NCBI GenBank assembly: GCA_949751835.1
Contig: CATKHK010000012.1
Location: forward strand, 1-64,000
Source of the DNA: Blepharisma japonicum
Taxonomy: Eukaryota; Ciliophora; Heterotrichea; Heterotrichida; Blepharismidae
Reading direction: 5' to 3'
Length of the DNA: 64,000 nucleotides
The notes beneath the pieces are model-generated. The model had not been told where the DNA came from and did no database searches. It saw nothing but the letters and a program-made list of their open reading frames with translations. Shown here piece after piece: positions 1 to 64,000 of this stretch. The position numbers and the translations under genes were made by a program. Position 1 is the stretch's first letter. Each line of letters starts with the position of its first letter.

Positions 1-180
1 TTAACAGGAGAAAAAGCAAAAATGGAAACGTGCTTAAGGAAACTATTACGAAAAATATCACATGCTCCCCAATGATGTCCAATTCCAATTCTACATCTGA
101 TTTCTAAAATTCCTTCATGTCACTTAGGGAAGAAGAAGAAGATCTTATCAGAATTATTAATTGAGTGCTTGAAAATATAG
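1..180 (+). CDS. Possible 3' end of an unidentified gene running in from the left
   Basis: Reading from base 1 gives 59 open codons ending in TAG at 178-180, with one UGA read as Trp. The peptide is basic and ends ...ILSELLIECLKI. In DNA this AT-rich a UAA/UAG-free run of this length is uncommon but not decisive. I recognise no family. It could equally be chance. Confidence 0.25.
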
Positions 181-322
181 AATTAACCAATCTTTAATTG
201 TTAGGCATCTAAAATCCAGCAAAAAGGATAAGTAAATGCAAGCAGTAACCAAATTGCAAAAATGAATACCTAAAGCGATCAAAAATTTTCTCCATCCAAA
301 TTATTAAAATAATTTTATTAAA

Positions 323-1069
323 CTAATTACTATGATTTCGCACAAGCATCTTTAATTCAGGATCATCAGGATTGAACTTGAGTCCTTCGACATAGCACTC
401 GTATTCTTCTTTATCTCTGCCTAATTTTCTAAGAGCGATGCCTTTTTTATAATAGGCTTGAATAAAATGAGGATCGATTCTAATTGATTTGCTATAGCAT
501 TCTATTGCATCAAGATTGTTTTCTAAATTCTCAAAAGCAACACCTTTATTGTAGTGAATTTCAGGCTTATCTGGTTTGATTTTTATTGCTTCGTTATAAG
601 CTTCAATTGCATCAAGATTTCTTTTTAAATGTCTAAGGGCAATACCTTTATTGTAATAAGCTTTTGCAAAAAGAGATTTGAGTTTAATTGCTTCGTCATA
701 ACATTCTATGTCTTCAAGATATCTTCCTAGATCATCAAGAGTAGCACCTTTATTTTGGCCAGCTTCCTCAAAGTATTTAATTGCTTCTTCTTTTAAGTCT
801 ATTCCTCTAAGAGCAACAACTTTTTTATAGTAAGCTTTAACATCATCACACTTAAGTTTGATTACCTCCTTATAACATTCTTCTGCTTCAAGTTTTTTGT
901 GCAATTTTCTAAGAACCTTACCTTTTTTAATGTATAAGCCAGCATCTTCAGGCTCAAGTTTAATTGCTTTTTTATAACATTTTAAGGCCTCTTTTCACTT
1001 TTTTTCATTGAAAAGTAGTTTGGCTTCCGCTTTCCAATACCGATAGTTCCCAATTTGATTTTGGTCCAT
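323..1069 (-). CDS. Tetratricopeptide (TPR) repeat protein
   Basis: A 248 aa protein made almost entirely of 34-residue TPR units, with the pattern A(Y/F)YNKG.AL..L.R...AIE.Y.EAIK.KP repeated about six to seven times. TPR solenoids bind partner proteins; no catalytic domain is seen. The start is the ATG at 1069, giving MDQNQIGNYRYWKAEAK, because the frame stays open there with one UGA as Trp (FNEKKW) and because the start and upstream bases match the second TPR gene (6522-7025). The product has no signal peptide or membrane segment and is probably cytoplasmic. The two TPR genes are clear paralogues; relics of the same family lie at about 1.25, 3.4, 4.5 and 16.4 kb. Confidence 0.85.
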
Positions 1070-1090
1070 GCTGTCGAATTAATTATTTTA
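1070..1090 (-). promoter_or_regulatory. Conserved start-proximal motif of TPR genes
   Basis: Directly upstream of the ATG, read on the minus strand, is AATAATTAATTCGACAGC-ATG. The other TPR gene has AATAATTAATTCGACAGT-ATG at 7026-7045. The identity of the last 17 bases, in otherwise diverged spacer, suggests a promoter or short 5' leader, or simply recent duplication. Confidence 0.4.
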
Positions 1091-1778
1091 TTTATATTAT
1101 AATTTAATGATTCTACAAATCTTTTATTCGTTTAATTAAAATTTACCTAATATTTTCGATATGCAATTTTTGAGAAACAGTTAAGGATCTTCAATATTTA
1201 TATGATTAAAATAAATTTAGACTTGATTAATTATTATGTGAATTCTGTTTATCTTTATAGGATTTTATTGATTCAGGTCTTCTATCCAATTTAATAAGAA
1301 ATTTTTCCTTTTGAATGTAAGCATCAGTATCATTTTGAACGAATTTGATTGCTTCTTTTTAGCATTTCCATTTCACCATCATAACTTACTAATTCATGAA
1401 GAGCATAACCTTTTAAATTATAATTGCTTATTATAGTATTCTATTGATCGAAATTTCTTCTTAGTGAAGAAATGCTATTATATGGAAAACAAATTAATAT
1501 AGTAGTAAGCTATTTTATAAATAAATATGCTTAACTTTTTCCTTGTTTTCTTGCATTCCTTTCTTTTTATTTTTTATCTCATAATTTTAATTGATTGTAG
1601 CTGATAGATTTGATTTCATTTCTTCTTTATCAAGGGGTTCGTCAAATTAGCGTTAAAGCAACGTCTTATTTAATTATCTAAATTGCTAAAACCTGCTTAG
1701 TCGCTCTCATTTGAAGCTCATTCACTCCAAAGAAAAGAGGAATAGAAACTTTACTGTCAGAACTCTTCATTTAAAATA
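1091..1778. other. AT-rich spacer with a decayed TPR relic
   Basis: About 1250-1450 on the minus strand shows scattered TPR-coding words (GCAATCAAATTC-like, KCYKKAIK-like) interrupted by stops and shifts, so it is an old TPR gene fragment. The segment 1690-1760 resembles the 5' end of the plus-strand kelch gene at 35922 (a shared run reading ...RNRNFT). The rest shows nothing I can name. Confidence 0.5.
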
Positions 1779-2783
1779 ATGAAAAAAAGAGAAGGCACCA
1801 CAAATCAGTATAGCCAAAATGATATTAATCAACGATTAACCCTTCAAGATCTAAAACTGAAAACCTCTGCGATTTTAAGCAGAACGAATAACGACCCAGA
1901 AACAGAGCAAGATTTCAGAAGGACTTGTGCATTGTTTGAAAATCAAAAATCTAGCCCACAACTGAAGAGAGCTTATCAAGATTATGTCAGTGCATACACT
2001 AAAATCTCGTCTCTTTATATATTATTGTGAGGTGTTTATCGGCAAGCTCGTGTGCATGTTTTTGACACTGAAAATGAAAGCAGACAAGTTTATAAATTAA
2101 AAAGTCCAACATTATCGAATTTATGAAGCACAGCTGTGATTCCAAATGGTAATTTACTCTGTTGTGGAGACTTAAAAAATCTTGGCATTGTTTTTATTGT
2201 TAATAGTGATTTTAAGGTTAAAGTTATACAAACAGGTGAGCATTGCAAACTCTACCCTTCTGCTATTTATTTAAATAGAAGCGTCTATATTTTAGGAGGG
2301 ATGACTGGCAACGGTATATCTTGGTCTAGTAAATATGATTTGGATGCAAATAGATGATTTAAATTACCTCCAGTACCAACAAATGATTTCTATTTCTCTT
2401 GTGCAATATTTAATGGGAGTATTGTAATTTCTGGATATAATAGTAGAAATCTTGTGTTTTACTCTGTTGATATTGAATCTTTCTCAACAATTCCTTATGA
2501 TTTTGAAAATAATGGAATAAAACTTCTAATAAATGCAGGGAGACTGTATTTGATTGAGTGCCTAAGATATGGTATAATTTATGAAAGCGAAGCTGAAGAC
2601 ATTTATTCGTGAAAGCAAGTAGGGGAATCGATAATAGACATGAATTGTCAAATGCATGGCTTATATAATAAAGGAAGTATCTATATCATACCAGAGGATG
2701 AAGGTCAGGGGTATTACAAATTTGATTTATCCCAAAAAACGATGTTTAGGATATCAGAGAAAAATAAGAAAGTTAAAAGGTAG
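1779..2783 (+). CDS. Kelch-like propeller family protein, plus-strand subfamily
   Basis: A 334 aa protein, continuous when UGA is Trp (codons at 2028, 2124, 2355 and 2610). Residues 1-85 are the family's helical region (LQDLKLKTSAILSR... AYQDYVSAYTKISSLY). Then come propeller strands: a kelch-type unit AIYLNRSVYILGG...SSKYDLDANRWFKLPPVP, then ISGYNSRNLVFYSVDIESF, and a C-terminal blade ending YYKFDLSQKTMFRI plus a basic tail. It belongs with 32192-33223 and 35922-36923 (DLDANRW, SAYSKIS-type helices). The usual MEPxLL start appears lost: upstream bases match the sister's codons but are disrupted, so this ATG is the first usable one. Expected role: protein-binding scaffold; partner unknown. 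Confidence 0.8.
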
Positions 2784-3343
2784 CTCTTATTTTAATGATC
2801 AATAAATTTATCATTTGATATGAGGTTTAGCTTTATCTATATTTGCGTAGATTAGATTAGTCGAGAATCTCTATTAATAGAAAAACAGTTATACAAATTA
2901 GCTCGCATAAATAAGATTATATGATTACTAAGAATGGCAATTTATTGTAAATCATGCAAAATTTATGCAGACGTATAAATGCTGCATTATTACACTTTTT
3001 TAAGACAAGGATTGATAAATAATCACAGGGGATAAGAATGAGATAGTTGTGTGTATAACTAGTCGCTACTGTTAAAGCAACATTATAAGGAGATGGTTCT
3101 CAAATAAAGGTGAGCACTAGAGCATCATATTCTGCAGAGGCTGCCTATACTTTAACTAACCTAAAATAAGTTTCATCTTAGTGCTAAGCTTAAGCAAATC
3201 AAAAATTGTTTCTTTAAATTATTGTCTTTTGTTTCTAATTATTTATAATACTTTGGCAAATTTTATATAACGCCAAGTTAAAGAAAGATTAAAAATCCAC
3301 AAATTCATATAAAATTATAAGTAAGAAAATTTTTTGAGAAATT
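2784..3343. other. 3' flank shared with other plus-strand family genes
   Basis: No gene seen. Parts of 2815-3020 (TTTAGCTTTAT.TGCAT-like, and TTGTAAATCATGCAAAA) recur after the plus-strand genes at about 33290-33560 and 36990-37210, so the flank was copied along with the gene. The remainder is AT-rich spacer. Confidence 0.5.
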
Positions 3344-3480
3344 ACATAAGTGCATTACCTTTATTATAGTATTATCGGTTCGATTTTGGTTGTTTCATTG
3401 CAACATTTTATTGATTCTTCACATCTGCCCAGTTTATCAAGATTTCTTTATTTTTGCTTCATATTTGTTCACTATGAGAA
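3344..3480 (-). pseudogene. TPR gene relic, copy A of a composite repeat
   Basis: Contains TPR-like words (RNLDKLGRCEESIKCCNE) with stops. The same relic, followed by the same 3' kelch tail, occurs at 4440-4690 and 16375-16570, so a TPR-relic plus kelch-gene unit was duplicated after the TPR part had decayed. Confidence 0.55.
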
Positions 3481-3543
3481 GTTGTAGCATACAATCCCGA
3501 TTAATTAAGCCTAAAAATATTTAGATTTTTAAAATTTTATCTC

Positions 3544-4400
3544 TTATGTCTTAAGCATTTTTTGGTTTAAATCAAACTTGTAATACTGTGCCTCACCATT
3601 CTCATACATGATATAGATCATTCCTTTATTATATAAACCATACGCTTTGATGAGACGTATAAATCTTAGAATTTGCTACCTTTTTTCATGTATATTCATC
3701 TCTAGCATCATTTTCATAAATAAAGCCTATTTTTCTGCACTCAATCACATATAAAAGTAACCCTAGGATGATTTCTATCCCCAAAATAGAATAACTTATC
3801 ATTTGGAAGAATAGCTATACATACGCCATCCTTTAGTAGAGTTGAAACTATTAATCTATACACTTTTTCGGTTTCTTTTTCAGTGTCAAAAGCATGCAAG
3901 AAAGTGTTTATGTCATCTCGATCTAGCCCATAAAGAGATGTGATTTTATCGTAAGATCAGAGGTATTTTTGATAAGTATCATTGAGCTGAGCGTTAGAAG
4001 TAAATTTTTGATTCTCAAACAATGCACAAGTCTGTCTAAATTCTTGCTCTGCTTTTGGGTTGTTATCTGCTCTGCCTAAAATCGCAGAGGTTTTGATTTT
4101 TGGATCTCAGTATAGTAAATAAAGCGGATCTGACTTTGGAAGGAATTCAGGTGTGTAAAGTTCGCCAAAGTCAGGCTGATAATTGAGTTGATAGCAACTT
4201 TCGTTAAAGACCAATAGACCTTCTTCTCTACATAGAAGTCTGGTCCTTTGCCTATTTTCAAAAATGACTAATACTCTTCAGACATCATAGCTAAATATGA
4301 ATCAAGAAAAGGAGCCTAAAACACACTTGTGAATTTATCCTAATTTCTAGATCTTGATGATTAATAACATTTTGATTGAGCTGAATTAGTAGTACCTTTA
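3544..4400 (-). pseudogene. Kelch-family pseudogene with internal deletion and insertion
   Basis: The C-terminal part (…EYTWKKVANSK…, MLKT-stop at 3544) jumps directly from the LYLIECRK-type strand to the ITFINSD-type strand, so the central kelch blades are deleted. The N-terminal coding is split by about 230 bases of unrelated DNA at roughly 4108-4341, placed between the AILxR and QDLE words. No usable start remains. Nearest relatives are the intact copies at 4726-5766 and 16579-17619, which share the flanking TPR relic. Confidence 0.75.
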
Positions 4401-4439
4401 CTGAAGGAAATCAGCATATTAGGTATAGATTTAATAGCC

Positions 4440-4690
4440 CCATTGTATCATTTCATTGCTTTGAAATTTCTGCACTACTTTTAAAACGAGGCCAACAGCT
4501 CTACTCCAATTTAAAGGTAGTAAGTGTATTGCCATAATTATTTTAAGTTCTAGCGTTATAAGGCTTCATCTTAATTGTTCATTATAACATTTATTGCTTT
4601 TGCATATCTGCCTAGCTCATCAAGATTTCTCTATTTTGCTTCGTATTTGTTCACTATGAAAAGTTAGGGCGTAAAATTCCAATTAATTAA
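4440..4690 (-). pseudogene. TPR gene relic, copy B
   Basis: Minus-strand words such as NLDELGRYAKAI mark a decayed TPR gene. It aligns by eye with copies A (3344) and C (16375) through the run ending TCCTAAATCTATTTA just before the kelch gene's stop. Confidence 0.55.
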
Positions 4691-4725
4691 TCCTAAATCT
4701 ATTTATTTTTTTAAGAATTTATCTC

Positions 4726-5766
4726 TTATATCCTAAACATTTTGTTTTGGTTTAAATCAAACTTGTGATATTGTACCCCATTATTCTCTGAAATAATATA
4801 GATCATTCCTTTATTATATAAACCATACGCTTGATAAAACGTGCTAATGTTAGATCTTGCTATCTTTTTTCATGTATATTCATCTCTAGTGTTACTTTCA
4901 TAAATAAAGCTTTTTTTTCTGCACTCAATCAAATATAATCTCTCTGCATTTATCAGGATCTTCATTGTATTATTGTTAAATTCATAAGGAATCGTTGAAA
5001 AAGAGTTGATATCAATGGAGTACAGCATAAGTCTTCTATTTTCATATCCAGAAACCAAAATATTTCCATTAAATATTATATTAGAGCAAAAGTAATCCAC
5101 AGTTGGCATTGAAGCTAATTTAACCCATCGATTTTTATCCAAATCATATTTGCTTGATGAAGCAATGATCAGATAATTGCCAAATCCTCCAAAGCGATAG
5201 ACGTTTCTATTGAAATAGACTACTGAAGATTTGAAGCAAGGCTCACCTGGTGGCAATACTCGAACTCCATAATCACTATTAATTATAAAAGTAATCCCAG
5301 GATGCTTTCTATCCCCAAAACAGAATAACTCACCATTTGGAAGTATAGCTATATATACGCAACCCTTTAGTGGATCTGGAAGCATTAGTCTATGCATTTT
5401 TTCGATTTCATTTTCAGTGCCAAAAGCATGCAAAAAATCTTTTTTGCCATCTCGATGTAATACATAAAGAGATGTTACTTTATCGTAAGAGCTGAGATAT
5501 TTTTGATAAGAATCATTGAGCTGAGCATTAGTAGCAAATTTTTGATTCTCAAGCATTTCACAAGTCTTCCTAAAATCTTGTTCTGTCTTTGGATTGTTAT
5601 CTGTTCTGCTTATAATCGCAGATGTTTTTATTTCTAGATCTTGATGATTAATAACATTTTGATTGAATTGACTTAGAGTATCCTCTGCTTGAATGTTTAT
5701 TAATTCTTCAGCAGGGTCAAGCCTTTTATTAAGTAATTTAGGCTTATTTATAGCTTTAAGTTCCAT
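4726..5766 (-). CDS. Kelch-like propeller family protein (reference copy)
   Basis: A 346 aa protein. Approximate layout: 1-95 helical region (LINIQAEDTL..., QDLEIKTSAIISR, DFRKTC.MLENQK, AQLNDSYQKYLSSYDKVTSLYVLH); 100-160 first strands with DTENE and the highly conserved LPNGELFCFGD; 165-235 a canonical kelch unit (VVYFNRNVYRFGG... SSKYDLDKNRWVKLASMP) with double Gly, Tyr and Trp in kelch spacing; 236-300 blades with NILVSGYENRRLMLYSIDI and AERLYLIEC; and a last blade YGLYNKGMIYIIS...YHKFDLNQNKMFRI. One UGA (4870-4872) is Trp in EYTWKKIA. There is no signal peptide or membrane span. Kelch propellers bind proteins; the partner is unknown. The start is set by the family's MELK and the AATCTATAAT-ATG context. 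Confidence 0.85.
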
Positions 5767-5781
5767 ATTATAGATTGTTTA
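5767..5781 (-). promoter_or_regulatory. TATAAT-ATG start motif
   Basis: Read on the gene strand: ACAATCTATAAT then ATG. The same (A)ATCTATAAT or (A)ATTTATAAT abuts the ATG of many family members (e.g. at 12638, 14296, 17620, 23152, 31531, 41673, 43844, 48544). It may be a TATA-like core promoter giving an ultra-short leader, or a translation-start context. Confidence 0.5.
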
Positions 5782-6521
5782 TTTGCTTAAGAGTTATGTC
5801 ACTTAAAGTCTTTTGCAGGGTTACTAGCACATAGATTTTATCATTTTACACATGCAAGATCCACCTCTCAGGATATGCTTGAAATGAGTTTGATGTCTTA
5901 GGGAACTCAAAATTAGTTGCTTTTGCCTCCTTTGACGGCTTGTGCAATTTTTAATAAATATTGTTTAAACCTCTGAAAATACTATATTTCATCTATAATT
6001 TTGCATCATAATAGATTCGCTTCATCTGCTAGTCTTGAGAAGGCTTTTGGAAGATGCTTAGGACTAGCTTTTTTCCCCGTCTTGCAAATCTCTCGATATT
6101 TCCTATATTACCAAAAGAGACAAGAATAAGGGTTATTGTGTGAAAATGATTTATCGAAGTAGAGTATAAATCATAAAAAATATTTTACTTTCCCTTTAAA
6201 TTTAGCATTTTTTGAATAGATATATTGATTGAGAATATATCCTTTTTAGCGCAGAGATTTTTTATTACTTATGATTCATATGAATCAAATTTTTAATCAG
6301 AATATTAAGGGCTACTCATGGGTATTTAATAAATTTATAAAAGGGGATTCACTTGCCCTAAAACCAATTTTTGTTGATAGATGTTAAACAAAGCATGCAT
6401 TAATAAGATCTTTTAAAAATCCAAACAAGTTTTTTTTTTTATCATATTATAAGAAATTTGGAAACTTATTTAGAGCATGTAGATGTCCAATAGGAAGAAT
6501 TTAAGTTATATTTTTATTTGC
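5782..6521. other. Spacer without a recognisable gene
   Basis: About 5840-5960 resembles the flank upstream of the copy at 16579-17619 (TTTGATG...GGGA, GCTTTTGCC). The rest is AT-rich with nothing I can name. Confidence 0.4.
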
Positions 6522-7025
6522 TTACAGCTCTCTAAATTTCAATGTATTTGAAATAAAGTGAAAAGAGTTAACATAGCAATTTTCCATATTAGCATAATCT
6601 GGCTTGAGTTTAATTGCTTCATCATAACATTCGATTGCTTCAAGATATCTCCTTAAATTATCAAGAGCAACACCTTTATTTTTGTAAGCTTTTGCATAGT
6701 CTGGTTTAAGTTTGATTGCTTCATCATAACATTCAATTGCTTCCACATTTAAGTCCATTCCTCTAAGAGTAGTGGCTTTTTTATAGTAAGCTTCAAATTT
6801 ATCAGGCCCGAGCTTAATTGCATCGTTATAGCATTCTACTGCTTCAAGATTCCTCTCCAATTTTCTAAAAACATTACCTTTTTTAATGTATAAGCCAGCG
6901 TCTTCAGGCTTGAGTTTAATTGCTTTTTTATAGCATTTTAAGGCTTCTTTCCACTTTTTTTCATTGAAAAATCGTTCGGCTTCCTTTTCCCAATAGATAT
7001 GGCTCTCAAATTGCTTTTGATCCAT
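6522..7025 (-). CDS. Tetratricopeptide (TPR) repeat protein, shorter paralogue
   Basis: A 167 aa protein starting MDQKQFESHIYWEKEAE, with four clear TPR units (KALKCYKKAIKLKPEDAGLY, ...AVECYNDAIKLGPD, AIECYDEAIKLKPDYAKAYKNKG, AIECYDEAIKLKPDYA). Paralogue of 323-1069, with the same start motif. After the fourth repeat the C-terminus (NMENCYVNSFHFISNTLKFREL) is not TPR-like, so it is probably truncated relative to its sister. Soluble adaptor protein by family; partner unknown. Confidence 0.85.
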   Translation of the reverse strand: MDQKQFESHIYWEKEAERFFNEKKWKEALKCYKKAIKLKPEDAGLYIKKGNVFRKLERNLEAVECYNDAIKLGPDKFEAYYKKATTLRGMDLNVEAIECYDEAIKLKPDYAKAYKNKGVALDNLRRYLEAIECYDEAIKLKPDYANMENCYVNSFHFISNTLKFREL

Positions 7026-7204
7026 ACTGTCGAATTAATTATTATATTGATATTTTGATTTTATAAATCTCTCAATATTCAAACTTTTATTTCTATTTAA
7101 TTACTACTGAATGAATTATGATCTATATTTTATGTTATTAAATTTTTTAAAATTATTTCTATTTATAAAGCTGATTAAAATTTATATATTTGCTATGTAA
7201 TTTA

Positions 7205-7430
7205 TTTAAGCATTATTTTTTGGTTTAAATCAAACTTGTAAATGTTCGCATAATTTCATTCTGATATGATATAGATTTCACCTTTATTATATAAACTACA
7301 TGCCCTGGAAACCCTGCTAATGATTGATTTTCCTATTTTTTCTCATGCATATCCGTCTCCAGCTTGCTCTCATAAACAAATCCATCGCACTCAATTAAAT
7401 ACAACCTCCATCATTTATTAAAATCTTCAA
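7205..7430 (-). pseudogene. 3' fragment of a kelch-family gene
   Basis: Only the last blade survives: words for SIIS.VSRACSLYNKGEIYI and KFDLNQK, joined to a damaged LYLIEC strand. Nothing of the N-terminal two thirds is present. It resembles the end of the adjacent intact gene (7487-8608), from which it probably derives by partial duplication. Confidence 0.65.
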
Positions 7431-7486
7431 ATTTGTTTTATTACTTCAAGTAAGAAATACCTTTATCTATCTAAATATTTTTAATC

Positions 7487-8608
7487 CTATAGCTTAAACA
7501 TTTCATTTTTGTTTAAATCGAACTTGTAATATACACAATCATCTGATTCGGTTATGATATAGATTCCACCTTTATTATATAAGCCATATGCTTGATTATA
7601 ATTGCTGATGATTGATTTTCCTATTTTGTCTCATTTATATCCATCTCCAGCTTGGCTCTCATAAACAAATCCACCATTGAACTCAATCAAATATAACTTC
7701 CCTGCATTTATTAAAATCTTTTTTGCATTCCTTGCAAAATCAGAGAAAATTGTTGAGAAAGAGTCAATATCAATAGAATATAGAAAAAGATCTTTACTAC
7801 TATATTCAGTAATCAAAATATTCCCATTACATATTACACTATTGCATAAACAACCAGCTATTGGCATTTTTTGTAATGTAACCCATTTATTTTTATCCAA
7901 ATCATACCTCGTAAAGTGATTCGAGGCACTTAAAACATAACCGTCTCCTCCATAGCAATAGATATTTCTTTTGAAATAGATTGGCGAAGCATAAAGATAT
8001 TTATCTGATTTTATCTCTCGAAATTTATAATTACTATCAATAATAAATAAAGCTGCATGATGAAAGCAATATCCATACCAGAATAACTTATCTCCATTTG
8101 AAAGGGCAGTTAAGCATGCCTTACCTCGGAATGCTTTTGGAAACTTCAATGCAACAGATTTATAGCTCTCTTCTTCAGTGTCATAAGATTTTAAAATTGC
8201 TATCTTATAGTTGTTACCATAGATTAGCCTGTAAAGAGAAGTGGCTTTATTGTAAGCTTTAACGTATTCATGGTAAGATCTTTGGAGTTCTGGGTTAGGA
8301 GTAGGGTTTTTTTTCTTATTTAATGCTTTACGTTTTTTAAAATCTTGCTTTGATTTTTTGTCAGGAGCAGGATATGTTTTCTGAAATATAGCGCAAGCTC
8401 TTCTGAAATCTAGCTCTGCTTTTGGGCTATTATTGACTCTGTTTATTATCTCAGATCTTTTCATTTCGAGATATTGAGGAGCTAAGATCTGATTAATAAC
8501 ATTTTGATTAGGGAAATCTTTTGTTTCCTCTTGCTCGTTATCTAGTTCTTCAACTGAGTCAAGTAAGAAATTAAGCAAGTTGAGTTTAGCCTGAGTTCTG
8601 GATTCCAT
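7487..8608 (-). CDS. Kelch-like propeller protein with N-terminal insertion
   Basis: A 373 aa protein, one of the longest family members. Between the DFRRACAIF helix and the ELQRSYHEYVKAYNKATSLY helix it carries about 25 extra Lys-rich residues (around KQDFKKRKALNKKKN). The gene at 30400-31530 has a similar insertion, so the two form a subgroup. The kelch unit is intact (IYFKRNIYCYGG...TRYDLDKNKWVTLQKMP). One UGA is Trp in DGYKWDKIG. The C-terminus is YYKFDLNKNEMFKL. The ATG at 8608 begins MESRTQAKLNLLN; the upstream context is TTTATATT-ATG. Confidence 0.85.
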
Positions 8609-9049
8609 AATATAAATTATATTTTAGCGATATATATCGAAATAAGTCATCAGTTTTAATTAGGCAGAAACCTTGAAGTCCAACCCTAAGTAACTTGACT
8701 TTCATATTTAAGATTACAGAAGTGAGGAAATTTAAAATCTAACCACATATGTGAGTTCTTAATTTTATATGATGACTTCCTAGAAATATTATGACCTGTT
8801 ATTTAAATGTTGATAAATTTGAATTATGGGTAGTTTATTATAACCTTTTAATTAAAAAAAATGATATTAATTTTTATAGATAGTTAATCTTCATAAAAAG
8901 AGGTTAAATTCTGTATAAATGAGCATAATTTTTTTCAAAAATCAGTGCTACTATTCCAGCTAAATTGCGAAGCATATGTTACATAAAATTTCTAGATAAG
9001 GCTACCAAGCATGTTAAAAATATTGAAGATTAAGTTTAACTTAAGCAGG
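8609..9049. other. AT-rich spacer
   Basis: No open frame or family relic seen on either strand. Confidence 0.4.
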
Positions 9050-9725
9050 TGCAGCCCGCCGGACGATCTTATGGTCGTCTTATCTTTTCATTCGCATTCA
9101 TCTTTTTTCTTCTTCTCTTGCTCTATTTCTTCATCTACTTCGGTATGCTTTTCATTACATTTCCGATATTCGTTTCCAATCTGTTATACTCTCATATTTG
9201 TTTCTTTATTTTCTTTTTGTCTCATTTTCCATCTTCATCACTTCTAATATCTGCTTCCTCTGCATCATCTTTACACCCCTTTTAAGTGATATGCTACGCA
9301 CCACACTACGCTCTATATTCCATGCTATTTTCATTTTCTTCAGTGTCTTTTTTTCACTATCTTCTTTGTCTCACAGGCTCTTTCTTACTTCACATCTATG
9401 ATTTTTGCCACAATTTCTATCTCTTTTGCTTGCACTTTCTTTTTTTCCTCAAGTAAGCATTTTCATTTTCCAGTTTGACTTACTCTTACTGTGTGATGCC
9501 AATATTCCATACTCAAAGTCTCCCCTTCAAATCTTGCCATTGCTAAAAGCACTTCTTCCTCCCGTTTCTCTTAAAATTCATCTTTACTCAAGTCACTCTC
9601 TGCTATCTACGCTATCACAAACAGTTTTAAAACTTTACTAGCAGCATTCCTGCAATACCCTAGTTCCCCAAGCACCTCAATATCCAAGTCGAATTCTTCC
9701 ACCCCATCCACGTCAACTAATTCGT
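9050..9725 (-). pseudogene. Decayed Lys/Glu-rich coding region, unidentified
   Basis: Pyrimidine-rich on plus and richer in G+C than its surroundings. The minus strand gives stretches such as EVLLAMARFEGETLSMEYW, QAKEIEIVAKIIDVK and TEVDEEIEQEKKKKDECEW, spread over shifting frames and broken by UAA/UAG. It looks like an old gene for a charged, probably coiled-coil protein. I recognise no family; it may belong to a transposable element. Plus-strand frames here are shadows. Confidence 0.4.
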
Positions 9726-10231
9726 CTTCTTCCTCAAAATGACCATTATCTAGCCAATATTCGTGCGAGTGTTGAAGTTAATTGCATATGAAACAGCATC
9801 TTCATGATAAAAAATTTTCAGAATTTGAATAAAAAAACAATCTTAGATTGCATGACACATTAATTCTTTCAAGTATCAATATATTGCTTTGTGCTAGTAG
9901 ACAGAAGATTGCAAGAATTTTTAAGAATAAAAATAGTCCAAAGAAATCTGATAGATACGTTAAAATAAATATGAGATGTTCAAACAAGCTTCAGGCTTGA
10001 TTAAAAATAAGCCCTTATTACCAAAATACCCTAAATAACTATTTGCAAGATAATTATTATAATAAACTCTTTATTAATAGACTTTAAATAAAACATCCTT
10101 TATCAACCTAACTATAAAAATGCAAATAAAGCTAAACACTCATGTCAAATGTAATATATCTTCAAGTTAAATAATGAAATTAATAATTTTTTATTTATAA
10201 GAGCTGTCTTTTAACAGTCTTATATTTTCTC
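9726..10231. other. AT-rich spacer
   Basis: No coding signal recognised. The last 150 bases before the gene's 3' end resemble the 3' flanks of neighbouring family copies. Confidence 0.4.
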
Positions 10232-11287
10232 TTATATCTTATATATTTCTTTCTTGTTTAAATCAAATTTATAAAACTGCCCTTTATTTTGACCCGTTAT
10301 GATATAGATTCCTCCTTTATTGTATAAACTATATGCTGGATAAGGAGTTTTGATGGTCGATATTGCTATTTGTTTTCATGTATATTCATCTTCTGCTTCG
10401 CTTTCATAAATTAAACCATTTTCTGCGCACTCAATCAAATACAATCTCTCTGTATTTATTAGGATCTTTTTTTTATAAACTGCAAAATCATAAGGAATTG
10501 TTGAGAAAGAGTTTGTATCAATTGAATATAAAAAAAGATTTTTACTTGCACATCCAGAAATCAAAATACTTCCTTTAAATATTACATTAGAACACCAGCT
10601 ATCATCCATTGGCATTGGAGTTAATTTAGCCCATCTATTCCTATCCAAATCATATTTGCTAGATAAATTTATATTAACAGAGGCTTTCACTCCTCCAAAG
10701 CAATAGACATTTCTATTGAAATAAATAGCTGAAGATCAACTGCAAGGCTCTCCTGTTGGCAGCATCCGAGCCTCATAATCACTATTTAGTATGAAAGTAA
10801 TTCCAGGATGTTGTCAATCCCCAAAACAGAATAAATCACCATTTGGAAGGACAGCTAGGCATATGCTATTGGTTATTAATTCTGAAATTTCTAATTTAAT
10901 AATTTTTGCAGCTTCTTTTTCAGTGTCAAAAATAAGCAAAAAAGTATTTTTGCTAAAATCTGTATGTATCATATAAAGAGACGTCATTTTATAGTAAGCG
11001 CGGATGTATTTTTGGTAAGCTTCATTGAGCTCTGAGCTAGATGCAGATTTTTGGCTCTCAAATATTGCATAAGTTCTTCTGAAATCTTGTTCTATATCTG
11101 GGGTATTACTGGTTTTGCTTAAAATCGCAGATGTTTTCATTTCTAGATCTTGAGGTGTTAATAGTTGATTAATATCATTTTGGCTGAGCTGGCTTTGATT
11201 GTCTTCTCTTTGTTTAATTATAAATTCTCCAGCGGATCCAAGTCCGGTATTAAGCAATTTGAGTTTATTTTGAGCTTTGAGTTCCAT
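10232..11287 (-). CDS. Kelch-like propeller family protein
   Basis: A 351 aa protein, continuous with UGA as Trp (FGDWQHPGI, CSWSSAI, EYTWKQIA). Starts MELKAQNKLKLLNTGLG, with QLLTPQDLEMKTSAILSKT and a helical segment SSELNEAYQKYIRAYYKMTSLY. Kelch unit AIYFNRNVYCFGGVK...LSSKYDLDRNRWAKLTPMP; C-terminus FYKFDLNKKEIYKI. The first ATG with family sequence is at 11287; an upstream in-frame ATG (MSKVNFFKF...) lies outside the conserved protein. It heads a run of closely related genes at 10.2-15.6 kb. Confidence 0.85.
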
Positions 11288-11578
11288 GTTATAAAACTTG
11301 AAAAAATTAACTTTTGACAATAATTACTATTATCAGCTATATTCTTATAAAATATAAATTTATGAATTAGAAGCTATATATACTTATTTTTCATATATAG
11401 AAATTAAGGGTTTTAGAACTAGAAGCTTCCTGATGTCATCGAAAGCTATTTTATTAACATTATTATGCAAAAGTAAATAAAGCTAAACACACATTTTAAA
11501 TCTTTATATCTTTATATTAATGACAGAATAAAGGAATACTAGAATTAATAATTATTATAGGAGATGTCTATTTTTTTT

Positions 11579-12637
11579 CTAATATATCTTAAACATTTCT
11601 TTTTTGTTTAAATCAAATTTGTAATAATTCGCTCCACTTCTGTGTGCTATAATGTAGATTCCTTCTTTATTGTATAAACCATACGCTTGAAAAGGTTCTT
11701 TAATAATTGATGTTCCTATTTGTTTTCATACATATTCATCTTCAGCTTCGTTTTCATAAATTAAACCATTTTCTGTGCACTCAATTAAATACAATCTATC
11801 TGCTTTTACTAGAAGCTTTTTTGTATAAGCTGTAAAATTGTATAAAATTATTGAGAAAGAATCGATATCAATTGAATATAACAAATGATTTTTATTTTCA
11901 TGTCCAGAAATCAAAATATTTCCATTAAATATTACACTAGAACACCAGTAATCATATATTGGCATTGGAGTTAATTTAACTCAACGATTTCTATCCAAAT
12001 CAAATTTGCTGGATGAATTTAAAGCAAATGATTTATTCACTCCTCCAAAACAATAAACACTTTTATTGAAATAGATAGCTGAAGATTCTATGCAAGGCTC
12101 GCCTGTTGACAACAATCGACATTCAAAATCACTATTAAGTATAAAAGTACGTCCAGGATGTCTCATATCCCCAAAAAAGAATAACTCACCATTTGGAAGT
12201 ACAGTTATACATATTCTATTAGTTAACTCCTCTGGAACTTTTAATTCGACAACTTTTGTTGCTTCTTTTTCAGTGTCAAAAATATGTAAATATGTTTTTG
12301 CGGAATAATATCAGTGTATTAAATAAAGAGATGTGATTTTATGGTAATCTCGAATGTATTTTTGGTAAGCTTCATTGAGCTGAGAGTTAGAATCAGATTT
12401 TTGACTCTCAAACAGCACGCAAGTTCTTCTAAAATCTTGTTCTGTATTTGGATGATTATTGGTTCTGCCCAAGATTACAGAACTTTTGATTTTTAGATCT
12501 TGAGGGGATAATAATTGATTAATATCATTTTGATTGGACAGACTTTGGGTGTCTTCTCTTTGTTGAGATATAAATTCATCAGAAGATCCAAGTTCGGCAT
12601 TAAGCAATTTGAGTTTATTTAGACCTTTGAGCTCCAT
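11579..12637 (-). CDS. Kelch-like propeller protein, recent duplicate 1
   Basis: A 352 aa protein, intact with UGA as Trp (LIHWYYS, NRWVKLTPMP, EYVWKQIG). Starts MELKGLNKLKLLNAELGSSDEF; kelch unit IYFNKSVYCFGGVNKSFALNSSS then KFDLDRNRW. Almost the same protein as the next gene upstream (13201-14295), and the first ~70 bases of 5' flank match too. The reading ends MFKIY-stop, one residue beyond the usual MFKI. Confidence 0.87.
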
Positions 12638-13022
12638 ATTATAGATTGCAGGCCCACTGAGGAATCTAATATTTGACTCTATAATTCTAATAAAGTTAAT
12701 GGGTACCTACTATGCAGGTCTGTTTGTATAGCAACTAGTGTTTAAAAGCAAAATATATAATTTTAATTATGCTAAAACTCTAAAAATTTAATCTATAATT
12801 ACGATAATCAGCAACATTCATATAAAAATATAGATTTAGACGTTACCCTTCGATTTCTGAGAAGATAACAATAAAAAAGGGAAATGGCAAGAACTAGAGG
12901 CTTTCTGATATAATCGAAAGCTATTTTATAACATTCTCTAAATTTATTCTCTGTCACAGCTCCTCCAATGCGGAAAATTGATTAATACAGATACCATAGA
13001 ACAAAATGATAGTCCTATGCTA
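12638..13022. other. Spacer; 5' part duplicated with 14296-14370
   Basis: The 70 bases next to the start codon are nearly identical to those upstream of the sister gene (…AATCTAATATTTGACTC… on plus), marking the edge of the duplicated unit. The rest is AT-rich with no gene. Confidence 0.5.
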
Positions 13023-13082
13023 CTCTGATCCAACACAGTGAAGGGCTTCGCCGCAGAAGAAGCATTGCTATTTAGATCAGAG
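13023..13082. repeat. Short inverted-repeat insert
   Basis: CTCTGATC (13023-13030) and GATCAGAG (13075-13082) are perfect inverted repeats around a more GC-rich core containing GGCTTCGCCGCAGAAG. This could be a small non-autonomous element or its footprint. No target duplication was established. Confidence 0.35.
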
Positions 13083-13200
13083 ACTTATTATCTGATATCA
13101 CAATTTTTCCTTAAATTTTATTTACTATTTTTTAAAGATAGATACACATTTTACATGCTTTATATCTTTATATTAATGACAGAAGAAAAGAATACTAGAA

Positions 13201-14295
13201 TTAATAATTATTCATAAGAAGTGTCCAATTATTTTTCGAATGTATGTTAAACATTTCTTTTTTGTTTAAATCAAATTTGTAATAATTCGCTCCATATCTG
13301 TGTGCTATAATATAGATTCCTTCTTTATTATATATACCATACGCATTAGAAGGTTCTTTAATAATTGATGCTCCTATTTGTTTTCACGCATATTCATCTT
13401 CAGCTTCATTTTCATATATTAAACCATTTTCTGTGCACTCAATTAAATACAATCTATCTGCTTTTACCAGAAGCTTTTTTGTATAAGCTGTAAAATTGTA
13501 TGAAATTATTGAGAAAGAGTCGATATCAATTGAATATAACAAAAGATTTTTATTTTCAAGTCCAGAAATCAAAATATTTCCATTAAATATTACACTAGAA
13601 CACCAGTAATCATATATTGGCATTGGAGCTAATTTAACCCAACGATTTCTATCCAAATCAAATTTGCTGGATGAATTTGAGGCAAAAGCTTTGTTCATTC
13701 CTCCAAAACAATAAACACTTTTATTGAAATAGATAGCTGAAGATTCTATGCAAGGCTCACCTGTTGGCAACAATCGAACTTCAAAATCACTATTAAGTAT
13801 AAAAGTAAGTCCAGGATGTTTCATATCCCCAAAAAAGAATAACTCCCCATTTGGAAGTACAGCTAGACATATGCTATTAGTTAATTGCTCTGGAACTTTT
13901 AATTCGATAACTTTTGTTTCTTCTTTTTCAGTGTCAAAAATATGTAAATATGTTTTTGCGGAATAATATCAGTGTATTAAATAAAGAGATGTGATTTTAT
14001 GGTAATCTCGAATGTATTTTTGGTAAGCTTCATTGAGCTGAGAGTTAGAATCAGATTTTTGACTCTCAAATAGCACGCAAGTTCTTCTAAAATCTTGTTC
14101 TGTATTTGGATGATTATTGGTTTTGCCCAAGATTACAGAACCTTTGATTTTTAGATCTTGAGGGGATAATAATTGATTAATATCATTTTGATTGGACAGA
14201 CTTTGGGTGTCTTCTCTTTGTTTAGCTATAAATTCATCAGAAGATCCAAGTTCGGCATTAAGCAATTTGAGTTTATTTAGACCTTTGAGTTCCAT
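13201..14295 (-). CDS. Kelch-like propeller protein, recent duplicate 2
   Basis: A 364 aa sister of 11579-12637. Differences are scattered substitutions (VRLLPTGEPC versus CRLLSTGEPC; GMNKAFASNSSS in the kelch loop). At the C-terminus the usual stop is missed, so the frame continues from EMFNI for about 13 more residues to UAA at 13201. The start is the family ATG at 14295; an in-frame ATG further out (MPINFIRIIES) is probably not used, since its sequence is shared flank. Intact with UGA as Trp. Confidence 0.85.
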
Positions 14296-14480
14296 ATTAT
14301 AGATTACAGGCACACTGAGGAATCTAATATTTGACTCTATAATTCTAATAAAGTTAATGGGCACCTACTACTTTAATTATAAATAGTGGCATCTGCACTA
14401 TGATAGCACTCAGCTATTTATAAAATTAAATATTCAATTTAAAAGCAGTTTAGAAATAAAAGGGATACTGAAATTAATAA

Positions 14481-15554
14481 TTATATATAAAAGGTGTCTC
14501 TTATCTTATGCATTTCTTTTTTGTCTAAATGAAATTTGTAATAGCTTATTTCATGGCTGAATGCTATAATATAGATCCTTCCTTTATTATATAAACCATA
14601 TGCTAGAGGCGTCGATATAGTAATTGATGATGCTATTTGTTTTCATGAATATTCGTTTCCTACTTCGTTTTCATAAATTAAACCATTTGGTTTGCACTCA
14701 ATCAAATACAGCCTCTCTGCATATACCAGGAGCTTTTTTGCGTATAATGCAAAGTCGTAAGAAATTGTTGAGAAAGAGTCGATATCAATTGAGTATAACA
14801 AAATATTTTTACTTTCATATCCAGAAATCAAAATATTTCCATTAAATATTACGCTAGAGCACCAGTAATCATATATGGGCATTGGAGTTAATTTAACCCA
14901 CTTATTTTTATTCAAATCAAATTTTCTGGATAAATTTAAGTAAAAAGAGCTCTTCACTCCTCCAAAGCAATAGACATTTTTATTGAAATAGATAGCTGAA
15001 GATGCGCTGCAAGATTCGCCTATTGGTAACACTTGGACTTCATAATCACTATTAAGTATACAAGTAAAACCAGATTGTATTCCATCTCCAAAACAGAATA
15101 GCCTTCCATATGGAAGTACAGTTAGGCATGCGTTATTGGCTGACGATTCTGGAACTTTTAATTTAATAATTTTTGAAGTTTCTTTTTCAGTATCAAAAAT
15201 ATGCAAAAAAGGATTTTTGCTATAGCATCAATATATTAGATAAAGAGATGTGATTTTATGGTAATCTCGAATGTATTTTTGGTAAGCTTCATTGAGCTGT
15301 GAGTTAGAATCAGATTTTTGACTCTCAAACAGTGCGTAAGTATTTCTGAAATCTTGTTCTATATCTGGCTGATTATTTGTTCTGCTTAAAATTGCAGATC
15401 TTTTGATTTCTAAATCTTGAGGGGTTAATAATTGAATGATTTCATTTTGATTGAACTGACTTTGTGTTTCTTCTCTTTGTTTAATTATAAATTCTTCAGT
15501 GGATCCAAATTCCTTATTAAGCAATTTGAGTTTATTTAGACCTTTGAGTTCCAT
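14481..15554 (-). CDS. Kelch-like propeller family protein
   Basis: A 357 aa protein of the same subgroup as the two genes downstream (MELKGLNKLKLLN, SDSNSQLNEAYQKYIRDYHKITSLYLIY). Kelch unit AIYFNKNVYCFGGVKSSFYLNLS then RKFDLNKNKWVKLTPMP. The start context is shortened to TTTAAT-ATG. The C-terminus reads EMHKIRDTFYI, slightly longer than most. UGA is Trp after SLYLIY and in EYSWKQIA. Confidence 0.85.
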
Positions 15555-16374
15555 ATTAAAGTTGTAAGAGCGCTGAGACTATATATGCTAATTTAAATTA
15601 ATAGGCATCTGCTATGACAGGTCTGGCCGCATCGTGACTAGTATTTAAAAGCTAAAAAGTTAATTTTAATTATTCTATAACTCTAAAAATTTAGCTTATT
15701 TGGAAATAAAATTATGATCATCAATTATATGAATATAAAATTATAAAGTTAATTGCTTAATCCTTATCTTACGAATTTTAAATAAATTTTATATTTTTTA
15801 TCTTAACTTAATTTCTAACTCAAAAACTATAATTTTTTCCTTTCAAAGCTATGATAGAGTGTTATTTAGAAGACTTTTGGAAAAGAGATATGATTATATC
15901 ATAAGTTTTTATATCAAACAAAATACTTGGAAAAGTAAGAGAGTTGAATTTAAGATATCATTTTAAAAGATAACTAGATAGAGATTACTTTCGAATAGAA
16001 AATATTTCGAATAAAATGAAAATTAAAACTTTAATTTTTCAAATTAATAAAAGAAGTTTTAGATTTATTGTAAATGGGTTGATATGTAGAATAAATCGAA
16101 TAATGGAATCTATTATCAGCTTATCTGCTTATAAAATGCATGTCATAATAAAAATTTTAGCATGCAAATAATTTAAATTTCACATGAAGATAGTTCATGT
16201 AATCATCTCAATCAATATTTGAAGAGGATTATATCTATAAACTAAATCAATAATTTGTGCAAAATTTTGTGAAATTTTAAATTTCAGCATTTTTGTCATC
16301 TATAATATGGAAATAAAGTTGTTCACTTCTTATCCCTCAAATTGGAAAAATATCAGAAAAATTTTAAATTTTTG
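15555..16374. other. AT-rich spacer
   Basis: An 800-base stretch with no gene on either strand that I can support; only AT-rich sequence with short chance frames. Confidence 0.45.
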
Positions 16375-16570
16375 CTAAGTGCATTGCCTTTATTATCTTA
16401 GCCCTTGCATTATCAGGTTTGATTTTGATTGCTCATTGCAGCATCTATTGCTTTTGCATATATGACTAACTCATCAAGGCTTCTCTACTCATATTTTGTA
16501 TTTGTTTACTATGAGAAGTAGGGTGTAGAGTCCCGATTATTAATCCTAAATCTATTTATTTGCTTAAAAA
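16375..16570 (-). pseudogene. TPR gene relic, copy C
   Basis: Same relic as 3344-3480 and 4440-4690, again lying just 3' of a kelch-family gene. It keeps the CCTTTATTAT and TCATCAAGG words of TPR genes, with stops throughout. Confidence 0.55.
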
Positions 16571-16578
16571 TTTATCTC

Positions 16579-17619
16579 TTATATCCTAAGCATTTTGTTT
16601 TGGTTTAAATCAAACTTGTGATACTGCTCACCATTATTCTCTGAAACGATATAGATCATTCCTTTATTATATAAACCATACGCTTGATAAGACGTGCTAA
16701 TATTAGATCTTGCTATCTTTTTTCATGTATATTCATCTCTATTATCATTTTCATAAATAAAGCTTTTTTTTCTGCATTGAATCAAATACAATCTCTCTGC
16801 ATTTATAAGGATCTTAACTGTATTATTTTTAAACTCATAAGGAATCATTGAAAAAGAGTTGATACCAGTGGAGTAAAGCATAAGCCTTTGATTTATATAT
16901 CCAGAAACTAAAATATTTCCATTAAATATTATATTAGAGCACAAGTAATCAGCAAATGGCATTGGAGCTAATTTAACCCATCGATTTTTATCCAAATCAT
17001 ATTTGCTTGATGAAGCTGTAGCATAATAATTGCTTACCCCTCCAAAGCGATATACATTTCTATTGAAATAGATCGTTGAAGATCTGCTGCAAAGCTCACC
17101 TGTTGGCAACACTCGAGCTTCACAATCATTGTTAAGAATAAAAGTAATTCCAGGGTGTTTTAATTCCCCAAAGCAGAATAATTCACCATTTGGAAGTGCA
17201 GCTATTGATACACCATCATGATATGGACCTGGAACCTTTAATCTATACATTCATTGGGTTTCTTTTTCAGTTTCAAGAGCATGCAAAAATATTTTGTTGC
17301 CTTCTCGATTTAACCTATAAAGAGTTGTGATTTTGTCGTAAGAGCTGAGGTATTTTTGATAAGCATTATTGAGCTGAGCATCAGAAGCAAATTTTTGATT
17401 CTTAAAAAATGCACAAGTCTTTCGAAAATCTTGCTCTGTTTTTGGGTTATTATCTGTTCTTCCTAAAATCACAGATGTTTTCATTTCTAGATCTTGCTGG
17501 CTAATAGTATTTTGATTGAACTCACTTACAGTATCCTCTGCTTTATTATTTATCAATTCTTCAGCCGATTCAAGTCTTGCAATAAGTAATTTCGGCTTAT
17601 TTAGAGCTTTAAGTTCCAT
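16579..17619 (-). CDS. Kelch-like propeller family protein
   Basis: A 346 aa protein, same length as 4726-5766 and its closest relative (YRFGG instead of YCFGG, QRLMLYSTGINSF, KKSFIYENDNRDEYTWKKIARSN). Starts MELKALNKPKLLIARLES in the AATCTATAAT-ATG context. UGA is Trp in ETQWMYRLK and EYTWKK. Ends MLRI. The paralogue pair shares a TPR relic on the 3' side and part of the 5' flank, so a segment of at least 1.4 kb was copied. Confidence 0.86.
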
Positions 17620-17985
17620 ATTATAGATTATTTGTTTGTTTAAGATTATGATACTTAACGTTTTCTTCAAGGTTACACTAGAGGTTTTATCATTTTTATA
17701 CATGTAAGACCCACACCTCCCGGGATATGTTTGGGAATGAGTTTGATGGCTTCTGGGACTTATATTTAACTGCTTTTGCCCTTCTTGACACTATGTGGAG
17801 ATTAAAGGCTTTGCTGGCTTGGGATCGAAATGAAAGAACTCAGGCAATTAAAAGATAATTATCTTTAATTAAATAGAGGTTACATTTATCAAATGATATT
17901 CATCTTTAAAATATTTGCATAATAAAGATTTCTAAAGTTTTATAATTATTTACACTTAGAAGAAGTATAGCTTTATATTTTTATC
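17620..17985. other. Spacer with flank shared with 5782-5960
   Basis: Words such as GAGTTTGATG and GCTTTTGCC around 17720-17800 match the 5' flank of the paralogous gene at 4726-5766. No gene seen. Confidence 0.4.
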
Positions 17986-18432
17986 TTATATCATAAACAT
18001 TTTTTTTGAGTCTAAGTCAAACTTGAAATACATTTCCTCGAATTTTTCTGCTCTAATATATATTCCTCCTTTATTATATATGCAATAAGCTCGATAAAAA
18101 TAATCAAAGTTTAACTTTCCTATTTCCTTTCAAGAATACTCATCTGTTGCTTCGCTTTCATATATCAAAGCATCCTTTTTACACTCAATTAAATACAATC
18201 TCTCTGCATTTATCAGGATCATTCTTGACGTCTCCGCAAATTGATAAGGAACAGTTGAAAAAGAGTTGATATCAATTGAATATAGTAAAATATTTTTATT
18301 TTTGTATCCATAAATCAAAATATTTCGATTATATATTACGTTGTGGCATAAGCGATGATTTACTGGCATTGGAGTTAAATAAGCCCATCGATTATTGTCC
18401 AAGTCAAATCTGCTAGATAAATTCAAAGACCG

Positions 18433-18672
18433 ATAATTGGAGTTTAGGTAAAGAACTTATAGGAGTCCAGTGAAGAGTGAGGCAATATTTTGTGAGGATT
18501 GATGGCTAGGCAAGTAGTTCCATAAAAAACTCTATTATTTCTGATGCAAAATAGCAGCAGAAGAAATAGCCCGCAAAGTCACAGTCTGATTTTGAAAGAG
18601 TGAGATTATGAAGACTTAAATCACTCTTTGGAACCAAGCGGAGCGCTAAATATTAATTGGGTAAGTTAGTAA
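18433..18672. repeat. Insert inside a kelch-family pseudogene
   Basis: About 240 bases foreign to the family, with more G+C than the gene. It contains perfect 9-base inverted repeats AAAGAGTGA (18595-18603) and TCACTCTTT (18621-18629). It codes for nothing recognisable. It replaces roughly 45 bases of gene, so this is not a clean insertion. Confidence 0.45.
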
Positions 18673-18924
18673 GAAGAGTTAGAACAAGGCCTACCTGATG
18701 GTAGTAGTCGAATTTTATAATCACTATTAATTATAAACGTAATACCAGAATGAATTCGACTCCCATAACAGAATAACTCACCATTTGGAAGTACAGCTAT
18801 ACAAGTAAAACTGTTAAATAATTCTGGAGCTTTCAATTCAATAGAGCTAACAATTTCTTCTTCAGTGTCAAAAACATGCAAAAATGTTTTTTGATTCTCT
18901 GTCTCATATTTTAGCATAAAAAGA

Positions 18925-19165
18925 GAGCTTTTGTTTATAATAAAGTTGAATTTTTAGAACTTTGAAGTTTTTAACTTTCTTCAAATTAGAAAAGTTTTTT
19001 CCATTTAAAAGAGCAAACTCTAACTGTAATAACCAGATACTGCAAAAATCAGACTCTCAAGCTTAACAATTTGCATGGTAAATAGCTTTCTTTTGAGAAG
19101 GACTCTCAAGAAACCCAAAATTTCTCTCACTCAGTCCTTGCTAAGGATTATACCCTTAATAGATA
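18925..19165. repeat. Second insert inside the same pseudogene
   Basis: About 240 bases without family sequence, carrying two direct copies of GACTCTCAAG (near 19050 and 19105). It replaces the codons for the KITSLY helix end. Origin unknown. Confidence 0.4.
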
Positions 19166-19453
19166 TTCCATTTTATATTGAGTGTGATAAGCTTGATTAA
19201 GTTGTGGGTCAAAAGCAGAATTTTGACTTTCATATAATGCACAAGTTCTTCTAAAATCTTGCTCCGTTTCTCAATCATTATTTGTTCTGCTTAAAAGCAC
19301 AGCTTTTTTTATTTCTAGATCTTGAAGGGTTAATAATCTAGAATTTTGGATGAGATAGCTTTGAATATCATCTGGCTGATTAATTAGAAATTCTTTAGGA
19401 GGCTCAAAAACATAATTAAGCAAGCAGGGTTTATTTTGCTCCTTGTGTTCCAT

Positions 19454-19965
19454 GTTATTGTTTACAGAAGCGTCAAACTTTAAAATTTAGCATAATAATG
19501 TACAGTTGGCAATTGCTATTATACTTTTCATTAAATTTATTAAGCTTATTAATTATTGATAAATAATTATGCAATTTTACTTAAGCTCAACAAGTCAGGC
19601 CAAAATGATTCTGGATAGAAGTTATATTGACAGCTTAATAAAATTATTTAAACTAATTACTTTCGTTAATAAACTATATTGAAATCATTTTTTCTAATAA
19701 TAAATATTTAAATTACATTTTTATAAAATATTATTATAGTTAATGTACAAAAATAAAATCCTTTTGTCGGCTTAGCCATTTAATTCAAATAAATTCACTT
19801 ATAATAAGATGCAAACATAAAAGCTCCTGAGATTTTATAATTATTTACTAATAAAAGACACCTTTATCTGCCTTAAATGGTAATAATTTTCCAATAACCC
19901 TTAAGAAGAAATATTATATTAACCAGAAGTGAGCTGAAGCAGCAACATGCAACGACAACTGAGTT
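19454..19965. other. AT-rich spacer
   Basis: No gene or family relic recognised. Confidence 0.4.
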
Positions 19966-19966
19966 A

Positions 19967-20135
19967 AGGTTTGCAGGCGTGTTCCAATGAGATCTGGATG
20001 TCCCTAAAAGGCAAACCTACTCATTTTTCTGAAGAATTCTGCAATAACTCGGTGCAATCAGTCAATCATGATCAGACTGATCACTTACCAGTCTAATTGG
20101 TTTAGATTTCTGAACTTCTATCCATTTGGTTTGCC
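19967..20135. repeat. GC-richer inverted-repeat element
   Basis: AGGTTTGC (19967-19974) is inverted as GCAAACCT (20011-20018), and GGTTTGCC recurs at 20128-20135. A 15-base near-perfect palindrome TGATCAGACTGATCA sits at 20069-20083. Composition differs from the surrounding AT-rich DNA. Best guess: a small non-autonomous mobile element or a cruciform-forming site. Confidence 0.35.
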
Positions 20136-20201
20136 AGAAAAAGATGCACGAATTTTTAATTAACTAAGCACAAATCTAATAGGTTATTTAATAATTTTCT
20201 C

Positions 20202-21248
20202 TTATAGCTTAAGTATTTCTTTTTTATCTAAATCAAATTTATAAAACTGCACCTCTGCATTTTCACCAGATATAATATAGATCTTTCCTTTATTGTATAA
20301 ACCATACACTTGAAAAGGCATATTAATTATCGATATTGCTATTTGTTTTCATGCATATTCATCTCCAGCTTCGTTTTCATAAATTCAGCCATTTGCTTTG
20401 CACTCAATCAAATACAGTCTCTCTGCATTTATCAGGAGCTTTTTTGTATAACTTTCAAAATTGTAAGGAATTGTTGAGAAAGAGTCAATATCAATTGAAT
20501 ACAGTAAAAGATCCCTACTAAAATATCCAGAAATCAAAATATTATCATTAAATATGACAGCAGAACACCAGTAATCATTAATTGGCATTGGAGATAATTT
20601 AATCCACCGATTTGTATCCAAATCATATTTGCTGGATAAATCTAAGGCAAAAGAACTCCTCGCTCCTCCAAAGCAATAGACATTTCTATTTAAATAGATA
20701 GCTGAAGATTTGGAGCAAGGCTCGCCTCTTGGCAGCATTCGAATATCAAAATCACGATTAAGTATAAAAGTAATTCCAGGATTGTTCCATTCTCCAAAAA
20801 AGAATAGCTCGCAATTTGGAAGTGCAGCTAGACATGTTGCATTGCTTAGTATTTTTTGATTTTGTCATTTATTAACTGTTGCGCTTTCTTTTTCAGTGTC
20901 AAAAACATGCAAAAAAGTGCTTTGCCTATAATCTCAATGCAATATATAAAGAGATGTGATTTTGTGATAAGCACTGATATATTTTTGGTAAGCTTCATTG
21001 AGTTGCGAATTAGAATCTGATCTTTGATTCTCAAATAATGCGCACGTTCTTCTAAAATCATGCTCTATTTCTGGACTGATATTGGTTCTGCTTAAAATCG
21101 CAGATGTTTTTATTTCTAGATCTTGATGATTAATAACATTTTGATTGAGATGACTTAAAGTATCCTCTGCTTGATTTCGTCTCAATTTTTCAGTTGGGGC
21201 AAGTCGACCATTAAGCAATTTGAATTCACTAAGAGATCTAAATTCCAT
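20202..21248 (-). CDS. Kelch-like propeller family protein
   Basis: A 348 aa protein, continuous with several UGA-Trp codons (LHWDYRQ, NKWQNQK, KANGWIYENEAG, EYAWKQIA). Starts MEFRSLSEFKLLNGRLAP; the helical region has INHQDLEIKTSAILSR without the LLTP words. Kelch unit AIYLNRNVYCFGGARSSFALDLS then SKYDLDTNRWIKLSPMP; ends FYKFDLDKKEILKL. Start context CAATAATAAT-ATG. Confidence 0.85.
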
Positions 21249-21574
21249 ATTATTATTGATTACAGAAAGATCTAAAAGTTTAATATTTAGTTTATTACAT
21301 TGCGATCAAGCTTGCACTTTGAAATAAAAATAAAGTTCCTGTGAACATTGGCTAATCTAGATTTTGATATATAATTTAAAGATAAAGAGTGTGTAAAATC
21401 TATTTTAAAATATGTATAAATTAGCATGCCAATCTAAGAATAGATATTAGTGGGCGTCACAACACATTACAGTTTTATTTAGTTTTTTTAACTTAATATT
21501 CTCTTGAAAATCGTCATATCGGGTATCCTCAAATAGCCGATATAGAAATCAAATATGTTTTAAATTGGTAAAGG
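21249..21574. other. AT-rich spacer
   Basis: Nothing recognised. Confidence 0.4.
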
Positions 21575-21990
21575 ATGATAACTTTTCCAAACAATAGAAT
21601 AGATAAGGTCTTACTGATGGCAACAGTCAACTTGATAATCACGATCAATTATAAATGTAGCATCAGAAAATTTTTTTCTCATAACAGAATAAGTCACCAT
21701 TTGAAATGCAGCTATGAACTCTGGAATCTTCAATTTTATAATGCTAGAATTTTTTTCTTCATTCAAAATATAAGCCAAATTTTTCTGATTTTTTATAATA
21801 ATTCTATAAAGAGTTGTGATTTTATGATCAGCTTTAACATTTCTTGATAAGCTCACTTGTGCTCTGAAATTTTGCTCTACTCTGAGTCATTTATTATTTT
21901 TTAAAATCTCAGATCTTTTCATTTCCTGATATTGAAGAGTTAATAAACTGATTAATAGCATTTTTATTAAAAGAACTTTAAGCAGAATCT
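21575..21990 (-). pseudogene. 5' half of a kelch-family gene
   Basis: Retains helical-region words (KITTLYRI) and the first propeller strands (FSDATFIIDRDYQV), but no kelch unit and no C-terminus. The FRRTC helix is damaged by a deletion and no ATG remains at the 5' edge. Dead fragment. Confidence 0.65.
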
Positions 21991-22019
21991 TTGGTTAAGC
22001 AATAATTATTTATTTAAAT

Positions 22020-23460
22020 ATTTAAAATGCAGGCATGCTGAAGTTTTATAATTATTACTCTCAAAAGGGCATCTGTCTAAGTATTAATAAATTTTTCTAT
22101 TATATAAACTAAACATTTTCTTCTTACTTAAATCAAACTTGTAATACTCCAATTCTTCATCAGTTTCTAATACAATACAGATTCCTCCTTTATTATATAT
22201 CCCAAACATTCTGCTAGAATAGCAAATTGATATTCCTATTATTTTTCAAGAATACTCATCTTCAGCTTCATTCTCATAAACATATCCATGTCATTTGCAC
22301 TCAATCAAATATAATTTCTCTGCATGTATCAGAAACTTGCCTGTACTCTCTGCGAAATCAAAAGAAATTATTGAGAAAGTGTCAATATCAATTGAATATA
22401 GCAAAAGATTTTTATTTTTATATCGAGAAATCAAAATATTCCTATTAAATATCACACTTTGAAAATTTATATCATCTATTTCCATTAGAGCTAATTTTAC
22501 CCATCTATTTCTGTCCAAATCAAATCTACATGAAAAATTTAAGACACTATTATTAATATATATTCTTCCAAAAAGATAGATATTTCTATTAAAATAGGTT
22601 GATGAAGATTGCAATCAGAGCATTCATGGTGGTAATATTCTAGCTTTATAAGTGTTATCTATTATCAATGCAATGCCAGAAAGCATTGAATTTTCACAAA
22701 GGAATAGCTCACCATTTGGATGTCGAGTTATGCGTACTGTGTCACCCATCCGTTCTGGAACTTTCAATTCAATCCAGCTAGAGCTTTCTTTTTCAGTGTC
22801 AAAAACATGCAAAAACCTTTTTAGAGAAGTTTTAATTCCATAAGATTGAATTCTATAAAGAGTCGTGATTTTATGGTAAGCTTTCTTATATTCCTTATAA
22901 GCTTTCTTGAGCTGTGGGCTAGAAGAAGATTTTTGATGCTCATATAATAAGCAAGTTCTTCTGAAATCTCGCTCTATTTCTGGGTCATTATTAGCTCTTT
23001 TTAAAATCGCCGATTTTTTGATTTCTAAATCTTGTGGGGTTAATAATTGATTCATAGTGCTTTCATTAAGATAACTTTGTGTAGAATCTGTTTGATTATT
23101 TATAAATTCTCCATCAGAATCAAATTTGGAATTTAGAAGCTTGATATCCATATTATAAATTGCAGAAGCACTTGAAAATTTAATGTTTTACTATATTTTG
23201 AAAGAAGATAATTTTAATTTTGCTAATATATTTAAATATTATAGCGTGAATTTTGTTCGTTATTTTTACAATTTCTAGGCCCATTTGGTGGAAACATTTT
23301 TTTCGTTATATCTTTGAGGAAAAAATTGGTTCAATTTAAAGAGATTCACCGCTATTTGGATCCAACTTAAAGGATGGGGTGAGTCAGAGTCTAGCCTAGG
23401 TCCTGTTTCAGAGTTAATTCTTTACTTCTTGGAATATTATTACCTGTAATTATTCGACTG
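22020..23460. repeat. Segmental duplication, copy 1 (partner 40520-41960)
   Basis: A whole kelch-family gene plus about 60 bases of 3' flank and 300 of 5' flank (including TTTCAGAGTTAATTCTTTACTTCTTGG, given here by position 23405-23430) is repeated with few differences 18.5 kb away, in the same orientation. The edge is near 23450, where the two copies part. Confidence 0.75.
22084..23151 (-). CDS. Kelch-like propeller protein (MDIKLLN subgroup), copy 1
   Basis: A 355 aa protein with an unusually short N-terminus: MDIKLLNSKFDSDGEF instead of MELKxxNKxKLLN. Intact with UGA as Trp (PPWMLWLQSSS). The kelch strand is divergent: TYFNRNIYLFGRIYI, where the second Gly of the GG pair is Arg, then CRFDLDRNRWVKLALM. 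The C-terminal tail extends past MFSL by NRKIY. Its near-copy lies at 40605-41672 and has the same length. Confidence 0.86.
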
Positions 23461-23705
23461 TTGCTGACATTGCCGAAAGAAGAGGAGCTAAAGGTGTCAT
23501 TTTTTTCCTGAATATGCCCAAATATATTTTAAATCACGATTTTATGCACGCAAATTTAATTCAAAACCACTATTAATCATCTTTCACTGTTATAAAAATA
23601 CACATTATACGGTGGCTTCGCCATTTTTTATAAATGAAAAATGTATTCAAGGCATTCATGAGGGTGCTAATGATCGAGTTTTGCCAGCACTCAATAAGCT
23701 ACCTT
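23461..23705. other. AT-rich spacer
   Basis: No gene recognised; contains a GGCTTCGCC word also seen near 13050. Confidence 0.35.
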
Positions 23706-23943
23706 AAGTTGTGGGTTAGGCTTTTTGATCTTCATACATGGCGCAAATTCTTCTGAAATATCGTTCTGTTTCTGGATCATTATTAGCTCTGTTTAAAATA
23801 GCAGATCTCTTCATTTCTAAAATTTGAGGAATTAATAATTGATTAATAACATTTTGACTGAGATAGCTTTGAGAAGGATCTTCTTGGTTATTTATAAATC
23901 TCCAATTGGAATCAATTTCGGTATTGAGAAGCTTGATTTTCAT
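23706..23943 (-). pseudogene. 5' fragment of a kelch-family gene
   Basis: MKIKLLNTEIDSNWRFINNQ... NQLLIPQILEMKRSAILNRANND, then DFRR-type helix and EDQKA, where family sequence stops. It is related to the MDIKLLN subgroup and keeps the start context, but codes only about 75 residues. Confidence 0.7.
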
Positions 23944-24406
23944 ATTAAAGATTACAGTAGAAGGGGCTAAAATTCAATATTTAATTATATTAGCATTCAA
24001 TTGGTAATTTATTTAGGCTGAAGCCGTAGAATAAATTAGCTGTGGACATTGGCTATAATACTTATATGCACAATTTTCATATGAAATTAAAAGGTTTTGG
24101 ATGTTATAATTATAACTTTTAATTAAGTATATACTATTTTTCCGAAACCCATTAGCGTAGAAAATATTATAAATTAATTACGTTGGAGATAGTGATAAAA
24201 TTCACTTCTCAATTTTTTAAATCCCTATTTCATTTAAAAGATTAAAAATTATAAATAAGAATTTAATGCATTAAGATCTCTTTGCTCGGCTCAAAAGATC
24301 TTCAATTGAGCTATTAAAAGTAAGTACTATAATTAGATCTAATTTTAGATAATAATTAAGCTTTAAGTTTCTTTAGCAGTATAAATGATATTTAAGTCTT
24401 TTTTAC
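23944..24406. other. AT-rich spacer
   Basis: Nothing recognised. Confidence 0.4.
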
Positions 24407-25483
24407 CTACCAGAGGAATCTTTGTTTATTTTCTAATAACTTAAACATTTTTCTTTGGCTTAGGTCAAACTTGTAATATTTTACCTTGCTGGCGTCTATT
24501 ACAATATAAATTGCTCCTTTATTAAATACACAGTCCACTTCACCTGCAAAACCAGCTGCTGAGTTTATGATTTTTTTTCAAGCATATGGGCCTTCAGCTT
24601 CACTCTCATAAACCCACCCAGATTTGGAGCACTCAATCAAATACAATCTCTCTGCATTTATTATTATCTTTTTTCTATCTTTGGTAAATCCACAAGGAAT
24701 TTTTGAGAATGAGTCTATATCAATTGAATATAGTAAAAGATTACTACCTCTATCAGTAATTACAATCTCCCTATTAAATATTGCACAATGGCACATGTAA
24801 TCCTTTTTTGGCATTGGAGTTAAATTTACTCAACGATTTGCATCCAAGTCAAATCTGCAGGATAGAGTTGAATTCTGACGTTTATTATCAATTCCTCCAA
24901 AGCAATACACATTTCTATCAAAATAGATAGCTGAAGAAACTCTGCAGGGCATTCCTGATGGTAAGATTCGAAATTTATAATTTTGATCTAATATCAAAGT
25001 TATGCCAGATCAATTTCAATCCCCAAAGCAGAATAACTCGCCATTTGGAAGGCGAGCTCTGGCTGTTTCATGACATAGTGGCATTGGAGCTTTCAATTTA
25101 TGAAATTTTTGGGTTTCTTTTTCAGTATCATAAATATCCACCAAATTTTTGTTACTATTATTTCATTCGAACATATAAAGAGTTGTGAGTTTATGATAAG
25201 CGTCGACATATTTTTGATGACTTTGGTTGAGTTGTGGGCTAGAGGCAGATTTTTGATCCTTAAATAATGCACAAGTTCTTCTAAAATCTTCCTCTACTTC
25301 TGGACTGTTATTTGTCCTGTTTAAAAGAGTAAATCACTTCATTTCTAGATCTCTAGAGGTTAATAATTGAGCATGGTGATTAAGCTGGATTTGAATCGAA
25401 TCTGCTTGCTTATTTTGGATTTCTTCAGCTGAATCCATTAAGGAACGAAGTAATTTGAGCTTATTTAGAGCCTTTGGTTCCAT
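24407..25483 (-). CDS. Kelch-like propeller family protein
   Basis: A 358 aa protein starting MEPKALNKLKLLRSLMDSAEEI. It reads through without UAA/UAG; UGA is Trp in LEMKWFTLL, FEWNNSN, GDWNWSGI and NRWVNL. Kelch unit AIYFDRNVYCFGGIDNK...SCRFDLDANRWVNLTPMP. The C-terminus runs past MFKL as LENKQRFLW. Because of its many UGA codons, standard-code gene finding would break this gene into pieces. Confidence 0.85.
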
Positions 25484-25934
25484 ATTATATTATAATACTA
25501 ATTAAGTATTTACTGTATAAAAGCTGGATATGCAAGCTAATACAAATTAAAGCTCTCAAAGTATAAAGCTTTTCTAATATTTAAGGAACATTAATTATAT
25601 ACAGTCTTTTTATAAGAAATTTCACTTTATGAGTTTGGAAAACTTTAAGGTATATTAAAAATCAACAAATAAAGTTTATTCGCTTTATAAAGTTTTTAAT
25701 TTATGCTCAAAATAATTCTTGCCTCATTAAAAGATAAATTGTTGGAATAAATACTTATAGAATTTTATTATTAATAAACTAATATGCAAATATTAAAATT
25801 TAATTAAATAGAATGCACAATTTAGCCTAAAACTCAACATTATATCAGGTGACAATTAATCTCTAAATTATTATCAAAAGAAATTTATTGTAGTTTTTCA
25901 AGCTGATAAGAGTTTGTTTTAAATATTGATAATC
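25484..25934. other. AT-rich spacer
   Basis: Nothing recognised. Parts of 25740-25900 resemble 42600-42730 (TAATCTCTAAATTATTATCAAAAG), another shared 3' flank. Confidence 0.4.
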
Positions 25935-26850
25935 ATTTTTTCATATCTTAAACAATATTTTTGATGATAGATTAAATTTGTAGTAGCATAGCCAATATAT
26001 ATTTCTATAATGTAGATCTTTCTTTATTATAAATACAGCCTCTCTACATTTATTAGGATTTTTTATTCCATCCTTTGCAAACTCATAAAAAATTTTTGAG
26101 AAAGAGTCAGCATCAATTGAACAAAGTAAAGTTTTCTTTTTAACTTTTCAGAAATCAAAATAATTCAGCTATATATTGCACTATTGCTTAAAAATCAAAT
26201 ATTGGTATTGGAGCTAATTCAATCCACCGATTTCACTCAAGTTAAATCTACCAGTGAAAACGAAATCTTGGTAAAATAAGACATTCCTTAAAGTGATAGA
26301 TATTCTGTTGAAATAAATAGCCGAAGAGTATCAACAAGGCAACCCTGGTGGTAAGACTTGAGCTTTACAATCGTTATCTATTATTAATGTAATTAAAAAT
26401 GTTTTAATCACCATAATAGAATAATTCACCATTGGAAGTAGAGCGATACTTGTGCCACTATTCATTGGTTTTAGAATTTTCTAATTAATAAATGCTTTCA
26501 GCGTTAAAAATGTAAAATAAACATTTGGACAATTTTCATATAGTAAATAAAGAGATTTGATTTTATGGTAAGATTTGCATATTCTTGATAAGGTTCTTCT
26601 AGTTGCAGAGAATTAGCAGAATTTTGATTCTCATATAATATTCAAGTTCTTCTGAAATCTTATTCTGTTTTTGGGTCATTATTGATTCTGCTTAAAATCA
26701 TAGATCTTTTCATTTCTTGATTTTGATGTTAATAATTAGTATTTTGATTACACTAATTTTCAATGGGATTTGCTTTATTATTTATAAATTATTAGGCTGG
26801 GTAAAATGAATAATTAAGCGAGCTGAGCTTATTTCGAGCTTCTATATTAT
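25935..26850 (-). pseudogene. Kelch-family pseudogene, full length but degenerate
   Basis: All parts of the family can be traced from the C-terminal blade to the helical region, with many small deletions and stops. The start codon site (…TCTATATTATAAATT on plus) has lost its ATG. One of the older relics in the array; it looks closest to 42785-43843. Confidence 0.75.
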
Positions 26851-27059
26851 AAATTACCAAATGCTAAAATATTAACTTTTACTATTATACTGGGTTAGAT
26901 AAAGATTAGTGCATGTGCTTGATTTAATTCAACTTTAATTATTGGTAAGAAAAATGATTAGGAGTTTTATTTTAATTATGAGAAAATACCTTATATCTTA
27001 AAAATTACTTTTGTTCTTTGACATACACTCAATTACAATGACTCTTGAGATAAATATTG

Positions 27060-27295
27060 TGTAGATGGTGGAGACTAATGAGATGATATTACAAAGATAA
27101 GGCTTTAGCTAAAATGGAATTGTGAGAGGAAGAAATTAGATTTCTAGAAGAAGACAAGAAGAGAGCTAAAAGAGAGAAGATCGAAAAATTGAAAATATTA
27201 AAGTTAAAGTGGAAGATATAAAGATTTTGGAGGAACTAGAAAGTAAGACGAAGCATTTTAAAGATTCATGACTTTGTTGGTAAAAATAATAAGGG
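27060..27295 (+). pseudogene. Lys/Glu-rich coding relic, unidentified
   Basis: One frame gives KMELWEEEIRFLEEDKKRA and continues charged to UAA; an overlapping frame continues VEDIKILEELESKTKHFKD. The two suggest one coiled-coil coding sequence with a frame change. No family assigned. Confidence 0.3.
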
Positions 27296-27379
27296 ACGAT
27301 CTTTGAAGCAATGCTAACTAATTAAAAAGTTTTAAATCAAAAATACTTTTATCTGTCTTTAAATTTATAAATTTAATCT

Positions 27380-27960
27380 AATACGCAAAGATTTTCTTAT
27401 GAGCTAAGTCAAACCTGTAATAATCAACATTATAATCTGTTGATGTTATGTAAACATTTCCTTTATTATATGAGCAATACTCTTTACCACAATGACTAGA
27501 AAAAGAATTTCCTATACTATTCCAAGAATATCCATCTCCAGCTTCATTTTCATAAATTAATCCACGGCTGTATTCGCTGCATTAAATCAAATACAATCTC
27601 CCAGCATTTATCAGGATCTTTTTTGAACAACATTCAAAGCAGTGATCAATTAGTAAGAAAGAATCAGCATCAATTGAATATATCCAAAGAAATTTGCTTA
27701 TATCTCCAGAAATCAAAATATTTACAGTTAATATCAGCTATAAATTCAAAATCAGGTTTAGGCATTGATTGGAACTAATTTAAATCATCTATTTTTCTTC
27801 CAAATCAAATCTGCTAGATAAAGGTAAAAATTCATAATCATTATTAATTCCTCCAAAGCAATATAGATTTCTATTATAATAGATAGCCGAAGATCTAAAA
27901 AATCTGAGCAAACTCCAGGAAGCAAAACTAAAGCTTTCGCTCTATTATCATAATTCTTGC
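27380..27960 (-). pseudogene. 5'-truncated kelch-family pseudogene
   Basis: Traces of the last blades, the LYLIEC strand, a kelch unit (IYYNRNLYCFGGINN...SRFDLEEK) and a trace of LLPG remain. The helical N-terminus is absent and several frame breaks are present. Confidence 0.7.
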
Positions 27961-28142
27961 AAGTATTAATAGACTAATATACAAGAAAAATTGGTTAGCG
28001 AACACTTTAATCAGACTAACAAAGCCAAACTTAGAGATGCTAATGCATAAATACGATGATATTTGCGTTTATTCATAAGCTGAATAGAAGATAAAGGTTT
28101 TATGAGGAAATACTTTTATTTGTCTTAAAAATTAATAATTTT

Positions 28143-29213
28143 TTATAGCTTAAACAGTTCTTTTAGGCCTAAGTCAAATTTGCAATAAGCCACCCCGAAC
28201 TCTTGTTCTGCCATCATGTAGATTGCTCCTTTATTATATAAGCAATATCCTAGATAAGTATTGGCAATTTGTGGCTCTGCTATTTTTTTCCAAGCATATT
28301 CATCTTCAGCTTCATTTTCATAAATGAAACCTTCGCTCTCAATCAAATACAACCTCTCTGCATTTATTAGTAATTTTGTTTTTTTCTCAACAAAATCATA
28401 AGGTATTGTTGAGAAGGAGTCAGTATCAATTGAATATATCAAGATATTGCTACTTCTTCTTCCAGAAATCAAAATATTTCTTTTAAATATTGCACTAGAG
28501 CATTTTGAATCACAATATGGCATTTGAGTTAATTTAACTCATCGACTTTCATCCAAATCAAACCTACTAGATAAAGATAAAGGAGAACAATATTTATCAA
28601 TTCCTCCAAAGCAATAAACATTTTTGTTAAAATAAATAGCTGAGGAGTATTGGCAAAGCACTCCTGATGGCAATTCTCGAGCATTATAATCACTGTCAAT
28701 TATTAAAGTAGTCCCTCAATACTCTAAGTCCCCAAAACAAAATATTTCACCATTTGGAAGCTGAGCTATCGATGCTCTCGTGCCCAAAAGAGGATCTGGC
28801 TCTTTTATATCATAAATTTTTTCGTTTTCTTTTTCAGTATCAAATACATACAATAGATTATTGTTAGGACCTAAAGGATAATAAAATATATAGAATATAT
28901 AAAGAGATGTCATTTTTTTGTAAGACTTAACATATTCTTGATATGCTTGGTTTAGTTGCGGGTTGAATGATGATTTTTGATTTTCATATAATGCGCAAGT
29001 TCTTCTAAAATCTTTTTCTGCTTCTGGAAAATTATTTGTTCTGTTTAAAATCGCAGATCTTTTTATTTCTAGATCTCGAGAGGTTAATAGGTGATTAATA
29101 TTATTTTGATAGAGCTGCCTTTGAGTGTCTTCTCTTTGCTTAATTATAAATTCTTCAGAAGGGCCAAGTTCCGTATTAATTAATTTTAGTTTTTCTCGAC
29201 CTTTGAGCTCCAT
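28143..29213 (-). CDS. Kelch-like propeller family protein
   Basis: A 356 aa protein. MELKGREKLKLINTELGPSEEF; helical region NQAYQEYVKSYKKMTSLYIFYIFYYPLG with a slightly longer linker. Kelch unit AIYFNKNVYCFGGIDKYC...SSRFDLDESRWVKLTQMP. Here the last Trp of EYAWKKIA is coded UGG, the position that is UGA in most sisters, which supports UGA as Trp. UGA is Trp in LEYWGTTLI. Ends KFDLGLKELFKL. Confidence 0.87.
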
Positions 29214-29762
29214 ATTATTGATATCAGGGAATGTTAAAATTTTAATTTTAATATATAATTCAAGCAATATGCTAAACCTATTAGGATTTAATTATGATTA
29301 TCCACTATATTATAAATTTATGAGTTTAAAAGCTTAATCCTTATTCCTAATGTACTTTAAAATTGTGTGGAGAATCAGCCTTATCTTTTCAAATTCAGTG
29401 TTCTGTAGGTGCTCAGAGAAGGTGAGGCCTCAAAAAGGAAGAACTGTGCTCGGTATGCATAAATTGTACATTCAGGATATCAGTAGGTGTGCGATGTCTC
29501 CTAATGTCTTTAAATTCTTTTTCTTTGGCAAAGTGATAATTCATATTATGAAACCTCTAAGGGATATAGACATTAAGGCTGTGCTAGAAAATATAGAATA
29601 TTTCTCAAGAGGAAGATTTATTTAAGAATTATCAACATTAAAAATCGATGCATAAAACTATTAAAAAATATTTTTGGACTCACTAACATTAATGGAATCA
29701 AGTATACGAGTTATTATATAAAATCACTCATAGATATACTTATAAATTATAGCATATTTGTT
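29214..29762. other. Spacer with an uncertain 91-codon plus-strand frame
   Basis: A plus-strand frame at 29350-29625 (MYFKIVWRISLIFSN... ENIEYFSRGRFI) is open and GC-richer than its surroundings. It matches no family I know and may be part of the LINE relic downstream or chance. Confidence 0.25.
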
Positions 29763-30350
29763 TTAGGGGCATGACAAAAGGGGTGAACTGCATATAAAAG
29801 GATATTCATGAATAGGAAGTAATTGTAAAATTGTTGGGAATAGAGATTGAGGTGGAACCGAACTTCTAATAAATAGAAAATATGCAAACATAATCAGTCA
29901 TATTAATATTAAAATCTCATAGGATTGCAGTATGAAGATCCAAGTAGCTTTTTAAAAACAACTCAATAATATTAAATTATCAATATATCGCTACTTCTAA
30001 AGGAAGCAAGAGGCCCACAATCATTAACTACATTGTATCAAATGAAAATTCAAGTACTAAATATAGAGATGTGTCATCCCTTAAAACTAATCATGTCTTA
30101 TGACTACTGAGGTTATATGCAAAAAATCATGGCTAAAAAGAAATCATTTATTTTATGATACAAATTGGAAGAAGAGGAATTAAAAAATTTATAAAGAGAT
30201 TTGAAATAGATTTCCACATGCTGCCAAATTAGCTGATTTTGAAAGGAAAAAGTTTATCTTTTGCTGTAAATTATACATTAAAAACTCAACGAATCAAAGA
30301 TTTGAGTTAATTCAGCTTTTAAGAACAAATGAAATAGAATAATTTACTCT
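29763..30350 (+). mobile_element. LINE-like relic with endonuclease fragment
   Basis: The frame around 29785-29920 reads GELHIKGYSWIGSNCKIVG and then NRDWGGTELLINRKYANII, with UGA as Trp. This fits the GYSWIG.NR...GG.G.LI core of the endonuclease/exonuclease/phosphatase domain of non-LTR retrotransposons. A later frame (DFERKKFIFCCKLYIKNS... LLRTNEIE, about 30240-30340) resembles the helical linker after such domains. Stops and shifts are frequent and no reverse transcriptase is seen. Decayed piece. Confidence 0.45.
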
Positions 30351-30399
30351 CAGAGATTTTTATAATATTTTTTTGGGAAATGCCTTATCTATCTGAATA

Positions 30400-31530
30400 T
30401 TAAAACCCAATCGAAAGCTCAAGCATTTGTTTTTGGTTTAAATCAAATTTGTAAATTGTCGCATGATTAAAATCTGCTATGATATAGATTCTGCCTTTAT
30501 TATATAAGCCATAGGCTTTGAAAGCCTGGCGAATTATTGATTTTCCTATTTTTTCTCATGCATATCAATCTCCAGCTTGATTCTAATAAATAAATCCATT
30601 ACCACACTCAATCAAATACAACCTCCCTGCGTTTATTAAAATCTTTAATTTTCTCTGTGCAAATTCGTAGGAAATTGTTGAGAAAGAGTCAATATCAATA
30701 GAGTATAGAAGAATATTTTTACTATACTCTCCAGCAATCAAAATATTTCTATTAACTATTGCACTATTACATCGAACATCAGACTGTGGCATTGGAGATA
30801 ATTTAAATCATCTATTTTTATCTAAATCAAATCTCATAAATAATTTTGAATCTTGGTTCTGATTATTTCTTCCTCCAAAGCAATAGATATTTCTATTAAA
30901 ATAGATATTTGAACTGCAATGAAGTCCATCTCATGGTAGCTCTCGAAATTTATATTCACTATCAATTATAAACATAGATATTTGAGGTATATAGCTCCCA
31001 TATCAGAATAGCTCACCATTTGAAAGGGCAGCTACACATGTCTTATATTCCAAATATCGTGGAATTTTCAATTGATTAAAACTATAACCCTCTTCTTCAG
31101 TACTAAAAATTTCTAAAAATGCAGATGCAATGGTTCCATGGTGTGCTACTCTATAAAGAGATGTGACTTTATGGTAAGCTTTGACGTATTCTTTATATGC
31201 TGTTTCAAGTTTTGAGTTAGGAAGAGAGTTTTTATTCTTATTTAATGTGTGAGTTGTTTGAGAATCTCGATTTCCTTTTGGTTTAGGAGAATTTTGTTCC
31301 TCATATAAAGCACAAGTTCTTCTAAAATCCTGCTCTGCCTTTGGGTTATTATTGATTCTGTTTAATATCTCAAATCTTTTCATTTCTAAATTTTGAGGAG
31401 TTAATATCTGTTTAATAGCATTTTGGCTAGGGGAACATTTTGTTACTTCTGGCTCATTATCTAGAAATCCTTCGGCTGGGTCAAGCAAGAAATTAAGCAA
31501 TTTGGGTTTAATCAGGGTTCTGTTTTCCAT
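30400..31530 (-). pseudogene. Kelch-like protein gene with one in-frame UAG
   Basis: The full family length (376 codons) is preserved in one frame, except for UAG at 30583-30585, where the sister (7487-8608) has Glu in YESQAGDGY. Starts MENRTLIKPKLLNFLLDPAEGF and carries the same Lys/Gln-rich N-terminal insertion as that sister. The ~60 codons after the UAG are undamaged (AWEKIGKSIIRQAFKAYGLYNKG... KFDLNQKQMLEL), so the change is recent or the stop is tolerated. A 315 aa protein lacking the last blade could still be made. Confidence 0.75.
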
Positions 31531-32191
31531 ATTATAGATTAAGAGAAAAAAACCCTTAAATTTAGCTATATGTTGGCTATTTAATAAAGTAAAAGTTTTA
31601 AATTTAATTGCTTATGAATGCTGCTTGAATATATAAATCCATTGCTTAATTAAGGATTTTGAAAAATCAATTAAGGTATACCAATTCTGTATATATGCGC
31701 TTATCGCTAATACCCTGTATTGACCACAATATTGGAATATAATTTATTTTTTAATAGGCTTCATTCCACATATATTTGGAGCAGAATTAGTGTAGAATCT
31801 CATTAGTTTCAAGTTATTTTTTCTTCTAATTTATACAATCATTTAATGGTGGCAATAAAAGCAGTGCTTCCTTTGCTTTAAGCTCAGCAAAATAAAAGGC
31901 TGAAAAACTTTAGCCAGTAGCTTAATTGATATATCATTGGCATCTTCACTATTTACATTATTAACCATTTTTATATAGTGAATTTAATATTTCAATTTAT
32001 GAGTAATTTTGAAAAATTTTGAAAATTTTATAAAGCCATTACCGATAAAAGTCTGTCGTATTGTAGTCCTATCCTTGATCGAACCATTTTTATATTATCA
32101 AGCGAAAAAACCATTAGAGTTTTAGCATAATCAAAATTATCCCCTACGTTATATAGTTAAATATTAATTGTTTGATTTTTTGTATCTATAA
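31531..32191. other. Spacer at a strand switch
   Basis: Divergent spacer between a minus-strand gene and the first of the 32-37 kb plus-strand genes. Only start-proximal motifs at both ends are recognised (TAATCTATAAT-ATG on minus; TATCTATAA-ATG on plus). Confidence 0.45.
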
Positions 32192-33223
32192 ATGGAACCC
32201 AAATTGCTTAAAACAAAACTTGGACAAGCTGAAGAATAAATTAAGCAAAGAGAAGATACCTGAAATCAGCTCAACCAAGATGATATTAATCAAAGATTAA
32301 CCCCTCAAGATCTAGAAATGAAAACATCTACGATTTTAAGCAGAACGTATAATGACTCAGAAGCAGAGCAAGATTTCAGGAGAACTTGTGCATTATTTGA
32401 AAATCAAAAGCCTAAAAAACGACTGAAGAGAGCTTATCAAAATTATGTAAATGCTTACAGTAAAATTTCGACTCTTTATATATTCTATTGGCATAATATT
32501 CAGAAAGCATTTTTGCACTTTTTTGACACTGAAAATGAAATCAGAAAAGTTTATCAATTAAATACTCCAAAATTAACTAATTTTTGATTCACGACTGTGC
32601 TTCCAAATGGTGAGCTGCTCTGTTTAGCGGAGTCAAAAAATCTCAGTATGGCTTTTATTGTTAAAAGCGATTTTAAAGTTCTAGTTTTGAAAGCAGATAA
32701 ACCTTGAGGCAGTTATCATTCAGCTATCTATTTTAATAGGAACATATATTTCTTTGGAGGGCAGACTGACTATGGTTTATATTTATCCGGTAAATATGAT
32801 TTAGATGCAAATCGATGGGTTAAATTAGCTCCAGTACCAATGAATAGTTTACGCTGTTCAATTATAATATTTAATGGGAATATTTTGATTTCTGGAGAGT
32901 GAAATAATCTTGTGCTTTACTCAATTGATATCGAGTCTTTCTCAACAATTTCTTATGACTTTGGAGAAAGTGGAATAAAGCTCCTTATAAATGCAGAGAG
33001 AGTATATTTGATTGAGTGCAGAAGAAATGGCTTAATTTATGAAAGCGGAGATGGAGATATTTATTCATGAAAACAAATAGCGAAATCGATTATAGACATA
33101 TATTGTCAAATATATGGTGTTTATAATAAAGGAAGCATCTATATCATAGGAGATAAAGGTATGGGGTATTACAAATTTGATTTATCCGGGAAAAAAATGT
33201 TTAAGATGCCAGATAAATGGTAA
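32192..33223 (+). CDS. Kelch-like propeller protein, plus-strand subfamily, early UAA
   Basis: MEPKLLKTKLGQAEE is followed by UAA (codon 16), where the fragment at 35471 has FIIKQRE. A small in-frame deletion created the stop, and the frame is intact from there to UAA at 33221. If translation starts at the next family Met (32318, MKTSTILSR) the product is 301 aa with the whole propeller: kelch unit AIYFNRNIYFFGGQTDYGLYLSG then KYDLDANRWVKLAPVP, and a C-terminus YYKFDLSGKKMFKMPDKW. UGA is Trp at several sites. It may be a live N-terminally shortened gene or a young pseudogene. Confidence 0.65.
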
Positions 33224-34169
33224 ATAATTAAAAGGTCTCTTATTAATTAATAATCAATAAATTTGAACCTTCGTTTCCTTTGTCAATAATTTAAAGACAA
33301 ATTCATTTATATGAGTTTTTAGCTTTATTTGCATTTGCCTAGGTTAGATTGATTAAATTCTTCTTTTTTAATTGGTCTCGTATAAAAGATTTTACCAAAA
33401 ATTCCTGTCAATAAAATACTAAAATTTTTCTAAAGCATCATAAATAAGGTAATATAATGGCTAAAATAATGATAATTTGTTGTAAATCATGCAAAAAATA
33501 TGCAGAAATGCATAAATGCTGTATTATTGAACTATTTAATACAAAGATTGATAAAGGCATTTATTATATTAAATAATAAGTGCTATATTATTAGCGGTTT
33601 ATAATTAATGTGTAAATAGCTTTATATTTTTTAAAAAATTTATATTGTGTATTTAAACTTAGTTATATTAGCTTTAAGTTTTAAATATTGCTGGGTATTA
33701 TTATATCAATGCCTAACTTTGCCACTTTGATGATGCAAAACAAATTGCTTACTTATTATTCTCCTAAATTGTATCAGCCAAATACATAGCTGCATGGACT
33801 CTGAATATTAATGCATCTTATAATTAAGCAATATGCATTTTTGTAGCTCATTTTATCTAAATCTATTTTAAAAGTGCAAAAAATTTAAGTTTTTTAAACA
33901 CATGTAATTTTGCAAGTTAGCTAGATTCTTTTAATTCAATAAATCTAAAAAAATCCAGCAAAATTATCTCATTTGAAACTTTTGCATGCTTATTGATAGA
34001 TGATGCAGTGTAGCTTTAGTTTAATGCAGAATTTTTTATTTATAGACTAATTAAATGGAAGTATCCTTTATTCAGCCTCATATGCAAATGCAAATAAAGC
34101 TAAACCTCAATTCAGATGCTATTATCTTTAAATTATTTGCAGAAAGAACTGCTGATGTTTAATAATTAT
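33224..34169. other. Spacer with shared 3' flank
   Basis: 33290-33560 resembles the flanks after 2783 and 36923. From 33600 to 34169 only AT-rich sequence is seen; 34060-34120 (GCAAATAAAGCTAAAC) recurs near 3' ends of minus-strand copies. Confidence 0.45.
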
Positions 34170-35246
34170 TTATAATCATGTCTCTACTTTAAGAATTTTT
34201 TTGTCTAAATCAAATTTGTAATAATCCATCCCATCATTATCTGTTATAATATAAATATTTCCTTTATTATATAAACAATTCGTTCTATAAGGCATGCAAG
34301 TAACCGATTTTGCTATTTTATTTCATTCATATACATCTCCAGCTTCGTTTTCATAAATTGAGCCATCACTTCTGCACTCAATCACATACATTTTCTCTAC
34401 ATTTATCAAGAGCTTTTTGGTATAATTAAGAAAATTATAAGGAATTACTGAGAAAGAGTCGATATCAATTGAGTATAGCATAAGATTTCTGTTTCCGGTT
34501 CCAGAAATCAAAATATTATCATTAAATATTACACTAGAGCACCAGCAATCCTTTATTGGCATTTCAGCTAATTTAATCCATCTATTTTCATCCAAATCAT
34601 ATTTGCTAGAAAAAGCACAAATTTTATTATCTTTCATCGCTCCAAAGCAATAAACTTTTCTGTTGAAATAGATAGCTGAAGTTGAGCCACAAGGATCGCC
34701 TGGTGGTAATACTTGAACTTCATAGTCAGTATTAAGCATAAAAGTAAACCCAGGATTTTTTCATATCCCAAAAAAGAATAATTCAAAATTTGGAAGTAGG
34801 CACATGCATATGTCATTTGTGTTTTGCCATGGATTTAATGGCTCTAGATCTTCTATTTTACGTCTTTCTTCGACTTCATTTTCAATGTCAAAAATATGCA
34901 AATAAGCATATTGGTTGTTATCTCAATTCAATATATAAATCGATGCGATTTTATGGTAAGCACTGACATATTTTTGATAAGCTTCATTGAGCTGAGAGTT
35001 AGAAGTTGATTTTTGATTCTCAAAGAAGGCACAAGTTCATCTGAAATCTTGTTCAATTTCTGGGCTGTTATTCGTTCTGCTTAAAATTGCCAATGTTTTC
35101 ATTTCTAGATCTTGAGAGGTTAATATTTGATTAAAATCATATTGATTGAGTTGACTTTGGGTGTCTTCTCTTTGTTTAGCTATATATTCCTCAGCCTTAA
35201 AACCAGTATTAAGCAATTTGAGTTTACTTCGCGCTTTGAATTCCAT
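34170..35246 (-). CDS. Kelch-like propeller family protein
   Basis: A 358 aa protein, MEFKARSKLKLLNTGFKAEEYIAKQREDT. Continuous with UGA as Trp (DFRWTCAFFEN, LNWDNNQ, FGIWKNPGF, VETWL). Kelch unit AIYFNRKVYCFGAMKDN...SSKYDLDENRWIKLAEMP, where GG is GA. Its closest relative is 37499-38545 (EMPI.D.WCSSV, RNLMLYSIDIDSFS.IPY). Ends ILKVETWL, unlike the usual MFKI. Confidence 0.85.
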
Positions 35247-35470
35247 ATTATAAATTAAAAACGGTAAAAATTTAATGTTTAACGATATAATAGAGGTAGT
35301 AATTTTAATTATGTCAAAACTCTAAAATTTAGTTAGATTTTAGATATACCAAGTCTTCTATTATAAAACTCTGATAAGGATAAATAAATTTAAATTTTCA
35401 CTATAATTATATTACCAATCAGATTATATTAGAGTTTTAGCATAATTAAAATTACTATTGTAATCTATAA

Positions 35471-35554
35471 ATGGAACCTGAATTGCTTAAATCCAAACTT
35501 GTCCAAGCTGAAGAATTTATAATTAAGCAAAGAGAGAGACTATTATTATTTTAG
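35471..35554 (+). pseudogene. 5' fragment of plus-strand kelch subfamily
   Basis: TAATCTATAA-ATG, then MEPELLKSKLVQAEEF, IIKQRERLLLF and UAG: the first ~24 residues match 32192 onward, then the family sequence ends. It shows what the undamaged start of that subfamily looks like. Confidence 0.65.
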
Positions 35555-35921
35555 CAAATTATTCAATGTGCATATCCTGGCAATCTTCTATTTTTTTTGT
35601 GTTCTATTATTTTGTTGTTTTCTTTTATCTATCTTCATCATTTTAATTATTATATTTGATAGATTTTGATTGCACTTCTTCCCTATCAAATCGTTCATTA
35701 AATCACTATTAGTTAATGTCTTATATAATAGTCTTGGTTCATCAAAATTTTATAAATTCTAATCATCCAATATATTTATTACTTCTTTTATTTGCTTTTA
35801 CAATAATCTTTATTTGCCCCGTTATCTTCTATTTTTTTAAATAATTCTTCATCTTCACTATAAAAAGTTTTGCGAGCTGTAATCCATAGCTTCAAGTATA
35901 TCTATGAAATTCAAAAAATAA
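35555..35921. other. AT-rich spacer
   Basis: No gene recognised; part resembles the spacer before 1779 (TCTATTATTTTGTTGTT... and GATAGATTT words). Confidence 0.35.
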
Positions 35922-36923
35922 ATGTCTCCTGATTTTGAAGCTCAACCTCCTTTAAAGAAAAAGAGGAATAGAAACTTTACTGCAGAAGATACACAAAATC
36001 AGCTCGACCAAAATGGCATTCATCAACGACTAAGTAGAACGAATAATGATCCAGAAACAGAGCAAGACTTCAAGAGAACTTCTGCATTGTTTGAAAATCA
36101 AAAACCTAACCAACAGCTGACGAGGGCTTATAACAATTATGTTAGTGCTTACAGCAAAATATCATCTCTTTATATATTACATTGAGATCCAACTCAAAAA
36201 ACACTTTTGCATGTTTTTGATCCTGAAAATAAAAGCAGAAAAGCCCATAAATTAAAAACTCCAAAATTAACAAATGCCTGATGCGTGGCTATACTTCCAA
36301 ATGGTGAGCTGCTTTGTTTAGCTGACTCAAAAAATATTAGTATTGCTTTTATTGTTAATAGTGATTTTAAAACTCGAATGTTGGAGACAACTGGGTTATG
36401 TTGGGGTTGCAATCCTTCAGCTATCTGTTTTAATAATAATATCTATTTCTTTGGAGGACTGATTGGCGATGGTTTATTTTTATCCAGAAAATATGATTTG
36501 GATGCAAATCGATGGGTTAATTTAGCTCAATTCCCAATAAATAGTTGCTATTGTTTTAGTGCAATATTTAATGGTAATATAGTGATTTCTTGCGATTGAA
36601 GTAGAAATCTTGCGTTGTACTCAATTGACATTGATTCTTTTTCAACAATTCCTTATGATTTTGGAGGCAATATAATAAAACTTCTAATAAATGCAGAGAG
36701 AATGTATTTAATTGAGTGCTGAAAAAATGGTTTAATTTATGAAAGTGAAGTTGGAGATATTTATACATGAAAACAAATAGCGAAATCGACCATATCCTTA
36801 AATTGCAAAATATATGGTCTATATAATAAAGGAAGTATCTATATCATAGGAGATAGAGGTAAAGATTATTACAAATTTGATTTATCAAAAAAAATAATGT
36901 TTAAGATACCAGATAAAAACTAG
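35922..36923 (+). CDS. Kelch-like propeller protein, plus-strand subfamily
   Basis: A 333 aa protein, intact with UGA as Trp (LHWDPTQ, NAWWVAIL, CDWSRNL, ECWKNGL, YTWKQIA). The N-terminus differs: MSPDFEAQPPLKKKRNRNF has a basic KKKRNR cluster that could act as a nuclear localisation signal, then the family's LSRTNNDPETEQDFKR. Kelch unit AICFNNNIYFFGGLIGDGLFLS then RKYDLDANRWVNLAQFP. Ends MFKIPDKN. Start context is not the TATAAT-ATG type. Confidence 0.83.
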
Positions 36924-37498
36924 ATGACCAAGAGGAATCTCTTATTAATAATTAATCAATAAATTCGAATCTTCTTTGATTCTATCAATATATTTAAAAA
37001 TATAGCATTTAATATAAGTTTTTAGCTTTATTTGCATTACAAAGCTACATTGGTAAGAGAATTCTTCCATTTAATTGGATATTTTAAATGATTTTTCAAA
37101 GTAGTAAACTTAAATAAGTTTATATGATAGCTAAAAATTAATAGGCTGACAATTTTCAGAAAATCAAGAAAAACTATGCTATGTTATTGAAATTTATAAG
37201 ACAAATACAGGCCTATGAGAGTGAGATAGGCTGTGCTTTCAAGTAGTTATCACCACCAGGATAAATTAGTAAGGAAATGGCTTGTATTGCACACTACAGA
37301 AGCTGCTTATAATTACGCATAATGTTTGGTGAGATTTATATAATCATATAAATTACAAATAACATCAAATTTTAATTTTAGAATTTAGCTAAATAAATTA
37401 ACCATTTCAGTATTATTTATCTTTAAATTATTTCCAGAAGAAAGGATTGCTGGATTTTAATAATTATTTATTTATTTTATCTGCCTTTATTTTATCTC
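36924..37498. other. Spacer with shared 3' flank
   Basis: Repeats in diverged form the flank after 2783 and 33223 (TTTTTAGCTTTATTTGCAT). No gene seen. Confidence 0.4.
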
Positions 37499-38545
37499 TT
37501 ATACTTTAGACATTTCGTTTTTGTCTAAATCAAATTTGTAATATTCCGCAATAAGATTTTCTGTTATAATATAGATTTTTCCTTTATTATATACACAAGA
37601 TGCTTGATAAGGCATGCAAATAATCGATTTTGCGATTTTTTTCCATTCATATAGTTTTCCAGCTTCGTTTTCATAAACAAACCCATTTAGTTTACACTCA
37701 AGTAAATACAATCTCTCTACATTTATCAGGAGCTTTTTAGCATATTTTGCAAAATCGTAAGGAATTATTGAGAAAGAGTCAATATCAATTGAGTACAGCA
37801 TAAGGTTTCTGTTTTGTGTTCCAGATATCAAAATATTTCTATTAAACATTACACTAGAGCACCAGTAATCAGCTATTGGCATTTCAGTTAATTTAATTCA
37901 TCGATTGCTATCCAAATCATATTTTCTAGATAAATGTTGGATACCTCAATAATGCGCTCCTCCAAAGCAATAGACACTTCTGTTGAAATAGATAGCTGAT
38001 GATCTTCAACAATACGCACCTTTTGGCAGCAATCGAATTTCATAATGACTATTGACTATAAAAGTAATCCCTGGAAGTACTTCTTCCCCATAAAAGAATA
38101 ACTCTCCATTAGGAAGTAAAGTCATGCGTGTCTCATAGGTTAATGCTCCTGGAGCAGAATCTAAACTATAATTATTTGCAACTTCTTTTTCAGTGTTATA
38201 AATAAGCAAAATTACTTCTCGGACAATTATACAAAGAGATGTGATTTTGTAGTAAGCGTAGACATATTTTTGATAAGCTTCATTAAGCTGTGAACTAGAA
38301 GTAGATTTTTGATTTTCAAACAATTCGCAAGTTCTTCTGAAATCTCGCTCTATTCCTGGGCTGTTATTCGTTCTGCTTAAAATCGCAGCTGTTTTCATTT
38401 CTAGATCTTGAAGGGTTAATAAATTATTAATATCATTTTGATCAGCCTGGATTTGGATATCTTTTCTTTCTTTAAATATAAATTCTTCATTAGGGTTGAA
38501 TTGATTATTAAGCAGCTTGAGTTGATTTTGAGTTTCAGGTTCCAT
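37499..38545 (-). CDS. Kelch-like propeller family protein
   Basis: A 348 aa protein, MEPETQNQLKLLNNQFNPNEEF. Intact with UGA as Trp (YCWRSSA, HYWGIQHL, NRWIKL). LPNGELFFYGE and the kelch unit AIYFNRSVYCFGG...SRKYDLDSNRWIKLTEMP are clear; the C-terminal Trp (YEWKKIAKS) is UGG. Ends YYKFDLDKNEMSKV. Paralogue of 34170-35246. Confidence 0.86.
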
Positions 38546-38646
38546 TTATAAATACAAATAAAGCTAAATATACAAGATTATCCCTTAGTTTTAAATATTG
38601 ACACAAAAAAAAATTACTAATGATTTGCCCTTTATCTATCTAAATC

Positions 38647-39010
38647 TTAAATACAATTCCTAATTTTAAACATTTCATTTTTTCTAAATCAAGCCTGTAA
38701 TAACTGAAATCAGGATTTTCTGATATGATAAAGATCCCACGTTTATTATATAAACTATATGTTTCAAAATTCTTTTCAATTGTTGATTTTCCTATTTTTT
38801 CTCATTCATATCCATCTTCAGCTTGGTTTTCATAAACAAATCCACTCATAATCAAATACATCTTCCTTGCATTTATTAAAATCTTTATCATATCTTGTGC
38901 AAAATCACAGAAGATGGTTGAGAATGAGTCAATATCAATTGAATATAGTAAAAGATTTCTACTTCTCTCTCCAGCAATCAAAATATTACCATTAAGTATT
39001 ACACTATTAC
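38647..39010 (-). pseudogene. 3' fragment of a kelch-family gene
   Basis: From the stop (…MFKIRNCI) back through the last blade (YSLYNKRGIFIIS), AGDG-type words and the SGFVYENQA strand to CNSVILNGNILIAG, where it ends at 39010 against the 3' flank of the next gene. The LYLIEC strand has lost residues. No 5' part. Confidence 0.65.
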
Positions 39011-39069
39011 ATAAGCCAGAATAAAAGAAACACTGAAATTAATAATTGTTTATCTATAAAAGGTGTCTT

Positions 39070-40136
39070 TTAGCGATATCATTTGTTCTCTTGTATCTTA
39101 TGCATTTCTTTTTTATCTAAATCAAATTTATAAAACTGCAATTTATTTCCACCTAATATGATATAGATCCCTCAATTATTATATACGCAATATGCTTGAA
39201 AAGTCATTCTAATAATTGATATTGCTATTTTTTCCATACATACAAATCTCCATCTTCGTTTTCGTAAATTGAACCATTTTCTGCACACTCAATCAAATAA
39301 AATTTGTCTGCTTTTATCAAGAGCTTTTTTATATCATTTGCAAAATTGCAAGAAATCGTTGAGAAAGATTCTATATCAATAGAATATAGCAAAAGATTGT
39401 TGCTTGCACATCCAGAGACCAATATATTTTCTTCAAATATTACACTAGAACACCAGAAATCATTTATTGGCATTGGAGCTAATTTAATCCACCGATTTTT
39501 ATCCAAATCATATTTGCTGGAGAAATTTGAGGAATAAGAGCCCTTAGTTCCTCCAAAGCAATAGACATTTCTATTGAAAAAGATAGCTGAAGACTTTCTG
39601 CAAGGCTCACCTACTGGTAAAGCTCGAACTTTATAATCACTATTAAGTATAAAAGTAATCTCAGGATTTTTTCAATCCCCAAAACAGAATAACTCAGCAT
39701 TTGGAAGTACAGCTAGGCATGTGCAATTGCTTAAAGATTCTGGGACTTCTAATTTAATAGTTCTCAGAGTTTCTTTTTCAGTGTCGAAAATGTGCAAAAA
39801 TGTATTTTTGCCAATATCTTAATCTGTTACATAAAGAGATGTGATTTTATGGTAAGCACTAATGTATCTTTGGTAAGCTTCATTGAGCTGTGAGTTAGAA
39901 TCAGATTTTTGACTCTCAAATAGTGCGCAAGTTAGTCTAAAATCTTGTTCTATATATGGGTCATTAGTTGTTCTACTTAAAATCGCAGATCTTTTCATTT
40001 CTAGATTCTGAGGGGTTAATAGCTGATTAATATTAGTTTGATTGAGCTGACTTTGAGTGCCTTCTTTTTGTTTAATTATAAATTCTTCAGTGGGTTCAGA
40101 CTCCGTATAAAATCATTTGAATATTTTTTGACCCAT
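39070..40136 (-). pseudogene. Kelch-family gene with one stop and one frameshift
   Basis: Nearly complete. UAA stands where the sister has UGA (Trp) just after SLYVTD, and one A is missing in the A-run of VWKKIAIS near 39235. Everything else reads in family register, including AIFFNRNVYCFGGTKGSYSS then SKYDLDKNRWIKLAPMP. The N-terminus (MGQKIFKWFYTESEPTEEF) is unusual: family codons 8-14 are altered. A young pseudogene. Confidence 0.75.
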
Positions 40137-40519
40137 ATAATTGACTACAGGAATAGCGAAAATTTTAATATTTAACTATATAATGCAGGCCATAATTTTA
40201 ATCATTTATAAATTTATGTGCTTCTAATAATAAGTCAATCGTTGATCAAATGCGTCTACGCCACCCATATGTTTTCTGCAAACCTCTAAAACATTAAGAA
40301 TTGATAACTTCTTTCTCCGCCTTTTTGTATTCTATCTACTTGGATAACTTCAGAATTTATGTAGTTGGTCAAAAAACGCAATTATTCTTTATCTTTTCAT
40401 ATTGTAAGTATAAGGTTATCTTTGCTAAAAAATTTGAGTTCTGCATCTTGCGCAATCTTTTGTATAATTTGAACAATAGTCTGTTTTTGGCTCACATAAT
40501 AAAAATGCTTTAGTGTAAG
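40137..40519. other. Spacer with a doubtful 70-codon plus frame
   Basis: A frame at 40301-40513 (MITSFSAFLYSIYLDNF...) is open but has no family resemblance and no coding composition. I do not call it. Confidence 0.3.
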
Positions 40520-41960
40520 TAATAATTATTTATTTAAATATGTAAAATGCAAGCATGCCGAAGTTTTATAATTATTACTTTCAAAAGGGCATCTGTCTTA
40601 AATATTAATAATTTTTTCTCTTATATAAATTAAACATTTTCTTCTTACTTAAATCAAACTTGAAATACTCCAATCCTCCATAAGTTTCTAAAACAATATA
40701 GATTCCTCCTTTATTATATATCCCAAACATTCGGCTAGAATAGCAAGTTGATTTTCCTATGATTTTTCAAGAATACACATCTCCAGCTTCGTTCTCATAA
40801 ACATATCCATGTCATTTGCACTCAATCAAATATAATTTCTCTGCATGTATCAGAAGCTTTCCTGTGTTCTCTGCAAAATTAAAAGAAATTATTGAGAAAG
40901 AGTCAATATCAATTGAATATAGCAAAAGATTTTTATTTTTATATCCAGAAATCAAAATATTCCTATTAAATATAACACTATGAAAAGTTTTATCATCTAT
41001 TGCCATTAGAGCTAATTTTACCCATCTATTTCTGTCCAAATCAAATCTACATGAAAAATTTGAGGCACTATTATGAATATATATTCTTCCAAAAAGATAG
41101 ATATTTCTATTAAAATAGGTTGATGAAGAATACATTCAAAGCATTCATTGTGGTAATATTCGAGCTTTATAAGTGCTATCTATTATCAATGCAATGTCAG
41201 AAAGCATTGAATTTTCACAAAGGAATAGCTCACCATTTGGAAGTCGAGTTATGCGTACGGTATCACCCAGCTGTTCTGGAACTTTCAATTCAATCCGGCT
41301 AGAGCTTTCTTTTTCAGTGTCAAAAACATGCAAAAACTTTTTTCGATAAGTTCTAATTCCATCAGATTGAATGCTATAAAGAGTCGTGATTTTATGGTAA
41401 GCTTTCTCATATTCCTTATAAGCTCTCTTGAGCTGTGGGCTAGAAGAAGATTTTTGATACTCATATAATAAGCAAGTTCTTCTGAAATCTCGTTCTATTT
41501 TTGGTTCATTACTAGCTCTTTTTAAAATCGCCAATTTTTTGATTTCTAAATCTTGTGGGGTTAATAATTGATTCATAGTGCTTTCATTGAGATAACTTTG
41601 TGTAGAATCTATTTGATTATTTATAAATTCTCCATCAGAATCAAATTTGGAATTTAGTAGCTTGATATCCATATTATAAATTGCAGAAGCACTTGAAAAT
41701 TTAATGTTTTACTATATTTTTGTAAGTAGATAATTTTAATTTTGATTATATATTTAAATCTACAGCATGAATTTTTTTCGTTATTTTTACAATTTCTAGG
41801 CTCATTTGGTGAAAACATTTTTTTCGTTGTAACTTTGAGAAAAATAATTGGTTCAATTTAAAGAGATTCACCATATTTTGATCCAACTTAAAGGATGGGT
41901 TGAGTCAGAGTGTAGACTGGTCCTTTTTCAGAGTTGATTCTTTACTTCTTGGAATATTAA
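40520..41960. repeat. Segmental duplication, copy 2 (partner 22020-23460)
   Basis: Near-copy of the 22 kb segment in gene and flanks (shared TGCAAGCATGCCGAAG-type 3' flank and GATTCTTTACTTCTTGGAAT 5' flank). The copies part near 41960. Confidence 0.75.
40605..41672 (-). CDS. Kelch-like propeller protein (MDIKLLN subgroup), copy 2
   Basis: A 355 aa near-twin of 22084-23151: same start MDIKLLNSKFDSDGEFINNQ, same divergent strand TYFNRNIYLFGRIYI, same missing second Gly. Differences are scattered substitutions (ISGYKNKNL here; ISRYKNKNL there). Intact with UGA as Trp (PQWMLWMYSSS). Both copies open suggests both are, or recently were, under selection. Confidence 0.86.
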
Positions 41961-42149
41961 AACAGTACCGGAACTTTCCCTATGGCTGCACATAATACTA
42001 TCAGCACTTACTTATCGTGATACTGGGGGTAAACATTCTAGACAATGTGTTTTCTTTATGAGATGATATAATTTAAACTCTTATAGGATCTTTAGCAGTA
42101 ATATCTTTGCTTATTGAGCATGCCACTTAAGCTTCTGATTTTCTAATAA
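41961..42149. other. Spacer beyond the duplication edge
   Basis: Nothing recognised. Confidence 0.35.
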
Positions 42150-42310
42150 AGTCCAATTAAAAATTTTGTAGTTAAAATTTTCTATGCTGCAATATAGATC
42201 CTCTTTTATTAAATAAACAAAAACTTCAAAAAACCTCAATTATTGATTTTGCTATTTGTTTTCAAGTATATTCATCTTCAGCTTAGCTCTCATAATATTT
42301 GTTTTAGCAA
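42150..42310 (-). pseudogene. 3' fragment of a kelch-family gene
   Basis: Traces of the last blade and an EDEYTWKQIAKSII-type strand remain; the rest is gone. Heavily decayed. Confidence 0.5.
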
Positions 42311-42784
42311 TTGAATTTTAAAAAATACGAGAGTCGCATTATTTTATAGGAATTTTCAAAAGAATTGTTTACTTTAACGAAAATATTTATCAATTCGCTT
42401 CCATTTATTATCAAATATAACTTATTTGCTCAAACAAATATTTTAATAGACAAATTTTAAAATAAAATTGAAATGCAAAAGTAAAATTAAATAAAATTCT
42501 TAAATCAGCATTACTAAATAAAGTTAATAGAATTAAGTTTGAGTTGCTCCAAAATAAAAGATTAAACTGTCAGAATAAATATATAGAAATCTATTATTAA
42601 TAAACTAATATCCAAATATAAAGTCCGATTAAACAAAATTTGCAAGTTATCCTAATTTTTTAAGATAATATATATTAACTCTTTATCAGATGATCATTAA
42701 TCTCTAAATTATTATCAAAAGAAAAGTGTATTGTAGTTTTACTTACTTATCAGAGTTTCTCTTAAATATTGACAATTATATTTC
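42311..42784. other. AT-rich spacer
   Basis: No gene. 42600-42740 resembles 25740-25920, the 3' flank of another copy. Confidence 0.4.
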
Positions 42785-43843
42785 TTATATCGAAAACATT
42801 TTTTTGTCTGCTAAATCAAATTTGTAATAGCATAGCCGATGAATGTTTTCTATTTTTTCTATAACATAGATCTTTCCTCTATTATATAAGCCATATACTT
42901 GTCTAGAATTGCCAGTAATTGAATTTCCAATTCTTTTCCAAGAATATACATCTCCAGTTTCGCTTTCATAAATCAATCCATTCATATGACACTCTATCAA
43001 ATACAATCTTTCAGCATTTATCAGGAGTTTTATTGCATTGCATGCAAAGTCATAAGAGATTTCTGAGAAAGCGTCAATATCAATTGAATATAATAAGAGT
43101 TTTCTATATGCTCTTCCAGAAATCAAAATATTTCTATTAAATACTACGCTATTGTTTCAATAATCAAATCTAGGCATTGAAGCTAACTCAATCCATCGAT
43201 TTTCATCCAAATCAAATCTATGGGATAATACGAAATATTCTAAACATTCAATCACTCCTCTAAAGCAATAGACACTTCTATTGAAATAGACAGCTGATGA
43301 GTATCAGCAAGGAGCTCCTAATGGCAACACTCGAGCTTTATAGTCACTATCTATAATCAATGCAATACCAGAATCGTTTCAATCCCCATAGCAGAATAAC
43401 TCACCATTTGGAAGCAGAGTAATGCATGCGCCACTACTTAATGGTTTTGGAGCCTCCAGTTCATAAATGCTTTCAATTTCTTTTTCAGTGTTAAAAACGT
43501 TCAAAATAGTATTTTCTTGATTATCAAATAGTAAATAAAGAGATGAGATTCTGTCGTAGGAATTTATATATTCTTGATAAGCTTCTTTAAGCCTAAGATT
43601 AGTAAGAGAATTATGATTTTCATATAATGTGCAAATTCTTCTGAAATCTTTCTCTGTTTCTGGATTATTATTGGTTCTGCTTAGCATCTCAGATCTTTTC
43701 ATTTCTAGATATTGAGGAGTTAATAATTGAGTATTTTGATTGAACTGATTTTGAGTGCAATCTGCTTGATAATTTATAAATTCTTCAGCAGGGTCAAATA
43801 AGTAATTAAGCAAGCTGAGTTTATTTTGAAGTCTAAATCCCAT
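42785..43843 (-). CDS. Kelch-like propeller family protein
   Basis: A 352 aa protein, MGFRLQNKLSLLNYLFDPAEEF. Intact with UGA as Trp (GDWNDSGI, CWYSSAV, DYWNNSVV). The kelch strand is VYFNRSVYCFRG, with Arg for the first Gly, then SHRFDLDENRWIELASMP. Last blade VYGLYNRGKIYVIEK...CYYKFDLADKKMFSI. Start motif TAATCTATAAT-ATG. Confidence 0.86.
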
Positions 43844-44135
43844 ATTATAGATTACAAAATGCTAAAAATTAACTTTACTAATTAAGCTAAGCCAAATAGA
43901 GATTAGTTCATGCATTAAATGATCATTTAGCATTAATTATAATGATTACTCAAATTTTATTTTAAAATGCCTTCTATCTTTTTTACTCTTATTTAATAGC
44001 AAATTATTTTGGGTCCCTTATAAATTAGAGCACAGCCTATAAATTATTTTAATTATTTCTACGATTTCAAAATATTATAGTAAATTTAAATGGTGCCTAA
44101 GTAAAATTTATAAAAATATCCTTCATTAATAATAG
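43844..44135. other. Short AT-rich spacer
   Basis: Only the start motif at the left edge is recognised. Confidence 0.35.
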
Positions 44136-45068
44136 TTAGATCAAAAATTTATTTTTTCTTAAATCAAACTTGTAATATTTCAACCCACAATCTTCAATTA
44201 TTATATAGATTTTTCCTTTGTTATATGACCAATACGCAGGTAAATCACCGCCAATTATTGATTTCGCTATTTTTGTTCAATTATACTCATTTTCAGCTTC
44301 ACTCTCATAAATAAATCCATCTTTTTCATTACTGCATTCAACCAAATACATTCTACCTGCATTTATCAGAATCTTTCTTTTATTTTCTGCAAAATCATAA
44401 GGAATTGTTGAGAAAGAGCCAATATCAATTGAATATAGCAAAAGATTTTTACTAAAATTTCCAGAAATCAAAATATTCCTATTAAATATTGCACTGTGGC
44501 ACTTGTTATACTTTTGCACCATTTGAGTCAAATTAATTCATAAATTTTTATCCAAATCATATCTGCAAGATATACTATCAACTCCTCCGAAGAAATATAA
44601 ATTGTTATCGAAATAGATAGCTGAAAAATACGAGCCAAGTTGTCTATCTGGCAGCAATCGAAATGTATATTTATTATCACTATCAATGCTCAAGATAATC
44701 CCAGAATTTAAATAATGCCAATAGCAATATAGCCCAAAGTTTGGTAACATAGTTATACGTGTGCCACTGTTAACTAATATTGGAACTCTCAATTTAAAAA
44801 AGTTAGCACTTTCTTTTTCAGTGTCAAAAATATTCATATATTTTGTAAACCCCTCAGAATCATTTTCATTAATTCAATAAAGAGATGTGATTCTACGATA
44901 AGCGCTGACATAGTCAAGATAAGTTGGTATGGTTATGGTAGATTTTTGATTCTCATACAAAGCACAAGTTTTTCTGAATTCTAGCTCTGTTTTTGGGTCA
45001 TTATTGGTTTTACTTAGCATTACAGATCTTTTTAATTCTAGATCTTGCAAAGTTAATAATTGGTTCAT
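44136..45068 (-). CDS. Kelch-like protein gene with damaged 5' end
   Basis: From the Met at 45068 (MNQLLTLQDLELKRSVMLSK) the frame is open for 310 aa through the kelch unit (IYFDNNLYFFGGVDS...CRYDLDKN) to UAA at 44136. Upstream to 45179 the family N-terminus and the CATCTATAAT-ATG motif remain, but out of frame: a base is lost right after ATG and the register changes again near 45070. Either a shortened protein is made or this is a young pseudogene. UGA is Trp in YNWTKIA. Confidence 0.65.
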
Positions 45069-45339
45069 CGTATTTTAATTGAGCTGAATCTGAGTGAAAC
45101 CTTTTATTATTTATAAATTCTTCACCTGAGCCAAGTTGATGGCTAAGCAAGAAGAAACTATTTCGAGTTTTGATTTCATATTATAGATGAATTTAAGATA
45201 GGAATGAACAATTTTCTCTAAGAAGATATTTGCTCAAGCTAACGATGGGGCTAATTTTCGCAAAAATAACTTTTCTTAATTATTTTTCTTACTAATAAAT
45301 AGAAGCTAGTTATTTTTATGCATCATATTAATTTTTTTC

Positions 45340-46374
45340 TTATAGCTTAAACATTTCATTTTTGCTTAAATCAAACTTGTAATAATTAAGCATGCCTCCA
45401 TCTGTTCTAATATATATTTTGTCTTTATTATATAAGCAATAGGCTTGAAAATTATATCCAATTAATGATTTTACTATTTGTTTCCAGCCATACTTATTTT
45501 GAGCTTCACTCTCATAAACGAATCCATTTTTATTACATTCAATCAAATATAATCTTTCTGCTTTTATTAGGAGTTTTCTTGTATTCTCCAAAAATTCATA
45601 AGAAATTGCTGAGAAAGAGTTGATATCAATTGAATATATCAAAAGATTTTTACTAAAATATCCAGAAATCAAAATATTTCTATCAAATATTAAACTATTG
45701 CAACCTTTTTCATGTATTGGCATTGGAGTTAATTTAACTCATCTATTTTCATTCAAATCAAACCTGCTAGATAAAGCTAAATAATTATAATGTTTATCCA
45801 TACCTCCAAAGCAATAAACGGTTTTATTGAAATAGATAGCTGAAGCATACCTGCAAGGCATTCCAGATGGTAGCACAAGAGTTTTGTAATCCTTATCAAT
45901 AATCAGCGTAATACCACTATTTATTTTATCCCCATAGCAGAATAATTCGCGATTTGGAAGCTTAGCTATGCATGCACCTCTGCTTGGTGACGCTGGAGCA
46001 CTCAAAGTAATAATTTGATTACTTTCGTTTTCAGTATCAAAAACATCCAAGAAAGCCTTTGTAGCATCTTCTCATATATAAATAGATGTGAGTTGATGAT
46101 AAGCGTCAATATATTCTTGGTAAGCTCTCTTTAATTCTCCATTAGAAATAGATTTTTGTTCCTCATATAACGCACAAGTTCTCCTGAAATCCTGCTCTAT
46201 ATCTGGATCGTTATTGGTTCTATTTAAAATCATAGATCTTTTCAGTTCTAGGTCTTGAGGAGTTAATAATTGAGCATTTGAATTGAGAAGGGTCTGATTT
46301 TCCCCTCTTTTGTTATTTGGAGTTTCTTTATCTGAGCCAAATAAGAAATAAATTGATTTGAGTTTATTTCCCAT
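45340..46374 (-). CDS. Kelch-like propeller family protein
   Basis: A 344 aa protein. The start is taken at MGNKLKSIYFLFGSDKE (46374), the family position; an ATG four codons further out is also in frame. Intact with UGA as Trp (YIWEDATK). LPNRELFCYGD, kelch unit AIYFNKTVYCFGGMDKHYN then SRFDLNENRWVKLTPMP; last blade YCLYNKDKIYIRTD...NYYKFDLSKNEMFKL. Confidence 0.86.
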
Positions 46375-46909
46375 ATTAAATTGCATAAGTTCTAAAAGTT
46401 TAATTTTTAGCTATAATATTCCAAACTAAAACGCAGGTGTTATAGATCATTGTAAAGATTGTTTGCAACAGTTAGATATATAAAATATTTTTACCTTAAA
46501 TTACCTCATTAATTTTCTAATTTATTTTCATAAATATATATAACTCATATAGACTAGCATTGACTATCAGCTCTCATTAATATGTGGTAAATTTTAGCAT
46601 GCATCACATGATGATTCTTTAAATAATAAGCAGCACTAATAAAATAAATTATTTCAGATGTTTATAAGAATCAAAAAGGTCTATATTAATTACTAAACAA
46701 TTTATAACCTAAATCAGGCTTTTTGATTCTTCATCTCATTATTTAAGCTTGTAGCTCTATTTAAGCAGTGATATCAGATGATTATTAATTCTTTATTTAT
46801 TAAAAAATAAGATATTTTATTTTATTCACTCATTTGAAGCCTAAATATTTATAATTTATTATTCAAGCATAATCATGTGCTTTTTTAAAAGATCAATTTT
46901 GAATTTATA
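46375..46909. other. AT-rich spacer
   Basis: Nothing recognised. Confidence 0.4.
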
Positions 46910-47205
46910 ATAAATTGAGTGAGTTTTATTTTCTGTCATATATTTCTGATAAGCTTCATTCAGCTGTGGGTCATAAGCATAATTTTAATTCTTAATCGAT
47001 GCACAAGTTCTTCTAAAATCTTGCTCTGTTTCTGGGTTGTTATGAGTTTTGCTTAAAATTACAGATGTTTTCATTTCCAGGTCTTGGAGAGTTAATATTG
47101 ATCATTTTGATTGAGTTGGTTTTAATCAAATCTGTTTTATTATTAAGAAATTCTTCAGTTGGATCGAGCTTGAAATTATATATACTGAGTTTATTCATCA
47201 TATTA
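46910..47205 (-). pseudogene. 5' fragment of a kelch-family gene
   Basis: Starts MMNKLSIYNFKLDPTEEF, loses frame around the NQ..LTLQDLEMKTSVILSK words, and continues TEQDFRRTCASI... LNEAYQKYMT before family sequence ends near 46910. Not functional. Confidence 0.65.
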
Positions 47206-47484
47206 AAATTTCGGAGGGGGCTATACATTATTTTTATCTTTATAGTGCATGCAGTTTCTAATTAGAAATCGAAAGCTAAAACCACTGCAAAGACCGATTA
47301 CAAAGCATATACCCTACTATTCGATCTTTAAATTATTAGACAAAAGGATATTAAAGTTATTTTACTTTTAAAAAAGTATATTTTATCAACCTCAGAAGCC
47401 AAATGGTATTTTTTGCAACTTAAACAATTTTTTGAGCTTACTTATTAGGGAATAACTGTTAAAATCTTAAATATAAATATTATT
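47206..47484. other. Short AT-rich spacer
   Basis: Contains a weak trace of another last-blade tail near 47405-47435 (CAACTTAAACAAT). Confidence 0.3.
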
Positions 47485-48543
47485 CTATTTATTATTTAAG
47501 CCATATCCATCTGACCTAGATCAAAATTGAAATTGTCTGGGATAAAAAGTATCTGTTACGGCATAGATTCCTCCTTTATTATATAAACAATACGCTTGGC
47601 TAGAGAATTCAATTGGTGATTTTCCTACTATTCATCAAGAATACTCATTTTCAACTCCGCTTTCATAAACAAATCCACCTGCTCTGCACTCAAATAGATA
47701 TAATCTCTCTGCATTTATTATAAGTTTTCTTGTCTGCCTTGCAAAATGATAAGGAATGACTGAGAAAGATTCTAAATCAACCGAATACAACAAAAGATTT
47801 CTATTTTCGCATCCTGAAATTAAAATATTCCTATTAAATATTACACTATGGCATAGCTTATCATTTGTTGGCATTGGAGCTAACTTAAATCATCGATTTT
47901 TATCTAAATCAAATCTCATAGATAAAGGTAAAATTCTATATTCATTATCAATTCCTCCAAAGCAATAGACATTTCTATTGAAATAGATAGCTGAAGACCA
48001 ATGACAACGGGCTCCTGATGGTAATATTCGAGCTTCATAATTAATTCCAATTATTAGAGTAATGCCAGAAAATTTTAGATCCCCAAAGCAGAAGAGCTCA
48101 CGATTTGGAAGTACAGCTATGCATGTTACACTACTCAATTTTGTTGGAACCCTCAATTCAATTTTTTTACTTTTTTCTTCTTCCGTGTCATAAACATCCA
48201 AAAAAGTTTCATTATCCCTACCAAATAGATAAAGAGATGTGATTTTACGGTAAGCTTTAACATATTTTTTAAAAGCTGCCTTAAGCTGTTTGTCAGGATT
48301 AGAATTTTGAACCTCATATAATGCACAAGTTCTTCTAAAATCTTGCTCTGTTTCTGGGTCGATATTGATTCTGTTTAAAAGAACAAATCTTTTAATAATT
48401 AGATATTCAGGGGTTAATATTTGGTTAGTAGCACTTTGATCGAGCAGAGATTGAGTAGGGCCTGCTTGGTGATTCAGAATTTCTTCAGTAGGGTCTGTTA
48501 AGTAATTAAGCAAATTAAGCTTATTGTTATAATTAAGCTCCAT
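47485..48543 (-). CDS. Kelch-like propeller protein with altered C-terminus
   Basis: A 352 aa protein, MELNYNNKLNLLNYLTDPTEEI. LPNRELFCFGDLKFSGITLII, kelch unit AIYFNRNVYCFGGIDNEYRILPLS then MRFDLDKNRWFKLAPMP. Near the end it reads EYSWWIVGKSPIEFSS (UGA twice), and the usual YYKFDLxKKxMFKL tail is replaced by FQFWSRSDGYGLNNK before UAG. The switch suggests a late frame change close to the stop. Probably functional. Confidence 0.8.
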
Positions 48544-49049
48544 ATTATAAATTCTAATGAAATATTTATATTTTTCTGTATATATAAAGCATGAATAATT
48601 TTTTCAGATAGTTCGTGAAAATTATGATTATTGCAATATGCCATGAGCTTCTTATGGCTTTCTCAATATTGCTCAGTTATATACTTTCTTTTCATAGGAT
48701 TTTTAATTTATAATTTGAATTCGAACTTATTTTTAAACTTTGATTTGATTTTACATGATAATTTATAGGAATTTATATTTTTTATAAATTAGCATTTGAT
48801 ACATTTTTAACTTAATGCCAATCTCTATTAAAAATGTTACCATCCATACTATCAATTATAAAAGCACCTCCCAATTCTTCCTTAAGCAAATAATTTTTCT
48901 AAATTTAAAGATATAATCTCCTTCAAATCTTGTTTACAACAATTTTTTTTTTAAAAATAAAGCTACTAGTCAGAAGATTATTCAGATTTGATTGCCAATA
49001 GGAAAATAAATGAAAAAATAATTTTTTTAATTAAAAAATCTTAAATGTC
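48544..49049. other. AT-rich spacer
   Basis: Very AT-rich with homopolymer runs near 48945 and 49020; no gene. Confidence 0.4.
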
Positions 49050-50126
49050 CTAATAATATGACGAGCAAATTTTTGATAATTTTCTTTGCTTTAAATCAAA
49101 CTCATAATATTCTATTGCATAATTTTCTGTTAAAATATAGACTTTTCCTTTATTATATGAATAATACACTTGAGAAGTGCTTCCAATTGGTGATTTTGAT
49201 ATTATATTTCAAGCATATTCGTCTCCTGGATCACTCTCATAAATTAACCCACATTCATCTGTCTTGCACTCAATTAAATACAATCTACTCGCATTTATCA
49301 ATATCTTTATTGTATTCTCTGCAAATTCATAAGGAATCGTTGAGAAAGAGTTAATATCAATTGAATATACCAACAGACTTCTACTTAAACGTCCAGCAAT
49401 TAAAATTTCCTCATTATATATTATGCTATGGCAACTGTAATCATCTATAGGCATTTTAGCTAATTTATCCCATTGATTTTTATCCAAATTAAATTTGCTA
49501 GAGAAATTTAAAGGCATACACAGATAATCAATTCCTCCAAAGCAATAAACATTTCTATTGAAATAAATAGCTGAAAAGTTTTCATAAGGCATGCCTTCTG
49601 GTAACATTCGAGCTTTATAATCGCTGCTTATTATCATCGCAAGTCCTGGATGATTTCAATTCCCAAAGCAAAATAACTCACAATTTGGAAGAAGAGTTAT
49701 GCATGCATCATGGTCTAATAGTTCTTTTATCTTCAGCTTATAAATTTTTTGGTTTTCTTTTTCAGTTTCAAAAACGTGTAAGAAGGTTTTTTTATCATCT
49801 CTATCACAATCTAATCTATATAGAGATGTGATTTTATGGTAAGCGTTGACATATTCTTTATAAATTCTCTTAAGGTATAGATTAATTGTAGATTTTTGAT
49901 TCTTGTACAATGCACGAATACTTCTGAAGTCTCGCTCTATTTCTTGATTATTATTTGCTGTGTTTAAAATTGTGGATCTCTTCATTTCTAAATATTGAGG
50001 GGTTAATAGTTGGCTTATTGCATTTCGATCACTTTGGGTGTCCTCTGTTACATTATTTATTATTTCTTCAGCAGGGCCAAGTAAAGAATTAAGCAATTTG
50101 AGCTTCTTTTGAGTTTTGAGCTTCAT
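49050..50126 (-). CDS. Kelch-like propeller family protein
   Basis: A 358 aa protein, MKLKTQKKLKLLNSLLGPAEEI. Intact with UGA as Trp (GNWNHPGL, EYAWNIISKS). LPNCELFCFGN, kelch unit AIYFNRNVYCFGGIDYLCMPLN then SKFNLDKNQWDKLAKMP. The tail is YYEFDLKQRKLSKICSSYY. Similar in its C-terminal blade to 54094-55158 (YCSYNK/YYSYNK, YYEFNL/YYEFDL). Confidence 0.86.
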
Positions 50127-50129
50127 AAT

Positions 50130-50740
50130 AAATTTTAAAGTATTGTTTTTTCTTGTTTTTTCTTTCCTTAATAATATAGCTTCCTGACAGCTTCCTTTCC
50201 TTCTCTTTATTTATACAAAAAAACGCTTGTGGGAATAAATTAAGCTTTACAGGAAATGCAATAGTATTTTTCTCATTTTGAATGCTTGCTGCAAACTCTT
50301 TAATTGCATTTTCATATATAAAGTTTTCATAAGTTTTGTACAAAAATCCTTTCTATGACCAGTCTTCTTACAAATTTCAGAAGGAAGTGATCAATCTTAA
50401 ATTTCTTCGACATAACATTAATTGTGGATCCAAATTTTTGGCTTCCAAAGAATTCAGTTCAACAAAGATCTTAAGAATTCCTTCTTCAATTCCATATTTA
50501 TTCAGTCTCAGATCTACAGTATTAATTCTTCAAGATTTTTAATAAAATTGAGTTCATCCTTTCAATCCATATCAGTCTCTATCTTAAAAAATTTGTAATC
50601 GATTGCAATTCTTTCAAATTTGCAAAGGTTAACGTCATTTATCAAATTTGTTAGAGAATCCTCTTTGTGACTTTCGCCTTTAATTCATAATGCTCTACCA
50701 TTTCTGATTCACAAATCCGTCAATCTTCTTCTTCCAATAT
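50130..50740 (-). pseudogene. Decayed unidentified gene next to the GTPase
   Basis: Minus-strand stretches look coding but change frame and contain UAA/UAG: FERIAIDYKFFKIETDMDWK and DELNFIKNLEEL, then NTVDLRLNKYGIEEGILKIF and VELNSLEAKNLDPQLMLCRR. The L..L.L..N.I..GI spacing hints at leucine-rich repeats, but only weakly. Family unknown. Confidence 0.35.
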
Positions 50741-50849
50741 CTTGAGGACCTTCCATAATTGGGAATATGATAATTCTATTTTTATGATTTATAGCTACAT
50801 CGTCATGAATCTGATAAAATCTCCATTAAAAGATCATCATATATTAATA

Positions 50850-51413
50850 ATGGGTTCAATACTTTCAAGATCACTAAGAGAAAGACGATTTCTAATACTT
50901 GGTATGAGTGGAGCAGGGAAAACAACTCTTCTTTATAAGCTAAGACTTGGAGAAGTCCAGAACCATGTCGGGCATATAGGCTTTAATTGGGAAAATGTTC
51001 AATATAAAGATATGAATTTTGTGTGTTGAGATATAGGAATATGCGCAACAGGACCGGCATACAAGCATAAATATAAAGATATGTATAGAAATACAGTTGC
51101 TGTAATCTTTGTAATTGATTCATCTTATAGTGACTGGTTTGAAGAAACTAAAATTGAGTTTCAGCGAATTTTACATGATGAGTATTTACATAATTTTGTG
51201 TTATTGGTGTTTGCAAATAAGCAGGATGTTTTAGGGGCAGCATCTGTGGAAGAGATTACAAATCTGTTGGAGCTCAATTCTATTAGAGGAATTAATTGGA
51301 ATATTCAAGGATCGTCGTTTCTGAATGGCGATGGAATTTATGAAGGTCTTGAATGACTTAAAAAAGCATTAGACAATGAGACAATAGTGAAGAAAAATTG
51401 GTTATGCTTATAG
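50850..51413 (+). CDS. ARF/ARL-like small GTPase with divergent switch motifs
   Basis: A 187 aa protein. MGSILSRSL has Gly2 in the ARF N-myristoylation position. P-loop GMSGAGKT at 18-25; switch I region HIGFNWENVQYKD, where the Mg-binding Thr of ARF (PTIGFN) is His42; G3 is WDIGICATG, lacking the GGQ with the catalytic Gln; G4 NKQD and the C-terminal GDGIYEGLEWLKKAL are typical. Trp of WDIG and of LEWL is UGA. The fold is clearly ARF family, but GTP hydrolysis and switching are probably altered. Start: ATG at 50850, because the ARF N-terminus begins there. A dead paralogue lies 550 bases downstream. Confidence 0.85.
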
Positions 51414-51524
51414 ATTTTGCATGATTTTAGTAATTTAATAATTGACTAGCATAACAATTTAGCCATACAAAAAAATTATTAGTTCTTAGATTAGATCTAG
51501 CTTTAACTTTAATTTTTATTGCCC

Positions 51525-51790
51525 AAGAAAGAATGAAGACTTAACTTGAGCAGGAGAAGAGTCAATATTAAATTTGCCCATCCAACTTAGGCGACGAAGC
51601 ATCTCAGGAAGCTAGTGTTGGCTTCATTTGTGAATTTCTGATTGGATTGCTAACTTAAGTAGTTTAAATGAGTTTGGGAGTCACTGCTTAATTTCTTAAT
51701 TAGGCTAAATACATCCTGAGGAGTATTAGAATATCCATATCACTCTTCTCCCACGCTAAGAATATAATCTTAATGTACTTACCAAATTAT
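51525..51790 (-). pseudogene. Decayed unidentified coding fragment
   Basis: One frame reads SVGEEWYGYSNTPQDVFSLI and KKLSSDSQTHLNYLS; a second, further 3', reads LPEMLRRLSWMGKFNIDSSP and AQVKSSFFLGQ to UAA. Together they look like the end of a broken gene between the two GTPase copies. No family recognised. Confidence 0.35.
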
Positions 51791-51967
51791 CAATTATAAT
51801 TATTGTTACACTCATGGTTTAAAAATCAGCATGCATAATCAATCTTTTTATTTATATTTGAGCACAATCCAAATCCTAATTATTTTCTGGTTCGCAAAAT
51901 TATTGGCATCAAAGCTTAATGATATATTGATAAAATTTCTATCAAAATTTTAACAGTTCATAAAAAA

Positions 51968-52498
51968 ATGGGGATCGGGTTGCTCACGCAAATTAAGAGA
52001 AAGGCGGTTTCTTATACTTGGTTTGGATGGAGCCGGCAAAAAAACTCTTATTAAATGATTAGGGAGGGAACCTCCTCAGCATCATGTCTTATTTGAAAGT
52101 TTTGACTATTGAAATATTCGAGATGGACATTGCAATTTTGTTTGTTGAACTTTAGGAACTGATGCAACAAAGCCTGAAAACAGACCAAATATAAAGAAAT
52201 GTTTAGAAATACAGTTGCTCTTATTTTTGTAGTTGATGCATCTAATAGAGCTAGATTTGAGGAAGCAAAAACTGAATTTCATAGAATTTATAATGAGATA
52301 TCTATAAGCAAGAATACTGTATTGGTGTTTGCAAATAAGCAAGATGTTGGGGGTGCAGCATCTGAAGAAGATATGAAAGCCTATCTGAATCTTTATAGTA
52401 TTAGAAGATGCACATGGAATATTTATATATCATCGTTTACGAGATGAGATGGGGTTGACGAAGGCCTTATGTGGCTAGAATATAAATCAAAATTGTAA
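51968..52498 (+). pseudogene. ARF/ARL-like GTPase pseudogene
   Basis: Paralogue of 50850-51413: RKLRERRFLILGLDGAGKKT (P-loop), CNFVCWTLGTDATKPE in the G3 region, then FRNTVALIFVVDASNRA, VFANKQDVGGAASEEDMK and DEGLMWLEYKSKL. One extra base near the ATG and one frame change near 52190 break it. Its last codons overlap a kelch-family 3' relic on the other strand. Confidence 0.75.
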
Positions 52499-52720
52499 TA
52501 TTTCGCACTTCTATTTTCTGGTGTTATTTATATCCCTCCTTTATTATAATTTGCACTCAATCACATATAATTTTCCAACATTTATTAGTATCTTTCTTGC
52601 AAACATATCAAATTTATAAGGAATTGTCGAGAAAGAGTCAAGATAAATTGAATATAGCAAAAGATACACATTTGCCTATTAGTTCAGAAATCTCTAATTT
52701 ATACATCCATATAATTTATT
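52484..52720 (-). pseudogene. Kelch-family relic fused to the GTPase pseudogene
   Basis: Pieces of the last blade (KGGIYITPENRSAKYYNFDL order on minus), the LENVGKLYVIECK strand and a YSIYLDSFSTIPYKF strand, with large gaps. Ends near 52720. Confidence 0.55.
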
Positions 52721-52895
52721 TCCTGGAAATTGTCTTCATCCTCGATCGATGGTGCTCAGTTCGATCAAAGATCGGAAAGGGTGAATAAGAGGAAAAATAA
52801 TGGTTTTGCTCATTATTATATGGGAGAAGCTGGACTAAAGAAATAAAGACTATAAATATTTAAAAAAGAGAATATTTTTTATGTATTTTACTATA

Positions 52896-53885
52896 TTAAG
52901 TTTTACCTTTAAAGCTTGATAATTTCTTTTGGCTTAAATCAAACTTGTAGTATTCTATCTGAAAATCTGATGCAATATATATAGCTCCTTTATTATATAA
53001 GCAATGCATTCCCCCCAAATATGCTATGATTGATTTTCCTATTTGTTTTCAAGCATACTCATTTCCATCTTCGCTCTCATAAATCAGCCCATTCCTATTG
53101 CACTCAATCAAATACAATTTCTCTGCTTTTGCTAGAATCTTTAATTGATACTCTTCAAACTCATTAGAAATTGTAGAAAAAGAGTCGATATCAATTGAAT
53201 ATAATAAAAGATTTCTACTGTGATATCCAGAAATCAAAATATTTCCATTAAATATTACACTATTACAAGAGTGATCATATATTGGCATAGGAGTTAATTT
53301 AAATCATCGATTTTTATCCAAATCAAATCTCGCAGATAAATTTAAAGATTTACCATACTTATTATATCCTCCAAAGCAATAAACATTTCTATTGAAATAG
53401 ATAACTGAAGATCTATAGCAAGAAACTCCTGGTGATAAAACTCGAATATTATAATCATTATCAATTATAAACGTAGCTCCAGTTAGTTTATCATCTCCAA
53501 AGCAGAATAACTCACAATTTGGAAGCAAAGTTTGGCATACATTATGGTTAAATGGTTCTGAAACACTCAACTCATATATACTCTCGCTTTCTTTTTCAGT
53601 GTCAAAAAGACTCAAAAATGGCATTTGAAGTATAAAATCCTTTCCTAGTAGATAAAGAGATGTCATTTTATGATAAGCGTCAATATATTCTTGATAAGCT
53701 TGATTGAGTCGTGGGTTAGAAGCAGACTTTTGAATATCATATAATGCACAAGTTATTCTGAAATCTTGCTCTGTTTCTGGGTTATTATTCGGGCTGTTTA
53801 ATATAGCAGATCTTTTTATTTCCAGATCTTGATGGCTTTGGTTAAAACAAATGATGATTCTTGTTAAATCACACTTTAGCCACAA
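52896..53885 (-). pseudogene. Kelch-like protein gene lacking its N-terminus
   Basis: The propeller is intact to the UAA at 52896 (kelch unit VIYFNRNVYCFGGYNKYGKSLN then ARFDLDKNRWFKLTPMP; tail YYKFDLSQKKLSSFKGKT), and the frame is open for 330 codons. Upstream of HQDLEIKRSAILNS the family N-terminus is replaced by unrelated codons with no ATG in frame. The first in-frame Met (KMTSLYLL) would drop the helical region. Truncated by rearrangement; dead, or a propeller-only protein. Confidence 0.65.
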
Positions 53886-54093
53886 CTATTTACTGGCAAT
53901 CAATAACCTCTTTGAATGGGAGGCTTGTTGATTTTGCCTCCTTTGCGTTGTAAAAGGTGAATAGCTTAAATATATGAATTTAAAATTAAACCCTTAATAA
54001 TAAAAATAATCAAGAATCAGAATTTGAATAAATGTAAATGCTTATTTTCTTAATCGTCTATTAAGCTGTCATTGCATAGCTATATCATTTCTT
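53886..54093. other. Short spacer at the rearranged 5' end
   Basis: GCTTGTTGATTTTGCCTCC matches flanks seen near 5930 and 17780, so the break at 53885 joined family flank to the gene body. Confidence 0.35.
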
Positions 54094-55158
54094 TTAAATC
54101 AGGTTAAACTCATAGTATTCTATTTCATAATTTCATGCTAAGACATTAATTTTCTTTTTATTATATGAGCAATACATCGGCCAAGAGCCTCCAATTGATG
54201 AGTTTGCTATTTTATTCCAAGAATACTCGTCTCCGGCCTCACTCTCATAAATAAATATGCAGTTATCTTCATCATATTCTATCAAATTCAATCTCTCTGC
54301 ATTTATTATGATCTTTTTTGCATATTTTATAAACTCATAAGGAATTGTTGAGAAAGAGTCAACATCAATTGAATATACCAAAATATCGCTGCTATGAGAA
54401 CCATATATCAAAATTTTTCCATCAAGCACAACGCTATAACAATTGTTATCATATATTGGCATCTGAGTTAAGTTAAATCATTTGTTTTTATCCAAGTCAA
54501 ATCTGGCAGATAAAGCCAAATTGTAATAATTGTCATTCGTTCCTCCAAAGCAATAGACATTTCTATTGAAATAGATTGCGGATGAATACATACAATGGAC
54601 TCCTGATGGCAATACTCTAACTTTATTGTTTTTGTCAATTATTAATGTAATACCAGTAAAATTTCTATCCCCAAAGCAAAATAATTCGCCATTTGGAAGT
54701 AGAGCTATGCATGTTTCATGGCTATCTACTGTTGGGCTTTTATTGTTTAAGAGCTCTGGAAGCGTCAGCTCATACATTTTTTCCCTTCCTTTTTCAGTAT
54801 CATAAGCACATAAAATAGTTTGATCTCATTCTGGATCATAATCTAATCAATAAAGAGATGTGATTTTACAGTAAGCACTTACATATTCTTTATATGCCTT
54901 TTTGAGCTGAGGTTTATAAGCAGACTTTTGATTCTTGTACAGTGAACAGATTCTTCTGAAGTCTTTTTCTGTTTCCGGATCGTTAGTAGTTCTTCTTAAT
55001 ATTTCATCTCTTTTAGTATTTAGATATTCTGGATCTAATATAAGATGTTTTTGGTGGAGCTGAATTTGATGAAAATTTGTTTCATTATTTATAAACGTTC
55101 CAGCCTTGCCAAATTGGAAGTTCAGTAAATTGGGCTTATTTTGAGCTCTGAATTCCAT
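54094..55158 (-). CDS. Kelch-like propeller family protein at the array's edge
   Basis: A 354 aa protein, MEFRAQNKPNLLNFQFGKAGTF. Intact with UGA as Trp (LDWSEWDQ region, FKLTQMPIY preceded by NKW, LAWNYEIEYY). LPNGELFCFGDRNFTGITLII, kelch unit AIYFNRNVYCFGGTNDNYYNLALS then ARFDLDKNKW. Ends YYEFNLI, shortened by a few residues. The usual TATAAT-ATG context is missing: a LINE-like remnant begins within two bases upstream of the ATG. Confidence 0.83.
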
Positions 55159-55159
55159 T

Positions 55160-55745
55160 TTTTAAACCTCCATCGGGATTTTCTAGCCTACCTTAGCATT
55201 CTAGTGTTTCCTGGGTTAATGAATTCTCAGGCCTGGGCTTATATAGCCCAGGGTATTGGCTGCCGCCAACAAGAGGGTCTGACACACCTCTCCATAAAGA
55301 ATTTTTGCAGGAGTCCATCATTGGATATGCTTGAGAGTCCGTCAGATACTGCAAACTGGTAGGCTCTTAAATAGTGCTTATTTTTGAGCTTGCCCAGCCT
55401 AATCTCCACTTATATTGTTACTCCCTTATATTGATAAATGATCTAAGAAAAGGGATATAAGAGCATAGTCTGAAGAAACTGGATTGTCATAATGGACTCT
55501 ATGGCTCGCAATCATGTCTAGAAGCCCCGCATCAACAAGGGCATAATCCAGAGAGAAGGCTTTTCCATTGGGATGCAAATAAGGTGGCTCGCTTTGATGC
55601 AGGATGGTCATGTATCAGCACCTTGAGGACTTCCCCAAGTTCCATTCTCATTGTCTTCGTCTGAGAATTATCCTTTAAGATGTGAATTAAAATCTCAGAA
55701 GCACGACAGGGAGGCTTATATATCCCGAGCCTTTTTTTGGCTCAT
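55160..55745 (-). mobile_element. LINE-like remnant with endonuclease C-terminal motif
   Basis: Much richer in G+C than its surroundings. The frame at 55426-55611 reads PYLHPNGKAFSLDYALVDAG, then LLDMIASHRVHYDNPVSSDY and ALISLFLDHLSI. This matches the YTW.HPNG..SRIDY.LVS..L...I......SDH end of LINE endonucleases, with the final His replaced. No reverse transcriptase is in the window, so this is a 5'-type fragment. It abuts the start of the kelch gene at 55158. Confidence 0.5.
55232..55252. repeat. Perfect 8-bp-stem hairpin
   Basis: CCTGGGCT, a TATAT loop, then AGCCCAGG: a GC-rich perfect inverted repeat inside the LINE-like remnant, striking in AT-rich DNA. Confidence 0.6.
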
Positions 55746-56120
55746 GCTATGGCTTAATAATAATTTTTTTATTTTTCTCTTTATTTAATATTCAAAAACT
55801 TGTTTCGATTATTATTTTCGCGGTTTTATCGTTTAGTTTCAGCTTTTTACTAGGTATTTTTTATAAAAGATTTATATTGTTATTAAATGAGGTAGTAATC
55901 ATAATTTTTTTAAAATAATTATTCAATCTATATGATTGAGTAAATTTTACAACGAAATTAAGTGATGGATGCTTTAATTAAAGCGAAAAGTGTTTCGAAT
56001 CCTCCGAAAAATTAAAATTTTAAAGCATAAAGTTGCTCTCATTTATTGAACATTTGTATTAAGGAAATCTTTGTCAATTTTATTTTTAGATTTTCAAAGC
56101 TTACCCACGATTTCTTCATT
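55746..56120. other. AT-rich spacer at the array/housekeeping boundary
   Basis: No gene or family relic. Marks the end of kelch-family sequence. Confidence 0.45.
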
Positions 56121-56726
56121 ATGAATGATAGTGCAATTTATAGCTTCATTTACTAAGTAAGAATTGCATATTACTTGGGAGGGGAATTAGAAATTGCAAA
56201 GCAAGATCTTAAAAGCATTTTAGGCATTTAGTTAGCACCCAAAGTAAAAAATAGTCAAGACTATCAAGCTGCAATATCTTAATTAGACTGATTAAGTACT
56301 TGGTTTACAGGATAGTGAATCAAATGTTGAAATATATTAAATATAAAAGCTTATATTGATTAATCAGTTTTTGCTACATTTTTATTTCTTATCAATATGA
56401 TAGACAAGGCTCTAATTGCTTAATTTTTAAAATAATTTCAAATATCTATTATTGAATAGAATTAAACTCCTACATTTTCCACTTTTTCAAGTCACGCTAA
56501 TATAAATTTATACAAAGGAAATTATTTTTCAATACCTGAATAGTTGCTTATATATTTGGCAACTTTAACTTCTTTCTTATAAAACTCAAATAATTACTGT
56601 TTATAGTTAGAGCTATTACAGCTTTTAATCCTATAGTGCAATTCTAGAGTGCCTAAGCAATTGCAGGATTATCTTTAATTATATAATTTAATTTCTTACT
56701 GTACAATCTAGACGACATCTCTTTAA
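56121..56726 (+). other. Coding-like stretch open only if UAA/UAG are sense
   Basis: From the ATG at 56121 one frame runs 200 codons with about 16 UAA/UAG and several UGA. If UAR were Gln it would read MNDSAIYSFIYQVRIAYYLG and GELEIAKQDLKSILGIQLAP, continuing as an alpha-helical sequence. G falls in codon positions 1/2/3 at 25/15/9 over the first 100 codons, a coding-like bias. With every stop read as sense any frame is open, so openness itself is no evidence. It could be a relic with point stops only, a foreign gene, or chance. Confidence 0.25.
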
Positions 56727-56788
56727 AATTTATTTGCAAATTTCAATTATTTAAAAAAATCTATTAAAATATAAAAAGCAACAATAGA

Positions 56789-58891
56789 ATGGAAATCCCA
56801 GTTATTTTGGAAGATCTTAAAGATAAGCATAAAAATGCTTTCGAAAGAGATGAGATCACAAACTTTAGAGAGGATTTATTATCACTTATTCATGAATCAT
56901 GCAAAAAAGGCTATCTCCGTGGGATTGGCAAGCGCAATATTTCAGTTCCCGATTTTTCTCAAAACAATTACATAAATAAAATAAATTGTCTGCTGCCAAA
57001 ACAGTCTCAAGTCATTCGATTTAGCATTTTTTCATTATTTGCGAGAATTACTTCAAGTCAAAAAATTTTTATTAATATGCCTCTGACAATCATAAGGACG
57101 GATGAATCATCAAAACCATATTTAATTCAAACAGAAAAAGACGGTTGTATTATATCAAAACCTTTTATAAATAAAGCAGACTTTTTTGAATGTCCAAAAA
57201 AGACAGACGAATGCTATCCATATTTTATATATAGAGTCCATAATAAAGAGCCGGTTTTATTATTTTCTAGAGAAAATGCTGAAGAAGTATGGAATTCGTT
57301 TGATGGGCAAGCTATGATGCAAAAATATATTGAATGCAGATCAAATCCTGTGTCAGTAATAAGAATTCTATGAAAAAAAAATATGAAAAATAAATACTTT
57401 ACTATTGTGAATAAAAATAAATATGATAGCAGCTGGATGAACAAAAAAATGAGATACAAAAAAACAGTGATCAATAAAAATAAATCATTTAGCAACCTAT
57501 CAGATTTTAAATACTCAAATATGATCCTTCCAACTACTCAATCCATCAATAACCCATATAAATTAATTGGAAAATCGAATTGCTTAAAGCTGTCAAGATC
57601 ATCAAGTTGTTTTCATAATAAGCCAGCGAATTCAATCATGAACTCAAACTCTATTAATATATCTCTCACAATGTCTGAAGTCACAAGCAATGATAAAGAA
57701 GAAAAACATAATCCAGAAAGCATTAAAAGAATAGAAATTCTTAGAGAAGAATCAAGCAAAGATTTAATTATAAACACAAAAAATTCAGAAAGCTGCTATG
57801 CTGTAGAAACATTGATAAAAATTCCTGAAATTGAAGCTATGGTAAACCAATTAATTACATTCTTAACAACTGACATTTATCCTCGTCAATCAATTAATGG
57901 AATGGTGTTTGATTTTATTCAAGATAAAAACGATAATAATTGGGTATTTTTAAGCTGCAGGGAACAATATATTGATTTTAAATTTCCGCTGGATATTGAC
58001 AAAGTTTCAAAACTCAAATTGAAACTAAATCCATCAAGAAGATCATTATCAACGGGTAGAACAGAGAAATTAAGTGAGACAGAAACAGAGCATAGAAGTA
58101 ATCAGCAAGAGCCAAAGCAAGGAAAATCTGAAGAAAAAAACTCAATTAATGTCACTCTACCTTTCAAATTCAAAGAAAATTATCCTTGCAAATCGGGACA
58201 GAAAAGTGTTAATAGTGATAAAGATCTTATTGAAAGAGCTACTATGGTCAATGAAAGGCTTTGTCATATAATTACTCAAAAAACTCCTATATGTTTCAAA
58301 AATAAAGATATAAGACAAGAATCAATTCAATATTATCAACGATATAATCACAGGTTTTCTAATGATTCCACTACACCTCAATGTCCAGCGTTTAAAAGCT
58401 ATAGTGCAGGAGTGCAGAATCAGATAGTACTTTCGTCTATGGATGAAAAAAGCATAGCTTGCGCTCAACGAGCTCTTCGCGATGCAATTGATAATTTTGA
58501 TGAAATGGCAATGAATGTGGAAATTTCTAAGGTAAAAAGACAAAATTTAGTAGAAAAATATGGAGGAATTGGATTTTGAAATAGTCTTATCGTGTCATTG
58601 TATAATAAAGTACTTTCAAACGATAAATTAAATAAATACTTCAAAAATACAAGAATGGCAGACTTTGAAGTGATCGTTTCAGGGATGTTTAAGATATTTA
58701 ATGGGAAAATGAGCTTGGAGTTCAGAAGAGCTATGAGGAAGAATCATCAAGGAAGAGGGATAACAGATAATGAATACTGATGCTATGCAGAAATATATGA
58801 GCAAACTTTAAAGGAGTTTAATATTGATGAAGAAGATCAAAAATCAATCATGTCACAAATTCGATCTATGAAAGGACTTATAGTAAGATAA
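56789..58891 (+). CDS. Large protein with C-terminal truncated haemoglobin domain
   Basis: A 700 aa protein once UGA is Trp at residues 195, 597 and 664; standard-code reading splits it in three. Residues 1-200 and 200-590 match nothing I know; the middle (EAMVNQLITFLTTDIYPRQS, DFIQDKNDNNWVFLSC) looks like a small folded unit among Ser/Lys-rich linkers. Residues ~590-700 are a group 1-like truncated globin: YGGIGFWNSLIVSLYNKVLS with the early GG and B-helix Tyr, then KNHQGRGITDNEY with His653 in the proximal (F8) position, then LKEFNIDEEDQ. Trp664 lies in the globin. Such globins bind O2, NO or peroxide; the fusion suggests a haem sensor or haem-linked regulator. Soluble; no signal peptide. 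The spacer to RFC3 is 136 bases. Confidence 0.75.
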
Positions 58892-59027
58892 TAATTAATC
58901 ATAATTTTTGGCAAATATTAATCATCCTCTTTTCTTTAAAACTCTAACAACGCAAATCAATATATATAAAACTTAACAATTAAAGCATCCAAATTTTATC
59001 ACAATAAATTTATTATTATTAACTAAA

Positions 59028-60080
59028 ATGGCCTCCAAATTATGGGTTGATAAGTACCGCCCTCTCACAGTTGACCAACTTGACTACCACATCACCCTTT
59101 CAGCTATATTAGAAAGACTCAGCACTTCAGGAGACCTTCCTCATCTTCTATTTTACGGCCCTTCAGGTGCAGGGAAAAAGACGCGCGTTCTTGCTTTATT
59201 AAATGGAGTATTTGGCGCTGGAGTCAACAAAGTCAAATGTGAAGTCCGAAATTTCAAAGCTGGAACAGTTAACGTAGAAATTTCAATTTTGCAAAGCAAC
59301 TATCACATTGATATGACCCCTTCTGACGTCGCTCATCGTGATAAAATCGTTGTCCAGCAGATAATTAAAGAAATTGGCAGCAGTAAAAATCCAGACCAAA
59401 GGTTTTTTAAAGTCGTGATACTAAATCAAGCTGATTATTTAACTGATGAAGCCCAAGCAGCACTCAGAAGAACTCTTGAAAAATACACAGCCACAACCCG
59501 TGTAATTTTAATTTGCAATTCATTATGCAGAGTCATCGCGCCATTAAGAAGCAGATGCTTAAGCATTAGAGTCCCAGCACCTTCTCCTGATGATATGAGA
59601 AAAGTTTTAAGAAAAATCGCTTCGAGTGAAAATTTAGAATTGCCGATGGCTTTAGAAAATAAGCTTATAAATGCTTCAAATAGAAATATAAGGAGAGCAA
59701 TTATGATGATGCAGACGGTTTATATACAAAATTCAAGACTAAACCCTGATGCGAGTGTTCCTATTCCGGAATGGGAAAAATATCTTAAAGAAATTGCGAC
59801 AAATGTGCTTGATGAGCAGACTCCAAAGTCATTAAAAATTGTGAGAGGGAAGCTTTATGAGGTTTTAGCAAGCTGTATACCACCAACTACGGTTTTTAAT
59901 ACACTTTGCAAAGAATTAGTGACAAAAAGTGCTCCAGCAATCAAAACGGTGGTGGTTAGACATGCAGCTGATTATGAGCTTCAAATGAAAAGTGGGAGCA
60001 AACCAATTGTGCATCTTGAGGCATTTTTGGCGAGGTTTATGAGTGTGTATAAGCAGTATTCAAATAGAATGAATTATTAA
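59028..60080 (+). CDS. RFC3: Replication factor C subunit 3 (clamp loader)
   Basis: A 350 aa protein matching the human RFC3 / yeast Rfc5 pattern over its whole length. SLWVDKYRP-type RFC box (LWVDKYRP at 5-12), Walker A GPSGAGKKT at 44-52, FKVVILNQADYLTDEAQAAL in the Walker B region, the ALRRTLEKY motif, CNSLCRVIAPLRSRC with the SRC arginine finger, and a C-terminal collar (LEAFLARFMSVYKQY). RFC3 is part of the RFC1-5 complex that loads the PCNA ring at primer ends in the nucleus. Walker B has NQAD where active subunits have DEAD, as expected for RFC3. No UGA-Trp here. Intronless; slightly more G+C than its neighbours, as for a well-expressed gene. Confidence 0.96.
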   Translation: MASKLWVDKYRPLTVDQLDYHITLSAILERLSTSGDLPHLLFYGPSGAGKKTRVLALLNGVFGAGVNKVKCEVRNFKAGTVNVEISILQSNYHIDMTPSDVAHRDKIVVQQIIKEIGSSKNPDQRFFKVVILNQADYLTDEAQAALRRTLEKYTATTRVILICNSLCRVIAPLRSRCLSIRVPAPSPDDMRKVLRKIASSENLELPMALENKLINASNRNIRRAIMMMQTVYIQNSRLNPDASVPIPEWEKYLKEIATNVLDEQTPKSLKIVRGKLYEVLASCIPPTTVFNTLCKELVTKSAPAIKTVVVRHAADYELQMKSGSKPIVHLEAFLARFMSVYKQYSNRMNY

Positions 60081-60429
60081 TTAATATTAATTTAGATATA
60101 TAAAGAAAACTATTTAGTAATTTGACTTGATAAATAAAAAACTCTAGATTTAAATTACTTCATTTAAGTTTTTTTGAGAAGTATAGCAGCTAAAGAATTA
60201 ATTAATTTTCATTAAACTTAGTATAATTTACTCAAATATTAATTTAAAAACTTTGATTCTTAGCCCAGTTTCGCATGAAATAATTCTTTTTGTTTTAGTT
60301 ATAATTTCATAATAGTTTTCAATTTTAATAATTTAAAATGATAAATCACTTTGAAATTTCATTTATTTATTTGAATAAAAATGTAATTCAATAATGATTA
60401 AAATAAATATTTCTTATTACTCTTGAATA
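60081..60429. other. AT-rich intergenic spacer
   Basis: No gene. Probably holds the 3' end of RFC3 and the promoter of the RING gene. Confidence 0.5.
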
Positions 60430-60819
60430 ATGACTAAAATGCATCATTATGTGGTAGCTGCAATTTACGTGGTTTTTATTTCTTTCGTTTATTACCTCTT
60501 GAATTTAAATCTTGATGAAGATTCATTAAAACCTGAGAAAATATTTAAAAGTGATAAGTGTTTCCTCTGCTTGGACAAAGTAAATAGATCAGTTCACACT
60601 TCCTGCGGGCATGAATATTGTGGCCATTGCATAATTGAACTCTGACAGCATAATTGATCACGAGTGTGCCCAGCTTGCAGAACACCAGTTGATTTACTTT
60701 ACCCTAATTTCCGAGGCACAAAAGAAACAAGAGATCTCATGAAAGAAATTGATAAATTTAATTCATACTTTGTATCAAGGTCATCTTTAGAAGATATTTC
60801 AAGGTACTTTCAGCATTAA
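60430..60819 (+). CDS. Membrane-anchored RING finger E3 ligase (RNF170-like)
   Basis: A 129 aa protein. Residues 8-25 are a hydrophobic membrane segment (VVAAIYVVFISFVYYLL). Then a complete C3HC4 RING: C44, C47, C59, H61, C64, C67, C80, C83, with UGA-Trp at 72 and 76 inside it (IELWQHNWSRVCPACR). The CGHEYCGHCII..W spacing recalls RNF170, an ER E3 ligase, but this protein is shorter and has one visible membrane span. Standard-code reading would stop in mid RING, so this is strong local support for UGA as Trp. Likely role: ubiquitin transfer at an internal membrane. Confidence 0.85.
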
Positions 60820-61224
60820 TTTTCCCAATATTAGCAAAATTGTCTTCTTTAAAACAAATTTGGTTCTTACTCTTATTAAACATTTCAGTTTCACCGTTAT
60901 AAATTCTAAACTAATCCTAAGAAAAAGCTAATGATAATTTTATTATTATCAACTTATGTAAAGTGGAAATAGAGAAAAATTCATTTTTAAAGCTAAATTT
61001 ATAAGAATGAAAACCAGTTTTCCTAAAACTCCATTTTTGCTGATGCAACTTAATTTGATTTGAGGCTGCTAGTTAATAATGAGGCTTTTATATAAATATG
61101 CATGATTGAACTAATTTTCAATTCCACTTCCTTTAAGTTATAATATCAGATCATTTCTTTTGGCTAAATCTTTAAAAATTCTAGAACTCTTAAAAATTTA
61201 TAATTCCAATGGTTATAATTATAC
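60820..61224. other. AT-rich intergenic spacer
   Basis: No gene recognised. Confidence 0.5.
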
Positions 61225-62454
61225 ATGATAATTGCACAGAACAGTATAGCTCAATACCTAAATAATTGCCAGATTAAGATTAAAAACGCTTTCAAATGTT
61301 ACCAAGCAAGACAAAACAGATTAAAAGGAAAACAGCTGGTTAGAATTTTTATCAGTAAAAACGATACCTTGGAGCCTATCTTTCTTATAGGAAATTTTAC
61401 AAATCCACCTTGGTGCGTAAAATTGCCTCTTACCTATTCACTATCTCATAAAGAATACTTCATTGAGCTATGGCTATCCATCGGTAATCAATTCAGATTG
61501 CTTAGGAAAGAGACTTCTTTTGCAATTCCGGATTTTCCTCAAATCGCAGAAAATATTCTTAACATGAAAAAAGGCAGTATTTCTAATATTATACTTTTTA
61601 GAAATAAATCTTTAAGAAGGTCTCTATCTTATCATCGCACTGATAATTTAGTTTTAAAAACTGGAGCGTATTCGGAGGGAAAAAACTGATTCAAGAATGA
61701 GGATGCTTTTTTTACCACAACTCATTGCATCGGCGTTGCTGACGGTGTTGGAGGTTGGAATCAATATGGAGTCTCCAGTAAAGATTTTGCAAATGAATTC
61801 ATGCAAAATTGCAAAAAATTTGCTGAAAAATCCAAATTTTTACAAATAAAGAAATGTGCGGAAGAAGCATTTAAAAACGTTAACAGTGGTGGAAGTGCAG
61901 CTTGAATTTTAGCTAATCTAGAAAAAAATAAACTAAAAATTTCCAATCTTGGTGATTGCCGTATAATGACAATTAGAAAAGTTAATGGAAATCCGAGAAT
62001 TGTATTTCAGTCATCTCCACAAGAGCATTTTTTTAATACGCCTTATCAAATTTCTCGAGAACTTTCTAATACACAAATTCAGCAGTTAAAAGATAAGCTA
62101 AGTAGTGAAAAATATAATGAAGTCATGGAGCAAATGAAAAATATAATTAGAGACAATTTTTGGGACTCTGATGACTATTGCTTGAAGGTAAAAACAGGAG
62201 ATTTAATAATTATGGCTTCAGATGGACTATGGGACAATGTTTTCCCAAAGGAAATATTGACCTTATTATCAAAATACAAAGAAAGTGTTTATAATCCTAT
62301 CGAGTTAGCAAATCTTCTGGGAAGGTATGCTTATTTTAAATCTAAATCGAAATTATCCTCACCTTTTGAAGAACGAGTCAAGGAGAATTATGGAAATGGC
62401 TGGACAGGGGGTAAGCCAGACGATGTTACGGTTGTCGTTGCGTCTGTGGCATAA
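61225..62454 (+). CDS. PTC7-type PP2C phosphatase with IQ-like and starch-binding-like N-terminus
   Basis: A 409 aa protein with UGA-Trp at 155 and 227. Residues ~17-36 (IKIKNAFKCYQARQNRLKGK) resemble an IQ calmodulin-binding motif. Residues ~38-95 (VRIFISKNDTLEP, FLIGNFTNPPWCVKLPL) resemble a CBM20/AMPK-type carbohydrate-binding domain. Residues ~145-409 are a PPM/PP2C domain of the PTC7 group: NEDAFF (158-163), VADGVGGW with Asp173, GGSAAWILANL, NLGDCRIM, FNTPYQIS, ASDGLWDNVF with Asp333, and PDDVTVVVA with Asp399-Asp400. All metal-binding Asp are present, so it should be an active Mn/Mg-dependent Ser/Thr phosphatase. The classic PTC7 is mitochondrial; no targeting peptide is evident here. 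The carbohydrate-binding call is the least certain part. Confidence 0.85.
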
Positions 62455-62894
62455 ATCTCTTTATTTAAATTTGGCTTCTGCTCAATTGATAAATTTAACA
62501 AATTATTGACTTTTTTAATATATAAGATTTTAAGAAAGATGCAGAAAAAGATTGTATATAAACTCCGATAATACAAAATAATCTACATAACTATTTGTAT
62601 GTGCCTGATTTATTTTTATATTGGTTTGATTGGCTAGCTGGCAAAATATTGAAGATAATTGTAAATATCTAAGACAAGTTTTGTGTAGTTAATGATTTTT
62701 TATGCTCATATGTTTAGTTTATATAATTTTATTGTGGAAAATATGTATTAATGTCCAAAAGTATCATTGTAATTAATATATGCTCCAGATTAATGAGTAA
62801 ATCATATTATTATAATAATTTTATATCATTTCAAAGAATTTTAATTCTATTATTTCAACTCACTTAATTAAATAAAATAATTGCAAGCCTATAA
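62455..62894. other. AT-rich intergenic spacer
   Basis: No gene recognised. Confidence 0.5.
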
Positions 62895-63344
62895 ATGGAG
62901 TTCCGGAGAAGAAAATCCACAATTAATACTCTGTCAATGCTTGGATATCTAAAGCTAAATAGAAAATTAGACAGAATCATGAACTCGATTAGTCCGGATT
63001 CCAAAAAATCTGAAGAAATAAGCAATTTTACTGGACGAAATACCATAAAAATGTGTGCCAATAAAATACTGCTTCGAAATGCCAAAAAAGAAAAGTCAGA
63101 AGAGTTTTCTCCTCCCCATATTAGAAAGAATAAGCGGCATTCATCAATGCTCGAAAAAAAAGAAAACTGCATCGAAACTTACATAAATAAAGTTATAAGC
63201 GAATTTGAGCTTGATAAATTACAAAACCACGAAAAAGCCGAAAATAAAAGCGTAAATAGTTTTGATAAATATTTAGGCCCAAACGGTGAAGAGGAAGAAG
63301 AAATATTATCAAAAACGATCGAAACGCTAAATAATTACATGTAA
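62895..63344 (+). CDS. Small charged protein, unknown
   Basis: A 149 aa protein, MEFRRRKSTINTLSMLGYLK. Lys/Glu/Ser-rich, no membrane segment, C-terminal acidic GEEEEEILSKTIETL. No domain recognised. The frame is open with Asn/Lys/Glu composition like the neighbouring genes and starts from a plausible ATG after a typical spacer. It is followed after 74 bases by another gene on the same strand. Confidence 0.6.
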   Translation: MEFRRRKSTINTLSMLGYLKLNRKLDRIMNSISPDSKKSEEISNFTGRNTIKMCANKILLRNAKKEKSEEFSPPHIRKNKRHSSMLEKKENCIETYINKVISEFELDKLQNHEKAENKSVNSFDKYLGPNGEEEEEILSKTIETLNNYM

Positions 63345-63418
63345 AAAAAATTTATAAATTATTTAATGATTTTATTGATGAGGAGTCAGAAACTAAAAGT
63401 TTAAATAATTGTTATAAT

Positions 63419-64000
63419 ATGGCAAATAAAAACATTTACGATTTGCATGAAGACTCACCTTTATCAATTGAAAATGAAAGCATTTCTAGCGATTCTCGGC
63501 AGTATAGTCAAATGTCAGAACAAGATGCTGAATCAGCATTTGCTGCTCGTAGAGAACAAATAAAAGCAGCACTTAGAGTAAAAAAATCACCCCAAAAGTC
63601 TAAAATGCAAAACAGCAAAAACTCTAACTCTTTTACGGGTAGCACAACTAATCATTCAGCTCCGGAAACACCTAAAAAAGCATTTTCCAGACGATCTTCA
63701 GTAAACTCTATACAAAAATCATCTAAAAAAGATCCTGAAAAGAAATTTAATTCGACTCCATCTACACCTCGGCGGGATCTTTCAAATCAATCATTAATTA
63801 TTTCTAGCAAAAATCAAGACGCTAACACTTCTGTTTCTTCAATTCATTTAAGACAAATTTCATTGAATCAAGTATCCTCTTGCAATGTAAGCTTTTCCAA
63901 GGATATCCAAAATGATTTTAAACGAAAAATGGATCAAAAATTCACTGAGTCTGCAATTGTGGAAAAATACGATATAAATGAGCCATTGTGTGAAAGAGCA
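63419..64000 (+). CDS. Ser/Lys/Asn-rich protein, 3' end outside the window
   Basis: 194 codons from the ATG at 63419 (MANKNIYDLHEDSPLSIENE) to the window edge with no stop. Low-complexity Ser/Lys/Asn with SxxTP-like sites (STPSTPRRDL); the end (KRKMDQKFTESAIVEKYDIN) looks more ordered. The same frame stays open upstream to 63335, so a start inside the spacer cannot be excluded. Function unknown; possibly a regulatory or cytoskeletal protein. Confidence 0.65.
   Translation, partial: MANKNIYDLHEDSPLSIENESISSDSRQYSQMSEQDAESAFAARREQIKAALRVKKSPQKSKMQNSKNSNSFTGSTTNHSAPETPKKAFSRRSSVNSIQKSSKKDPEKKFNSTPSTPRRDLSNQSLIISSKNQDANTSVSSIHLRQISLNQVSSCNVSFSKDIQNDFKRKMDQKFTESAIVEKYDINEPLCERA

What the first reader, a model, noticed from the sequence alone, without database searches (positions are those of the whole stretch)
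1779..55158. Tandem array of ~38 kelch-like genes in 54 kb
One family occupies nearly the whole accessory region: 21 intact copies, 5 nearly intact, about 12 broken. Single-exon genes of ~345-375 codons, mostly same strand. Such a dense lineage-specific expansion suggests diversifying recognition, for example mating-type, self/non-self or substrate-adaptor roles. The function itself is inference.
Basis: partly seen in the sequence, partly recalled or inferred. Interest (0 to 1): 0.8.

Follow-up and report, generated by a model that had tools for sequence, protein, structure and literature searches.

The report
Hypervariable kelch recognition genes in ciliate
A single-celled ciliate carries a dense cluster of kelch-propeller genes, part of a family of a few hundred, whose likely protein-binding face differs from copy to copy while the supporting frame is much more constant, as in variable receptors of immune or self/non-self systems in animals and fungi.

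Summary
The array is real: 37 family copies (21 intact, 5 nearly intact, 11 broken), 34 on one strand, single frames with UGA as Trp, in a Blepharisma-like genome. It is about a tenth of a family of roughly 240-390 copies, enriched at contig ends. In the sampled tree the window copies form one group (96/96), so they expanded in place. AlphaFold gives three helices plus a six-bladed kelch propeller (pLDDT 88, Keap1/KLHL fold). Amino-acid change concentrates in the b-c and d-a loops, the substrate-binding face of KLHL20: all 11 such loops vary more than all 11 opposite loops, in the array and in a contig-end set. In the end set that face has omega 2.0, but the N-terminal module there also exceeds 1 (1.4), so the excess is not confined to the face. 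In the array omega exceeds 1 only at pre-chosen face sites among close copies (1.8, p 0.017, follow-up test). Elsewhere the module is fused to U-box (three), kinase, or a zinc-finger/coiled-coil stretch. Best reading: a diversified bank of intracellular recognition modules, probably tagging or signalling on fast-changing, likely foreign proteins. Expression and targets are untested.

The parts
1779..2783 (+). intact copy K1779, 334 aa
3550..4389 (-). broken copy (pieces 3550-3754, 3750-4106, 4330-4389)
4726..5766 (-). intact copy K4726, 346 aa
7205..7407 (-). C-terminal fragment
7487..8608 (-). intact copy K7487, 373 aa
10232..11287 (-). intact copy K10232, 351 aa; structure modelled: helices 45-101, propeller 103-350
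11579..12637 (-). intact copy K11579, 352 aa
13201..14295 (-). intact copy K13201, 364 aa; recent duplicate of K11579 (95% DNA over 1.24 kb)
14481..15554 (-). intact copy K14481, 357 aa
16579..17703 (-). intact copy K16579, 374 aa as listed
17989..19453 (-). broken copy with insertions, frameshifts and stops
20202..21248 (-). intact copy K20202, 348 aa
21629..21955 (-). fragment
22084..23151 (-). intact copy K22084, 355 aa
23670..23943 (-). N-terminal fragment
24407..25483 (-). intact copy K24407, 358 aa
26030..26836 (-). broken copy with many stops and frameshifts
27390..27896 (-). broken C-terminal half
28143..29213 (-). intact copy K28143, 356 aa
30415..31530 (-). nearly intact copy, one in-frame stop
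32240..33223 (+). nearly intact copy, N-terminal start lost (ATG frame from 32318)
34170..35246 (-). intact copy K34170, 358 aa
35922..36923 (+). intact copy K35922, 333 aa
37499..38545 (-). intact copy K37499, 348 aa
38662..39014 (-). C-terminal fragment
39094..40121 (-). nearly intact copy, one stop and one frameshift
40605..41672 (-). intact copy K40605, 355 aa; recent duplicate of K22084 (93% DNA over 1.45 kb)
42126..42483 (-). C-terminal fragment
42785..43843 (-). intact copy K42785, 352 aa
44136..45177 (-). nearly intact copy, N-terminal frameshift and stop (ATG frame 44136-45068)
45340..46386 (-). intact copy K45340, 348 aa
46937..47207 (-). broken N-terminal fragment
47485..48543 (-). 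intact frame K47485, 352 aa; last ~20 residues diverged
49050..50126 (-). intact copy K49050, 358 aa
52547..52672 (-). short fragment
52896..53831 (-). nearly intact copy, N-terminal ~45 residues not found
54094..55158 (-). intact copy K54094, 354 aa

Best explanation
The array is a locally expanded bank of (by absence of any obvious targeting signal, cytosolic) recognition proteins. Each is a three-helix domain followed by a six-bladed kelch propeller whose b-c and d-a loops form a hypervariable face on a constrained frame. Shown by computation: the architecture, the one-sided variability in two sets, omega above 1 at that face in the contig-end set, in-place expansion of the array, spread of the family with enrichment at contig ends, recombination among end copies, and fusion of the same module to U-box, kinase and zinc-finger/coiled-coil stretches. 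Inferred: each copy binds a different, fast-changing target; fused members mark or signal on the target directly (ubiquitin ligation by U-box members); the bare array copies work as adaptors or decoys through the helical domain. The most likely pressure is intracellular parasites or other non-self proteins. New specificities would arise by duplication, loss and, near contig ends, recombination.
Against: No transcript, protein or partner data. In the array as a whole omega is 0.82 over the face and 1.25 (not significant) at pre-chosen face sites. In the end set omega is also above 1 in the N-terminal module (1.43, p 0.018; nine complete copies) and 1.04 there by parsimony, so the excess is not confined to the face and the module may be relaxed or the estimates raised by low synonymous change there. 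The opposite loops of the end set are not different from neutral (0.84). 16 of 37 copies are damaged. Five array copies scanned carry no catalytic domain. The B-box reading rests on a Cys/His pattern with no Pfam match, and AF2 gives that part low confidence. No recombination signal in the array (p 0.57, 0.16). Nothing shows that the targets are foreign.
Confidence: 0.57

Rival explanations
1. Self/mating recognition: the diversified propellers distinguish conspecific partners or their own strain's proteins (fungal het-gene style) rather than parasites.
For: Same geometry of selected sites as the Podospora HNWD incompatibility proteins: pairs in the d-a loop and the b-c turn on top of the propeller (PMC1805685, passages).
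Against: No mating-related gene recognised in the window; no secretion signal apparent by eye in the translations (not computed). Known Blepharisma mating signals are gamones (recalled).
Confidence: 0.13
2. Adaptors for the cell's own many substrates: paralogues sub-functionalised to bind different endogenous targets, without an arms race.
For: Kelch propellers commonly serve E3 ligases; U-box fusions exist here; array strands are under clear constraint.
Against: Omega above 1 at the binding face of the end set and heavy gene turnover in the array fit changing targets better.
Confidence: 0.15
3. Neutral junkyard: duplicates drift, and long loops vary because they are unconstrained.
For: 16 of 37 copies damaged; array face omega 0.82; N-terminal module of end copies not constrained on average.
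Against: Strand and opposite-loop codons have omega 0.41-0.53 in the array; opposite loops are much less variable; omega 2-3.4 at the face in the end set; eight Cys/His kept in 14 of 14.
Confidence: 0.08
4. Hypervariable codons come from a targeted mutation or conversion process rather than from selection.
For: In the end set variation falls in short codon windows between nearly invariant flanks; recombination among end copies.
Against: A codon-blind process should raise synonymous change too, but S per codon in the variable face is close to that of the strands (0.67 vs 0.61 in the end set, 2.77 vs 2.88 in the array).
Confidence: 0.05

Closest known systems
Podospora HNWD (het-d/het-e) NACHT/WD-repeat family
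   Same: Beta-propeller with diversifying sites in the d-a loop and the b-c turn, on the interaction face; multigene family with pseudogenes and a homogenised frame (PMC1805685, passages).
   Different: WD40 repeats exchanged within and between genes, and a NACHT domain, there; here kelch blades and variation between paralogues, no NACHT in the 14 family proteins scanned.
Fish finTRIM / TRIM5-like families
   Same: Large duplicated family, zinc finger plus coiled coil plus a recognition domain whose loops are under positive selection (PMC2657112, abstract and passages).
   Different: B30.2 recognition domain and RING there; here a kelch propeller with a U-box or B-box-like finger; no RING match in the 14 family proteins scanned apart from a sub-threshold RING/U-box match in the U-box member.
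BTB-Kelch (KLHL) proteins and Plasmodium K13
   Same: Same propeller fold and, for KLHL20, the same loops forming the substrate surface (PMC6720452, passages).
   Different: No BTB in the 14 family proteins scanned; in K13 the BC/DA pocket is the most conserved part (PMC6650413, passages), here it is the most variable.

Membership tests
Kelch-repeat beta-propeller | six-bladed propeller of four-stranded kelch blades | tested here: met
Kelch-repeat beta-propeller | kelch motif by Pfam | tested here: met
   At least one kelch model over its cut-off in 3 of 5 window copies scanned; the other two only below cut-off (best E 0.017 and 3e-10)
BTB-Kelch (KLHL) | N-terminal BTB domain | tested here: not met
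   No BTB match in 5 window copies (E<=1) or in 9 relatives (E<=0.05)
F-box-Kelch | N-terminal F-box | tested here: not met
   No F-box match in the same 14 proteins
TRIM | RING-B-box-coiled coil | tested here: inconclusive
   Eight Cys/His invariant in 14 of 14 and a long helix predicted, but no Pfam RING or B-box match (HMMER drops most matches above E 0.1)
U-box E3 ligases | U-box domain | tested here: met
   Three relatives elsewhere in the genome (L033, L056, L057); none in the five array copies scanned
HNWD-type NLR | NACHT NTPase | tested here: not met
   No NACHT match in the 14 family proteins scanned
HNWD-type NLR | diversifying sites in the b-c and d-a loops of a propeller | tested here: met
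   In the propeller of the end set omega 2.0 on that face, 0.67 and 0.84 elsewhere. The N-terminal module is also above 1
Any immune-receptor family | ligand binding and defence phenotype | not testable with these tools
   no expression, binding or infection data

The most novel reading that the evidence does not exclude
A free-living ciliate has an intracellular immune or non-self repertoire of a few hundred genes: a single kelch recognition module with a hypervariable face, plugged into interchangeable effector ends (U-box ligase, kinase, zinc finger/coiled coil, perhaps TPR, or none), renewed by recombination near chromosome ends and by tandem birth and death in arrays such as this one.
Probability: 0.4. 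Interest if true: 0.92.

Novelty: new variant of a known kind. Interest (0 to 1): 0.77.

Why it matters
Variable-receptor repertoires are known from animals, plants and fungi (fish and fungal examples; plants recalled). My searches listed none for ciliates with a kelch scaffold (an open-licence library only). If this holds, the face that binds substrate in KLHL20, and is most conserved in K13, has here become a variable surface coupled in some members to ubiquitin or kinase modules in a single cell. It gives a concrete list of genes and residues with which to ask how a ciliate tells foreign from own proteins.

Tried and rejected
Tiny introns as the cause of 'broken' copies: rejected. Prokaryotic relatives: 55 stretches matched a pattern, none confirmed by tblastn. 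B-box by Pfam: no match listed for five N-termini; the AF2 model of one B-box-like member gave that region low confidence, so I did not use it. Recombination inside the array: not found. Omega above 1 over the whole variable face of the array: not found; the test on 11 close copies was a follow-up after that and is not corrected for repeated testing. A paired sample of contig starts against interiors could not be fetched, so end bias rests on listed search hits: 40 of 91 non-window rows (51 on contigs bracketed at 200 kb or less were set aside) and 76 of the first 100 listed of 255 matches (24 are in the window; a few listed rows are probably chance matches), with contig lengths partly bracketed by size order. 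The bias is weaker when neighbours are merged: 14 of 31 clusters (p 2e-6), only 8 of 41 (p 0.04). Long fused copies lying nearer ends is a modest finding (11 of 16 against 18 of 52, p 0.022; 23 rows on small contigs set aside). The end set of 13 was chosen for mutual closeness from 25 family frames in the 20 loci; 4 of the 13 were dropped from the recombination test and because they are incomplete or short. Fetched loci were partly chosen for long frames, so module proportions are not representative. Strand and loop limits come from one model. The fixed-omega fits held kappa at its fitted value. The 30 sites were chosen for being variable in the same set, so their diversity is descriptive only.
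Full report
WHAT IS THERE. The window is bases 1-64,000 of contig 12 (615,521 bases) of a 45.2 Mb assembly in 224 contigs. Three things point to a Blepharisma-type heterotrich ciliate macronuclear genome: TGA is read as Trp in the copies, a number of contig ends carry the repeat CCCTAACA (168 matches, first 100 listed), and both features are those reported for Blepharisma stoltei (PMC9942806, passages). The species itself was not identified, and the start of the window shows no telomere repeat. The intact family members are single frames of 333-374 codons. There are 37 copies: 21 intact, 5 nearly intact, 11 broken, 34 of them on the minus strand. The two closest pairs share 1.24 kb at 95% and 1.45 kb at 93% DNA identity, about one gene with short flanks. 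In a tree with 31 copies from elsewhere in the genome, the 21 window copies are one side of a branch (96/96). The array therefore grew in place, as far as this sample tells.

HOW LARGE THE FAMILY IS. Two protein queries saturate the search: 116 of 1,090 and 115 of 1,029 candidates were scored, and all but one and all but three of the matches have E below 1e-68. Two back-translated motifs give whole-genome counts: 255 matches with 4 in the reversed control, 24 of them in the window, and 180 with 5 in the control, 18 of them in the window. Scaling by motif sensitivity in the window (24 and 18 of 37 copies) or in the first 20 fetched loci (16 and 18 matches against 25 family frames) gives roughly 240-390 copies (my arithmetic). 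Hits are enriched at contig ends: on contigs over 200 kb, 17 of 40 non-window hits lie within 15 kb of an end against 2.7 expected, and 15 of 76 non-window hits among the first 100 listed against 4.5. Merging neighbours weakens this to p 2e-6 and p 0.04.

WHERE IT VARIES. I counted synonymous (S) and nonsynonymous (N) changes per codon by parsimony on trees for two sets: the 21 intact array copies, and 13 contig-end relatives chosen for mutual closeness from 25 family frames in the 20 loci. Strands and loops were taken from the model. N per codon in the array is 11.6 on the b-c/d-a face, 4.9 on the a-b/c-d face and 5.3 in strands. In the end set it is 4.4, 0.8 and 1.2. S per codon on the face is close to that in strands (2.8 vs 2.9; 0.67 vs 0.61) and lower in the opposite loops (2.1; 0.29). 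All 11 loops of one face exceed all 11 of the other in both sets (a complete split has a chance of 1 in 705,432, my arithmetic; the call's own approximate test gave p 4e-5 for each). Of the 30 most variable propeller codons, 26 (array) and 25 (end set) lie on that face, and 17 are shared between the sets against 3.6 expected. In the end set the variation sits in short windows between almost invariant flanks. At 30 sites chosen there for variability, 13 sequences show 13 combinations and differ on average at 25.4 sites.

SELECTION. With a maximum-likelihood codon model (GY, UGA as Trp, fixed tree), the face has omega 2.01 in the end set (p 1.6e-5 against 1). The 30 positions picked beforehand from the array have 3.44 (p 9e-7), and the 26 of these on the face 2.82 (p 1e-4). 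Strands have 0.67 (p 0.008) and the opposite loops 0.84 (not different from 1). Against a simple reading, the N-terminal module of nine complete end copies has omega 1.43 (p 0.018; finger alone 1.67, coiled part 1.36, neither significant), and the helical domain 0.62 (p 0.08); parsimony gives 1.04 for the module, with few changes of either kind (N 0.95 and S 0.22 per codon against 4.4 and 0.67 on the face). So omega above 1 is not confined to the face, but the sheer rate of amino-acid change is. In the array the strands have 0.45 (p 1e-24), the opposite loops 0.41 (p 6e-9) and the whole variable face 0.82 (p 0.02, below 1). Positions picked beforehand from the end set have 1.13, and those on the face 1.25, neither significant. 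In a follow-up on the 11 closest array copies the face positions reach 1.81 (p 0.017) while the whole face has 0.88 (not significant). Positive selection is thus supported for the end relatives and only suggested for the array, whose deep divergence weakens the test. A compatibility test finds recombination in 9 end copies (p 0.001) but not in the array (p 0.57, and 0.16 in nine close copies).

WHAT THE MODULE IS ATTACHED TO. In fetched relatives the same helical domain and propeller follow a U-box and a coiled-coil-like stretch (L033, U-box E 1.5e-18; L056 and L057, single frames of 600 and 611 aa, U-box E 6e-18 and 6e-17) or most of a protein kinase domain (L050, E 8e-39). Fourteen carry an N-terminal finger with eight invariant Cys/His, 14 of 14; the one modelled shows a long helix after it, partly at low confidence. 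Two at one locus are followed by a stretch that reads as TPR repeats (L054; my reading of the translation, not scanned). The finger resembles a B-box by spacing, which I recall rather than tested; Pfam lists no match. Because the loci were partly chosen for long frames, the proportions are not representative.

READING. [quoted passage not shown] In K13 the same loops are the most conserved part (PMC6650413, passages). Here the pattern is reversed. Reversal at that face, on a more constrained propeller frame, in two separately expanding sets, is what a repertoire of recognition modules with changing targets should look like. The U-box and kinase fusions say what may happen after binding. The closest parallel in evolution is the Podospora HNWD family, with selected sites in the d-a loop and the b-c turn of a propeller (PMC1805685, passages), and, for architecture, the fish finTRIMs (PMC2657112, abstract and passages). 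Defence against intracellular non-self is my preferred pressure; mating or self recognition and endogenous adaptors remain open. Expression, partners and targets are untested.

NOVELTY. A search for Blepharisma with kelch found two papers, by title and abstract unrelated. Searches combining ciliates, kelch, gene-family expansion, selection and immunity listed nothing of this kind among the papers shown. The library lacks most subscription papers, and supplements of the Blepharisma papers were not read. The search listing counts no 'kelch' in either of the two Blepharisma genome papers; of these I saw passages and, in the second, one section. I file it as a new variant of a known kind.

Noticed in passing
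323-1069 (-) and 6522-7025 (-): Two TPR-repeat genes (Pfam), 77% identical in DNA over 467 bases, beside and within the array; family relatives at L054 have a TPR-like stretch after the propeller (by eye).
   Followed up: partly
50784-51413 (+) and 52055-52498 (+): An Arf-family GTPase (Pfam E 6e-46) followed by a frame whose second half reads by eye as a degenerate relative of it.
   Followed up: partly
G000 contigs 78 and 165: U-box genes are themselves clustered: C78 has 8 of 50 matches, 7 of them within 63-106 kb; C165 has 5 of 50.
   Followed up: no
56789-58891 (+): 700-aa frame with a sub-threshold bacterial-type globin match near its C-terminus (E 0.0016, 19.1 bits against a cut-off of 21).
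   Followed up: no
59028-62454 (+): Beyond the array the strand switches and ordinary-looking genes follow: a replication-factor-C-like frame and a RING-like frame (both by eye, not scanned) and a PP2C phosphatase (E 3e-7).
   Followed up: no
G000:C12:605697-609075: The other end of the same contig also carries family members.
   Followed up: no
L053 (G000:C36:63500-70000): Another tandem group of family copies: three frames of 295 aa and one of 132 aa, with shortened N-termini.
   Followed up: no
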